Below, piece after piece: positions 1-64,000 of a DNA stretch of 64,000 bases. The notes under the pieces were generated by a model. The model had not been told where the DNA came from and ran no database searches. It saw only the letters and a list, made by a program, of their open reading frames with translations. The stretch lies in assembly GCA_032622095.1 (NCBI GenBank), contig CP136063.1:211623982-211687981 (forward strand), read 5' to 3'. Position 1 is the first letter of the stretch. Every line of letters begins with the position of its first letter. The stretch comes from Siphonodentalium dalli (Eukaryota > Mollusca > Scaphopoda > Gadilida > Siphonodentaliidae). A program made the translations under genes and the position numbers.

Positions 1-3
1 ATA

Positions 4-181
4 CGGTAATGCCCTAATTAATCGACTGCTTAACCACAGCAGCATTATGGGTAACTTTTCAGGATTTAGTTGGAAATATGGCTTGTTGCCATTCATCGGA
101 AAGCCATATTTTCGACTAAATGCTCAAAAGTTACCCATAATTCTGCTGTGGTTAAGGAGTCAATTATTTAGGGCATTACTG
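4..181. mobile_element. Tc1/mariner-type palindromic MITE (internally deleted copy)
   Basis: Ends read CGGTAATGCCCTAA... and ...TAGGGCATTACTG, flanked by TA. The arms are inverted copies meeting near 100. It is 178 bp against 213 bp for the copies at 34011 and 40958, having lost the centre. The CAGT-type ends and TA duplication place the family with Tc1/mariner. Confidence 0.8.
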
Positions 182-269
182 TACTATGATGGTGGTGGTT
201 CTGCTGAGTTTAGTAAGGCCAAATCAAATTAATGTTCTGTTTCTGAGACACTGCCACTTCATTATTATA

Positions 270-377
270 TGGGAGAGATTTCCGATGAATGGCAACAAGC
301 CATATTTCCGACTAAATCCGGAAAAGTTACCCATAATTCTGCTGTGGTATTGGAGTCGACTAATTAGGGCATTACTG
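270..377. mobile_element. Half copy of the same TA-flanked MITE
   Basis: Only the right arm of the family is present, from the centre (ttccgatgaatggcaac) to ...GGGCATTACTG and TA. From 378 to about 1060 there is AT-rich sequence in which I recognise nothing. Confidence 0.75.
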
Positions 378-1084
378 TAGTTTTGATTACTCTGACTACT
401 GATGGTATACATGTACTAGCACCTGCCATAAATCATGAATAACAGAGGTGAATCATGAGTACCGGATACAAAAAATATAGGATAGAAGCCATGGTTATTT
501 CACACTGTTATAAATATGAAAATAATTACATTTTTGCTGCTGAAGTATTGTCCATAACTCCAGCTCATCAAGAAGTATGAGACTGAATTATATCAAAATA
601 TGTCATTTTGACAAAAAATAATCAATTTGATGCTCAATGACAATTATTCTCAGTGAGATATATCATACAGTTCCAGGAGATTTCACTCCATTGTCACTAT
701 CCATATTTTCTTATCTGGTACCTGCTGGTACACAGAAAAATCACCTATTTGTTATTAGTATTCAGAATAGGAGTCTGGGGTCCGCCATGGGAGGGAGGGA
801 CATCATCAATATCATGAAGAGATATATTTAAGAAGACTTATTTTAAATGATTTATTAATAAGGTACTTAACACAATAACACATGTATGAATTTTCACTAA
901 TGAATTAAATTTAATATAATTAAAAAGTCTGTTAATAACTGAATATCACAATTGACTGTCACTAGCTGTGATAGACTTGCAATTGAATTTATTAATTGAG
1001 TAATTGGCAATCATGAATATTTTTGTGGGACAAACCCCAGCTTCTGGCATGATTTAGTCCTTGTTTAAATTATTGTTGAATGTT

Positions 1085-1560
1085 GGGTCAACAGCCTGGA
1101 GCTATCTAGTTGAAATTGAAGAAACCCCCTCCCCTAGATCATGCCATGAATCTTTACTCTGCTTATCGCCTGTAGAGATCTTATTCCATCAGTACAAAAC
1201 TTGGGAACTTTTTTATGTTTTGATAGGGAACTTTATAACATTGAAAAAACAAGGCAGGGAACATATTTATTTGTTTATAATTGTTCCTCGATAATCAACT
1301 TCAAAGTATGGGGGAAATTCCATGATTGTAAGTGCGCATAGCAAACTCACCCGTCAAGTCTGTTAAATAATGTCATCTCGAGCTGGCACTTTCGCCTACT
1401 TATGAATAAACTGTTAAGCGACAGGTATTAACAAAGAAATATATTCCCGTGTTATTTTTTCAGCTTTATAAGGTTCCCTATCAAAACCTCAAAAAGTTCC
1501 CAGGTTTTTCATTGGTACAATATGATTTCTACGGGCATTAGCCTCTGGGAGGCCAAATTG
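1085..1560. repeat. Inverted-repeat element related to 35224-35620
   Basis: A left arm (about 1125-1265: gatcatgccatgaatc, cagtacaaaacttgggaac) is repeated inverted at about 1440-1560 (gttcccaggttttt, ctacgggcattagc). The same modules recur at 35510-35620. Ends and TSD not resolved. Confidence 0.55.
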
Positions 1561-1576
1561 CCATTTAGTAATGAAG

Positions 1577-2752
1577 TGTGATTAAGCGCAATTAATTGCA
1601 CTTGAGCGCAATTAATTGCACTTAAGCACAAATAATTACACTTAAGCAGAATTACTTGAACTTATCATTGTTCTTAAGCGCAATCATTGATCTTAAGTGC
1701 AGTCGATTGCGCTTAAGCATAGTAATTTGTTCTTGAAAACATAATTATTTGTGCTTAAGCGCAATCAATCTTGCTGTGCGCAATCAATTGGCTAATCTTA
1801 AGCGCATTTCATGGTTATATGTAACTATTATATAAAACACCCCTGGTGAATAAATAGGTTTATCCATAACTCAACCTTATAGTTCTTACTGACATATCAC
1901 CTCTTGTTTTCATTAGTTTGGATGGGTAGGGAGCAAGTCTAAGTTCTTTATTGATATGGTAGACTCGCGATAGCATTACCTTCTGTTTTAGTTCAGGCAA
2001 TTCGTGATAGCATTGACTTCTGTATTAGTTGGTGCAACTTTGATTTTCGAGTATATACCATATGAGGGAAGCAGGTCCTCAGTGACACCATATTCGCGCT
2101 ACAGTTTATGACATGGACATACTACAAGAGACGCTGATTTAATAAAACTACCAGAGCTCGAGGAGTGAGACACCAAAGCTCCCAGAATGAAACACATATT
2201 TTTGGGACAGGGATGCTGATAATATGACAATATTTAGGGTTTTTCACACGATTTAAGTAAATAAGTAAACCCTCATACAGTGACACCACATTATTGCTAT
2301 ATGACCATAGCTATGGCCCAAATCTGTGCAAAAATTCTTTAAAAAAAATATATTAAAACATACTAGAGGAGACATCCATTTTTTGGATATAAGGGATGCT
2401 GATAATTATATGACATTATGGATTATCTTTGAATGTTGCACACATACAGTTAGAGGTAACTGTACTAGGCTTATTTAAAAAGGTTAAAATTAGCACATGC
2501 TCTTCTTGTGATGCTAGGCGATACTCCAGGTTATGACAATTAATATTTTATGGGTAGGCTAGATAGTAGTTACAATTAATTGCACTTGAGCGCAATTAAT
2601 CATGCTTAAGTGCAACTCATAATGCTTAAGCATGAATGCCCTATTTGTACTTAAGCACAATATTTTATCGCACTTATGCACAATCGTTTGCCCTTAAGTG
2701 CAATAAATTTTGCTTAAGCGCATTCAATTGCACTTAAGCGCAATTCAATGTG
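1577..2752. repeat. Two palindromic minisatellite blocks around a roughly 760-bp spacer
   Basis: Blocks at about 1577-1812 and 2574-2752 are degenerate tandem copies of a roughly 16-20 bp self-complementary unit near GCGCAATTAATTGCACTTAA. Because the unit is its own complement, each block can fold on itself and the two blocks can pair with each other. The outer edges share a weak inverted match (gaggcca...). Probably a foldback-type element. The spacer has no recognisable gene, and 2753-3872 likewise shows nothing I can name. Confidence 0.6.
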
Positions 2753-3876
2753 AATGTGGCCTCTCATAATCATATTACCCAGAGTAGAGATCATTCATGG
2801 CATGATCTACACTTCCCCCAACAAAAAAATATATCTAATATTGGGCCACACATTTTTAAATTAGTCATTTTAATACTATACGGGTCACTGTTGAGACTTG
2901 TTGAATTTGAATCTGCAGGGTCTGTATGTAGTCAGTGTAGGCATAATGCAGCCAGTCCAATCCAAAACCATACATGCATATTAGTACATTTCAGTGTCAA
3001 ATTGCACTTGCTACATGTACATTTGTCTGACGCTATCTACCCACATTGTTTTTTTTAAATCTGCGCGTTTGAACGATTGGTTCTCCAACAGGTCCCATTG
3101 AGACCCGAGTCACTCGGCTCCTTGGTCATCAGGCTGAGAATTCCCGCTGTTGACAATATTCAATTACAATGTCAACAACACACGAACTTATTCGAAACGA
3201 GTTTTGACCAGTTTTCCAGGCAATAATCGTTGAATTCATATGTGACGACCCAACACTCAACGCACCATACACCGAGTTAAAACTCCGATAATCTAATTCA
3301 AATATACGTTCTAACTAGGTTTTAATTAATTTACTTCGTCTTGAGAATGAGAGTGATTTATTATTCCAAAGTCGTAAAAACAATCGTATCAAATTGGTGA
3401 CGAAAGGTCGCCGACCAATCGGATCGTGCGGATGGAATTGTGGCTAAAAATAGATATCTGCGGGATTCCGCCTTATCATTGCTTCAGTCAATGGGGGTAT
3501 ATTGGTGAAGATTGTTGTGTCACTTTAATGGTGATAAAACAATGAAAAATGATGGGAAAATGAGCTAAACTGTTTTTACTTCTTCTTTTTCGCTTCCCCC
3601 CCTAATTCTGTATACTGTTTCTGTGTTTCACTTGTTCTTTTTCTTCTTCCCTCGAGTGGTCTTGATGCCTCCCTGAGGGTGGTTTCCTGTTGGCCCTACC
3701 AGAGGTATATCATACCCTATCAGGCCACTTCCAGTAACTGTTGATACTGGTGTGACCTGTTACTGCAAAACCACTTCAAGTCAGCCTGCATTTGTACGTA
3801 TGGTCACGATTGGTCCATGGACACAATGCACCGACTGGAAAGAGTTCACCTCGTACGAGACATGGCTGGGGATTAA

Positions 3877-4215
3877 AGGGTACTGTACACTAAATCCAGC
3901 TATTTATGAGACCATCTCCTTTTATACTCAACATAATATATATGAATGAATGAATTTGAGCGATTGATTAGCGTACACTCGTGTGTTCTACGAATGATGC
4001 AAACAACATGGTAATTATAATGGAAATTAATAAACGGCTGGAGTCATAAATAAATGTTCATTATAAAAATTACCATGTTATTTTATTCGTTCATAGAGCA
4101 CACGAGTGTATTTTGCACTAATAGATGTCTCAAATTCATTCATTTATTGCATAAACTCTGTTGAGTATAAACGGAGATGGTCACACAAATTGTCGGATTT
4201 AGTGTACAGTCCCCT
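3877..4215. mobile_element. TTAA-flanked palindromic MITE (family A)
   Basis: 339 bp bounded by TTAA on both sides (3873-3876 and 4216-4219). Ends are AGGGTACTGTACACTAAATCC-like and inverted; the arms run almost to the centre. TTAA duplication indicates piggyBac- or Kolobok-type mobilisation. Related copies at 50352-50697 and, halved, at 22980-23180. Confidence 0.85.
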
Positions 4216-4344
4216 TTAAGCTATCCATGTCCAGCCAAGCCCGACAGAAAAATCAACCGTCACTCAAAGAGGGCATGTCCTTTCTCTGGGCGGCGACTCT
4301 GAGAGATGAATGGGAATGAAAATGACCGCTAACTGGTGTTGAGT

Positions 4345-4825
4345 TCTTTATATCTATATTATCTCCTAATTAGGAGATAATATCTCCTAATTAGGAGATA
4401 CTAAGTCCTAATTAGGAGATAGTATCTCCTAATTAGGACTTAGTATCTCCTAATTAGGAGATAGTATCTCCTAATTAGGACTTAGTATCTCCTAATTAGG
4501 ACTTAGTATCTCCTAATTAGGAGATAGTATCTCCTAATTAGGACTTAGTATCTCCTAATTAGGAGATACTAAGTCCTAATTAAGAGATACTATCTCCTAA
4601 TTAGGAGATACTATCTCCTAATTAGGAGATACTAAGTCCTAATTAGGAGATACTATCTCCTAATTAGGAGATACTAAGTCCTAATTAGGAGATACTATCT
4701 CCTAATTAGGACTTACTATCTCCTAATTAGGACTTACTATCTCCTAATTAGGACTTACTATCTCCTAATTAGGACATACTGGGACCCACATTTTTATTTT
4801 TATGTGGCACCAATACGCTTCCATA
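4345..4825. mobile_element. Palindromic minisatellite with right end of a TACGG-type foldback element
   Basis: About 23 tandem units near TCTCCTAATTAGGAGA (alternating with TCCTAATTAGGACTTA) fill 4353-4770. The right flank, read on the minus strand from 4825, is TATGGAAGCGTATTGGTGCC then CACATAAAAATAAA, matching the ends of the element at 56578-57252. The left end is not found, so the copy is probably truncated. Confidence 0.65.
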
Positions 4826-4835
4826 TTGCACACAC

Positions 4836-5264
4836 CGTCATTCTTATATATTAATTAAATGCAGTGAGTGACTCTCGATGGCGAAATCGTTTTCGTTAGT
4901 TTATCGCCGATAGATGCATGCGTCCCGAATCGTATAGTAAATATTTACATTGAGCGTAGTTCAGACCACATAAATTGGAATCACTGACCTTTATGCAATT
5001 TTTTGAGATTTTTGTTGAGTTATAGACATTAAGTTTTACTTTTAAGTAAAACTTAATGTCTATAACTAAAAAAAAATCTCAAAGAATTGCATAAAGGTCA
5101 GTGATTCCAATTTCTGTGGTTCAGACGAAGTTTTCTATGGAGTGGTGCGGTCGATTTGCTTCAGATTTTTGGCGATGTTAGTGGAATGGTACATTCCCCC
5201 AGTTGGCATACTGACTTATCAGTTTCACGCACCGGAACAAGTACATGATATGTCTTTAAAGTCA
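4836..5264 (+). repeat. Dispersed repeat, interrupted by a MITE
   Basis: Matches 18604-18885 in the same orientation (tcattcttatatattaatta, gtaaatatttaca, gagcgtagttcagacga, tttcacgca, aacaag). A partial inverted copy lies at about 11895-12033. The copy here is split at 4966-5119 by an insertion. Confidence 0.75.
4966..5119. mobile_element. 154-bp near-perfect palindromic MITE with 6-bp TSD
   Basis: Ends CCACATAAATTGGAATCACT / inverted CCACAGAAATTGGAATCACT; the arms meet at about 5043. TSD ttcaga at 4960-4965 and 5120-5125. The related repeat at 18733-18747 shows the uninterrupted site (gtagttcagacga), proving insertion. Confidence 0.9.
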
Positions 5265-5289
5265 CCTTACCTTATGTAACCTTATGTTG

Positions 5290-5969
5290 TTAGTGGACGC
5301 TGGCTTCTATAGATGCCACTATATCCACCTCTGATTCTTCATCTTCTATTTCTCCGAACTCTCCTGAATTTTTGTTTTTTGTTTGACTGATCGTATCAGG
5401 GTCTGTCAGCCTCAATTCAGCCTTGAAATTTAATTTAATTTCTTGGTCCTGCCAATGGTAATCGAGATTGTTTTTGAATGAATTCATGTCTTCTGCATAG
5501 ACGACTTTTTCTGCTAGATGATTCCATGGCTCCACCACTCTTAGGCTGAATGAGTATTTCCTCACGTCCCTGTTTGCTCCTTCCAGAAATAATTTATAGT
5601 TATGTCCTCTGGTTCTGAGTTCGGTGCTTCTTCTTAATATGTCATTCACTTCCGGATCATAGGTGTTAAATATCTTGAAGCATTCTATCATATCTCCTCT
5701 TATTCTTCTGTAGTTAAGTGTTGGTATATTTAGTTTCTTTAGTCTTTCTTCATATGGTAGTTCTTTTAATTCTGGTATTAGTTTTGTGAATCTTTTTTGG
5801 ACTTTCTCGAGCATTTCAATGTCTTTCTTTAAATGTGGACTCCAGGCCGGTTGGGCATATTCTAGATGTGGTCTCACCAGACTTTTGTATAATTTCAGCA
5901 TTGTTTTGGTGTCCGTGTGCGTAAATGCTCTGCGTATAGCTCCAGTGACTGCATTTGCTTTCTGTATTG
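5290..5969 (-). pseudogene. LINE (CR1/Jockey-like) reverse transcriptase C-terminal fragment
   Basis: Open frame of about 225 codons from about 5969 to a stop at 5290. It carries the thumb/connection end of a non-LTR reverse transcriptase: IQKANAVTGAIRR, YKSLVRPHLEYAQPAWSPH, EKVQKRFTKLI, YEERLKKLNIPTL, RRIRGDMIE, FSLRVVEPWNHL. The catalytic core and the endonuclease are missing, so it is a 5'-truncated copy as left by incomplete reverse transcription. The uninterrupted frame suggests fairly recent insertion. Clade assignment needs a tree. Confidence 0.85.
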
Positions 5970-6147
5970 GTCACATATTTATATATGCTACCATAACTCA
6001 TGCATGGCTCAGGCAACCGAATTTTAAGCATTTATGTTCCATGCATTAGATACAATTAATATTATGGACATGTATATATATATGGTGATGAAAATTTCAA
6101 CACAAACATATTGGCATACGTACTGAGTATGGATCTGGCAAGATTAA

Positions 6148-6630
6148 AGGTACTCAATCCGATCAGACGGTCCCCATATCATCAAGATACAACAACAACA
6201 TTTCTTCAAAATACGCTTTAAAATATAGTTATCAGAATCGATTAATTGCAATAAAAATAATGCTAACCATGCACTGTCAACTATGGTATAAGAATTCCCC
6301 AAAACGTGTTCTTTATCAACATTTTGTTCAACGAAATATCGCCGTATTATCACTTGAGTGTCACAAAATTTGGCCGTATTACCACTTGATTTTAGAGTTA
6401 TCCATCTTCATCCGCAATTTTGTCCGAGACCGTCCGTTTGGTGACGCTTTTCTGGGCCAAAAATAATTGCATATCTCGAGAAATAATGTCACTGAACTTC
6501 CAAAATCGATATCTGATCACTCTGAGGCTCTGAGCTTTGATTCGACTCCAATCAAATATTTTTACCCCCCCCCCCCCCCGCGAAACCAAAGAAATAGTAA
6601 TTTGGGAGCGTTAATTCGGATAATGCATCT
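6148..6630. mobile_element. TTAA-flanked MITE (family C)
   Basis: TTAA at 6144-6147 and 6631-6634. Ends AGGTACTCAATCCGATCAG and, inverted, AGATGCATTATCCGAATT. Inverted relative to a shorter copy at 42679-42956 (shared: gatcagacggtccccatatc, caacaacaacatttcttc, ttttagagttatccatcttc). A C-homopolymer of 17 bases sits near 6567. Confidence 0.75.
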
Positions 6631-6839
6631 TTAATTATATAAATGCCCCTTTTGGGTGCACATGGGGTCATATTATAAATGTATGGACACCCCATAATCC
6701 CACCTGTGTTAATGGGACTCATATATGGTACCGTATCTCATGCACATATATATAATTACTGACTCGTATATAGCGTTATGAACTCCGAAGGATTGCACAA
6801 TTGAAACAGAATCGTGAAAAATAATTTGGATATATATAT

Positions 6840-7265
6840 ATAATTTTATTATATACAAGTTTGCCCATGAAGTGGCTAAAGCCACTCGTGGAAATTCAAT
6901 GTTTTGTCATCACTCATGAGATATAACCCTTATCCACTGAAAAGGTGTGGATATCCTCTATTTATTATATACTTGCCCATGAATTATAAGGTTTTAGCAG
7001 TGAGATATAAGTGATATCCCACTAGTGAGTGATATCAGCTTGAAATTTCTGATGTATTGACATTCATTGGGGGCCATATATAGGCAAGTACATGTAACTA
7101 AAGTATATAATAAATAGAATATCCACACTTTTTTCAAATCTCATTCGTGATGACAAACATTTGAAATTCCACTCGTGGCTAAAGCCACTCGTGGAAATTC
7201 AATGTTTTGTCATCACTCATGAGATATAACCCATATCCACTGAAAAAGTGTGGATATATATCCTC
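6840..7265. repeat. Inverted and direct repeat cluster
   Basis: A block with gccactcgtggaaattcaat and gtcatcactcatgagatata occurs at about 6881-6957 and again, direct, at about 7177-7257; an inverted version lies at about 7095-7170. Probably an old MITE with a partial duplication. From 7270 to 7989 there is no recognisable gene; this stretch should contain the KDELR promoter and 5' UTR. Confidence 0.6.
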
Positions 7266-7989
7266 TATGACTATATCTGCTCAGCTGTAGGCCTATCTAG
7301 TACTAGTATCTAGATCCGCTCAGATGTATCTAGTATCTAGATCCATTTCGAAAGGACAACTAGGATCATGCGCCTATAGATAGGGCAACACTATATTATT
7401 CGGTATAGGCCGGCCTATATATGTCATATATATACCGGTATAGGCCTATATAGATCTATATGTACATGTCTACAAAAGTTCTGAATTTGTCATTGTCGGA
7501 TGGTTTCGTGTAAAAAGACACACAGGATCTCCTAAATGTGCAAAAATTAAGACACACATGATCTCCTAAATATGCAAAAAGTCATACAGGATCTCACAAA
7601 ATGTGCAAACAGTCATCCTGCATGTGCATCTCCAAGTGTCATTAAAAATCGATTTTAAATTAGTCGCATGTTAATTATTATGTTATTGCAATAATTATGT
7701 TTGTGATTTTAGAGTGAAATTTCAAGGGAAGTTGAATGGGTATCCTATTCCACCCATGTTGCTTATCGACCCCGCCCCCACCCCATATTATAGTGCGTTT
7801 TAGGGGGGATTCTCACGACGTTGGTGAAGTGAAAGTGCCCGGAGCGAGAATTCATCAGTAACCCATTTGTCTAAACGATTAATTACTTCCCCTTGTTTTT
7901 GCATGCACCCAGAATGCATTTACACGCCACGTCCGCATTCGCCATATAATACGTGGAAGTTGGTTGTTGCGGAAACAGACTCTTCAACC

Positions 7990-8080
7990 ATGAATATCTT
8001 CAGGTTATGTGGGGATATGTCCCATCTTTTAGCCATTTTGATACTCTTAGCTAAAATATGGAAGTCAAGATCTTGTGCAG
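7990..8080 (+). CDS. KDELR: KDELR coding exon 1
   Basis: 91 nt from ATG to a gtaaat donor at 8081, ending in phase 1 (the G of the Gly codon completed by exon 2). Encodes MNIFR...KSRSCA, transmembrane segment 1. The reading frame stays open upstream and holds an in-frame ATG at 7903, but family members begin at the MN used here. Confidence 0.95.
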
Positions 8081-11000
8081 GTAAATTAAATTTGATATTT
8101 TACACCGGCGACGTTTTTGACGAAAATCCAAAAAAGTCAACGTGCAACCGGTCTATGCATTTGTGGGTGTTTTGCTAAGTAAAATATATGCACAAGGTGT
8201 CACTTATTGCAACATCTATTCGCAACAATTTTTACGCGGTATGTGTGACCGTTTTTATAAAAAATAACAAGTTTTTCATGTCCCCAATAAGTCACCTAAT
8301 TTCGTGCACCAGTCAAAAATTATCCAACGTCAACAGATCCACTGCACTGAAGTCTGAATTCAGTGAAAATGCTGTTATTTTTTGGTTATGAGTTACCGTA
8401 TATGTTTTAATAAATGCATGCTAGTCATAAAAGTCAGCAGAGGTGCTAAATAACTCAGTTGAGCTCACAAAGCTAAATCAAGCTAATTTTAAATGTGATT
8501 TAACTTTTAAGAATATTAAAGACCATTTCCTCAGGCTCAGTTCAACATAATTACATATGCAGCGAATTATCACAGCAAGAATTTACTTTTACTGTACCAA
8601 CCTAACAATGAGCTTCACAAAAATACCCTTTACTCATTTACTCACAACAGTCTTGATTCTTTGCTTGAAATTTGTTTTATCCATATCATATTACATAATC
8701 ATATGTTTGCATTAAAAAGAGAAAATAGTTTTTAGTTGAATTTTCCATCAGGAAATCTTTCTGTATCATAATTCATATGAGCTTCTGCCTTCAGAAATGC
8801 ATTCCAGGTATATTCATATGCAGAAGCGGCAGTTTTCTTGTACGCAATTCGTAAGTTCGATAAGAAGTTCAATCTCTAAAAAGTGGTAATCAAACCACCT
8901 TTAATCTCACCGAAGCTGTTTTAATTAGTTGAACCAAAAATGTTTCTGTGAATCTTGATGTTGGGTCTAATTGATGAAAGTCAATGTAATGTTGAACTGA
9001 GGAAATAGACTTAAATCACATCAAAAATTTGGCTCAATATAGCTACTAGTCCAAGTCTTCTCGTACTAAAACCGGCTAAGATATTGGGATGGAGGTGCCG
9101 GTCTTTAGTCCGAGTTCCAGGCCCATGGTCTCCTTTGACACGAGTTAATCGTTAGTGACCCGCTCAAATAAAACCACAATTATATGAAATAAAATATCAC
9201 AATTGCTACAATAAACGGATAGTTTCCGCAGAAGACATGCTATTTGATCTGAAACCCACATCGGTTGTGAATTGAAAGCGGTAATTTAATGTGAAAAGAA
9301 ACTTTTGCCGCAGTGTTTACATATTTTTTAAAGTATGCGAACTCAGTTGACCTTGCGAACTGCGTTCGGCATTTTCCGGTGAAAATATTCCGTAGATTTT
9401 CAATCAACCACGCACGATGAATTCTCCATTGTAATCGTAATTATACGTGACAATAAATAAATTATTACATAGATTAAATACATATTGAAGATATAAATGT
9501 AATACATTAAATAAATTACGGGAATTATAACCATCTCACAGTTTAAAACAGTGTAAACACAATGACCATTAGAATATCATGGGGGCCGCCATTTTGTTTG
9601 TATCGAATTCGTCTCGGCCAAAACAAACACCGGACAATGCCGAAGTTCTTCGGAACCTGAGTTCGGCTTTCAGTTAAGTAAACAAACAGAAAAAACAGCG
9701 ATGTTGGTGACAATCAACCGGAATATTCTATGCGTAATTTAACATGAAATTTAGATTATTATACACCATTATGACCATGATATGTCTCTCTTTCCGATGT
9801 ATATAGCATCATGTATTGATTCATTAGGTAAATCGAGTAAAATACACCACAGATTCCCGCCACAGATCGTGGGCGTAACTCGTGTGATAGGATTGGTATG
9901 CAAGCGGGCTGGGACTAAAAACAGCAAATCGCCATCCCAATATCTTAGCTGGTTTTAGTACGAGAAGACTGGGACTATATAGCTACGTGAGCTTAAATGA
10001 GCTACATGTATTTAACTAATTTGAAACCTGTGTCTGACCTGTTACATGTGTTTATAAAGAAATACACACTTGTCAAGTGACCTGTCATATTTGCATTCTT
10101 TCCGTCAAATTCATATTGCAATTCTTTGGAACAATCTAAATCCCGACCTGGTCACACTCTCAGATTATGTTTTCCCGACATATTCATGAAGGGAATCAGC
10201 AAATCGCATAACTGGCTCATATCTGATTTTAAGGCATGTAGTTAATCGAAAAATTTGATAGAGTAAAAATAAAGGATTCTGATCACTTGTAAGTTATATT
10301 AGTAATCACAGTAACCAAGCCAATTTATGCACAATTTTAAGAGTATAATTCAAAATGGATTATCTTAGAAAAACAAAATGCTAACTTTATAGAGGTTTTA
10401 AAAAAAAAAAAATTCGTCCCCAAATCCAACAAACAGAAAAATCTATTTTTAAGAAAAAATTAAAATTTGTCGAAATCGGCAACTAAACAAATTGGTATAA
10501 AATGTAGTCCACCCCCCATCTCTCCGCCAAATGGCACCAATTTGGCATCTTTAAATAATCACATGATTTGAGTGTGTATCAATTTGGTGGTAGTGCAATT
10601 TGGGACTACTTCAACATATTGCCCCTTACAGACGAAAAAGCTAATTATGCTCCTCCTCACGTTGGTCATTATTGAAGACAGTTCTGATCGCGACTGCACT
10701 AATTCATTCAGTGTGTGCTTCAAATTATTGACATAGCATGTGACGTCAGCATGGCACGTGCTCAACCGGAAGCTACACGTGCATTGCAATGAGGTCAGTT
10801 GTTGAATCTATTTCGTATGGATCCACGCGATTGAACTTCATATTACACAGGATATATCGGACAGGTGTATTGCCATGCTTATATATAATCATACCAGACT
10901 GTTTGATCGATGCTAATAACTTCTTTTTAGGTTGTTACAACTGCGTTTTACATTCAATACTACGGTTGTATTGTGTACGTTTATTAAAGCATGCATATAG

Positions 11001-14000
11001 CGCTTAGATACTAGAATGTTTTTGTTTGTTTTGACAATCGGTAAAAGACGATGTTCAACTGCGAGGTACGATTAATATCCGATGGGCTATTATCGGCCGA
11101 TGGCCGATTCCGATTATCGGAACATCACTATTTGGTGGAAATTGGTGCTAAAAATTTTGTTATCAATTTTATTGCCCCTCTCCCGTACCGCATAGACTGA
11201 CTCGAACAGTGCCACTTTTAACATCTGTAAACCACACGATTAGATTCCTGATATCATGGAACTGATTATGTACAAGTTTAGAGGTAATCGGTGACTGAAC
11301 AAATTCTTTTCAAATTTAGTGACCACACCCCCCCCCCCCCCCCCCCACCCCCCCCCCATCTCTCATCCAAACGTCACCAATTGGGCATTTTTAAATCACA
11401 CGATTAGATTCCTTGTATCATGGAGAAGAGTTTTTATCAATTTGGTGGAAATCGGTGCTAAAAATATTTTTATCAATTTTGGTGCCCCTTCCCCTTCCGT
11501 GCACCTCTGACTCGAATGGTGCCATTTTTGACATCTTTAAACCACACTAATAGATTCATAATATCATGGATTATTGGTGGAAATCAGCAACAGAATATTT
11601 TGCTGCCCATCCCCCTTTTCTGCCCCTGCCAAAAAACAGCATCACTTTAGAAAATTTGAATCTGCACCATTATCTTCCTCGTGAACAGTTACCTTTGTTA
11701 GACCCATTTGGTGTCATCTAGATGGTCCCACGTGAATTTCTATAGACAGATATTCGAAAATATAGATATACATCGTGGAATTATTACATGTAGCTCACAA
11801 TAATAAAGTGGGAATGTATTAAATACATATTCGGGTGCGGGAAACTAGTAAGTTAGTATCCAGGCTCTATGCCAACTGGAGGAATATAGCATTCTAGTAA
11901 CATCGCTGAAAATTTCAAACAAATCGACTTTACCATTTCATAGAAAACATCGTCTGGAACTACTCGCAATTGTAAATATTTACTTCCGGATTCGGGACGC
12001 AGCTATCTGTGATAAGCTAACGAAAACGATTTGTGAAATGTTACGAAATCATATAGTGAAGTGCTCAAAGAACAATCATCTGATGTTTAAGCATAAGTCT
12101 TATGACAACATTCCGCTGACATATTATTGCAATGTTTCGTAATATCAGTTCCATTTGGGACTACTGACAACATGTACTTTTAAAGATGTTACCTGACCAG
12201 TGATTATAATGTGGAGAATTGTCAACTGTAAAATTGAGTGATTAAGCCATTGCAGTTCGAAAGATGTCAGAACAGATTTTGTGCATGTAAAATATTTGAC
12301 TTCTTTCACTTGTAATTGTACTTTTTCTCTTCAATTTCAGGTATATCAGGGAAGAGTCAGATTCTGTTTGCTTTGGTGTTCATCACAAGATATCTAGACT
12401 TATTTACATCATTTGTTTCTGTATACAACACCGCTATGAAAGTATTCTTCGTTTCGTCTTCGTTAGCTACAGTAGTTATGATTTACTACAAGTTCAAGGC
12501 CACTTATGATAGCAACCATGATAGCTTCAGAGTAGAGTTCTTAGTGGTTCCGGTTGGTGGTTTGGCAGTGCTGGTCAATCATGAGTTCACACTTTTTGAG
12601 GTGAGTCACTTTACATGATATATATGGTAAATAGTCTTGTCCAGAGTGTTTTCTGACGCTTACAATAGAACATGGTTCTAATAGTGTTATTGCCACTATA
12701 GATATTTACAATGAATATGGATCCTAGGGTTCTGTGAATATTCAAGATTAGAACAAGCTAATTAATACCATTATATTATGGCCCATTTCCCCATTAACGT
12801 CACACGGCAGTTTGCGCTCCAAAATGCACCTAATAATATTCGCTTTTGAATTTTTTCCGATGTCGAAATAGGTTGATTAATACCTGCACTATCTTTCTAC
12901 GAGCATTATATGTCCCAGAAAGACGCACTGAAGTCATTAAAAATACAACTTTGAATGTGATCCCATTCATAAATAGCCATTTGTATTTATCGGATATGGA
13001 ATGTCCGGAAAACAATATTGCATTATTTAGACCAAGACTATTTTAAAACTTCACGACTGCTTTCTCATCGTTTTAATCATCAAAATTCTGTCATACCATA
13101 AAGGTTTCAGAGCTACGGCCGCTCTAGATTTTCTTCCCATTGTCTCTAGTTTCGACAGCTGACCAAAAATTTAACCATACCTATACAAGATATATGTTTT
13201 ATATATGCAGTTCCAAATGACAACACCCTCACATTATTTAACCCTTCAGCTAAAACACATTCACGGTTCCTTAACTTGGTCTACTTATATTACCATAAAC
13301 ATTCAGAACTTGGCTTAAATTATCAACTGATTTACAAATTATTTACAGATATTAGCAGTTTGTTGATGTACAAGCCTTGAAATAGGGTGTCTGTCATTTG
13401 CAGAATGAGGTCCCCAGAGGGTGAATTTAGTTATGCTACCCTGCATAGCGGGCTAGCATCACCAAATTCACCCTCTGGGGACCTCATTCTGCTTACACCT
13501 CAGCAGAATGAGGTCCCCAGAGTGTGAATTTGGTGATGCTAGCCCGCTATGCGGGGTAGCATCACTAAATTCACCCTCTGGGGACCTCATTCTGCAAATG
13601 ACAGACACCCTATTTCAAGGCTTGTTGATGTATTGAGATTTACCCCCAGTGGCTATAGGGGTACCATTTCCCCCAACCCCTAGCGGAAATCCTGTTAGTA
13701 TGGTATATGTGGTTATACAAATACGTGTACATGTAAGTTCATGAGGTGTACTGATTTTGTTTGGTAGAATCTCCTCAGGTAATATTCACGATCAGTAATG
13801 ATGCCAATTGGATACGCTTTCTTTGCGAGATGGATGAGGTCTAACCGTCTTATGCTCTCTTGTTTACATTGAAAATGTGCATTCAGGTGACAATCTTTGG
13901 TCAAAAAAGAAATATGTTTTCACTGCACAATGAAATGGCTAGTTCTGATAACAGATTTATGTTTTCCCCCCAGATTCTGTGGACCTTTTCAATTTACCTG

Positions 14001-17000
14001 GAATCTGTGGCCATCCTGCCACAGCTCTTCATGGTCAGCAAAACTGGAGAAGCGGAGACGATCACCAGCCATTACCTGTTTGCTCTTGGAAGTTACCGAG
14101 CGCTCTACATATGCAACTGGGCTTACAGATACTTCTTTGAGGGATACTTCGACCTGATTGCTGTTGTGTCTGGAGTGGTTCAAACGATACTTTACTGTGA
14201 TTTCTTCTATCTCTATATTACAAAGGGTAGGTACTAATATGTGTTCAGGATTGTCACATTGGCATTCATTGTGCAATGACATATCGATGCTTTCAACCCT
14301 ACACACAGCTTAAATTAACAGTTAAATCAGTTCCATTTTGTATAAACATACTAATGAAACTATACCAAATATACATCTCTGTGAGAGCCCCCTTAAAATT
14401 TGATCTTCAATAGAGATAATGGTTGAAAATTAAGCTTAATCTTGAGCCTGATTATGCCAACTGCTGATGTGTTAGACATTTATTTTCCAACTTTCTGGCT
14501 TTGAGCTTGGGCACCCCAACCTTTCTCATCATGTCTCTATGCCCCGATTCTAGGGTCCTTTATCAACCAGTTACTACTTTGGTACCATACAGAGGCTTTT
14601 GGGAGCAGTTGCGAATGAAGACGGGCCAATTCTATCTAAAAAATAGTTAGCAGAGAATGGCCACCCCCCTGAAATTTGTATGTATTCAACAAGCAAACAT
14701 GGTAAACATGTTCCGAGGGACACCATGTGACCAGAGGGCTCTGTTTGAATACTTGCATACTAAATATTAAAAGGGAAGCCTAAAATGACCTGTAGAACAG
14801 TCCAATGACATGTTCCCTGTCACCCGTTGTTTTATGCAATGAGTTTCGACAGCCTTGTTCGACATCCTGTAAACCCTCTCATGACGGGTGCTGCACTGGT
14901 GCAGCATTAAAGAACCTGTGCCAGTGCATTCTCTTATATATGCGAGTCTCCCAAAGGGAACCTCAAAATATATAAGAGATTGCACTGGCTTACAAGGTCA
15001 AGGTAAATATTGTTAGGCCAATGCATTTTCTTATATATACGAGGCTCCCTATGGGAGACTCGCATACAAGAGAATGCATTGGCACAGGGTTTTCGCAAAA
15101 TTTCAGGAAGCTCCAGACATGGAATGGTTATCTCCGATATGTCACCAAAAAGCCACTTTGTGATGAATTTTAGTTTGAAACAAGTAAAAAATACATGTAC
15201 TCACAGCAATACCAAGTACAGTATCATACATGTAGTTTCCAAAAAAGTCCCTTATTAACATTTTTCATGGCCGATTGAGTGATCAGCAAGTGTCGTTGTC
15301 AAATGCTAATGGTGGCTCCTGGTTCGAACAAGAAATTTCAAGAATTTCCCCAACACGTATCGCTACTCACTAGAACTGTAAACAAACATCCACATGTAAC
15401 TGGTATGTCATTGGTGTGGGGTTATCACACCTCTCAATATCATGCACTCGCATTATAATTTCGCCTGTGTCGTCTGCCTATAGTGGTGTAACAATACGGG
15501 TATGGGGTGTATCCATGTTTATCGCGATACAGAGGTCACGATATGATACGTATCGTGATTTTACTTTAGAGGTGCCACGATTATTGATTTTGATAATCGA
15601 TAATCGGTCGTCAATAATCGACTATAATCGATTAATTGTAGGGTGACTTCACGGGAAGTGTAGCACGAAAAGTGCCAAATGCACTCAAAAATGAAGTTTC
15701 TTCAATCACTTTCGTTTTGTTTTTATTTTGTAGCTGGAATACAGGGAACACATCTCCACAAAATTTATAGCATGGGAACCATTGTTTAAAAAGTTACATC
15801 ATACCATAGATATGGCATCACTATAATATCTTTAAATTAAAGATGAAAAAACAGCAGCAGTAGACAGGGAATTCAACTGAAAATTTCAGATGAGATCTCA
15901 TTTACCACAATATGTCTCAAGCTGCAGAGGAGAGCTTCTAAAATATAACAGTTTTTACAGAATTGAAAATTTTTATTCGGTTCCAAAGTTATTCCACTTT
16001 CAGTGTTTGGAAGTGATCATATTTTGTCAAAAGCCTTGCTGTTACTTATGACAAATTTGAATAAAGTGTTAAAAACAAGCCAAAAACACTACTTTTGTGT
16101 GCCTTCTACAAATTAAAAATCCACAGAATTATAAAAAATACTTAAAAGGTTTTTGAGAAATTTGATATGTGTTCCCAAGTGATATATATTGCACTGGTGA
16201 TTACAGGTGTTTTTCCTCCGATATATGACCTCAATGCATATTGTCAAAAATCATTCAGGAAAGGACATTTTTTTAAACAATGATAAATCAACTTTTTTAC
16301 ATTACTAGTGTGTTACATACTAAACTTTCTGACAGTTATGTCTGTCATGCCATCTAATGCCATTATTAAAATTGACTTTCCTTGTTAAGGTGGCTGGTAA
16401 TGAGAAAATTTCAGAAAAAGCCATGTTCAGGAAAGGACATTTTTTAACGGAATTTTCGTCATCACTAATCAAAGAACTAAAAAAAATCACTAATTTTTAA
16501 TCACAGAAATAATAGCACATCTATATTAGATATCATATCCTTATTGTTGAAAATACACCATATGTGACATACTTAATGGTGTTTTTTTCAATACTGGCTG
16601 TAGTTGATTTGATTTTGGTGTTTTTTTATTTTTTTAACGGAATGTCTCCAAAATAACAAAAATTGACATAAAATTACATATTTTTGACATTTTTACATGA
16701 AATTTTCACTAATAAGAACAGAATGTCTTAGATTATAATTACTGTATGAAACTTGTTTCCTTTGTACTATATATTTTCTTATAATCACCTTATTATTGAG
16801 ACCATTTCCTGTTTGGCACAGAGAAAATGGCAATAAAATGCACATTTCTGGTCATAAAATTGCAAACAATAGTCATATACAGCTGAAATTTGCTGCGCCG
16901 GTCACATAAATATACCTTTATATGATAAAAAATGAATGGTAGGTTGGTCATACACTGAACATGAATTTAAGGGAGATATGTGTCCAATTCCTTCATGCTA

Positions 17001-18943
17001 CACTTCCCGTGAAATCACCCTGTACCTAATATTAATAACATCAGTGGAAGTATACCGTAATATGGCCTATTGCCTGTGTGCTCGTTAACTCAATAACTGC
17101 ACTGTCGCTGGTCATTTGAGACATTGGCTGATGTAATTTTTACGTTAATAAAGTGCATCATAAACCACTGTTAATGACTAATGAGCACAATGTATTGAAT
17201 ACCAGCACAGTTCTCAGCGATGTTATGGTTATAATATTTGTGAGTTCATTAGAACGAACATAGCGATTAATTTAAGTTTTAGGAATAGCCAAATACATAA
17301 ACAAGCAATACAAAAGTAGGAATGAACAATGGACCGCCGGTTGTTCCTACGGTAAATAAAGGAATCAAATGTTATGGAAACTATAAGTTTCATCAAACTT
17401 CCAGAGCGTGGTTAACAATCACAAACGTGTGCCCCACCTGCAAATTGCATGACTCTGAACAATTTTAAGTATTTGATAACAGTCTGTTTCATTCAGCATT
17501 CACCACACGCTATGCAATAGCCTTTACTAGTAACTTCTAAGTATACATTTCTACTTATAATATCCAAACAAAGTACACTTGCAATGCAATTGGGGAGAAC
17601 ATCACTGATTAAAATGCCATATATACATGTACATGGTTCCCTGGTTTTAGAGAGAATGTCAATCAACTTCCCATTGGTCCAATCAGATTCAAGGGCGAGT
17701 GCATTCAGTTCATTGAACACGGTGACAGTCGGCACATTTCAAAGACATATTGCCACCTTTCAAGTATATTAAAATATACAACGATGTCGCAATGTGCTCA
17801 AATCTGCAGTGCGGCCAATTTGTAGAATAGACAACGATCCGACGAGAAACCATGTCGCATCATCAAATGAACTGCCAACTGTTTGCAACATATATCAGTA
17901 GTACTCATGTTATTGGAATCTCTTTGGTACGCGATCAAAGGATGTTAACACCTCGGTTGTAGATAGAACTGTGTAAAATAAACACGGTATTCAATAATAC
18001 CCGGCATCTTCTGACATCCGATATAAATAACACAGATTAATCGACGATGGAAATGGTAATCGATTATCGGCTTTATCAACGGTTCATCGATTATACGATT
18101 AATCGTGGCACCCCTATTTTACTTCCCTAATATTATAGTGATATCATATTTCCGAGTCTTCATAAGAACTTTATACACCTGTATATACTGATATATAGCG
18201 ACAACGAAAGGTGTGTATGCTTGGCTACAGGTACATGAACTCTATACCAACATTCGTCAAACTAGATGAGACATTAATGGGTAGAACACTGAATTTATTA
18301 GACTGGGAGATAGGTTATGTACATCCTGTGGAAATTACCTTATCTTATCAAGCTCATGACCCATATTGATGTGTATTGTGATACATTGATGCATTGTTAC
18401 ACCCCTATCTGCTTATATTTCCTGAACATCACTCCAGAGGGATAATGGAATGTTCCAATGTTTACTTTACAACTGAATGGGAGAATCCATTTAGTATAGA
18501 GAGGGTTAAAGTGATGTGAAACACTCTGGTTGGGTGATCAAATAGAAATTGAGAAATAATCTTGCTCAAAGTAGTTATTTTTAATAAATATTAATCCAAA
18601 TTGACAACACACACTGTCATTCTTATATATTAATTAAATGTAATGAGTCTTGATAGCGAAATAATTTGTCTTAGTTTATCGACGATAGTTGCATCCCGAT
18701 TGGAGATGTAAATATTTACAATTGAGCGTAGTTCAGACGATATTTTCTATGGAGTGGCAAGGTCGATTTCTTTGAATTTTTTGACAATATTAGTAGAATC
18801 TTACATCCCTTAAGTTAGCATAGCACCTGAGAACTATCTGATCAATTTCACGCACCCGAACAAGTCCATAATATGTCTTTAAGATTGCAAATTTTGTTTT
18901 ATTTTCAGTGCTAAAAGGAAAGAAGATCCAGCTGCCTGCATGA
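7990..18943 (+). CDS. KDELR: KDEL receptor (ER lumen protein retention receptor), 4 coding exons
   Basis: Seven-pass membrane receptor that binds escaped ER residents carrying a C-terminal KDEL-like signal in the Golgi and returns them to the ER by COPI vesicles. Coding exons are 7990-8080, 12341-12600, 13974-14226 and 18909-18943. All introns are GT-AG and the phases join (1, 0, 1) to give 639 nt, i.e. 212 residues plus stop, the usual family length. Visible family features: [14 protein letters not shown] start; [14 protein letters not shown] signature across exons 1-2; [38 protein letters not shown]; and a KGKK cytosolic tail before LPA. Residues known in the family for ligand binding and pH sensing (R5, H12, R47, D50, D193) are all present at the expected positions. 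Intron 3 is the site of a three-level transposon nest. The strength of the match leaves little doubt; which vertebrate paralogue it corresponds to cannot be told. Confidence 0.97.
9047..9977. mobile_element. Non-autonomous DNA transposon with 9-bp TSD (Mutator-like)
   Basis: Terminal inverted repeats of about 45 bp (TAGTCCAAGTCTTCTCGTAC and inverted TAGTCCCAGTCTTCTCGTAC) bound 931 bp. The 9-bp duplication tatagctac is perfect at 9038-9046 and 9978-9986. A 9-bp TSD is typical of Mutator-like elements. No transposase frame inside. Lies in KDELR intron 1. Confidence 0.88.
10460..11650. repeat. Degenerate minisatellite, unit about 150 bp, in KDELR intron 1
   Basis: Units with atcaatttggtggaaatcgg, a C-rich 'cccccatc' tract, gaatggtgccatttttgacat and accacacgattagattcc recur near 11130, 11280, 11430 and 11570, with an outlying unit at 10460-10590. 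Includes a C-run at about 11329-11346. From 11650 to 12340 only a partial inverted copy of the 18604 repeat is recognised (11895-12033). Confidence 0.7.
12341..12600 (+). CDS. KDELR: KDELR coding exon 2
   Basis: 260 nt, preceded by a pyrimidine-rich tract and ttcag and followed by the consensus donor gtgagt at 12601. Encodes GISGKSQ... to NHEFTLFE, ending in phase 0. Contains the [20 protein letters not shown] stretch typical of the family. Confidence 0.97.
13371..13624. mobile_element. 254-bp foldback MITE with perfect 8-bp TSD (hAT-like)
   Basis: Nearly perfect palindrome starting CAAGCCTTGAAATAGGGTGT with the inverted match at its end. TSD ttgatgta at 13363-13370 and 13625-13632. The subterminal gcagaatgaggtccccagag block is shared with the ends of the element at 45511-47100. 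Lies in KDELR intron 2, about 350 bp before exon 3. Confidence 0.9.
13974..14226 (+). CDS. KDELR: KDELR coding exon 3
   Basis: 253 nt, preceded by ttttccccccag and followed by donor gtaggt at 14227. Encodes [11 protein letters not shown]... to FFYLYITK plus one base of the next Val codon. Contains the [12 protein letters not shown] block and the Asp of YCDFF used in ligand binding. Confidence 0.97.
14870..15115. repeat. Dispersed palindromic repeat ('tgcattctcttatata' family)
   Basis: Contains cattctcttatatatgcgag, ctcccatagggag-like hairpins and gtgctgcactggtgcagcat. Related blocks at about 21845-21945, 22560-22825 and 61130-61300. Confidence 0.7.
15567..18116. mobile_element. Middle hAT-like element of the nest
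   Basis: Ends TAGAGGTGCCACGATTA and inverted TAGGGGTGCCACGATTA, typical of hAT elements. The 8-bp TSD ttttactt is perfect at 15559-15566 and 18117-18124. 2550 bp including a third insertion. No hAT transposase frame is apparent. Confidence 0.9.
15641..17020. mobile_element. Inner element of the nest
   Basis: 1380 bp between GGGTGACTTCACGGGAAGTG and its inverted match CACTTCCCGTGAAATCACCC (one mismatch, terminal repeat about 25 bp). The likely TSD is tgta at 15637-15640 and 17021-17024. Internal sequence is AT-rich, with repeated gaaaggacattttttaa motifs and no convincing coding frame. Superfamily not assigned. Confidence 0.8.
18604..18885 (+). repeat. Dispersed repeat copy (uninterrupted) next to the KDELR last exon
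   Basis: Same family as 4836-5264, without the MITE insertion. It ends about 25 bp before the acceptor of the last KDELR exon. Confidence 0.75.
18909..18943 (+). CDS. KDELR: KDELR terminal coding exon
   Basis: 35 nt after an attttcag acceptor. It completes Val and encodes [10 protein letters not shown] then TGA. The lysine-rich tail is the COPI-binding cytosolic end of the receptor. Lies about 500 bp beyond the outer hAT-like element of intron 3. Confidence 0.95.
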
Positions 18944-20303
18944 TGAGATTGATGTTAGCTTGTGGCTCATAAATGGCTGTCTTCGATCTCTGTTAGAGAC
19001 ATCGACTGTCATTGAGAGTATTGACTGCATGCTTCATATGAATGTGGACCACATTTGTTGTCCAGGTGATGGCTTCGAATATAAACGAGTGTGTGCAGCA
19101 ACTCTATGGAAACCCATTTTGTCCTGGATTTATTTGCAGTTAAATTGCAAAAATGTGCCAATTATGCGGTCTCAATGTGGGCAACAATTCAAAGATGGGG
19201 GATACATGTATTCGCAAAATCTCTAAGGCATGTTAAGAGTGTATTTATGTGATTTTCTAATGTTTTATTTAAACATTTACATTTCCTGAAAATTAATAGA
19301 ATGGCCAAACTCATAGCTCCAGGAGAAAATGGGTTAACTCAGTTTATTTAAAACATGATGCTAATGTTTTCAGATTAAAAAAGTTTGTTAACCTCTTGGC
19401 TGCTAGTACAAACAAAAAATGTCACACTTCGGACCTACTTCAGTGCACTAGTGGCCGCTCATTAGTCAAAACTGGAACTTAAATTAGTGCATTGGAATCA
19501 CTGTATCTCGACATTTCACTATTGTAAATGCAAATGTCATTCCTGATGAATAGGTTAATAATGAATGGTCCATAGCATGTCTTGGACCATTTGGATTATT
19601 GAAGCACTGTATAGCATTACATGGTATTAATTCATGAAGGAAGTTCTGAATCTGAAAGATTAGCATCGTCTTGTAAAGCAGGCCGGGTTATACTAGTCAA
19701 ACAGGGATCCCAAGAAGGAACACTGCTGTCTGTCTGTTTTGTCATAAAAATTGAGGGCTTTCAATATAGAGACCAAAGACTAAAATATTGCTTGTTTAAC
19801 TTTATATACACAGTATATAAATGTATCAACATAACATTGAGGGACTTGAAATTTATACAGAGAACTGAATAAGGAAACTCTAATATTAGCTGTTCTGTAC
19901 TATGACGCATGTTTCTTCTTGGGGGAATTCTGCTTGCAAAATTTCCATTCTTTGTTATGGAAATATTGTTATTGAATCTGTTGTCTTACTGTTTTCTGTT
20001 CTCGCGTCTCTGGTATAATTGATATATACCACCTGTATAATTGAATTTAGTAACAAATATGCTCTTCATATGACATGATCTTTGACCTACTCATTCAATA
20101 CTTACATGTCTCCTTCCTTTGAACGTTTCAATGAACTCACCTGAAACAGGGCTTATAATAATGTCTACAATTAAAGGGACTCAATGCACTCACAGTGGGT
20201 AAATGTGCCTAAATTATGAAAGTGTCTGTAAAAACATCACCACTAAGAACATGTGAGAAATAGATAAATTTTGTTCTTATGTTATTGGTAGTTCTACAAT
20301 AAA
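18944..20303 (+). other. KDELR: Probable 3' UTR of KDELR with candidate poly(A) signal
   Basis: No reading frame resembling a protein follows the KDELR stop. The AT-rich sequence reaches an AATAAA at 20298-20303, a plausible poly(A) signal. Other signals could be used, so the UTR end is inferred. From 20304 to 21223 I see only AT-rich sequence with no recognisable gene. Confidence 0.4.
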
Positions 20304-21223
20304 GAAATTTTGCGTGTTGAAACCATTGTTATTTATTCAAAACAGTTAATAGTAATTTGGCAATTTTCAAATATTTTAGTCTGAATATGATTTTCACCTC
20401 AAGTATTTTTCAATGTTTTGACCTTTTTCTAAGTTTACTGACAAGTTTTGATTAAAATTTGGTATCATATTGGACTAATGTTTTACATAACAATGGTTTC
20501 AATATATCATTGGAGAGTTATTAAATGGTGACAATAAGAACAAAGTAAATCTATATTTTCCCACATGTTATTTTCATACATGTTATTTTGCATGTAGCCA
20601 CTTGGATCGGCTTGAGTCCAAACCGCAGCATGGGACTTAAGTTATCCCAGTCTATGAAGTTAAAAATTTAAATGCGAGTATCTGTTTATGTTCTTCTCTC
20701 TTCTCTGACAATCATTATCATTAAATGTGAGAATAATTATTATGCGAAGGGATGCATTTGTTATAATTGGAAACTTAAATAAATTGTCAAAGAATATTGA
20801 AACATTCAATTTGTTTTTCTAGTTCATTTGCAGATAACAATTTCTCAATCTTCTCAAGATCGTGAGGATGTTTCGTATGCATATTCTTGTCTAAGCACAT
20901 TAAAGCCAATAATGTCAGCAATATTATGCTAAATATTTTCAAGTAAATTTTCTGATTACCTGATTTGCATTTATTAAGGATTTCTTTTGGATCAGGAATA
21001 TTACATGAGACAAATGCAATTACTTCCAATATATAAGGATATAATTGTTCTTTTCATCCAACAGCTTGTGGTCTTTACTTTGCTGTAATGTTATGCAGAG
21101 TTATTAGATTTCGATTTTGGAAAGGTTCAGCTAATAAGGTCAACAAATTACCATTTGTTGAAATTATTATCTGATAATTTCTTACTAAAACTTCTCGACA
21201 ATAAGTATTTAGTATAGATAGAG

Positions 21224-21540
21224 GATCTCACATGAGTTTCTATTTTATACGGAATTTATCAACCGAGTTCACTAAATTCGATTTGAGCCGAGGCTCAAAT
21301 AGAATTTAGTGGACGAGGTTGATAAATTACGTATAAAATAGGACGAGTGTGAGATACTTTTTATCACATGATCAAATAAACGCGAAGCAATGCGAAATAT
21401 CCATCGAAAACAACGATAAAAACCGCAGCGATCGCAAGTCATTTGAAGAACGATGTGACGTCATCGCACGCGCTGATATTAAACGTGTCTCTTATCGATA
21501 ATTATGAAACTGCTTTTATGGCCAAATTATGTGATAAAAA
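21224..21540. mobile_element. Foldback element with long hairpin
   Basis: 21224-21356 is an imperfect palindrome (tctcaca...tattttatacg / cgtataaaata...gtgtgaga) centred on gagccgaggctc. The tail contains gatgtgacgtcatcgcacg and ends near ttatgtgataaaaag. No TSD recognised. Confidence 0.6.
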
Positions 21541-21949
21541 GGGTTAACACTCAGACTCTGAGTAACTTAAAAATATCATCCTTATCAGTTATTTCATTAA
21601 TATTGAAGGCCGAATTATAAAACATGTTAATTTATATTAGTACATTGTATATTCTCATTGAATATTGCTATTATTTGTAGGTATTGTTTTAACTTTCTGA
21701 CAAAGCTTACACCAACAGGGTAATCAGTTCCCTCAAAAGAATGTCAAAATGTGTTCATATCTGGCGTGAGATATCCTTAACTCACCAAGGCATTCATATC
21801 TGGCATGAGGTATCCTTGACTCACCAAGGCAAAATGTGTTAATATCTGGCATGAGATATCCTTAACACTTTCATGATGGGAGCTGCGCTGGTGCAGCATT
21901 AAATACCCTGTGCCAATGCACTCTCTTATATAGATATCCTTAATTTTCG

Positions 21950-22416
21950 AACCCTCAGATAATTTTATATAAAATAAATACCATATTATATACCGTTTGA
22001 AAGAGGAAGCTCCAAAACATTGTATTCGGTGCAATAAACTGCGATCATGTTGTCTTTGTTGAGATACGACTTGTGTTCTGTGCTCAAGTTTCATCTGGTT
22101 TGTAATGCAAGTGTATATTTTCAATAGAATGAATAACTCTATATCTTAAAGATATAGAGTTATTCCCCTTCCATTGAAAATAAATATAAGTTTGAATTAT
22201 GTTGCATTCTGGGATCCACAACGGGGGAAATGTTCATATGATCCTGTATGATCAGCCTTTTTCTATTACTCTATGGGCACCTTATGAGACGCAGGCATTC
22301 CAAATGGTGATGAATTGTAGTATTTTCATCATATTTTATGGCATAGATTGTTATTAAAACTGTATATCAAGGCACTATAAAAAAAGTAATCGGTGACTCG
22401 AAAATTAAGTGGGTCT
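21950..22416. mobile_element. TTAA-type MITE (family B), left end truncated
   Basis: Same family as 37137-37623: taattttcgaaccctcaga at left, internal palindrome of ttccattgaaaa/ggggaataactctata, right end ...TCGAAAATTAAGTGGGTCT followed by TTAA. The left end abuts a 'tgcattctcttatata' repeat. Confidence 0.8.
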
Positions 22417-22559
22417 TTAACTGACCAAGGCAATATAGCAATGTTCTTGTGCACCAAAATCAATTGGCATTAGATATTAAATTTTAAGCAATTTGAGGAG
22501 TTTTTAGTTTCTAAAGAGGGCAAAAAGTGAAAATATTCAACTCAATTGTACTGACCCTT

Positions 22560-22825
22560 CCATGGCTGGAGCTTCCTGAAATTTTGTGAAAACCCTGTGC
22601 CAATTCATTCTCTTAGCTATTCAAGTCCCCCCCCCCCCCCCCCATATGGAGCCTTGCCTATATAAGAATGCATTGGCCTAACATTATTTACCTTGACCTT
22701 GTAAGCCAGTACATTCTCTTATATATGCGAAGCGCTATTAAGAGACTCACATATATAAGAGAATACACTGGCACACAATCTTTAATTCTGCACCAGCGCA
22801 GCTCGCGTCATGAAAGGGTTAAGAA
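22560..22825. repeat. Dispersed 'tgcattctcttatata' repeat copy
   Basis: Same modules as 14870-15115, from ccatggctggagcttcctga to gcgtcatgaaagggttaa, with an internal C-run at about 22627-22643. Confidence 0.7.
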
Positions 22826-22979
22826 TTGTTTTTATTATTTAAACATTTGAGATTCTATTGACAATGGGCATTGTCATGTATGAATTGTTAGTCGTTATCA
22901 TGGGCTTAATGTATGAATTGTTAGTCGTTATCATGGGCTTCCAGAGAATTTCTTCTGTAAACTTTTCTTGCTATTTTAA

Positions 22980-23180
22980 GGGGACTGTACACTAAATCCG
23001 GCCATTTATGGGACCATCTCCTTTTATTCTCAACAGAATATATGCAAGAAATTAATTAATTTGAGCCATGGATTATTTCAAAATGCACTCATGTGCTCTA
23101 TGAACGATGCAAACAACATGGTAATTATAATGAAAATGAGTTTATGACACGAGTCATAAACTCATTTTCATTATGACTCC
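22980..23180. mobile_element. Half copy of TTAA MITE family A
   Basis: TTAA at 22976-22979, then GGGGACTGTACACTAAATCC and the left arm of the family; the right arm is lost after a short hairpin (gagtttatgac/gtcataaactc). From 23180 to 25800 I see AT-rich sequence with C-runs near 23872 and 23953 and no recognisable gene. Confidence 0.7.
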
Positions 23181-25805
23181 AGCTGATGACTCTGATCATT
23201 TCTTTGCGGGGAACACACACTCTATGGTTAAAAAGATTATTTATTTCTCTCCTTCTCAAGTTGTTCATCTTCATGTCTTTAGTGAATCTTTCTTTGAACA
23301 TTTACTCTGACATCTGTCACTCTGACATCTGTCACTCTTGCACCTTTCTAAGTATTACCTGTAGCTATCTTTAGTTTCTTTTTTGTGGGGTTCCTGTGGG
23401 ATTAAGTAAATTTTCACTCTGACAAAGTTTTTTTAATGCTTATTCTTATGACTATGGCATTTGTGCATTTATTAGAACCTCTTAATTGATGGAAGTGTGA
23501 ATCATTCTATAGTTTACAGCAGTTTTTATTTAAATAAAGATCCTTTATGTTGCTTGCCGTGTCCTGAACAGTTTGGATATATCATCTGTTCCTTAAATTA
23601 TTCAAAAGAAAAGATGGTTCAGACCGATTCCAATTGAGATGCACCTTGTTAATAAATAGTGTCTAGTTTGTTAATGAATTGTCATCCCTCATTAAATTTT
23701 TTTGTGGTCTGACGATGAGCAATGTCATATCATGTTTACTCTGTAAAAATGCCAACAGATACAAACATCATTGTAAATAAACTATATAAAATATATTTGT
23801 TTGTGAGTTGTCTTAAATTGTTACCCCACTACAAGGACAGGATCAAAGGGGTAAGCCAAGTTTGAAATGCCTCCCCCCCCCCCCCCCCCTTGGGTTGGAA
23901 CTTTACAAACTGGTACAAACTTTCCAACTTTTAATTTTAACATGACTCTTTCCCCCCCCCCCCAATTTTAGTTCAAAGTTTTGACCAAAAGTATGTAAAT
24001 ACATGACTGTTGGTCTAAATTCAAAAGAATATAAAACTGAGAACATATTTTGAATGAATGCGTTGAATGAATGACGCACGTCTCACGAATAAGTCCAATC
24101 ATCATTAATTTCTCCCCCCCCACGTCCCTGGTTTAAACTCGAATGGTATTGTACATTGTGATGCCACATTACATACTAGCGAAGTCACCTTAAACTCGGA
24201 ACCACATATATAATATTGGTTAATTTTACCGGTTGTAAGTTTATCTTTCTGAACTGCAGGGTTCTCATTCATAAGCACCAATCAGAAGTCAATTGTAAAA
24301 TGAAAGTTTCCAATCGAAATGAACATAGTGCAGGGACATGTCATGGTCGTAATGCAGTTAGACGGGAGGAAATTGGTAAGGAATCCGTTTTGTTCTCGAA
24401 ATGTGTGAACTGGTTTGCAGAACATATACAAAATCTGTTAAAATCCGCTTTGGGGACAATTCAACATGGCGTCCAAAATGGCAGTTGGTCTCTGACCATG
24501 CTGAATTTCTGCAGGATGTGCAGCAATTAATGGCAAATTGGCAATAGATTGAAATATATATACAAACAATGCTTTGTCGAAAACCATATTTGGAAACTGT
24601 CTGTCCCAAAAATCGACTGAAATTTTCATTTTTGGCAAAATTGAATAGCTAGTCCTATAAGAGTGAACACACTCAAAGAATGAGGAAGAATTGTTTCAGA
24701 TTATAAGAGAAACTTTTGTTCAGAGATGTACAAATTCTCTCTAAAAGTATATCTCACGAGAGAGCATGCAAAATCAGGGTCTCCCACAACGGTTAAATCT
24801 GAACTTTTGGGTGCCCAGAAACAGCAACATAATGCAGTTTCATTTGCACTGTTTATCTTGAATCGTGAGATTTATATGTGTAATTAAACAGTTAAATGTG
24901 ATTAATTGGGATCCACTGATTATGTAATCTTTTCTAGAAGCAGAAATATGTGTTCAGAGCAGTCTCACGAATAAGTCCAATCATCATTAATTTTGATATC
25001 TTCGACATCAGATATTTCAAAACCCACTGCTGTAGAACAGTATGATATATATTCATAGAGTAATGTGTAAAATATGTAGATCCTATTGCCTGTGTCTGAA
25101 AATAGTTGTGATAGCTGCCTCCGATCAAGTGATGAAACACAAATATTTCGCGTTCATCAGAAGAATGCATGGTGGTAAACTATGATAGCAATTTTTCAAA
25201 ACACAAAGGAGTATCATAGACTATCTTCAATAAATTCTAAACTTTACCAAAAATGCCTACATGCTCTGAGGCAGAGACTATGTTTATACATGTAAATACT
25301 ATCCGATTATACTCCGCAAGGTTACAACTGATACCTAACAGATGCATGACCCTTGTTTGATTTGAAAAAATTTCACTATGGAGGAAATATTTTTGCTGTT
25401 TTCTGAGTTCAAGTTCTTAACGCTGGTGAAAAATCAATGGATAAAACCCATTTTATTGATCTATCACTATACCAAAATATATTCAAATCCAACTGTTCGT
25501 ACATATCCAACAAGGCCAATAACTCTGACAAAAATCTATGGACAAAGCCCACTGCATCTTATAATCCTTCCATCGATGCTGGTCCAGTAGTAGTCCAACT
25601 AACTATTAATAGTCGGACCATTAATACTGGACTCACAATGAAAAAGTCCAACAAGGGTGGGAACTCTGGTAATGAAAGTGTCAATGACACAGTAGCTCAA
25701 CTTAGGTAGTAGTTAAAGGGGAAGGAAACCCCTCAACAAATACAGACCATTAATATATTTAGCATATCAACCAACCATAGTGTGATAAAATACCTCTCAT
25801 TTCTA

Positions 25806-28800
25806 ATAGGCCAGGCAAATATGGACATAGGTGTCGCCTCGAGAGGGAATTTATGGGACCTACATTTTTGGTTAGCGTAAATACTAAATTTTCGGAATCC
25901 GTATGTTGGATATGTCAGATAGGCAGACTTTTTTCTCACCGCATGGTTTTCTTGAGGCACCCGATGAAAAAATCGGTCATTTTTTAAATAAAGCCGACAT
26001 TATTGACAGAGTATTTTCACACATTTTGAGAAGAAATATTCGTCCAATTTTGATACCTGAGAGTGGGGCGATAACCAGAGTAGGGTAATACATGTAACCA
26101 TTGAATCTCGGAGTGACAATCATGACGTCATGTGACGTCGACTAATATTTTGGGTGAGACAAATATGACGATTCACGCAAAGCGTTGTCTTTCGTTTCTT
26201 TTAAATCACAAAGTAAGATGGGTATGCCACATTGTTTTATACCGTGTGAAACTACTGCCAATTGGCTATATTTTGATATATAACTTATCGCTGCAGGCCG
26301 CATTATTTTTTATCAGAGGCAGAAAAATCAACCCTCCCCCCTAAAGTTAAGATGCGCCATGCTGTGGTATAAGGCACACATAACTCACGGTTACATGTCA
26401 ATAGGCTTAATTAACACAACGACCGTTGAAAGTCTGCTAAAGAATGTAATAATATATAAGTTCCTGTCTACAAACTCGAACATTAAAGTAGAAACAATAT
26501 ATAATGTACCCCCAGACCCGATATTTTAATAAATTTTTGCAAAAAAATAATATAAAACGCATTTTTTTAATTTTCTGGAAGGCAAAAAAGGAAAAGAATT
26601 ATTAAGGATGGACATAATTCGTGTATACGGCAATTTCATTCCGCCTTGGATTAAAAAATTACATACTAATCCAAAATGGCTGCCAATATGGCAGCCACAA
26701 TATAGGTGGAAATTGGGAAATATGTAAGAATGCACAATTACTAGCTTGCTTGAATGGCTTAACTAACAAAGCTGTCGTTGATGAACTGCTAAACTATAGT
26801 TCAATGTATATATCCCGATTTAAAAACTCAAACAATAAAGTGAAAATTTTACACAATGTACCTCCTGGCACAAAATTTTGATAACACTTAGCTATTTTTC
26901 TCCAAAAAATAACCTAAAGCCATTTTTGTCATCTTCTCGGAAGCCATAAAGCGCAGAATGTAGCGTGGTGGAGATATTTGGTGTGTACTATAATTCAATG
27001 TCGTTTTTGGATTACAAAATGGCTTAATAACGCATTTATCGCCATTGCCGCCATCTAATGTCTCACACAACCCGAAGTATTATATTCATTGTATCATGTT
27101 ACTCTATTTAAAATTTCTACCAGAATAGTGCCCATTATTGACGAATCTTGCATTCATGAGCATTCGTGCTCAAGTAATCCCTGTCCCTTGAAACAGTTGG
27201 CAATTTGAGCGAGGTATTTACAGATGAACAGGATTGTTTAAAACGAAGAACCGAGTAACAGTAATACATTGAATGCCTGATCGTTATTTATGCCAGTTAC
27301 CTTTGACATAATCAATAAGAAATTACTTAAACCCGACAATAGAAGGTCAATCTTTCTCAAAGGATATTATTCCAAGTGCTACCAGACATGATGGTACATA
27401 TGAGGTGGATATGTCGTGGATACCAGTATCGAAGTCTGGGCTAGACGAGGTTGATGCGGGTTCACACCCCGACTTGATTGGGCGAAAATGGGACCGATTT
27501 TAAAGCTAGATGTGAGATAAGGAACATATCATTTTACCATCCGATAACTACATGACCATGTACTTCGATAAGAAATGATAATTTGTTCACACTCACTGAA
27601 GCAACCATATTTGAAGCAGTGATTTTGATTCTGAGTCAGTGCCTCCATTAATCTTTTATATATACAATCTACAATTGCTGTACAATAGCTTCGACCCACA
27701 GAAGACGGTCGTGATAACACCGAGTGAATTTTTCCAGACATTAAATCACCATCGCCGCTTTCATTGACTAGTGTCCAATAACGCAAAGATGAGATTCAGA
27801 AAAATATAGCGCTCGTCATACAAAATTAGTTCAGATTTTGCATCTTCTGAAAAATTGTTTGATCAGTGATAAACATAAGAATAGTCCAGAATGAGAATCC
27901 CTCCTGTGTGTCTAACTTAATTATGCAGTTTCTGTTGAACAAGATCGCCACGAAGGACCGCTTTATTTGCAATATATGAACGCGATAACCTTCAGAAATA
28001 TAACTGATGTTTCCAAATTGTTGGAAAAGTAAACTTGTCTACGTTATGTTACATTTGAACGGCCCATATTCAGACCAGGAGACCTGCTGCTGTGACAAGC
28101 ACCATTGGTGTTTGAAACGTAAAACTCATGCCATTAATGTTTCAATCGGGCTTTATTCAATATTCGTATTTACAGGCAACACCGGCGGAAAACAATATGG
28201 CGAATAATTCCTCGTCCCCATATCGTCCTGATTGAACAAAGACATGTGTATGTATTACCCACACGCTGTTCAGTAAATACTAAATTACGGCTATCGTGTC
28301 CAGTTACTGATTTCGCTCAGCACATTCGGAGTTGTTATTGATGAGTTATCGTAGATCAGATTCTGGTCTGCACAGAAGTTGTCATTTCTGAGATGCAGAG
28401 ACAAATTACACAAAGACTCGTGATCCCATTTTGTCTTACCCATTTGCACATCAAACCCTATCACAATATAATATCAGGATACGCACTATAGACGGTCCAC
28501 TCACGTCGCGCATAGTGGGGTAACAAAAGATACATTTGAATTTAACTGTAACACATCTGGCGTTGGATATGACCGGTGGGTGGAATTATAATGCTTTAAT
28601 CATGAACGGCCATAATCAAGATATGGTATGTTTTCAGACATCCGACCCGTTGGCATCAGCAGGTCCCTAACCGCATTATTTTTGGACTTATCTAGATAGT
28701 TATTATACGCTTCCTGGTATCAACCTTTGTATGGCATGTATACAAATAATTGCAATTGTCGTCCTTTTCATTTTGTTGTCATAATGAGCTAAAAGTTACA

Positions 28801-31232
28801 CTGGGATACCAAACGTTCAAAATGTATCAGTCTACATGATAAAACTCCATGCCAATTATCCGATATATATGTTGTTTTCTGAGTGTACAGTCTTTCAGAA
28901 GTAATCCTACCTACTCATCAGCATAGAAAGATATGGGTAATATGAGTGTTCATCTAGCATGGGATAACTGTCAGTATTTGGGGTACCTCGTCTTACAAGC
29001 AATTGTTCAGTCACTTCGAGGGCAAATGAGGTGACACGAGACTCCAGTACCATACTATACAGTGTAAGATACAATCGAAATGTATTGGAACATAGTTTGA
29101 CAGTTGTATGGGATTGACCACATTGCTGGTATTTTCGTTGTTGGAAATGTCGCTTAGAGCCTTGACTTTGATTTGCAACTTATGTACTGCTAGTACAAGC
29201 AAATACATTCCACCCGCTAAGCAGCTGGCAAACTACAAGAGGGATATCAACAAGGTTTACATCTCATTGTGTGCAAAATATGTGTCATGGAAAATAATCC
29301 GGTAAATGTTAGAATACAAAATTCAACGATTCTATTGCGTGATGGTGAAACAGAACGAACGTGTATAATGTGACGGTTTGATAATTTGCGGACTGGGCAG
29401 CAATTTCTATTGGTCAGTGAGATCCATTTATACTTACTTTTAGAACGGTATACATGAGACCCAATGTATCAGTAGCTCCGTTCTTGTAATCACGCCTCGT
29501 TGATAGAGGGTAACCAACGATTCGTATCAACATGAGTTATTTGATGAGGTATATATATCCGAATTGGTTAATTCTGTTATTCGTGGTCGCATTTTGTTAC
29601 AAATAGCCATAGAGAGTGCGAAGTATGCTTAAATATCGTGTTAGATGTAATATAACCCACACAATTCCATTATTCTTTTCGCAAAGATAGTCAGACAGCC
29701 ATCTGCCTTAAACTAATCATGTTCATTGTGAAATAATTTGCACGACATGCCACCGATTTTGAAGAACAAATCTTACTTGAGCGCGAATGAATGCAAATTT
29801 TGTCGATCCTCTCACTCGTGCGTACAATCTGGTTGTCATTTCAATAGAACTGGCCACTGTTACGTGATAGTATTGCAAAATGATATGAATCTAATAGGAC
29901 TATTGGTTTTATAAGACATTGCGATGGTGGTGTTAATTGCGACGTGACAGATTTTACAATTTCCATCCATATACCGGCAACCGTTTTGGCAGCCATTTTG
30001 GGGTTAATATGTCATGTACATGTAGTAACCGACGACGGCATGAAATTATCGTACATACAAATTATATCCATCCACGCTACATTATTGTCTTTACGCATTT
30101 CGAGAAGATGACAAAAAGAGGTTTTTGATTAGTTTCGGACTAAACTGATTAAATATTTAATTAAAAATTGGGAACAGGAGGTGCTTTGTGTACCGGTTTC
30201 ACTTAAATGTTCTAGTCGATGGGTCGGGATATACATATTACATAAAACTGTAGCAGCTTATCAACGGCCGTTGTGTTAGTTAAGCCATTTTGGCAAGAAA
30301 TCGCGTGTTCTTACAAATTTTACAATTCCCACCTATTTACCGGCCACCATATTGGCAGCCATCTTGTGTTATTAGGCCAGTTTTTAAACCAAGACGGAAC
30401 GAAATTACCGTATACACTAACTATCTCCACCCTTAATCCATTATTTTCATTTTTGCATCCCGTAAGAAGACAAAATGCATTTTTAGATTATCTTTTGGGG
30501 AAAAAATCTAAAATTTGTTAAAAAATTGGGTCAGAATGTACATTATGCAATATTGTTACTTTAATGCTCGGCTGTGTCGATCGAAACATATATATTAGAC
30601 AATACCTTAGCAGTCCATCAACTGCCGTTGTGTTAATTTTGCAATTTGGCACAGAATCGTGCGTTCTGTGTGCCTTACACCACAGCCTGCAGCCAATCAG
30701 CTTTAGGGGGAGGGTTGATTTTTCTGCCTTTGATAAAAAATAAGGCGACCAAAATCGATAATTGATATATTATAACATAGCTCATTGGCAGTAGTTTCCC
30801 ATGGTATAAACTAATTGGGCATAACCATCTTACTTCTGATCTTATAAGAAACGAAAGACAACGCTTTGTGTGAATCGTCATATTTTTCTCACCCTAACAA
30901 TTATTTTACGTCACATGACGTCATAACTGTTATTCCGAGATTCAATGGTTACATGAATTATCTTACTCTTGTTATCGCCCCATTCACAGGTATCAAAATT
31001 GGACGAATATCTCATCTCAAAAGGTGTGAATATACTCTGTCAAATATGTCGGCTTTATTGAAAAAATGACCGATTTTATCAACAGGTGCCTCAATAAAAC
31101 CACGCGGTGCGAAAAAAGTCCGCCTATCTGACAAAGCCAACATACGGATTCCGATAGTTAAGTGTTCATGCTAACCAAAAATTTAGGTCTCATAAATTCC
31201 CTCTCCAGGCGACACCTATGTCCATATTTGCC
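25806..31232. mobile_element. About 5.4-kb element with inverted arms over 1 kb long
   Basis: The sequence from about 25806 (ggcaaatatggacataggtg) inward to about 27010 recurs inverted from about 31232 back to about 29970. Matching landmarks: aattggacgaatat, tgacgattcacgcaaagcg, agaggcagaaaaatcaaccc, atattggcagcca, tgtcatcttctcg. Each arm itself holds two or three related modules of about 300 bp. The central 27.07-29.93 kb has no frame I recognise as a transposase. Long arms suggest a Mutator-like or foldback element, but no TSD was found. Confidence 0.7.
27071..29930. other. Centre of the long-armed element, no recognised gene
   Basis: About 2.9 kb less repetitive than its surroundings. Short open frames exist on both strands (for example minus 27529-27786 and 29011-29208) but none shows a motif I know. 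Could be an intron-split or decayed transposase, or host sequence caught between two inverted insertions. Confidence 0.4.
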
Positions 31233-31239
31233 TAGACTA

Positions 31240-32769
31240 TAAGTATGCACAAACTCAATGATATCACATCGAGTTAATTCAAAACTCTTGCTAATTGTGG
31301 CATGTCCATATTTATAAGATCATCACGTCACAGCCCCACTTCTGGCGTTACTCATCCTTAGTACAGATATTTTTAAAGGCTGTCACACTAAAATAATTTT
31401 GGCTTGTTTATTATACTGCACAAAAACCAAGCAATCACAACCTACTAAAACTACATACATTTTTTATATTATAAGCCAAACCGATTTAGTTATAATTTTA
31501 AAAATTAATTTAAGGCCAGTTATTATGAAATGTTTGTATGGACACAAAATTCACAAGTCCAACAAGAGCCATAACTCTGGTAAAAATAAATGTACCAATG
31601 CCCTAATATGTGTGTATCCTCCCCCCCCCCCCCCCCCCCCCCACCCCCAAGCTGCACTATCAGCATACCAAAGAACAATGAAATCAGATAATTCACACCC
31701 AAGTTACAAGGCAATATGTTTATACTGACAGATAGACAGAGCCCTCGACTATATTCCCTGAACTTGGGGGCATAACAAATGGGAAAAGTGAAAATGATAT
31801 TTTAAGCAACTTTAATAGATCGTAAAAAAATTGGAAAACTTCAGTTCATGTTTCAGAATCACTTTCATGTGTCCGTCATTATAATCTGATCCAGCTCTTT
31901 CTTATCTTAGAAACTTTATCCAAATTCCAGGTACTGGGACAATTTGCTGACCACCTCAGTTATGTGTAGCTGCTCCTGAAAAAATTACATAAAACTAGGG
32001 TCATGTTGGTCATTTGGACTGTCCGTGTCATTGAGTGTCTCTCATAATGCCTCAGTCAGAAACAAAGAGGAGCCAAAGAATAGGTTAATTCTCAAATGAA
32101 TACACTCAGAGTAAACAAATTGGACATGCATAAGAATAACCTTTTCTTTACCAAATACTCAACAGTTCTCTCAGAAAATGTATAGATAATAAGTTCAACA
32201 AACCAACCACAGGTCATTTATCTGCACTTGTATGATAGTTTTCATCTGTCTGTCGTCTGCTCATTATACCCCCACTTTCGAAGAAAATGGGGGGTATACT
32301 GGATTGACTGCGTCCGTCCGTCACGCTTTCTCCGTCCGTTTGTCCGACCTCATAACTCGAACAACTATGAACCGATTTCAATAATTTTTGGTATACATGC
32401 TTCTCACAATAGCCTCTCTACATGATGCGGCTAGGGATTGGCTCAGACTGTTTTTCGTAATATTACACCTCATTTTCGACATATTTTGACTTAGAAAATT
32501 CTGTCTGACTTAATAACTTTAACAAATATGAACCGATTTGAATAATTTTTTCTGTACAAACTTCTTGTTTTTCCTGAACACCCCTCCAAATGAATAATAA
32601 ACCTTTCCAATATTAAGAGTTATTAATTGGTTAATTCCATATTAGCTGAGTTATGAGACTAAGGCCTCATAACTCGGTTAATGTGGAAACAACCAATTAA
32701 TAAGATTTTATTAATTAGCAATGGTAAATTGTGTTCTTTCACGGGAGGACAAATATAAACATAAAGGTA
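31240..32769. other. Intergenic repeats downstream of POLG2
   Basis: Contains a C-run at about 31621-31641 and 'tttaccaaatactcaaca' repeat fragments (near 32145). From about 32265 it holds a block with ggggggtatactgg, ccgtccgtc and tandem 'cataactcg/aactatgaaccgattt' units typical of a dispersed minisatellite family. A candidate AATAAA for POLG2 is on the minus strand at 32707-32712. Confidence 0.5.
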
Positions 32770-32898
32770 TCATATTGATGCTGTGTGTTTTACTAAATTA
32801 ACAATTATTCCAACAATGTTTATTGTTGTGAATTTCACTGTGCTGTCTATATCTTCTGGGAATGATATTGATACGGATAGTTCCTCCATGTAGAGTTG
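32770..32898 (-). CDS. POLG2: POLG2 probable last exon
   Basis: In-phase continuation after an AG at 32899-32900 with a weak pyrimidine tract. Encodes QLYMEELSVSISFPEDI... and ends in TGA at 32770. The first residues fit the short helix that closes the family; the following 20 or so are extra. An AATAAA on the minus strand at 32707-32712 could serve as poly(A) signal about 60 nt after the stop. Confidence 0.55.
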   Translation of the reverse strand, partial: QLYMEELSVSISFPEDIDSTVKFTTINIVGIIVNLVKHTASI

Positions 32899-35800
32899 CT
32901 TCCCATTTTCATTGGAATGAGACCTTCAGTTTGAAAGGATTTATTCCACAGAAGTCACCAGATGTAGTCCAGTCTAGGTTTTAATCAGACTGGAGAAAGT
33001 AACTAGACTCGAAACACATAAATATGTTTTTGTGTGGATGCATCTTGTTACGTCGTAAAGCAGAAGTCACGAGAATTCTTTGTGCTGAATGACAACACAG
33101 TTTTCAAATGAATATTTGACAAGTCAGAAAATACTAAGACCTGTTTTGCCTCTTCTTACTTTTATTGAAGTATCTCTGCTCCTAAGAAGCACAAGGCCAT
33201 CATCAAAAGCTTGATCTTTGATAATTAAGGTGTAGGGTATACCTAGTTCATCGTTCCTGAAATGTTTTCACACAAAATATCAGAAAATGGTACAAATATG
33301 CCGTCAGTCCATGTTAGACTGAAATGCGTTTAAACTAGGGCTTCACAGTATATCGATATCATATCGAACATCGATATACTTTTAAATCATCATATCATAT
33401 TGACCTAAAACGAAATTATCGTGGTCGACGATATATTTTGAAATTTTTGTAAAGTTTAAATAAAATTGGTTGTTCAACTGAGCAAAGTTATGTGTAGGAA
33501 AACTACATGAATACAAACGTTTTAAGATGCCATTAATTTGGATTATCAATATATACCCATATCACGATAATAATTTGGATATCGTATCAATTGATTTGGT
33601 CATATCATGAAGCCCTAGTTTAAATCAAATTTGTTTCCTGGTGGAAGATTTTAGTGGTAATTGAAATAATTTGAGTAAATGAGTTCATCTGACACCGAAA
33701 AAGATTTGATAGTCAAGATGTCATTATTCGCAATAATGCATGTTTGGCATCAAAAGAGTTAATAGCCATTTTGTCAAATAAGTACTTATTCCCCAGTACC
33801 ACTAGTCACATTTATGGCTGGGCATAGCCTGCACACATCTTATTGTTATTCACAGAAATTTGTTGTTTGATGAAAATTAAAGGTATATGTTATTAGTTAG
33901 CTAAATAGCTATTTGGTTTGAAATAGATAGATGGACAATTGAAATTGTATGGTACACCTGCATGTAACAATTTAGACAATGGGCGGTGAGATGAACAAAA
34001 TAAAGATATACAGTAATGCCCTAAATAATCGACTCCTTAACCACAGCAGAATTATGGGCAATTTTTCAGGATTTAGTTGGAAATATGGCTTGTAGCCATT
34101 CATCGGAAAGATCTCAGTGAGAGCTTTCCGATGAATGGCAACAAGCCATATTTCCGACTAAATCCTGAAAATTTACCCATAATTCTGCTGTGGTTAAGGA
34201 GTCGATTATTTAGGGCATTACTGTATTTTTGCACCAATAATACTGCTAAGCTGTTTGAGTTATATGTATCTGTTTTAAGTTGACAATATTATCCACTCTT
34301 GGAATAAAAAAATGTTTTGTTCTGCTGCGGTTGTCCAGTTGGGTTCGACATTCCAGCCAATCCTAACAGAAGTCACTTATTTGAATAGACCACTAACTTG
34401 TGGCCTTTTATGGAGTAAAGAATTAACACTACAAATGCTACTAGTATTTACTGCAGATATAACAATGAAGATTAAGATCCTTTAAAAGCAAGCTCCCTGA
34501 ACAGACAAGCCTGAGTTTAGTGTGTGGACTTATTTTGGATTTTTGTCCAAATGACCCCAAAATGACTCGTTCCCATCTATATTCCAATTTCAACAGCCAT
34601 GACAAATTTTATGATGATCAGACTAAAGGTACGACCTGTAGCCTGTGCTAAAGGATTTAGTCATACAAAGAGTAAAATCCAAGATGGCTGCTGGTGGTCA
34701 TATATTTTGGCCGAATGACCCAAAAATGACTCGTTCCCATCTACATGTCATTGTTAACATCCATGACAAATTTTATGATGATCCGACCAAAGGTACGACC
34801 TGTAGCCTGTGTCAAAGGATTTAGTCATGCAAAGAGTAAAATCTAAGATGGCTGCCGGCGGCCATGTTTTTTGGCCGAATGACCCCAAAATTACTCGTTC
34901 CCATCTACATGTCAATATTAACATCCATGACAAATTTCATGACAACAAGACTAACAGTACGACCTGTAGCCCGCGCTAATGGATTGAATTTTGAAATCCA
35001 AGATGGCCGCTGGCGGCCATGTTTTTTTTCCGAATGACCCCAAAATGACTCTTTCCCATCTACATGTCAATATCAACATCCATGACAAATTTCATAATAA
35101 TCGGACCAAAGGTACGAACTGTAGCCCGTGCTAAAGGAAATTGTTGACGAATCACGCACACACGCACGACGGATACCAAGCCATGGCAATAGCTCAAACT
35201 TTACAAAGTAAAGTTGAGCTAAAAATAACGTGGGAATATATTTCTTATTTGTTAATTGTTCCTTAATAATGTACTTCACTGTAGGTGAATGTCCCAACTC
35301 AAAATTACATGCTTTTCTCTGACATTTGTGAGCCGACTTCACCATAAACATCGAAATAATTATCTGGCAGGAGAATCTCCATAAATTTAAGCAACGCAAT
35401 GCAAAACCACTCACAAATTCACTTAAATTTCAAGTTGGGACCTTCACCTGCAGTGAAGTACATTATTAAGGAGCAGAAAATAACTGAGAAATATATTCCG
35501 CACGTTATTTTTTCACACTTTATAAGATCCCTGTCAAAACTACAAAAGGTTCCAAGGTTTTGTACTAGTGGAATGATCTCTACGGGCATTAGCTAGAGAT
35601 TCATGGCATGATCTAGTCATTGCTGAGAAAAGAGAAGAAACTGTCTGCAGAATAACATAAAAAAAAGTATTGAGGTCTATTGGATGTAGTGACAATAGGA
35701 GACTAAAAAATTACAAAATTCAAGTCTGAATTTTTTTCCAGTAAATTTCAGCCCAAACATGTGACGTAGTGTTTAGAGATAATGAAAAACTAAAAACCCA

Positions 35801-38800
35801 CCAAAACATTTCAGTGCATTTCTCAAAACTATCAATCTCATGTTCCACAAGAATAAATATTCACTAATACAAATCATTCAAGTAATATACATGGAAACGT
35901 GGACGAGCCCCCCGGGCTTACTGACGGGTGTATACAGTAATACAAATCATTCAAGTGATATACATGATTATTCTGGGGCTTTGTGCACCACAGAACAGAT
36001 GTGCAAATGATATTGAGGCACTACAGTTTTAATTTACCCATCTGGCTGTTGAAAATGTTTTTTTATTATCACCACATTCAGTAGACCTTAAACCTTTCTT
36101 TACCAAATACTCAAACATGAGTAGTTTCCATAGGAAATGTTCAGATAATAGATTCAACAAATGACCATAGGGCAGTTGTTTAACTTATTATCTGAACATT
36201 TGCCACCAATTAATAGCAGCCACAAGTGCATGAAGCATGCGTTGGTGTTTACACCTCAGGCGCAGGTGAATGATGATGTCATATAATTGTTTCTATATTT
36301 TCTTTTGTGATGAGCCAAATTCTGGTGGCGTGAAGATTTTTTTGTGAAATTGACACATGACTTCCTTTTAATTACTGTCTGGAGATTGTTAAAATGCGGA
36401 TTCGGCAGTGGACCAACGAGACGAAAATAAAATTGTCAACTTCACAACTTCGAAGAATTCCCATGTGATTTTATAGGGATATTAGTTTCATTTAGACCAA
36501 TTTCGTTAGTTAGCTTAATGAAAACCTGAGAAGACGTCATGGCATGGTTCATGATGTCATTTACGTCACAATGACTTTGCAGGCCAGAATCGAGACAAGA
36601 GTTCACAATACATGACAATACTTGTCATGTCGTTTCCACCGGGGCCATTGCATTATGTTACAAAATTATTCTTAGCGTTATGTCATCGATAAAAGCAAAT
36701 TCGAGGCACATCGTGGGTGGTTGCTCCACTACGTGTCACGTACAATTCATGTTAGAAACCCTTCTGCTGTTGTATTATCTTTTCATCTGTCTGTCGTCTG
36801 AATATATTTCTTAAACATCCCTCCAGATGAATAATAGACCATTCCAATTTATACTGTTATAACTGAATGGGAGAATGCATTCAGTAAAGAAAGGTTTAAA
36901 TTTCATTCACCTCTGGTAGCATCTATTGAGTGTTGCTGTGGAATTGAGGTCGAGTACTGAGAGACCATGATTCTTCAGCTTCTGATGTAAATCTTGACCA
37001 ATCACTTTCAGATCATTCGTCTTCGCACCTGAGCAGAGCACCTGGACATGATAGGGAGCTATGTGGCTGTTCAGCTGTAAGAACTGAAGTAAACAATGGT
37101 TTAAATTGAACCTTTACGTTCAAGCCAGTTGTTTAAAGGCCCACTTAATTTTCGAACCCCCAGATCACATATATAAAATATATGTCATATTATATACCAT
37201 TTGAACGAGGAAGCTCCAAAACATTGTATTATCAACTTATCCGGTGTAATTAACTGTGAACATGTTGTTTTTGTTGAGTTACCGACATGTTTTTGGGCTT
37301 AAGTGTCATCTGGATTGTAGCGCAAAGTGTATTATTTTCAATGGAGGGGGAATAACTCTATATCTTAAAGATAGTTATTCCCCTTCCATTGAAAATACAT
37401 TTTTAGTCTGAATTCTGTTGCATTCTGGGAGCCATAATGGGGGAAATCTTTCTATGATTTCAGCTGTTTTCTATTTCTCTATGGACATCTTCTGAGACAC
37501 AGACATTTCAAATAGTGATGAAATATAGTATTTTAATCATATTTTATGGCATAGACTGTTATTAACACCGTATATCAAGGAACAAAACAAAAATAATCTG
37601 TGACTCGAAAATTAAGAGGGCCTTTAAATAAAGCATGACAACAAATCAGTCTTATTAAAATCAGACTATTAAACAAGCTAGTGTTCCATAGTCAGAACTA
37701 AATAGCCAGGAATTCCATTCAATTCCAAAGTCGAGCTTCAAGGGCTGAGAGGCCAACAATATATTGAAGCCTTATTTTGAATGCTTATTTTAGTGTGATA
37801 TGTCTGGCTGAAGTCTTAATTTTAATAGTTAACAGAAGATGTTTAAAGCCTTCGCCACAAGCCCTCATTTTCCGGAGTGCTTATGTGGGAGACCTAAGGA
37901 ATCGAATCCTTAGCGAGTGCTTACCTGCACTGCATCTTAAGCACTCGAGTCCTAAGCGAGTGCTTACTGTGATCGATATAAGCACTCGAGTCCTAAGCGA
38001 GTTCTTACTGTGATCAATATAAGCACTCGAGTCCTAAGCGAGTGCTTAATGTGATTGACATAAGCACTCGAATCCTTGGCGAATCCTTGTTGAAGGCTTA
38101 TTAAGCCTTCATGCTCGGTAAGGGAAATTTTCTGTCACATTGATAATTTCACATAGTGTTTACAAATTTAGAGATTATGACAACTAATTAAACTCTAATA
38201 AACAATAAACACTCTATGAAGAGTCGATAATTAACCAATATTATCTAGCAAGCGGTATAGAATTAAGTATTTCCAAGAATTTCAACAGTCAACAGTTGTT
38301 TGTTATTCACAAAAATGAAATGGAAACTGAAAGTAGATATCTGTCAATCGTAAATCTATTTGTTCACTGTGATGTCAATACTGCAGGGAATGCCTGCAAA
38401 AGCTATGGCAATGGTATGAATGTGAAATTGTTCAGTCTCTGAAAATCATAGCTTGTTCAATACTAGTAATCTAATTTTAATGAGAAACTGGACAATCAGG
38501 TGATTGTGGTTTGTTTTCCAAATCAATAATATGTATCCGAAGAATTTCGAAGCCACTACCTTACTTGCATTTAAATTCAATCAGTATTACCAGTACTATT
38601 TAAAACTGAGTGAAAAAATAGTACGACTCCAGTTTATACCAAACAGGAAAATCAAAGGGCTAATATGTTACATACATTGAGGAAAGCTGGACCGAATAGA
38701 TAATTATATTTACATGCGGACATGTAATCTGAACACCATTATTAATATGTAAATTATGGTAAAATCTTCAATGTTGCAATGCTTGAAAGAAATACACATA

Positions 38801-41800
38801 ATCCCAGTACGAAGGAACATGGAATGTTATATCAGATACTATTAAGTATGAACTACTAGTTGACACATACTTGTCGTCCTTGTTTTGAAGATCCTGTGTA
38901 TGAGTTATTCATACTTTCTGTATAGGAATCCATAAGGAATACAACAAAACATGTTTCTAGATCTGTGCGGCATGTGATGAGATGAGGCATTGAATCTTTA
39001 CCCTGAAAAAATCACCAACGTATATAACTGAGCTGATTATATATCTTTTATCATTGAACATATCATTACACCCTGACAGTATCCATGGTACTTGTGATTT
39101 TATAGGGGATATGTTTTTATTTTGAGAATATCCAAAAAGATACAGAATGTCTTTCCTTTCAAATTGTTTTTTTTATGTCTGTCTATTAGCTGGTGTTCTT
39201 TATTTTAAAGACATATCACATATTGCGGACTTATTTCATTGAATAAAAACAATCCAATCACATCCACTGTACCATTATGTGTACAGAGAACTCAACGGTT
39301 GAACTACGCACAAATGTAAATATTTACTACTTTATTTGGGACACATTATTGGGCATAACATTACAGCTACCGGTATATCAATATTTTCTTTTATAATATG
39401 ATAATCATGTGGGGCATTTTTTCTTTACTATTTTTAGGATTTTAAATAGAGTTATCCCACATGGAATACTTCGAATGAACACGAGCCGTAAAATATCGCA
39501 AATTGTATGTCCAATATACCAGAAAATTTGAAATAAAATTGATTGAAGCATTCCCAGACATGGGTCTTCGATTCATATTTATTATTTTATACCCAGTAAA
39601 ATATATAACTTGTTATAGGAAGAGATAGACCATCTTTGAGATGTGGCTCACATGAATTATTATAAAAGGAACTGTGTTTAATCATATGTAATCAATAATA
39701 TATAGGTCTCAAACGAGCCTATGGAAAGACTGTTTCCACAATTTTTTTCTAAATTCGACATTGACTGTATCTTGAATCTAGCATTGCTACATGAGAACTA
39801 AATGGATGACCAATATTTTATTATGACCTGATAAAAATATTAGGAATTCTTTGGATCAAGCTTGGATCAAGTTCAAAGGCTCATGACTGGAGAGGTTGAC
39901 TTTCACAGATTCTACACTTGATTGCTGGAAGCTGTTCGATAACTAAGCCTATGGAGTCTCAATTTCTCAACACAACAGTTCACATGGATTGTCCCAGAAT
40001 TCTACATCGAAGTGTCAAAACTGTATTTAAATCATATGTAACCAATCAATTATAGGTACAGTATCAAACGAGTGGTTGAACCTATGGAAAGACTATTTCC
40101 GTAAATTTTGTTCTTAATTCAACATCGACTGTGGTTCTAATGCCACCAAGGATGTTCGGCTTCATGACTGAAAATTCACATTTGATTAATTTGTCAACGT
40201 TGTGCATGGCGTGAACATTATTACCTACTCTTCTTCTAGAAGAGGTACCTTGAAATGTCAACAGCGGAATTTCATAACAAGACACGACAAGACAAGATAG
40301 CAGCAACAAGTTTTCATTATTAAATATTCCACCAAAAATGAAGATATGTTACAATATTGTAAAACTAAAATTTAACGAGTCATTAAAAATGACAATTTAG
40401 TTTTGGTGTTTTCCATTGGTTATCTCATATTCGTCACTTAGGAGGAAACATTTTTGCACATGTCAGGATTCGAACCCCTAGCCCAGATTGCGATGATCCT
40501 ATGCATGATCCAAGCACCTCGGCTACGGGGACATCCTTAAAAAGGAAGCCGTTTCACCGAGAGTTGGGAAGCGTATCAGTCTGAACATGGGTTCGAAAAT
40601 ATTGGAACAGAATGGATTGACCATTATATTGAAACAGCACAATGCACTTCCCCTGAAATAGCATATGTGACCATACGATTACTGGCGTATATATATCCTA
40701 TATTTGATATAATCTGAAATAAAAGTAAAACAACATTTTAACCCTTTCTATACTAAAGCATAATTGATGGATAGTTATCCCATAGGAAATGTTCAGATAA
40801 TAAGTTTAACCCTTTCTATACTTAATCATCATTGATGGGTAATTATCCCATATGAAATGTTCAGATAATAAGTTTAACCCTTTCTATACTAAAGCTTCAT
40901 TGATGGGTAGTTATCCCATATGAAATGTTCAGATAATAAGTTCAACAAAGGAACATAGCGTAATGCCCTAAGTAATCGACCTCTTAACCAAAGCAGAATT
41001 ATGGGTAACTTTTCAGGATTTAGTCGGAAATATGGCTTGTTGCCATTCATTGGAAAGCTCTCGCCGAGAGCTTTCCGATGAATGGCAACAAGCCATATTT
41101 CCGACTAAATCCTGAAAAGTCACCCATAATTCTGCTTTGGTTAAGAGGTCGATTACTTAGGGCTTTACTGTAGATATTGGTATGTCTCACATTATTGTTT
41201 TTGTCCACATTGACTTCACCATAACTGGTTATAGTTTCTATATTCTCTGTTATTGAGTCGAACTTGAGAGCTATGTGTGCCTCTTGAGTATCATCTCCTT
41301 TGCTACAAAGTTCAGTTTCCATAAATTGAGAAGACTGGACAGAAAACTGAAATTAAAATACCAAAAATAATCATTTACTCAAAGCATCTAAAACATATAT
41401 CTGAAATACCAGTAATAGGAAATATATGATGATTTTGTGAAAACTGCACTAAAGTCTAACCAATGGTAAGGTCTTTCAATACAGCTCATTGAGCTGCCAT
41501 ATTTACAGAGAAAGCAATTTAACTTGTGGGCAACAAAAGCACCCTCACAACATGCTTGTGTCACTGACTACAAGTTACAATTGCTTAGACACTGTTTGTG
41601 CATAGCACTTCTAAAAGTTCTCTGCAAAGCATGGATATTCATATAGTGCGCTATACTCTAAAACACTCAGATGATTTCTGATCCACCAAAAATTAAAAAA
41701 AAAAAAAAAAAGTTGTACCTCGGTGCTGCATACAGCCAAGGTGCCAAATAGAAACATGGGCAGAGAGGGAAACCAAATTTAAAATAAACGAAGGATATCA

Positions 41801-44800
41801 GAAAATGCAAACAGGACAGGCAGAACAGACAGATGGACATACAGACAAAATCAATTCAGTATACACCAAACTGTTTTCCAAGTGGAAGTATACTAACATT
41901 GCCCAAAATTGCCTGAAAACACAGACTTTATTAATGAATTAATGGAGGGAGTTTAAAAAGACAGACATATATCTTTGCAGCACAGTCGCTGCTGACACTG
42001 ACAGCCATCACACCAAGGTCATAAGATAATAAATATACCTGTCGCCACCAACTGAGTCGCTGTTTGATACAGAAATCCAGTGACTTTGAGACTAGATTAG
42101 GAGAGCAGAAACAGGTCATGAGCATCTCATGTCTCTCAGGGCTTCTGAAATAAAACAAGAAAAGTAAGCGGGTCCCAAATGTCAGTATTTGTATGTTTCA
42201 GTGAAACTAGAGAGTTGAGGGATAATCATGGAAGTATTGATAATTAACGTCAGATGTAAATATAGGATGGTAAGGGGTCTCCCTGCTAAATGTTTTAAAG
42301 CTATGAAAGGAGTTTGTGGTCAGCACAGCTGAATAATCATGTTATACCATTATTACAAAGAAGAACATGAAAAAATAGAAGGAATTTGTTGTTATTTTCA
42401 TTATCAATAATCCTCCAGTGATGTGATGCTGCATGTTGAAATTGTTGTTTGTAAACATGCACTGTAATAAACAGTAATGTTCACGTTTCAGCAATGAGAA
42501 ATAACTCTGAATTATTGAACGTTGATTATGATCAGTTGTAGTACACTGCATTTTCCTCATTAAATTATTCCCAACAGCAATGGTGGTACACAAGTCAACT
42601 TTTATTGGTATCGATTTAAAAAAAAAATTGTTTTTTGTTGAGATATGTACTTATTTGTGGCCTGGAAAAATTCTTTAAGGCGACATTCTAGGACAAAATT
42701 TTGGATGAAGATGGATAACTCTAAAATCAAGTGGTAATATGGCTAAATTTCCAGATAATCAAGTAATAATATGGCCACATTTTGTTGAACAACAGGTTGA
42801 TAAATAACACGTTTTGGGAAATTGTATACTATAGTTTGACAGTGGTTAGCATTATTTTGTTGTAATTAATTGATTCTGATAACTAAAGCGTATTTTGAAG
42901 AAATGTTGTTGTTGCTGTAACTTGATATGGGGACCGTCTGATCAGATTGAGTACCTTTAATAATAGCCAGTTAATAATATGTTTAGTAATGATTCATTCA
43001 TAATGAGTGATGTCTAATAAATATAGAGTTACACAGGTTTTCGGAAAGGTAAGTTGTCAAACTGAAGCATTTGGCATCAGGATACCATTCACCCTATATA
43101 TTTATATCCTGTGCTTTAATCGAATGATCGTAGGTATGATTCCCTCAAATCTAATCACAGGTGCTGAAATTGAATATGCCCAAATTTGATATACTGGGTT
43201 CTAAATTGGCCTATATCAACCCCTGCAACTTTGAAAAATACATGGAGGCAAATTGATGAAAATATATAGCAGTATTTTATTATATGACTATCGTTGTTAA
43301 CTATAGTTTAGTGATATATTTTCTAGACTGTCAGAAAAGCTTCAGTTTGATCCGATGTCATACCACGATCCTATAGTTCACAAGCATGTGCATAAAACCG
43401 TTGTTTCAGGTTGTCACTTTATTTACGTTTCTTTAAAGACCCATTTAATTTTCGAGTCACTGATTATTTTTTTATTGTGCCATGATATATGGTTTTATAA
43501 CAATATTTGCCACAAAATATGATTAAAATACTATAATTCATCACCATTTGGAACGTCTGCGTCTCAGTAGGTGCCCATAGAGTAATAGAAAATAGCTGAA
43601 ATCATAAAAAACTTTCCCCCGTTATGGCTCCAAGAATGCTACAGAATTCAAAATATAAATTATTTTCAATGGAAGGGGAATAACTCTATACCTAAATATA
43701 TAGTTATTCCCCTTCCATTGAAAATAATATACTTTGTGGAGAAACTTGAGCACAGAACACGTGTTGGTTTCTCAACAAAAACAACATGCCTTGATGAAGA
43801 GGTCGGATCGCTGCGGCGGCTTGTTTGATCCAGCAATTTGGCATTTTCAACTACTCGTAATACTATGGCAAGATAGTATCACTGTGGTGATATTATGTAT
43901 ATAAATGTATCTGACATACCTGAGTGGAAATGAACCTGAGTTATCGTCTCTTAAAACGATGCCAGAAGTTAAAACTGTCAGAGGGAGGTCACTCTTACCA
44001 GTCTGTGACTCCCAAAGGTGAGAATGAAAGTGATCCAGCAAACCTGGAAAACAGAATGGTGAATACATCTGTTATCCTGAAATTACAGCTATGTATTCAG
44101 ATATACAAAGAAAAAACATCATTTGCCACTCATTCGAAAGCAGCCATGGTGGCATAAATTCCATACCTAATTTCAATCAGGTAATAACCCATGGCTGAGA
44201 TATCTGTGCGGACAGACAAAAAAACAAAGATTTCCAGAAAACCAAGATGGATAACTCTAGAATGGAAAAGGCGAACAACATTACTTGCCACTCTTTCAGA
44301 AGCAGTCATAATGGTGAACCTCTAAACCATTTTTCATTCAGATCCGATAACCCTTCATGGCTGAGAGAAAAAAAAATAAGATTTCCAGATAACCAAGAAG
44401 GATAACTCTAAAATGGAAATGGCGAACAACGTCATTATCCCCTCTTTTGGAAGTAGTCATGATGGTGAAATGCCATACAAAATTTCATCCACATCTGATA
44501 ACCAATGGCTGAGATAAAAAATACAGAACTATTCAGCCAAATAGTCATGTGCCGGTACATTTTTAACTGATTGACAACATTTTAAAAGGTTTGGTAACTT
44601 TTTCAACCGGACTGTGCTGGACAACCCTGCTAGTCTTTAATATAATTCTTAGATATCAACATATATCAGTGGTATTCTGCTAGGATCAAGACAGGGGAGT
44701 ATGAGTAAGCCCAACACTGTGTGTGAAATTATCTATTATCCAAACAGGAATCAGCTTCCACTTAAAAACCAATGACAGTACTGTATAAGAATATCTTACA

Positions 44801-47800
44801 ACTTTAAAGAGTTTTTCTTTGCTCAAAGAACTAGCATTGGCTCAGAAATACCTCAAAAGTAGCTTTAATTTAAAAGTTGTATCCAGATCAATATCTACCA
44901 AATTATATGATCAAAATTCACTTCTATGTTAAAAGGAATCAACATTTCTTCGAGTTTTTAAGAACGTCTTGAAAATAATTTCATACCTTCCTTTAGGCTC
45001 TGCCTAGGGTAAAAACCATTGAAATTGCTGACTTCTGACAAACTGTTAAAGAAATGAAACAATATGTCCAAAAATTAAATGAACATGAAACAATTATTCT
45101 CATTATACAACACATTGAGACACTGTGTTAATTCCCCATTAGTTTCTATTACTCATTTCACAATGATCCCTCTCATGAAACAAAGCCGGTCAACAAGTTT
45201 TGCATTGTTTACTGCTTACACCGAGACATCCTGAAGTATCTCACGAAATTATCTGAAGATCATGTTTTTATTTGACGGCCAAACGACTTCAAAATTCTTG
45301 TTGAACATGAACACAGCTGTTGTCAACAAACATTTCTCGACTGAATGATCTTCTGACATTGATATTAATGCTATATGGAATTGTTGTGAAACCCATATTC
45401 AGTGACAACTTGAGGGACATTGTGCCTCGGGAGATATTAGTTCTTCGGGGAGACAATCCGCAATGTTCCCCTCAAGCACATTCATCATTTTTATAATGCT
45501 AGCTGGAAATCAAGCCTGAGTTTAGTGTGCCTGTCATTTGCAGAAAGAGATGGACTGTCGTCCGGTGCGTACCCCTTTGTGTGGGCATATCTATAACTTA
45601 TGACTGCTATACTCAGACAGATGGACCCAAAAATCAGCATTTTCATATAAACAAAGATGAATAACTTTAGAACAAAACACCAAAACAAACAGTTGAGTGT
45701 GCCAATAAATGTCCTCATAGTGGTGAACATCCATACAAAATTTCATTGAGATCCGAGCATTACTGTTCAAGTTATGACCTGAACAGACATCGGATGGACC
45801 AAACAGCCAACATTTCCAGATAAACAAAGATGAATAACTCTAGAATGGAAAAGCAGAACAGAACAATGGAACCCTCTATTGAATGTCCTCATAGTAGTGA
45901 ACATCCATACCAAATTTCATTGAGATCCCAGCACAACTGTTGAAGTTACGACATGAACAGACACCAGACGGACCAAAAAGCAAACATTTCCAGATAAACA
46001 AAGATGTATAACTCTAGAATGGAAAATCCGAACAAAACGATGGAACCCACTTTTTAATGTCCTCATAGTAGTGAACATCCACACCAAATTACATTGAGAT
46101 CCCAGCACAACTGTTGAAGTTACGACATGAACAGACCCCAGACAGACCAAAAAGCCAACATTTCCAGATAAACAAAGATGAATAACTCTATAATGGAAAA
46201 TCCGAACAAAACGATGTAACACTCTATTGAATGCACTCATTGTAGTGAACATACATACAAAATTTCATTGAGATCCAAGCACTACTGTTCAAGTTACGAC
46301 ATGAACAGACACCAGACGGACCAAAAATCCAACATTTCCAGATAAACAAAGATGAATAACTCTAGAAAGGAAAATCCGAACAAAACGATGGAACCCTCTA
46401 TTTAATGTTCTCATAGTTGTGAACATCCATACCAATTTCATTGAATCCCAGCACAACTGTTGAAGTTATGACATGAACAGACACCAGATGAACCAAAAAG
46501 CAAATATTTCCAGATAAACAAAGATGAATAACTCTAGAATGGAAAAAACCTGAACAAAACGATGGAACCCTCTATTTAATGTCCTCATAGTAGTGAACAT
46601 CCATACCTAATTCATTGAGATCCGAGCACTACTGTTCAAGTTATGACACGAACAGACATCGGACGGACGTACAGACGCACGGAACGACGCACAGACGCAC
46701 GGACAGGTGCAAACAGTATACCCCCCTTTTTTTTAAAAAGGGGGTATAACTAAAACCCACTAAACTATAAACATGGTATTAGTATAACAAATACTTATTA
46801 CCTAAGTTATCATACTTAACAAGCAACTTACGAGATCTCATACTGACAAACGCTATACTAAGATAGTTAGACTTCCCTTGCTAAACTCTAATCTCCTAAA
46901 AAAGAAATAGAATCTATGTGAAGAAGTTTCTATAGAAATTTTATAATAAAGAAACTTTCCAGAGAAGATGAGGCCTTAGCAGAATGATGTCCCCATAGGG
47001 TGAATTTATTGATGCTAGCCCGCTATGTGGGATAGCTTCACTAAATTCACCCTCTGGCGACCTCATTCTGCAAATGACAGGCACGCTAAACTCAGGCTTG
47101 CTGGAAAGAGGCTGTTGATTAAACTCCAAGCATATTATTGCCCTGTCAGGAGAAAACTTTTGCTTTTGTGATTGAAAAGTAGTCGGATAAAATTTAGGCA
47201 ATGTCAATCTTAATGCAGGAAGAAAATTGAAACCATTCATATTTCTTTTCTTACCTCAATTAACTACATACCAATCAAATTAACTAAACATATAATTTAA
47301 ATGCGATTGCCTGGTAACTGCTCATGAACTAGATTGTTGGAAATGGTCCTACAGTTTTTATCTCACCAGGTACTGGCTGTCGATAACAACAGCAAAATTA
47401 TCAATTTTATTCCAACAAGAATGAATAATCGTGCAATGAAATAGTCAAACTAACGGTTACTAACCCGATGACACCATGTCTTAATTATATCATATTAGGA
47501 AAGTAATTTACTGAACTAACTAGACTGATACTTAATTGTTATTAATAAAAGGCCGCTCGGCCACAGTGTCCCCCGAACCGGTGGCTTCATTTGGAGCGGA
47601 GGCTTTGTAGAAGTATACTATATGGATAAGACACTTGTGCATTGTCTCATTACTGACATGCATACAAATAACCAAATCTTAAAAAAACTCTTAAAGTCAA
47701 AATATAACCTCAAATTGGCACAAAATGAAGAAATTTACAAGATAAATTGAATTTTCTAAGTCGAAAAGCCCATAACTCTGAGAAAAATCATCGGATCAAA

Positions 47801-49599
47801 CCCAAATTCGAGCTTGACCTGTATCTTGATATGACTGATCCACATAAAAACAATATTTGCAATTAAAGGATCCAAACTTGAGATATCATCCGGAAACCGA
47901 AAAAGTGAGAAATTTTCTATGTAAAACAAGTCGAAAAAGGGCCACAACTCTCGCAAAAATGGGCGGAGCATACCCATATTCAAACTTTACCTGTACATAG
48001 GGCTGATAAACTCACATACCAAATTTGGTTCAGATATGGTCACACAAACTGAAGTTATCATCCGGAAACCAGAAAATTACAAGATTCTAAGTAAAAAAAG
48101 GGCCATAACTCTAGCAAAAATGGGCGGAGCAAACCGATATTCGATCTGACCTGTATTTTGGTCTGATAAACTCACCTATGAAATTTGCTTTTGATCTAAT
48201 AACCGAAACTAAAGTTATCATCCGGAAACCATTTCCGGACGGACGGACACCGCTATTTTAATAGTCCCCCGAAATAATTTTTTCGGGGGACAATAACTTT
48301 ACTACGGTGGCTGGATGAGGACATGGGAAATTTTATTTTTATCTCGTTTAAACGAGATAACTATCTCGTTTAAACGAGATAGCAGATGGGAAAATTTATT
48401 TTTATCTCGTTTAAACGAGATAACTTATCTCGTTTAAACGAGATAAGTGATGGGAAATTTTATTTTTATCTCGTTTAAACGAGATAACTTATCTTGTTTA
48501 AACGAGATAGCAGGTGGGAAATTTTATTTTTATCTCGTTTAAACGAGATAACTTATCTCGTTTAAACGAGATAGTTATAATACAACAGTTACTAGTGGCC
48601 AGTCCAGACGGTTGCGCTCGTATATACGTGGTACCCAAACACCATCCCATCCCATCACCCATAGTATATTGTGCTCCGCAGGCGCTCGTATATAGGTAGT
48701 TACCCACCCTTCACCCATAGTATATTGTGCGCCGCAGGCGCTCGTATATAGGTATAGTTACCCACCCACCACCCCATCCCATCACCCATAGTATCCAATG
48801 CGCTCGTATATAGGTTGTACCCACCCACCATCCCATCACGTCACCCATAGTGGTGGGATGGGGTGGTATGTGGGTAACTACCTATATACGAGCGCCTGCG
48901 GCGCATAAGATACTATGGGTGGCGGGATGGGGTGGTGGGTGGGTAACTACCTATATACGAGCGCCCGCGGCGCTCAATATACTATATGGGTGATGGGATG
49001 GGGTGGTGTTTGGGTACCACCTATATACGAGCGCTTGTGGCGCATAAGATACTATGGGTGGTGGGATGGGGTGGTGGGTGGGTACTACCTATATACGAGC
49101 GCATGTGGCGCATACGATACTATGGGTGGCAGGATGGGGTGGTGGGTGGGTTCAAGAAGTTCCCTATACATTCCCGGTGCAACCGTCTGGACTGGCCACT
49201 AGTAACTGTTGTATTATAACTATCTCGTTTAAACAAGATAAGTTATCTCGTTTAAACGAGATAAAAATAAAATTTCCCACCTGCTATCTCGTTTAAACAA
49301 GATAAGTTATCCCGTTTAAACGAGATAAAAATAAAATTTCCCATCTGCTATCTTGTTTAAACGAGATAGTTATCTCGTTTAAACGAGATAAAAATAAAAT
49401 TTCCCATGTCCTCATCCAGCCACCGTACTTTACAGCTTCGTACATGCAATAAAAACATTTCAATATTTAGTGTTTCTTAAATACATAATAAAAGATCAAT
49501 TATAACCTGGTATACACTTACCTGTCATTGGGCTGGGCATGAGTGAACGGAGTTTCCACAATATGGATATTATCTTGATTCTTTCTTGACCAAGATTCC
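32770..49599 (-). CDS. POLG2: DNA polymerase gamma accessory subunit (mitochondrial), 9 recognised exons
   Basis: Processivity subunit of the mitochondrial replicative DNA polymerase, related to class II (glycyl-type) aminoacyl-tRNA synthetases but without synthetase activity. In gene order the exons are 49599-49522, 45042-44987, 44043-43920, 42144-42039, 41334-41191, 39002-38871, 37074-36911, 33256-33160 and 32898-32770. All junctions are in phase, giving about 343 codons. Matches to the family: LDFCIKQRLSWWRQ in the core; GKDSMPHLITCRTDLETCF; HIAPYHVQVL opening the anticodon-binding-like domain; and NDELGIPYTLIIKDQ with GLVLLRSRDTSIK near the C terminus. The long insert found in vertebrate POLG2 between the N-terminal part and the core has no counterpart here, a layout closer to the shorter insect protein. 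The start exon is not certain. Confidence is high for the central and C-terminal exons, moderate for the first two and the last. Confidence 0.9.
33160..33256 (-). CDS. POLG2: POLG2 exon (C-terminal domain)
   Basis: 97 nt between acatttcag and a gtaaga donor. Encodes NDELGIPYTLIIKDQAF... to LLRSRDTSIK, a highly conserved stretch. The phase joins the previous exon (AG+G, Arg). Confidence 0.95.
33336..33617. mobile_element. 282-bp hAT-like MITE in a POLG2 intron
   Basis: Ends TAGGGCTTCACAGTATATCG and, inverted, TAGGGCTTCATGATATG. 8-bp TSD gtttaaac / gtttaaat (one transition) at 33328-33335 and 33618-33625. Confidence 0.85.
34011..34223. mobile_element. Full-length 213-bp TA-flanked palindromic MITE
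   Basis: CAGTAATGCCCTAAATAATC at the left end and its inverted match at the right, with TA on both sides (34009-34010, 34224-34225). Best copy of the family also seen at 4-181, 270-377 and 40958-41170. Lies in a POLG2 intron. Confidence 0.9.
34508..35170. repeat. Minisatellite, four units of about 165 bp
   Basis: Units with gaccccaaaatgactcgttc, catgacaaattttatgatga and gtacgacctgtagcc begin near 34551, 34720, 34884 and 35036. The block starts with CAAGCCTGAGTTTAGTGTG (34508), the terminal sequence of the element at 45511-47100. It is followed by a tail of cacacgcacgacgg and caagccatggcaatagctca, a motif common after such repeats. Confidence 0.75.
35224..35509. mobile_element. Palindromic MITE in a POLG2 intron
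   Basis: Arms AATAACGTGGGAATATATTT and inverted, with inner blocks aataatgtacttcactg / cagtgaagtacattatt. Modules right of it (to 35620) recur at 1085-1560. From 35620 to 36910 only fragments of the 'tttctttaccaaatactc' repeat (36085-36210, 36770-36900) are recognised. Confidence 0.65.
36911..37074 (-). CDS. POLG2: POLG2 exon (start of anticodon-binding-like domain)
   Basis: 164 nt between cagttcttacag and a gtgaat donor. Encodes LNSHIAPYHVQVLCSGAKTN... to NRCYQ plus two bases. The HxAPYxV motif opens the C-terminal anticodon-binding-like domain of the family. Confidence 0.93.
37137..37623. mobile_element. Full-length 487-bp TTAA MITE (family B)
   Basis: TTAA at 37133-37136 and 37624-37627. 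Ends AGGCCCACTTAATTTTCGA and inverted AGGCCCTCTTAATTTTCGA. Internal palindrome around 37350-37400 (ggggaataactctatatctt). Lies in a POLG2 intron, 63 bp upstream of the exon at 36911-37074. Confidence 0.88.
37890..38090. repeat. Minisatellite of 41-bp hairpin units
   Basis: About five units, each containing the inverted pair taagcactcgag / aagcgagtgctta separated by tcct. Spacing between copies of gcactcgag is 41 bp at 37941, 37982 and 38023. Lies in a POLG2 intron; 38100-38870 and 39003-40460 show nothing further that I can name. Confidence 0.8.
38871..39002 (-). CDS. POLG2: POLG2 exon
   Basis: 132 nt (44 codons, phase 0 at both ends) between tttttcag and a gtatgt donor. Encodes GKDSMPHLITCRTDLETCFVVF... 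to SKQGRQ. Matches the segment where the polymerase accessory subunit keeps the synthetase-like fold before the C-terminal domain. Confidence 0.93.
40461..40540 (-). repeat. tRNA-like SINE head (candidate)
   Basis: On the minus strand, tagccgaggtgcttgg resembles an RNA polymerase III A box and gggttcgaatcc is a good B box, 40 or so bases apart, with ggatgtccc and ctgacatg at the ends. This looks like the tRNA-derived start of a SINE rather than a working tRNA, because a proper acceptor stem is not evident. Confidence 0.45.
40738..40945. repeat. Three tandem 68-bp units
   Basis: Copies of aaccctttctatactaa ... ttatcccat ... gaaatgttcagataataag start near 40740, 40808 and 40876. The unit belongs to a repeat scattered through the window (for example 18420-18515, 36085-36210, 50040-50160, 61805-61950). 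Confidence 0.85.
40958..41170. mobile_element. TA-flanked palindromic MITE beside a POLG2 splice donor
   Basis: 213 bp, same family as 34011-34223, with TA at 40956-40957 and 41171-41172. It ends 20 nt from the exon boundary at 41191, so in transcription order it begins at intron position 21. Confidence 0.88.
41191..41334 (-). CDS. POLG2: POLG2 exon
   Basis: 144 nt (48 codons, phase 0 at both ends) between ttctgtccag and a gtgaga donor. Encodes SSQFMETELCSKGDD... with FDSITENIETITSYGE, which lines up with the family stretch before the VPH/MPH strand. A Tc1/mariner-type MITE begins at intron position 21 after this donor. Confidence 0.88.
42039..42144 (-). CDS. POLG2: POLG2 exon (core)
   Basis: 106 nt between gttttatttcag and a gtatat donor. 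Encodes SPERHEMLMTCFC... to LDFCIKQRLSWWRQ. The final motif matches the conserved core of POLG2 closely and anchors the gene identification. Confidence 0.92.
42679..42956. mobile_element. TTAA-flanked MITE (family C) in a POLG2 intron
   Basis: TTAA at 42675-42678 and 42957-42960. Right end reads inverted AGGTACTCAATCTGATCAGA, matching the left end at 6148. Shorter than the 6148 copy by an internal or left-side loss. Confidence 0.75.
43437..43790. mobile_element. TTAA MITE (family B), right end truncated
   Basis: TTAA at 43433-43436, then AGACCCATTTAATTTTCGAG. It is inverted relative to 37137-37623 internally, with the palindrome ttccattgaaaa / ggggaataactctata near 43660-43730. Confidence 0.75.
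43920..44043 (-). CDS. POLG2: POLG2 exon
   Basis: 124 nt between ctgttttccag and a gtatgt donor. Encodes LLDHFHSHLWESQ... to SGSFPL with split codons at both ends. LPLTVLTSGIVL aligns with the strand before the core of the family. Another frame of this exon is discussed among the findings. Confidence 0.8.
44160..44520. repeat. Minisatellite related to that at 45626-46700
   Basis: Two to three units of about 150 bp with agatttccagataaccaaga, ggataactctaaaatgg and catgatggtgaa. Lies in a POLG2 intron. Confidence 0.65.
44987..45042 (-). CDS. POLG2: POLG2 exon (short, N-terminal)
   Basis: 56 nt between tttctttaacag and a gtatga donor. Encodes LSEVSNFNGFYPRQSLKE; only this frame is open. It resembles the short helical segment at the start of the conserved part of POLG2. 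Phases fit both neighbours. Confidence 0.65.
45511..47100. mobile_element. 1590-bp hAT-like element carrying a minisatellite
   Basis: Ends CAAGCCTGAGTTTAGTGTGC and inverted CAAGCCTGAGTTTAGCGTGC. 8-bp TSD ctggaaat / ctggaaag at 45503-45510 and 47101-47108. Just inside the right end is the gcagaatgaggtc...gggtgaattta block also found in the 254-bp MITE at 13371. Most of the interior is the tandem repeat at 45626-46700. Lies in a POLG2 intron. Confidence 0.82.
45626..46700. repeat. Six-unit minisatellite, unit about 172-176 bp
   Basis: Units with tttccagataaacaaagatg, aataactctagaatgg, gtcctcatagtagtgaacat and gaagttatgacatgaacaga. Starts of the tttccagataaac motif lie near 45810, 45986, 46158, 46334 and 46506, with a diverged first unit near 45645. 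Ends in a cagacgcacgga run and a hairpin of cccccc...gggggtata at about 46720-46748. Confidence 0.85.
47560..48296. repeat. Dispersed minisatellite element with terminal hairpin
   Basis: Three units of about 150 bp with gggccataactctagcaaaa, atgggcggagca, ctgataaactcac and tcatccggaaacca. Closed by ccggacggacggac and a hairpin tcccccgaaataattttttc/gggggaca. The left side begins near ggccacagtgtcccccgaac, echoing the right hairpin. Confidence 0.75.
48303..49427. mobile_element. 1125-bp foldback element with palindromic minisatellite arms and 6-bp TSD
   Basis: Ends TACGGTGGCTGGATGAGGAC and its exact inverted match. Perfect TSD ctttac at 48297-48302 and 49428-49433. The outer arms (about 48340-48586 and 49210-49400) are tandem copies of the self-complementary unit ATCTCGTTTAAACGAGAT. 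The inner arms (about 48587-48840 and 48860-49205) are inverted arrays with cccatcacccatagtat and cgctcgtatataggt. The whole element can fold on itself. It has no coding content; open frames inside are low-complexity artefacts. Confidence 0.92.
49522..49599 (-). CDS. POLG2: POLG2 exon (N-terminal, divergent)
   Basis: Acceptor ttctcaaag and donor gtaagt on the minus strand. Encodes ESWSRKNQDNIHIVE... to AQPND plus two bases; the next exon supplies the third (AGT, Ser). Not conserved in sequence; assigned by position and phase. Confidence 0.6.
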
Positions 49600-49712
49600 C
49601 TTTGAGAAACAAAAGTAAATTTTACTATACATGTAGAATAGAATAATTGGCTAAAAGCACAATAGCAAAGAAGTCCTTGTTAAGATTATTAAACAAAATC
49701 TAGAGACCATTT

Positions 49713-49994
49713 TCAGTGTATCTCATTGATAAGAGCTTTTCCCTGGAGTTTATTCTCAATTCCAGAAAATCCATTGAAACTGGCACTTTCAAGTTTTTCA
49801 ACTGATTGTGGAACAGTTTTGGAATAAGTTATGTCATTTTGCAGTTCTCGAAATTGGCCACAGCTGTGGGACATTTTTGATAATTTCAAGGGCTTCATTT
49901 TGGTAAGGGTCTTGAAATTACATGAAACTAAAGCATTAACCTTGAACCAGGTGTTATTACCGTAACTATTCATAAACCCTTTAGATTCTACCAA
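49713..49994 (-). CDS. POLG2: Possible POLG2 first exon with mitochondrial presequence
   Basis: An open frame of 93 codons just upstream of the first secure exon. From the internal Met at about 49973 (MNSYGNNTWFKVNALVSC...) there are over 30 residues with many Lys and no acidic residue, as expected for a mitochondrial targeting peptide. I could not find a strong donor in the needed phase (2) before the stop, so either the splice site is weak, another exon intervenes, or the frame is fortuitous. Confidence 0.3.
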   Translation of the reverse strand: MVESKGFMNSYGNNTWFKVNALVSCNFKTLTKMKPLKLSKMSHSCGQFRELQNDITYSKTVPQSVEKLESASFNGFSGIENKLQGKALINEIH

Positions 49995-50351
49995 CCAGTT
50001 ATATATTGGAATGGTCTCTTATTCATACTGGAGATTTGATCAGGAAAAATTATCAGACAAACAAAATGATAATACGAGTACAGAAGGTTCCTATTCATTG
50101 GAATTAAATGTTCAGATAATAAGTTCAACTCATTATCTGAATATTTCCGAATGTATTCCTGGGAACTACAGCTATGCTCTAATTAATCAACCCTCCTTAA
50201 CAAGGTTGACCACCCGCATGCAACCGCATTCAACACCATTCATGCGATCAACTGCAGTCAATTATATCGCCCGCTGACCGCAGTACCACCTCACAATCCC
50301 AGTTAGACCGTATTCTTCATGCGATGTTTATATAAATTTTATTTTTTTTGA

Positions 50352-50697
50352 AGGGGTACTATACACTAAATTCTGCCATTTATGGGGACCATCTCCTTTA
50401 ATACTTAACAGAATATATGCAACAAATGAATATATTTGAGCCATGGATTAGTGCAACATACACTCATGTGCTCTATCAGCGATGGAAACAACATGGTAAT
50501 TATAATGAAAATGAATAAATGGCTGGAGTCATAAATTCATTTTCATGATAATTACCTCGTTTTTTGCATTGTTCATAGATCAAATGAGTGAATTTTGCAC
50601 TAATACTTGATCAAATTCATTAATTTGTTGCATATATTTTGTTGAGTATAAAATGAGATGGTCCCATAAATGGCCGGATTTAGTGTACAGTACCCCT
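50352..50697. mobile_element. TTAA MITE (family A) upstream of POLG2
   Basis: Right end GTGTACAGTACCCCT followed by TTAA (50698-50701); left end AGGGGTACTATACACTAAAT preceded by a mutated TTGA. Lies about 360 bp above the candidate first exon of POLG2. From 50700 to 52880 I see AT-rich sequence without a recognisable gene. Confidence 0.8.
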
Positions 50698-52888
50698 TTA
50701 AAGTCGGCATTGTAACCACACCAGAGAATGTGTTGGCATGGCATGAGCTCCATTTTTGATGCAATTGCAAAGTCAGTCGGGGACCACCTTCGTATGTTGA
50801 ATAAACAGTAAACAATTTATTAATTGAAATACTATATGTCTAGTTAACTTTAAAATAAAGATACCCCTGATGGTGTAGATATGGTATTTGTGAATTAAAA
50901 AATTGGCGATTGAAAATGGCGGCGGTTGAACGATGACGTGTTTCAAAATTTCTAGATTGAATTTGCCGTTATTGCGGTCGCAAAAAAATTAACGCGTCTG
51001 TTATTTACTTAATTATCGCAGTTAAAACTATTAGCAGGTTAAGACTACCGATGGATACCGCATGTCAACCGCTAGCATTTGCGGTGATACCACTTGACTA
51101 TGGTTGACTGGAGGTACAACCGCGGTCATTACCAGCCTACCACCGTGTTAAAGGGGTCAATTAATTAGAGCATAGCTGTCTTGTCAATGAGTATTTAGTA
51201 AAGAAATGGTTAAAGAAGTGGGACCAGGCAACCATTATTAGTAGCGTGAAAGTGGAATCATTCTCAATTTTATTAGTCTGAGGTTTTGGAATTATTTATA
51301 AATGGAACATTTCCCTCTTCCAAACTCTTTAAATGGTGATGTCATAGCAGCTTCAATCTCCTACAGCAAAGTAGTGTGGTAGTGAATATAATTGTCATAT
51401 TTCAATGAAATGAGAAACTAACAAAATGTCGTCACTCTTCCTTTAACTTTTTATATTGAATAGAGGGTACGAAATAATAATTTTGAATAGAGGCAACAGT
51501 CAACAGAAGTGTTTCTCATACTAGTTTAAAGCATTTCATTTTTTCACACATTTAACATAGACGGTGGAAACAATTGTTTTACATTTTTCAGGTCCCAACA
51601 CTTTTCAGTTGCGATCTGTGAATGTTTTCCTATATAAAATCTTTTTTTAGGAACTTTTAAGTTTATATTTGTGACTCCAAATACAGATTTCTGATATATT
51701 TTCCATGGTTACTAAAATTGCTGTTGTTGGTGTTAGTGTTTTCCGGGAAGAGAGACCACATCTTCAACAAAAGACATATGAAATTATTATTTGTTCAAAC
51801 AATTACCACTCTCGCATAATATTTCTCCGCATCAGTGCTCCCGGAGTTCCATAAGAGTGTGTCATCACTTGTTTCTCCCTGATCTGTATCATTTTATCTT
51901 GGAAGAATTTATGCTTCTTAGCCAACTTAGTAGCTGTATCCAAAACATATTTAGTGGTCATTTCATGAATATTATCATATGTGTACTCATATAGGGAAAC
52001 TTCTACATGTATTCCAACTTGTCATATTAGTGATTATGTTCTGCTTATACCTGAAATATATACAAAGAAACTTGTTAAAATTTGTCCATAACAACCAAGT
52101 AATTTTTTTATTACACACACATATTAAATACATGTGGGTGTGTGTAAAATTGACAATGAGAAATATCTCAACCAAATTTAGATATATTATTAGCTTCTAA
52201 ACCTGACTCAGATAATCAAGAAGTTAGCTCTGTCTGATAATGATACTAGTAGCTCTGTTAGAATTGTGGAGTTAATAGACCAAATATATTACATATGTGA
52301 AATTCCTGATAGTTTAAGTACATGTATGAAGAGTGAATGCCCAGAACACTAATTGGTTTCAAATGTTTCAAAGGTTTATTGGTAAACAAATCATAATTAA
52401 ATCATGGTCTGTCCTGCACATGTGGAATAGGGCTATGTGTTATACAGTCAAATGATACAACTGCAATATTATGCATACGATATATATGTACTGAACATTC
52501 CAAATAGATTCTTCCCTTTGTTCAGTAAATCTATAACAATGTGGTAAGAAATGTTCTTCATATTCTGACATATCCTATCTTTTCTGTATGGTTTAGTTTT
52601 GTATCAGTTTCAATCACCATGTTATGGGCACTTACCCTCATAAACCTATAAGTTCGGAGTATCATATTTAGTAACCACAATTCCCAGCGGCTGTGGCGGC
52701 TACAGCCCAATGATAAAAGCCACAGCGGTTGTAGCCTGGGATGTCAAATATGGCCTTACCCTTAGTTTAGTCATGGACTCGAGCTATTTCACAATGAACT
52801 CAGTCATTACATTGAATTAAGCATGTATTGTACTGAGTTCACTGTGAATTAGGACTCGTGCATGCATGAGGCTCCACCTAAGGTATCT

Positions 52889-53562
52889 GGAGAAGTCGGC
52901 CCTGCATGAAGTCAGCCACATACGAAGTTGGTCCCATCCGAAGAAGGCCCCAGAGAAGTCACTCAAGTCAGCCCCATTAGAAGTGACTAAATTGGCTTAA
53001 ATCAAGTTAGTGTTTATGTTGGCTAATTGTGAAGTCCGCAACATTTTCTTAGTTATAACAACACAAAGAAACTCATCTAGATCGTGATGAAATGATTGCC
53101 TTTCATACTTGATCCACGCCGTCAAATACGACCTTCTCTCCAACACGCCGTGATGACAATCCAAGACCATCCTTGGAAACTTTGTATAGAACGCTACAAT
53201 CTCAACACCTGCCATCATAGTGCCATGCCCTCCTTCAACCTGTCATGTTCCTTTGAGCAACCAGCCAACAACAACCACCAACAGAGCACCTCGTCAGACC
53301 TCTACCTGTGACATTGATTTGATTTTTTCCCAACTGATGGCCATAATTTGGATAATATTCAACTTAAATTGGTCCAAAAACAATTAATTTCATTTGTTGT
53401 TATTTTGTGATTATTATTATCAGTTTCATATCATAAAATAAATAATGAATATTTTTAAACAATGGTGCTGATATACATGTATATGGGGTCAACTTCTCTG
53501 GGGCCGTCTTCGCATGTGGCCATCTTCATATGGGGCCGACTTTGTGCAGGGCCGACTTCTCC
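52889..53562. mobile_element. Foldback element with 'gaagtcggcccc' tandem ends
   Basis: About 105 bp at the left (GGAGAAGTCGGCCCTGCATG, then variants of gaagtcggccccat) recur inverted at about 53485-53562 (gggccgacttctcc). The repeated unit is about 16 bp. The interior of about 500 bp contains no recognisable gene. A short TSD (gtat) is possible but not convincing. Confidence 0.7.
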
Positions 53563-55533
53563 TGTATTCATCACCTAAAATGTTTTACTACTGTCTGCTA
53601 CTGTGAGAAAACTTTGCACTCCAATATACACCCAAAGGCCTTCTAAACAGTGACTGAGATATTAATAAATAAAATATTTAAATACATCTATTCTCTATAG
53701 GGTAAGTGGTCTAATTAATTTAAAAATATATATGATCACTCAATTATCACTGTTTAAAAGGCCTGTGTATACACCTAATAAAATTTGCTTTTGAAAAGAG
53801 CATTCCGTGTTAGTCTATTCCTTATATCTGTATCTGTATGTATACAATGCAGGAGCTGATTATGGCTTTAGGCGCATTGGTATATATATATATATATATG
53901 GTAGAGATAAATTTTAAAGAGAGTTTGCTTCACCACTAATTCTCTATTGTGAGCAAATTTTACACTCCAATATTATGATATACCGTCACACAGGGATACT
54001 TTGAACAAGGGGGTAATTTTGAACACTTTTCCTCAATAAGAATGATTTATTCCCAGTAATAAATGACAATTGCTTGTTTGCTCAAATAAAATTTAAACTA
54101 CGTATATGTAATTTATTTGAGGTACATGATACTGTGTAACAGTTTCCTAATTTTCTTTATATTCAGAAACAGGTCATTCCCCACTGGAAATTTTAATTTC
54201 AGTCCCGGAGTAAATATCACATGGTGATCACACATGGGATATTAAAATTTTACATCTGTCAACTTTCACACAAAAATGCAGATGGCTGTAATAAACTCCC
54301 CCAAGAAACATTGTTTTAATGTTGTTTATAGGTCAATGGAACCCATAAAATACTTTGTGATCTGTCAACATATAAATTATGAATAGAAATAATGGAAAAC
54401 CATAAAATCTGAGGTGTATCTTCTGGGAGGGGGATACTTTTACAAAGTATCAACAAAGTCATTCAAATGTTATGTTTCAGTATGCTGATTCTGTTCTTAT
54501 AGCTGTCAGTATCACATATAGCACAATGGCCGGGTGTCACCTAGGGTGTGGTACATGCATGACCATAGCCAGAATCTTATTCCCTTATAAGTGTAGGAGG
54601 CTCGAGCAGGTTTGATAATATTTGTGGTTGGGGATTCAACTTGGCCGACCCAATACATGGGTATGGGGGCGTAAAAAATAATGTTTGCCGGATGTGGCCC
54701 TAATTATTCCCCAAATCTTGCCCCTACTAACATGTGGGGTGAATAGTGGATACAGTCAATTAAACTACAAGTAGTTTAGTACATCTAGGTCTTTCCTGGG
54801 AACATTTTGAAAAATTAATGTTGCACCTTCTAGTAGCAGTAATTCTGAGAGTGAATCTCTTCCCAATTCATTTTCCGAATATTGCATGGCTATAGTTGGA
54901 GTAGCTGAGGAGATGTTTAGGGTGCTGTATTCAATTGGTACTCTGGGGGGAGTGGTTCTGTACCAAAATTTGGGGGGGGGGGGGGTATTGACGGTATATA
55001 ATGAATATTAGTTGAGAAACTATATAAGCATAATATCCATTATAATGTTAAAGTATTTGTTTTTCTCTGTTCATGTCATGGTAGAATAGGAGGTCTACTA
55101 TGTGATTTACATTGGTGTCAGACCAAATGTGGCATATATATATTATATATTCCAGATTGTTTGCTAGGTTCAAAGCAGTGATATGGGCGTGACTTTACTT
55201 GAACAGCATGATTCACTCGCATATAAGGACCTCTCAGTGTTCAAAGTATCCACATAATTCATAATTGATGTCAGTATCAATCTATTAGGGCACAAGACCC
55301 TTGTGCAAGTTGTCAATAAAACCAAAATACAGCCCACAATTTATCGATATATAATACTAAACATATTACAAGTGTTCGAAGTATCCCCATTTGACGGTAC
55401 ACCCTTCTTGAAAGTTCAATTAAACATGCATGACTAATCAGCCATAATCCACCCTCCATTAGATTTAGAGGGACTTGCTGCGCCATTTCTACAGGGACTT
55501 GCTGTATTTCTAGGACTTGCTGCATTTCACATG

Positions 55534-55815
55534 TCAGGGAGAACCCAAAATCGATGTACTAAACCTTGACTTGTGTAAAAAACCTCGATCGAGGTTCTTC
55601 GAGATCATGTGACCACTGGTCAAAATATACACCAATGATATAAGGGGAAACACTCTAGACCAAATATGATACTAATGGAAGTAATATAGTGAGGAGTATT
55701 TCATCTTACACTATGGTAGCGAGTCCATGAAGCTGTTGACATGATCTCGAAGAACCTCGATCGAGGTTTTTAATACAAATCGATGTTTAGTACATCGATT
55801 TTGGGTTCTCCCTGA
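55534..55815. mobile_element. 282-bp MITE with long terminal inverted repeats
   Basis: TCAGGGAGAACCCAAAATCG at left and inverted at right, then a second inverted block aacctcgatcgaggtt/tcttcgagatcatgt. No clear TSD. Between 53563 and 55533 there are AT-rich sequences and a G-run near 54973 but no recognisable gene; the same holds for 55816-56577. Confidence 0.8.
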
Positions 55816-56577
55816 CCTGTTTCAGCTGCATAATTAAGAATTTAAGTGCATTCATTCAGTGTGACCATGCATTGCATGATGCACGAAAACGGGCGAATTT
55901 AGTTCAAACAGGTCTAAAACTAAATTGTTTATCAATAACAAATGATGGGAATAACATTTTGTTAGGAATCATGTGAAATTGGAAGTGTTCGTACGTTTAT
56001 GGACTTTTAATTTTGACTATTGTCGTGAGATTTTTCAATCATCGTCGCCGGCTGTTTTCTAAAAATTAAGAATTCTCCCATTGGAAAAACGAAACAAGCA
56101 AAAGATAAAACTTGACATAATGTTTTAGTTTTTTTATATTGCAAAGTAAAAGTAACAACAACTTGTCTTATTTCTGTAATAGTATAAAATCTAGATGTTG
56201 TTAATCAACATGTTGGATAGATAACAAGTTGTGGACTACATATTGAGTCCGTTTCTACCTAACCTAATAAAAATTAGTACTATATTATTTACCGACTCAT
56301 TGAACATCACTTCCTGTTGTGTTGTCAAATGTTTTCAACATTAATTCGGAGTCAAAACAAAGCGGTAAATGTCAAGTTTGCGATAATACTATCACAAAAT
56401 TCACTCTGACATGTTTTTATCCATATTTTGTTGTCACAAACGACATAATTTGAAGTGTTCAATTTGTTGATTGGTGCAGGCACTGTTGACGTGTTGTTGT
56501 GCAGGCACTGTGCAATGTTATTTTTTTTCCAGCAATGTTATTTTTTTCCCCGCAAATAAATGAATAACTCATTCATC

Positions 56578-57252
56578 TACGGAACCATCCAGAAGCCACA
56601 TACAAAAAAATAATTCCACGGCTTAATCGGCGTAACTATGCCAATCATCGGCACACTTACGCCAACCATCGGCGATCTTCATCATTCTCATATACATATA
56701 CACTGACCATCGGCATAGTTACGCCGAACATCGCCATCGGCGTATATATGCCGAACATCGGCGTATATATGCCGAACATCGGCGTATATATGCCAACCAT
56801 CGGCGTATATATGCCGACCATCAGCGTAGTAATGCCGACCATTGGCGTATATCATCGGCGTAACTAATTCTCATAACTATGCCGATATATAGGGCGTGAA
56901 TAAAGGCAAGGAGACCAATTGCAAGTGTCCTCTGAATTAACCCACACCTGTCCTAGTAACCTAAACATATGCATTTCTGTTCATTAGTTCATTAATTCTT
57001 ATTGGGGGGGGGGGGGGGGGGGTAAACATGAATTTTATAGATTTGGGAGCCGAGAGATGGTCGGTTTAACTATGCCGATGATTTACATATATATGCCGAT
57101 GATGGGCGTATATATGCCAATGGTCAGTGTAACTACGCCGATGGTCAGCGTAACTATGCTGATGATCGACGTAACTTCGCCTATGGTCGGCGTATATACG
57201 CCGATCTAGGCATGGAATTTATTTTTGTATGTGGCAGCTCCATGCTTCCGTA
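56578..57252. mobile_element. Foldback element with 'catcggcgtatatatgccga' tandem arms
   Basis: Ends TACGGAACCATCCAGAAGCC then ACATACAAAAAAATAATTCC, with an imperfect inverted match TACGGAAGCATGGAGCTGCC. TSD ttcatc / ctcatc (one transition) at 56572-56577 and 57253-57258. Arms (about 56620-56885 and 57060-57205) are tandem, self-complementary units of about 22 bp around catcggcgtatatatgcc. A G-run lies near 57005-57022. Confidence 0.82.
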
Positions 57253-57352
57253 CTCATCCAAATCTCTGCACTGCAGCGATTATATCATTCCCAGCCCTCT
57301 TAATTCAGATTGTTTGGCTTCGTCAACCATTTGCCATGGCCCTGTTTGCTTC

Positions 57353-58742
57353 AGGCCTAAACAAATAATACCTTTGTTTCCGCTAACGAGCTAAAAAAAA
57401 TTAGGGTAGGTAGGTAGGCTTAACTTTTTTTTTTTTTTTACTTTTTTTTTTTCAGTATCTTTAAAAATAACTGTATAATACTTGTCAATAACCCAAACTA
57501 TGCACTTCTTAGCCCCAATCAGGTTAACCCAGCTGACAGAGGAACTAGAAACTCCAATATTCAATCTTACATATGCTTTAATATTTACATATATACTAGT
57601 CTATATACTAAGATAGTCTTTGATAATCCTAATATTTCCTATATGGTCTGGCGACAACTGGAGTCAGTCCAGCACCACTGCACTGTTCACATATTGGAGT
57701 GACAGTCTTGTACCGATCTCTTAAGGATGGCTTCACAACACCACCTTCTCCGCATTCAGTGAAGGATCTAGGTATTTTTTGGGGACACCTGTTTTTGGGC
57801 AATGATATGCCGAAGGCATAACCTGAAGGCCTGATCGGAGGAATGTTTGGGAAGGGTGACCCCCTGATGATGGTGGGGGTTCTTCCCCTGGAAATTTTTT
57901 GAAAATCCATTGCATTTAGATCTAATCTAAGGCTCTTTGAGTCAGTATTTTGAATTTTACAGAGAGGTCAATTTTATCAAGTTTCTCGAGCATAACTTTG
58001 GAACTTTTTATATATGTATGGATTGGAAATGCTTATAAGTTATTGTCAGATATCTTTTGGTTCTAATGGATTATGCTTATCGGAAGCCTTATCCTGCTTG
58101 AAATTAGACTTGCCATCATCACTCTAATTCATAAATAGGCTATTTTATAAAATTCAAGTGAGACACATACCGTACATAATATACTACATGTACATGTAAT
58201 ACAGAAATCCTACATGTACATGTAGTACAGAAACAATGTACATGTATTAAGATAGTAATGACTATATATGGTACTAATCTCTATGTTAATTTTTCATTTG
58301 GTATTATGAGATCCCACTTGATAACCAGGTTGATTTGATCAAATTGTTAATGTTCCTGTGCTGTAATTGATTGAAATACTGAAGTCTGAACGCTGAATGA
58401 TAACATACCGTACCTGAACTCAAATTATTTGAAGTTTTCACAGATGAAAGCTAGATAAAGCCAAACATACTTTACAGTATGATTCCAACTGTTAAACTTA
58501 AATCTTTTTGTAAACTTAAATTTCTTATGTCAATATATATAAATATATAAATGTTTTGCATCTTGTTATGATATGAATTGGGACCTAAATTTAAATAATT
58601 TTTTTTTTTAAATCAAATTTTTTTTTTTTTTTTTGGTCCAATTTTTATTTTTTTTTGCAATGGCAATAAAAAGTTTAGGGTTGGCGGTTTAAAATAGGGT
58701 CGGTCGGGTTAGCGGAAACAAACGTATTTTTTGTTTAGGCCT
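57353..58742. mobile_element. DNA transposon remnant with AGGCCTAAAC termini
   Basis: Left AGGCCTAAACAAATAATACC then tttgtttccgctaacg; the right side carries the inverted match ending in GTTTAGGCCT. 1390 bp, no transposase frame seen. T-rich tracts lie inside both ends. A neighbouring ggattttaaggcct pair (58774-58890) may be another small element. Confidence 0.65.
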
Positions 58743-59340
58743 CAGCAATGACTTTGGCATTGCTGATTCAGGCCTTAAAATCCGACGAGAATCAGAATCA
58801 TGATTCTCATTTTGATTCTCGTAAAAAGTCTTGATTTCCTGTAGAACTGCTGTGTTTTGATTCTCGCAAAATTTGTTGGATTTTAAGGCCTGCTGATTTT
58901 CATAGCCAATCATTAGGGTTGCATTCTGGTCGCCACATTATCAGACTTTAAACCATTTTTCACATGTATTGCCGAATGACTTGTCGCCATCTAGGTTTCC
59001 ATTATGTTTCTTGGTATCCTTTGAAGGAAACTGGTATGTGTTCTGAAAAAGAAGTGCATGTTATAGATGGTAATGAGTCACTTGAAAATAAATGTGAAAT
59101 ATGGTTTAAACTCTGATAATTTGGTGACCAGAATGATTTTATCGCTGCCGAGTTGTAGATTATGATGAGTGAGTTTATTGACAGAAAACATGCACCCTAT
59201 GCCCCGTTTAAGTGTTGAGTGCACTCATTTGAGATATATTTGTCGATTATTTTTAAAATCCCTTCACTACTTTCGCTTTGCTCTTAGTGATACCATTTAG
59301 AAATTTGATTGAAATCTGATTTTTGGGGACTTTTAGCGTA

Positions 59341-60501
59341 CAGTAAAACCTCTCTAACTGAACACCCTTCGGACCGGCCCTTCTGTTCGGTTTAGAGAGG
59401 TGTTCGGTTTACAGAAAATGGCAAAACCATTGAAATATATTGCCGCCATCAGTAAGAGTTATCGAGACCCGAACACCTCATTACTGATTAATTAAACTTT
59501 ATTCAATAAACTACAAAATAAAACATAAATTGCAATAGATAAACATGCTATAATAAGAAATAAATGTATGTATAGATAAACCAGGAAACACGGAAATGAT
59601 ACATTTTACGGTGATTCGCGGTTTTTGAAAATGTTGTTGACGGTAGATTTCAATTCTGAGCTATCGTTTTCCAGACGGCTCATTAATAAAACTCTGATGG
59701 TAACAATAAACCACAGTCCTGTACTTTTAGCGAATTAGTGTTTAGTTTGGACAATTGTTGTAAAAACAAAGAGTCCATTCCAGCACAATAGCTGATGTAA
59801 AAACAACGTGTCACTGCTCTAATTACCTGTGAAGTCACCATTGTTCAATCAATTTGTAATATAAGCAAACATGTATCTATCTGTATCTGCAGGTGGTGCA
59901 GTAACCAATTCTGGTTTAGGCGCATCTAATTAGACACCTGTTGTTTTAATCCGTTTTAAAGCTTTGTCGATACAAAAGACCACTAATTAAATTGGTACGC
60001 TTATTCAATAGTACGAAAGTACATTACCTGTGTGCACGCGCGTCCGTCTGGTATTGCTTTCGGAATTTATTTAGAATAAGATTAAATATAAATACAGCAG
60101 TATCTTTTTATTCTCAGGCATTATATTCGTTTTAATTTGTTAATAAAATTTGATTAATGTACCAAGAACACTTCGTCCGTTTGTAACTAACTGTTGTCAT
60201 TGACGGTGATCGAGGTCACACACAGGTCAACTCAAAAGCGGAAACGTTCACATCATTACCTTGTAACTGATTGCGTTCGGTCTCTTCCATCGCTTTAAGC
60301 ATTCGGATTTTGGAGGTAAACATTAGTGTATTTGTTCACTTTTGGACTAATAAAGCTGTCCGGTATTCGGAGTACAGAGGTTTCGGATTACAGAGGTAAT
60401 ACTTAGTGACAATGCACTTGGGTAAATTCGGGACCGAACAATTCGTTTGGAATGGAGAGGGGTTCGGATTGCAGAGGGTCCGGTTTGGAGATGTTTCACT
60501 G
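59341..60501. mobile_element. Tc1/mariner superfamily element of pogo/Tigger type, non-autonomous
   Basis: Ends CAGTAAAACCTCTCTAACTG and inverted CAGTGAAACATCTCCAAACC, flanked by TA (59339-59340, 60502-60503). Subterminal 'ttcggtttagagaggtgttc' repeats occur at both ends. 1161 bp with no transposase. Ends 344 bp before the UNC50 start codon, so it may overlap the promoter. Confidence 0.82.
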
Positions 60502-60845
60502 TATAGTGCTGGAAGCAGCAATCTTCGAAAGCGGTCATGCTAACTAAAAGTGGTGACTGGTGCAGTAAACTGGTGGTAGAGGTGGGGCTCTCTCCCAATT
60601 TATTTGGCCCCAAGCACCGGGATAGTAAAGTAATGGCTCATCATCTTAGAAAAAGTTTGTATGGTCCTGTGCTCTGACCGATTCAGTTTGAGATTAATTT
60701 TTAATCTTGATTCAACAGAAAAAATGTTGACTCACAGGGCGCCAGGTGTGACAACTGATAAACTATTTTTCCCTTCCATTTAAGGAATACTTGAAGGATA
60801 TAAGAGTCACTTTTATTGATGTTTCTTGAATATTTTCAGTGAAAA

Positions 60846-61078
60846 ATGTCATATACAAAAGTTTCACCACCAGTGTCTCCCAGTTCATCTCTGGCTTCAT
60901 CCCCGTCATCTTCATCATATTTCGAAAGACGCAGTGTATCTCCAGAACAGAGTAATTCTCGACTGAGTGCAACAGCCAAAAGAAAAAAGTACCTGAAAAG
61001 ACTATTCAAGTTCCGACAAATGGACTTTGAGTATGCCATGTGGCAAATGATATACCTGTTTGTGGCTCCTCAAAAAGT
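60846..61078 (+). CDS. UNC50: UNC50 first coding exon
   Basis: 233 nt from ATG to donor gtgagt at 61079, ending in phase 2. The low-complexity Ser/Pro N terminus is variable in the family; the basic FRQMDFE block is conserved. Confidence 0.93.
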
Positions 61079-61601
61079 GTGAGTTATAAAATTATAGCTG
61101 TTTGGTCAATATGCCGCAAGTTGTCTTATTAACCTTCCATGACTGTAGCTTCCTGAAATATTGCGAAAACCCTGTGTAAATGCATTCTCTTTTTTCCGGT
61201 ATATGTGAGTCTCCTATAGGGAATACATTGGCCAAACAATATTTACCTTCACCTTGTCAGCCAGTGCATTCTCTGATATATGCGAGGCTCACTTTGCATT
61301 TCAATAAATTTTGTCTTTGCCACTGAAAAGATCACCTTGTGTGAGAGATTTTACTCATTTATTCGACCATGTTGTCAGCATTTGGCTTCATGTTTTGTGA
61401 TATGTTCAAATCCAGTAGGGAATACATGTAGTAGGTGGGACCGGAGGGCATCAGTGCATTGTCTTGATCTAAATTATGGTTAAATAATTACATAGAGATA
61501 GTTCAGGGATTATTGTGTTAGACCAATGTAATATACATGAACAAACCTCTCATATCAAATTTTTTATATTTCCAGGTACAGAAATTTTCAATACAGAAAA
61601 T
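60846..61601 (+). CDS. UNC50: UNC50 homologue, 5' part (continues beyond window)
   Basis: Multi-pass Golgi/ER membrane protein of the unc-50 family, needed in worms for surface delivery of certain acetylcholine receptors. Exon 1 (60846-61078) encodes a Ser/Pro-rich cytosolic N terminus (about residues 1-42) and then the hallmark AKRKKYLKRLFKFRQMDFEY followed by AMWQMIYLFVAPQKV. Exon 2 (61576-61601) is only 26 nt and encodes YRNFQYRK with split codons. No exon for the conserved WARDDPAF block that should follow is visible up to 64000, so the gene is cut by the window. A tattttcag 7 nt before the ATG suggests a separate non-coding first exon upstream. Confidence 0.93.
61130..61300. repeat. Dispersed 'tgcattctc' repeat copy in UNC50 intron 1
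   Basis: Carries gtagcttcctgaaatattgc, gtaaatgcattctct and cagccagtgcattctc, as in 22560-22825. Confidence 0.65.
61576..61601 (+). CDS. UNC50: UNC50 second coding exon (26-nt microexon)
   Basis: Acceptor atatttccag and strong donor gtaagt at 61602. Completes Val and encodes YRNFQYRK, leaving one base for the next exon. Exact agreement with the family at this point supports it despite the tiny size. Confidence 0.88.
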
Positions 61602-61963
61602 GTAAGTTAACTATGATGCTAAAATGGGTGTGTCACTTCAGCCATAAGAACACTGATTTGATACTTTCTTTTCACAGTTTTAAGTCTGAAAACTTATGAG
61701 TAGAACACCTTGAAATAATTCCATATATTTTAGATATATTTTCCATATCCGTCCCACAGATTGTTTCAAACTTATAATTATGACTTACATACCAACTCAC
61801 TCTTTAACCCTTTCTTTACTAAATGGGTTCTCCTATTTAGTTATAAAATCATATAATGGAATGACCTATTATTAATCTGGAGGGATGTTCAGAAATGTGA
61901 GCAGATGACAGTCAGACAAACAGATAATACAAGTGCAGAAATTGGGATACCGTACAGCTAGGG

Positions 61964-63410
61964 CTGAAATGATTCATTGTGAATTCAATGTATCGTGATA
62001 CACTTTCAAACGATGCGTGTATCGTATTGTGTAATGAGTATTCCGATACAGGAAATCAAGTAATGTCTGAAGATGGGTTAGTGTAAAAACGCAAAGCCTG
62101 CAAGTATCACTCAAGTTTACATGTATACTATGTATATTTGACTCATCTAACCAACAATTACGGTAACTCACGCAACGAGTTGTGGGGGGGTATACTGGAA
62201 TCAGCTTGTCCGTCCGTCGTACCGTCGTTCCGTCCATCCGAGCTCACATCTGACGTTTATGTGGCCAATTTTAAGAAAAATGGATGGTTGGGTGGCTGAT
62301 TTCCGTTACGTGGCTAGCCACCTAATGGAGTTGAGATCAACCCTTTAAAATGATCTATTTGGCCATATCAGCATATTTAATTTTTTGGTCACTTAATAGT
62401 TGGAAACAAAAAGTCCATAGATTTGGACATCCATGATCTGTCTATAGGAGCCATTAGGAGGTGTTCGGACAGTTATGTGGCTAGCTACCCAATCACGGAC
62501 ATGTCAGTTTCTCCTATTCAACTGTCCTAGTTGCTGTTTACAAGTTTTTGGGTTTCAATCAGCTACTTCTGCTATAATTCCTACATGTTCTGACTCCACA
62601 ATCAGAAATTGTATCACTTTTAACTACTTGATAGCCACATAAAAAAAATTCCACTACTTGATAGCCACATAATATTTTGTCCACTACTTGATAGCCACAT
62701 AAATTTTAGCCACATAAAATATTTTAGCCGCATAACTCAATAGCCACATATCTCCCCAAATGTGAGTAGTCCGTGGACACAATTTTGTCCGAGCTTTTAT
62801 TCCTACATTTTCTGGTCAATATTTTTGAAACTTGGCACAGATATTTAGTACATTGGGAAACAGTGCACCTGCGATTATGAGGTCTGTCCAATTTTTTTTG
62901 GTGGAGTTAGCCCCCTTTTTCAACTTACAAAATCTTCTCAAAATGCATAAATTGATTATGAGGTCTGTCTGATTTTTTTTGGTGGAGTTAGCCCCCTTTT
63001 TCAACTTACAAAATCTTCTCAAAATGCGTAATTTTATCCGAGCTTTTATTCCTACAGTTTTCAGTCAATAGGTTTTAGGATTAGGATTAAGGGTTAAGAG
63101 GTTCAAGATTAGTATTAGGGCTTAGGGGATTTAGGGTTACCTGTTCACATAATTTCAGTGCCCAATATACAGTAATGGCTACTACATTCAAATAACATGT
63201 TGCATACGGGGGGTATACCTCAGTCCCATCTGGGACACGCCCATCTCCAGTTTAAAATGAACTCTACCTCCAGTTATAAATTTGTTGTTTCTAATAATTC
63301 AGGCTGTATTCATTTGGAAACATTAATTTAGTGTATCGTGATATATATCGTATCATTGATCATGTATTGTGATTCGTATTGTATCGTGACCAAGTGTATC
63401 GTTACAGTCT
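61964..63410. mobile_element. Possible hAT-like element around 'tatcgtgatac' ends
   Basis: Left TAGGGCTGAAATGATTCA with tgtatcgtgatac repeats; right, inverted, TAAGACTGTAACGATACA with tatcgtgatatat repeats. Flanks cgtacagc and catgcggc differ only by transitions, so may be a decayed 8-bp TSD. The interior holds a ggggggtatactgg / ccgtccgtcc block (62186-62240), tandem actacttgatagccacataa units (62636-62730) and two 81-bp units (about 62873-63030). Confidence 0.45.
62636..63030. repeat. Two short tandem arrays in the UNC50 region
   Basis: Three to four copies of actacttgatagccacataa at 62604-62730. Then two copies of an 81-bp unit (gattatgaggtctgtc ... ggtggagttagccccctttt ... acttacaaaatcttctcaaa) at about 62873-63030. 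From 63420 to 64000, the rest of the UNC50 intron, I recognise nothing. Confidence 0.75.
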
Positions 63411-64000
63411 TACATGCGGCTCACGTTTATTATTCCATTGACTCAAAATGGGGGTCTTAATAGGGGTTACCTATAGATGGGAGCTATTGAATTTTGTTTA
63501 AAAGAATGGTGACCTACATGTGCCTCTATCTTGGATTTCACATTTGAATCTTCGCACATTCTGTAGCTGTATATGTTTGCATCTTTTTTGAAAAATCACA
63601 CAGAACGAGAACAGCATCTACATATTGCTAAAAATCTAATTTATCGCTGAAAAAAAAAATAGAAGAAAGGAAATTAAATTCACCATCCTTCTCTCAAATA
63701 ACATAGCTCGGCAATACCCAATTACATGTACGTGTAACCCCATTGACATTTCATTTCTTGTCTCTGTAGTTCTGGCAATTTCTTTCAGTCTAGAGGTATG
63801 ATAAAATTTGGAATGTTACTGAATATTTTTCCTTTTATAGAGTTCAAACCTCATTAAATCAGGTGTTATTTTACATATAGTAGAAAAATGTTGCACCTGC
63901 AATAGATAAAGACCTGGAATTTATTTTATGATATGCGTCGTATTATTCACAAAATAATTTTCTACATGAGAAAGAAACATTTAGACGTATAACATGCAGA

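Follow-up and report, generated by a model that had tools for sequence, protein, structure and literature searches.

The main oddity of the DNA analysed here (the window, a stretch of 64,000 bases with 36% G+C) is a pair of inverted-repeat elements, E2 and E3, which have unrelated palindromic 21-bp units behind the end of one family and at nearly equal distance from it; the comparison involves two elements, and E3 is a remnant with a single end. A third element, E1, combines palindromic arrays with an end of a different family. We propose that these are non-autonomous IS3EU-type elements of two families (E1; E2 with E3) in which subterminal arrays turn over through hairpins, an explanation on which we are evenly divided. 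The features are as follows.

48297..48302, plus strand: left TSD of E1, CTTTAC
48303..49427, no strand assigned: E1, complete inverted-repeat element, both ends TACGGTGGCTGGATGAGGACATGGG...
48323..48574, plus strand: E1 left array, made of four 64-bp repeats that contain two 20-bp palindromes TATCTCGTTTAAACGAGATA apiece
48646..49151, no strand assigned: E1 inner minisatellite, rows of 57-69 bp
49220..49407, minus strand: E1 right array, three inverted 64-bp repeats of the same kind as in the left array
49428..49433, plus strand: right TSD of E1, CTTTAC
56572..56577, plus strand: left TSD of E2, TTCATC
56578..57252, no strand assigned: E2, complete inverted-repeat element, TACGGAAGCATGGAGCTGCCACATACAAAAATAAA-type ends, TACGG..CCGTA
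56627..56885, plus strand: E2 left array of degenerate TCGGCGTATATATGCCGA-like units, steps mostly 21 bp
57061..57204, minus strand: E2 right array, seven units at 21-bp steps
57253..57258, plus strand: right TSD of E2, CTCATC, matching the left TSD at 5/6 positions
4356..4780, no strand assigned: E3 array, 21-bp period, TATCTCCTAATTAGGAGATA, two inverted arms
4786..4825, minus strand: sole remaining end of E3, TATGGAAGCGTATTGGTGCCACATAAAAATAAA..., alignable with the E2 end

The first-pass annotation had reported related ends at these places (48303/49427, 56578/57252 and, on the minus strand, 4825), and they are indeed present. TAYGG..CCRTA termini occur at both ends of E1 and E2 and at one end of E3. 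According to the accessible text of two papers, IS3EU elements have ends TAYGG..CCRTA, 6-bp TSDs and TIRs over 30 bp (PMC12730594), or TA..TA termini and TSDs that are usually 6 bp (PMC10045372). The outer arms of E1 are 208 nt long and 96% complementary, and the terminal sequences of E2 are identical at 29/35 positions with one 1-base gap. The TSD is exact in E1 (6/6), and in E2 five of its six bases agree. The 6-bp duplications claimed for both elements thus stand with a mismatch in E2; in E1 a 7-bp repeat, ACTTTAC, combined with an asymmetric end also fits the flanks, so that 6 bp is the simplest but not the sole possible reading. Because TAYGG and the 6-bp TSD of E1 and E2 match the printed IS3EU signature, the layout common to the three elements is best read as the signature of that superfamily, and the annotation's view that the ends belong to no recognised family does not hold against the signature given in PMC12730594. 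In their TAYGG..CCRTA ends, TIRs over 30 bp and 6-bp TSD, E1 and E2 resemble non-autonomous members of IS3EU (IS3EU/GingerRoot), as far as these are described in the sections available (PMC12730594, PMC10045372). The same sections make no mention of palindromic subterminal arrays, which E1 to E3 have. Against an IS3EU reading, no transposase was found by Pfam in 12 frames of the window, including two that overlap E1 and two that overlap E2.

Foldback denotes a structure, not a clade. Long inverted tandem-repeat arms of this kind are found in E1 and E3; the arms of E2 show the layout in degenerate form.

Irrespective of their cores, TAYGG..CCRTA pairs with a spacing of 80-3500 bp were sought throughout the window, one mismatch being tolerated in the 6-bp flanks. 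The scan returned 10 pairs, compared with a mean of 4.2 in 30 randomised windows. Only E1 (TIR score 45) and E2 (26) exceeded the best score of the randomised windows (13.5); the third-best real pair scored 11.5. The ends were then compared by alignment, and 232 further 40-mers of the window that begin with TAYGG served as controls. The right end of E2 and the end of E3 align over 33 bases with a single 2-base gap and are identical at 27 of them, roughly as close as the two E2 ends are to each other (29/35), and their score of 18.5 was equalled by 0/232 controls aligned to the E2 right end. By the same measure, the E1 end had nothing alignable to the E2 or E3 ends past TACGG: its score of 7.5 with the E2 right end was reached by 89/232 controls (46/232 when these were scored against the E2 right end), that of 5.0 with the E2 left end by 229/232 and that of 4.5 with E3 by 231/232. 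On these scores E2 and E3 are judged to be one family and E1 another, since the three together could not be aligned beyond the superfamily signature. The single foldback family first proposed is therefore retained for E2 and E3, and not for E1, which has only TACGG in common with them and the 6-bp TSD in common with E2. The end similarity, whose loss on proper alignment had been named as grounds for abandoning the proposal, likewise disappears for E1 and persists between E2 and E3.

The two ends of E1 are identical (TACGGTGGCTGGATGAGGACATGGGAAATTTTATTTTT) and of the TACGG..CCGTA type. Its 14 TATCTCGTTTAAACGAGATA units are paired 22-23 bp apart within the 64-bp repeat, which also includes the subterminal ATGGGAAATTTTATTTTT, and the first unit lies 37 bp from the element end. 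The unequal number of repeats, four in the left arm and three in the right, is turnover of the arms. In E2, 17 units around TCGGCGTATATATGCCGA were counted at steps of mostly 21 bp (windows with fewer than 12/18 matches to the unit were excluded), the first of them 49 and 48 bp from the two ends. E3 has 19 TATCTCCTAATTAGGAGATA-type units at exact 21-bp steps and a variant 20th, which is excluded from the unit counts; the first unit lies 47 bp from the surviving end. Its arms are 95% complementary and meet at a loopless junction. A left end was looked for and none was found, so no TSD of E3 was found either. The spacer letter changes along the 19 units, from A and C to GGGGGGG and CCCCCCCCCC, that is, A C G(7) C(10). 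A variant half-site stands on the right side in seven units and on the left side in four, and the last three units combine the right-hand variant with the other spacer. The order of half-site states matches between the arms in 6/9 units in the best register.

Self-complementarity of the consensus was 0.96 in E1 (23-bp row), 0.95 in E3 and 0.76 in E2 (21-bp row), values matched by 0/500, 0/500 and 13/500 shuffled units, respectively. The claim that all units are self-complementary is thus borne out for the outer arrays. The palindromy of E2 is the weakest of the three: by locus its left sub-arrays gave p 0.11 and 0.03, both failing p 0.02, and three of the four TRF rows of its right array gave p 0.003-0.02 and the fourth 0.14. 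The claim fails for the inner minisatellite of E1, where the 57-69-bp rows of the basic period show no palindromy (p 0.13-0.53) and p 0.01 was obtained solely in a 139-bp double row. Over the whole window, and leaving aside tandem arrays with units below 10 bp, 5/7 array loci inside the elements were palindromic at p 0.02 compared with 4/22 outside (Fisher p 0.016), a generous test in that loci of one element are non-independent, E3 had been chosen beforehand, and the 139-bp double row alone accounts for one of the five loci that pass inside.

These counts bear on a simple reading by coincidence or selection, in which palindromic arrays are widespread in a repeat-rich genome, three happened to be picked near TAYGG ends, and ends and palindromes have no link. 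Four palindromic arrays outside the elements (1582-1718, 2670-2744, 13400-13595 and 37938-38076) fit such a reading, as do the unalignable end of E1 and its non-palindromic inner rows. We nevertheless think it improbable, as E1 and E2, both of which bear arrays, were what stood out in a scan that was blind to cores, and the excess of palindromic loci inside elements, with the reservations just given, points the same way.

Three different cores had been described, and for two of the pairs the difference is upheld. The core units of E2 and E3 are alike at 9/20 positions (p = 0.59, chance level) and those of E1 and E2 at 8/20 (p 0.87). E1 and E3 units, in contrast, agree at 14/20 (p about 0.008, uncorrected for three pairs): both contain TATCTC-N8-GAGATA, with the outer six bases identical on each side, and on this comparison their cores are not clearly unrelated. 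The pair with a common end (E2 and E3) is therefore without a common core, and the pair with a partly common core (E1 and E3) is without a common end. This mismatch may reflect chance, modular exchange or a common recognition half-site. The broader suggestion of the annotation, that new palindromic cores appear within conserved ends, is accordingly narrowed to the pair of E2 and E3, and E1 drops out of it.

One account of this pair is that IS3EU-type elements keep their ends and repeatedly swap the subterminal array for an unrelated palindromic unit, leaving the phasing of about 21 bp and the end distance unchanged. Recognition of the dimer type, or a hairpin intermediate of transposition, would then require symmetry and spacing and not a particular sequence, and E2 and E3 would be two post-swap states of one family. 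We regard this as unlikely.

The main alternative, somewhat better though still doubtful, is that the units are binding sites of a dimeric protein, most likely the DNA-binding domain of the transposase, set about two helical turns apart, and that divergence of the transposase and of its binding specificity made them differ among elements. Outer-array steps of 21-23 bp in all three elements (within unit pairs or along arrays) and a first unit 37-49 bp from the end would fit such sites, as would the outer bases common to E1 and E3 around differing centres. Watson-Crick pairing in E2 units also exceeds what a model of random mutation predicts (108/153 pairs kept versus 97.8 +/- 3.3), but that comparison ignores shared descent and uses units picked by likeness to the consensus. 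There is a possible precedent in Galileo, where the available text places transposase sites behind a conserved end of about 40 bp and in TIR repeats (PMC3688188). However, E2 and E3 have common ends and therefore probably one transposase, and yet their cores differ; moreover, half of the site is altered in 11/19 E3 units.

Under the preferred explanation, hairpin-driven turnover, a transposase supplied from elsewhere, which we infer to be of IS3EU type, would recognise the conserved terminal 35-40 bp and produce the 6-bp duplication on integration. The sequence behind the end would be unconstrained, and arrays of short palindromes could expand and be replaced there. Every unit and every pair of neighbouring units could fold into a hairpin; there, replication slippage and template switching would duplicate units, flip spacers or half-units, and favour units that are self-complementary. 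Any near-palindrome near the end could seed a new array, and related elements may therefore carry unrelated palindromic cores. Predicted folding of single-stranded DNA gave -16 to -18.8 kcal/mol for neighbouring units and -4.5 to -5.6 for single units. In yeast, template switching at inverted repeats is described as leading to arm homogenisation and spacer inversion (PMC8604942, in the part available), and the mixed orientations within the E3 array resemble switching of that kind. For tandem repeats inside MITEs, stem-loop models appear in the accessible portions of PMC8268682 and PMC12628747. The 4/22 loci outside elements also favour such turnover, as palindromic arrays arise beyond the elements too. 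On the other side, a purely neutral process does not predict that E2 and E3 have a period of exactly 21 bp, or that their end distances are similar. One-sided changes, found in 5/14 E1 units and in the 11 altered E3 units, are compensated in none, which counts against ongoing palindrome repair in E1 and E3. The palindromes may aid transposition or may be a by-product of copying.

Several known systems share part of this architecture, as far as the accessible texts describe them. Galileo of Drosophila (P superfamily, foldback-like) has a short conserved end followed by long, family-specific tandem-repeat TIRs, with transposase sites within some of the repeats (PMC3688188, PMC4168063); unlike E1 to E3, it belongs to another superfamily and has a 7-8-bp TSD, its repeats are longer (in one copy from D. 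willistoni, about 140 bp), and those texts do not describe palindromy. Tetris, a foldback element of Drosophila virilis, likewise has tandem repeats in its TIRs, which seed satellites, and an end in common with another element; it differs in its TIR-220 repeats, and the word palindrome is absent from the text available (PMC4079207). A Xenopus MITE (Hikosaka and Kawahara 2004) has tandem repeats inside the element and a stem-loop model of their origin in the accessible part of PMC12628747, but it belongs to another transposon group and its repeats derive from internal MITE sequence.

No mention of a palindromic core in an IS3EU or foldback element turned up in the accessible excerpts of the open-licence literature, Repbase aside. 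A literature search for the core letters hit, among the matches listed, the shortest word only, in unrelated contexts. In viral contigs the core pattern occurred at two loci, as single sites without an array, and the end pattern in at least 120 stretches. Among the 122 viral loci listed, no TAYGG/CCRTA pair with a spacing of 80-4000 bp combined near-matching 6-bp flanks with a TIR score of at least 13, and these loci were therefore dismissed as chance. Stricter end patterns had 0 matches in viral contigs, and the E1 end 0 in prokaryotic genome contigs; the collections being viral and prokaryotic, absence from them says little. For Foldback and Phantom repeats, the choice between arrays that bind protein and products of replication driven by hairpins is called untested in the text seen of PMC3688188. 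If the same ends are found on many copies whose cores are symmetric and phased alike yet unrelated, that question becomes directly testable, and the birth of new repeat units inside transposons is made visible.

Other repeats of the window were noted alongside these elements. At about 1530-2786, some 0.9 kb lies between two arrays whose 20-bp units are near-palindromic (GCGCAATTAATTGCAC...). A fourth element here (20-bp units, left TACGGGCATTAG) was considered and rejected because TAYGG is missing from the corresponding place on the right and the resemblance of the two sides continues beyond the supposed end. The outer left and right sides scored 13.0 against each other (reached by 0 or 1/232 controls, by side); the right side resembles the E2 right end weakly (10.5; 4/232 controls from the E2 side). 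A short GATAGCCACATAAAAA tandem at 62623-62735 resembles the subterminal GCCACATAMAAAA of E2 and E3, with no such element end seen there. The array at 37938-38076 consists of tandem units of 41 bp whose layout, TAAGCACTCG..CGAGTGCTTA, resembles a hairpin, and no TAYGG end was recognised with it.

A 226-aa open frame on the minus strand at 5293-5970, which we take to resemble the C-terminal part of a LINE reverse transcriptase, had no Pfam match. The 5.4-kb stretch at 25803-31243 is bounded by inverted 538-nt arms, 86% complementary, whose outer ends read AGGCAAATATGGACATAGGTGTCGCCT, and has weaker arms within; none of four frames inside or close to it matched Pfam above the curated cut-off. 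The inverted repeat at 13370-13625 has 124-nt arms, 98% complementary, around an 8-nt loop and is composed of about two 103-bp self-complementary units. An inverted-repeat element at 55535-55814 has the ends CAGGGAGAACCC..GGGTTCTCCCTG and, further in on each side, AACCTCGATCGAGGTT palindromes.
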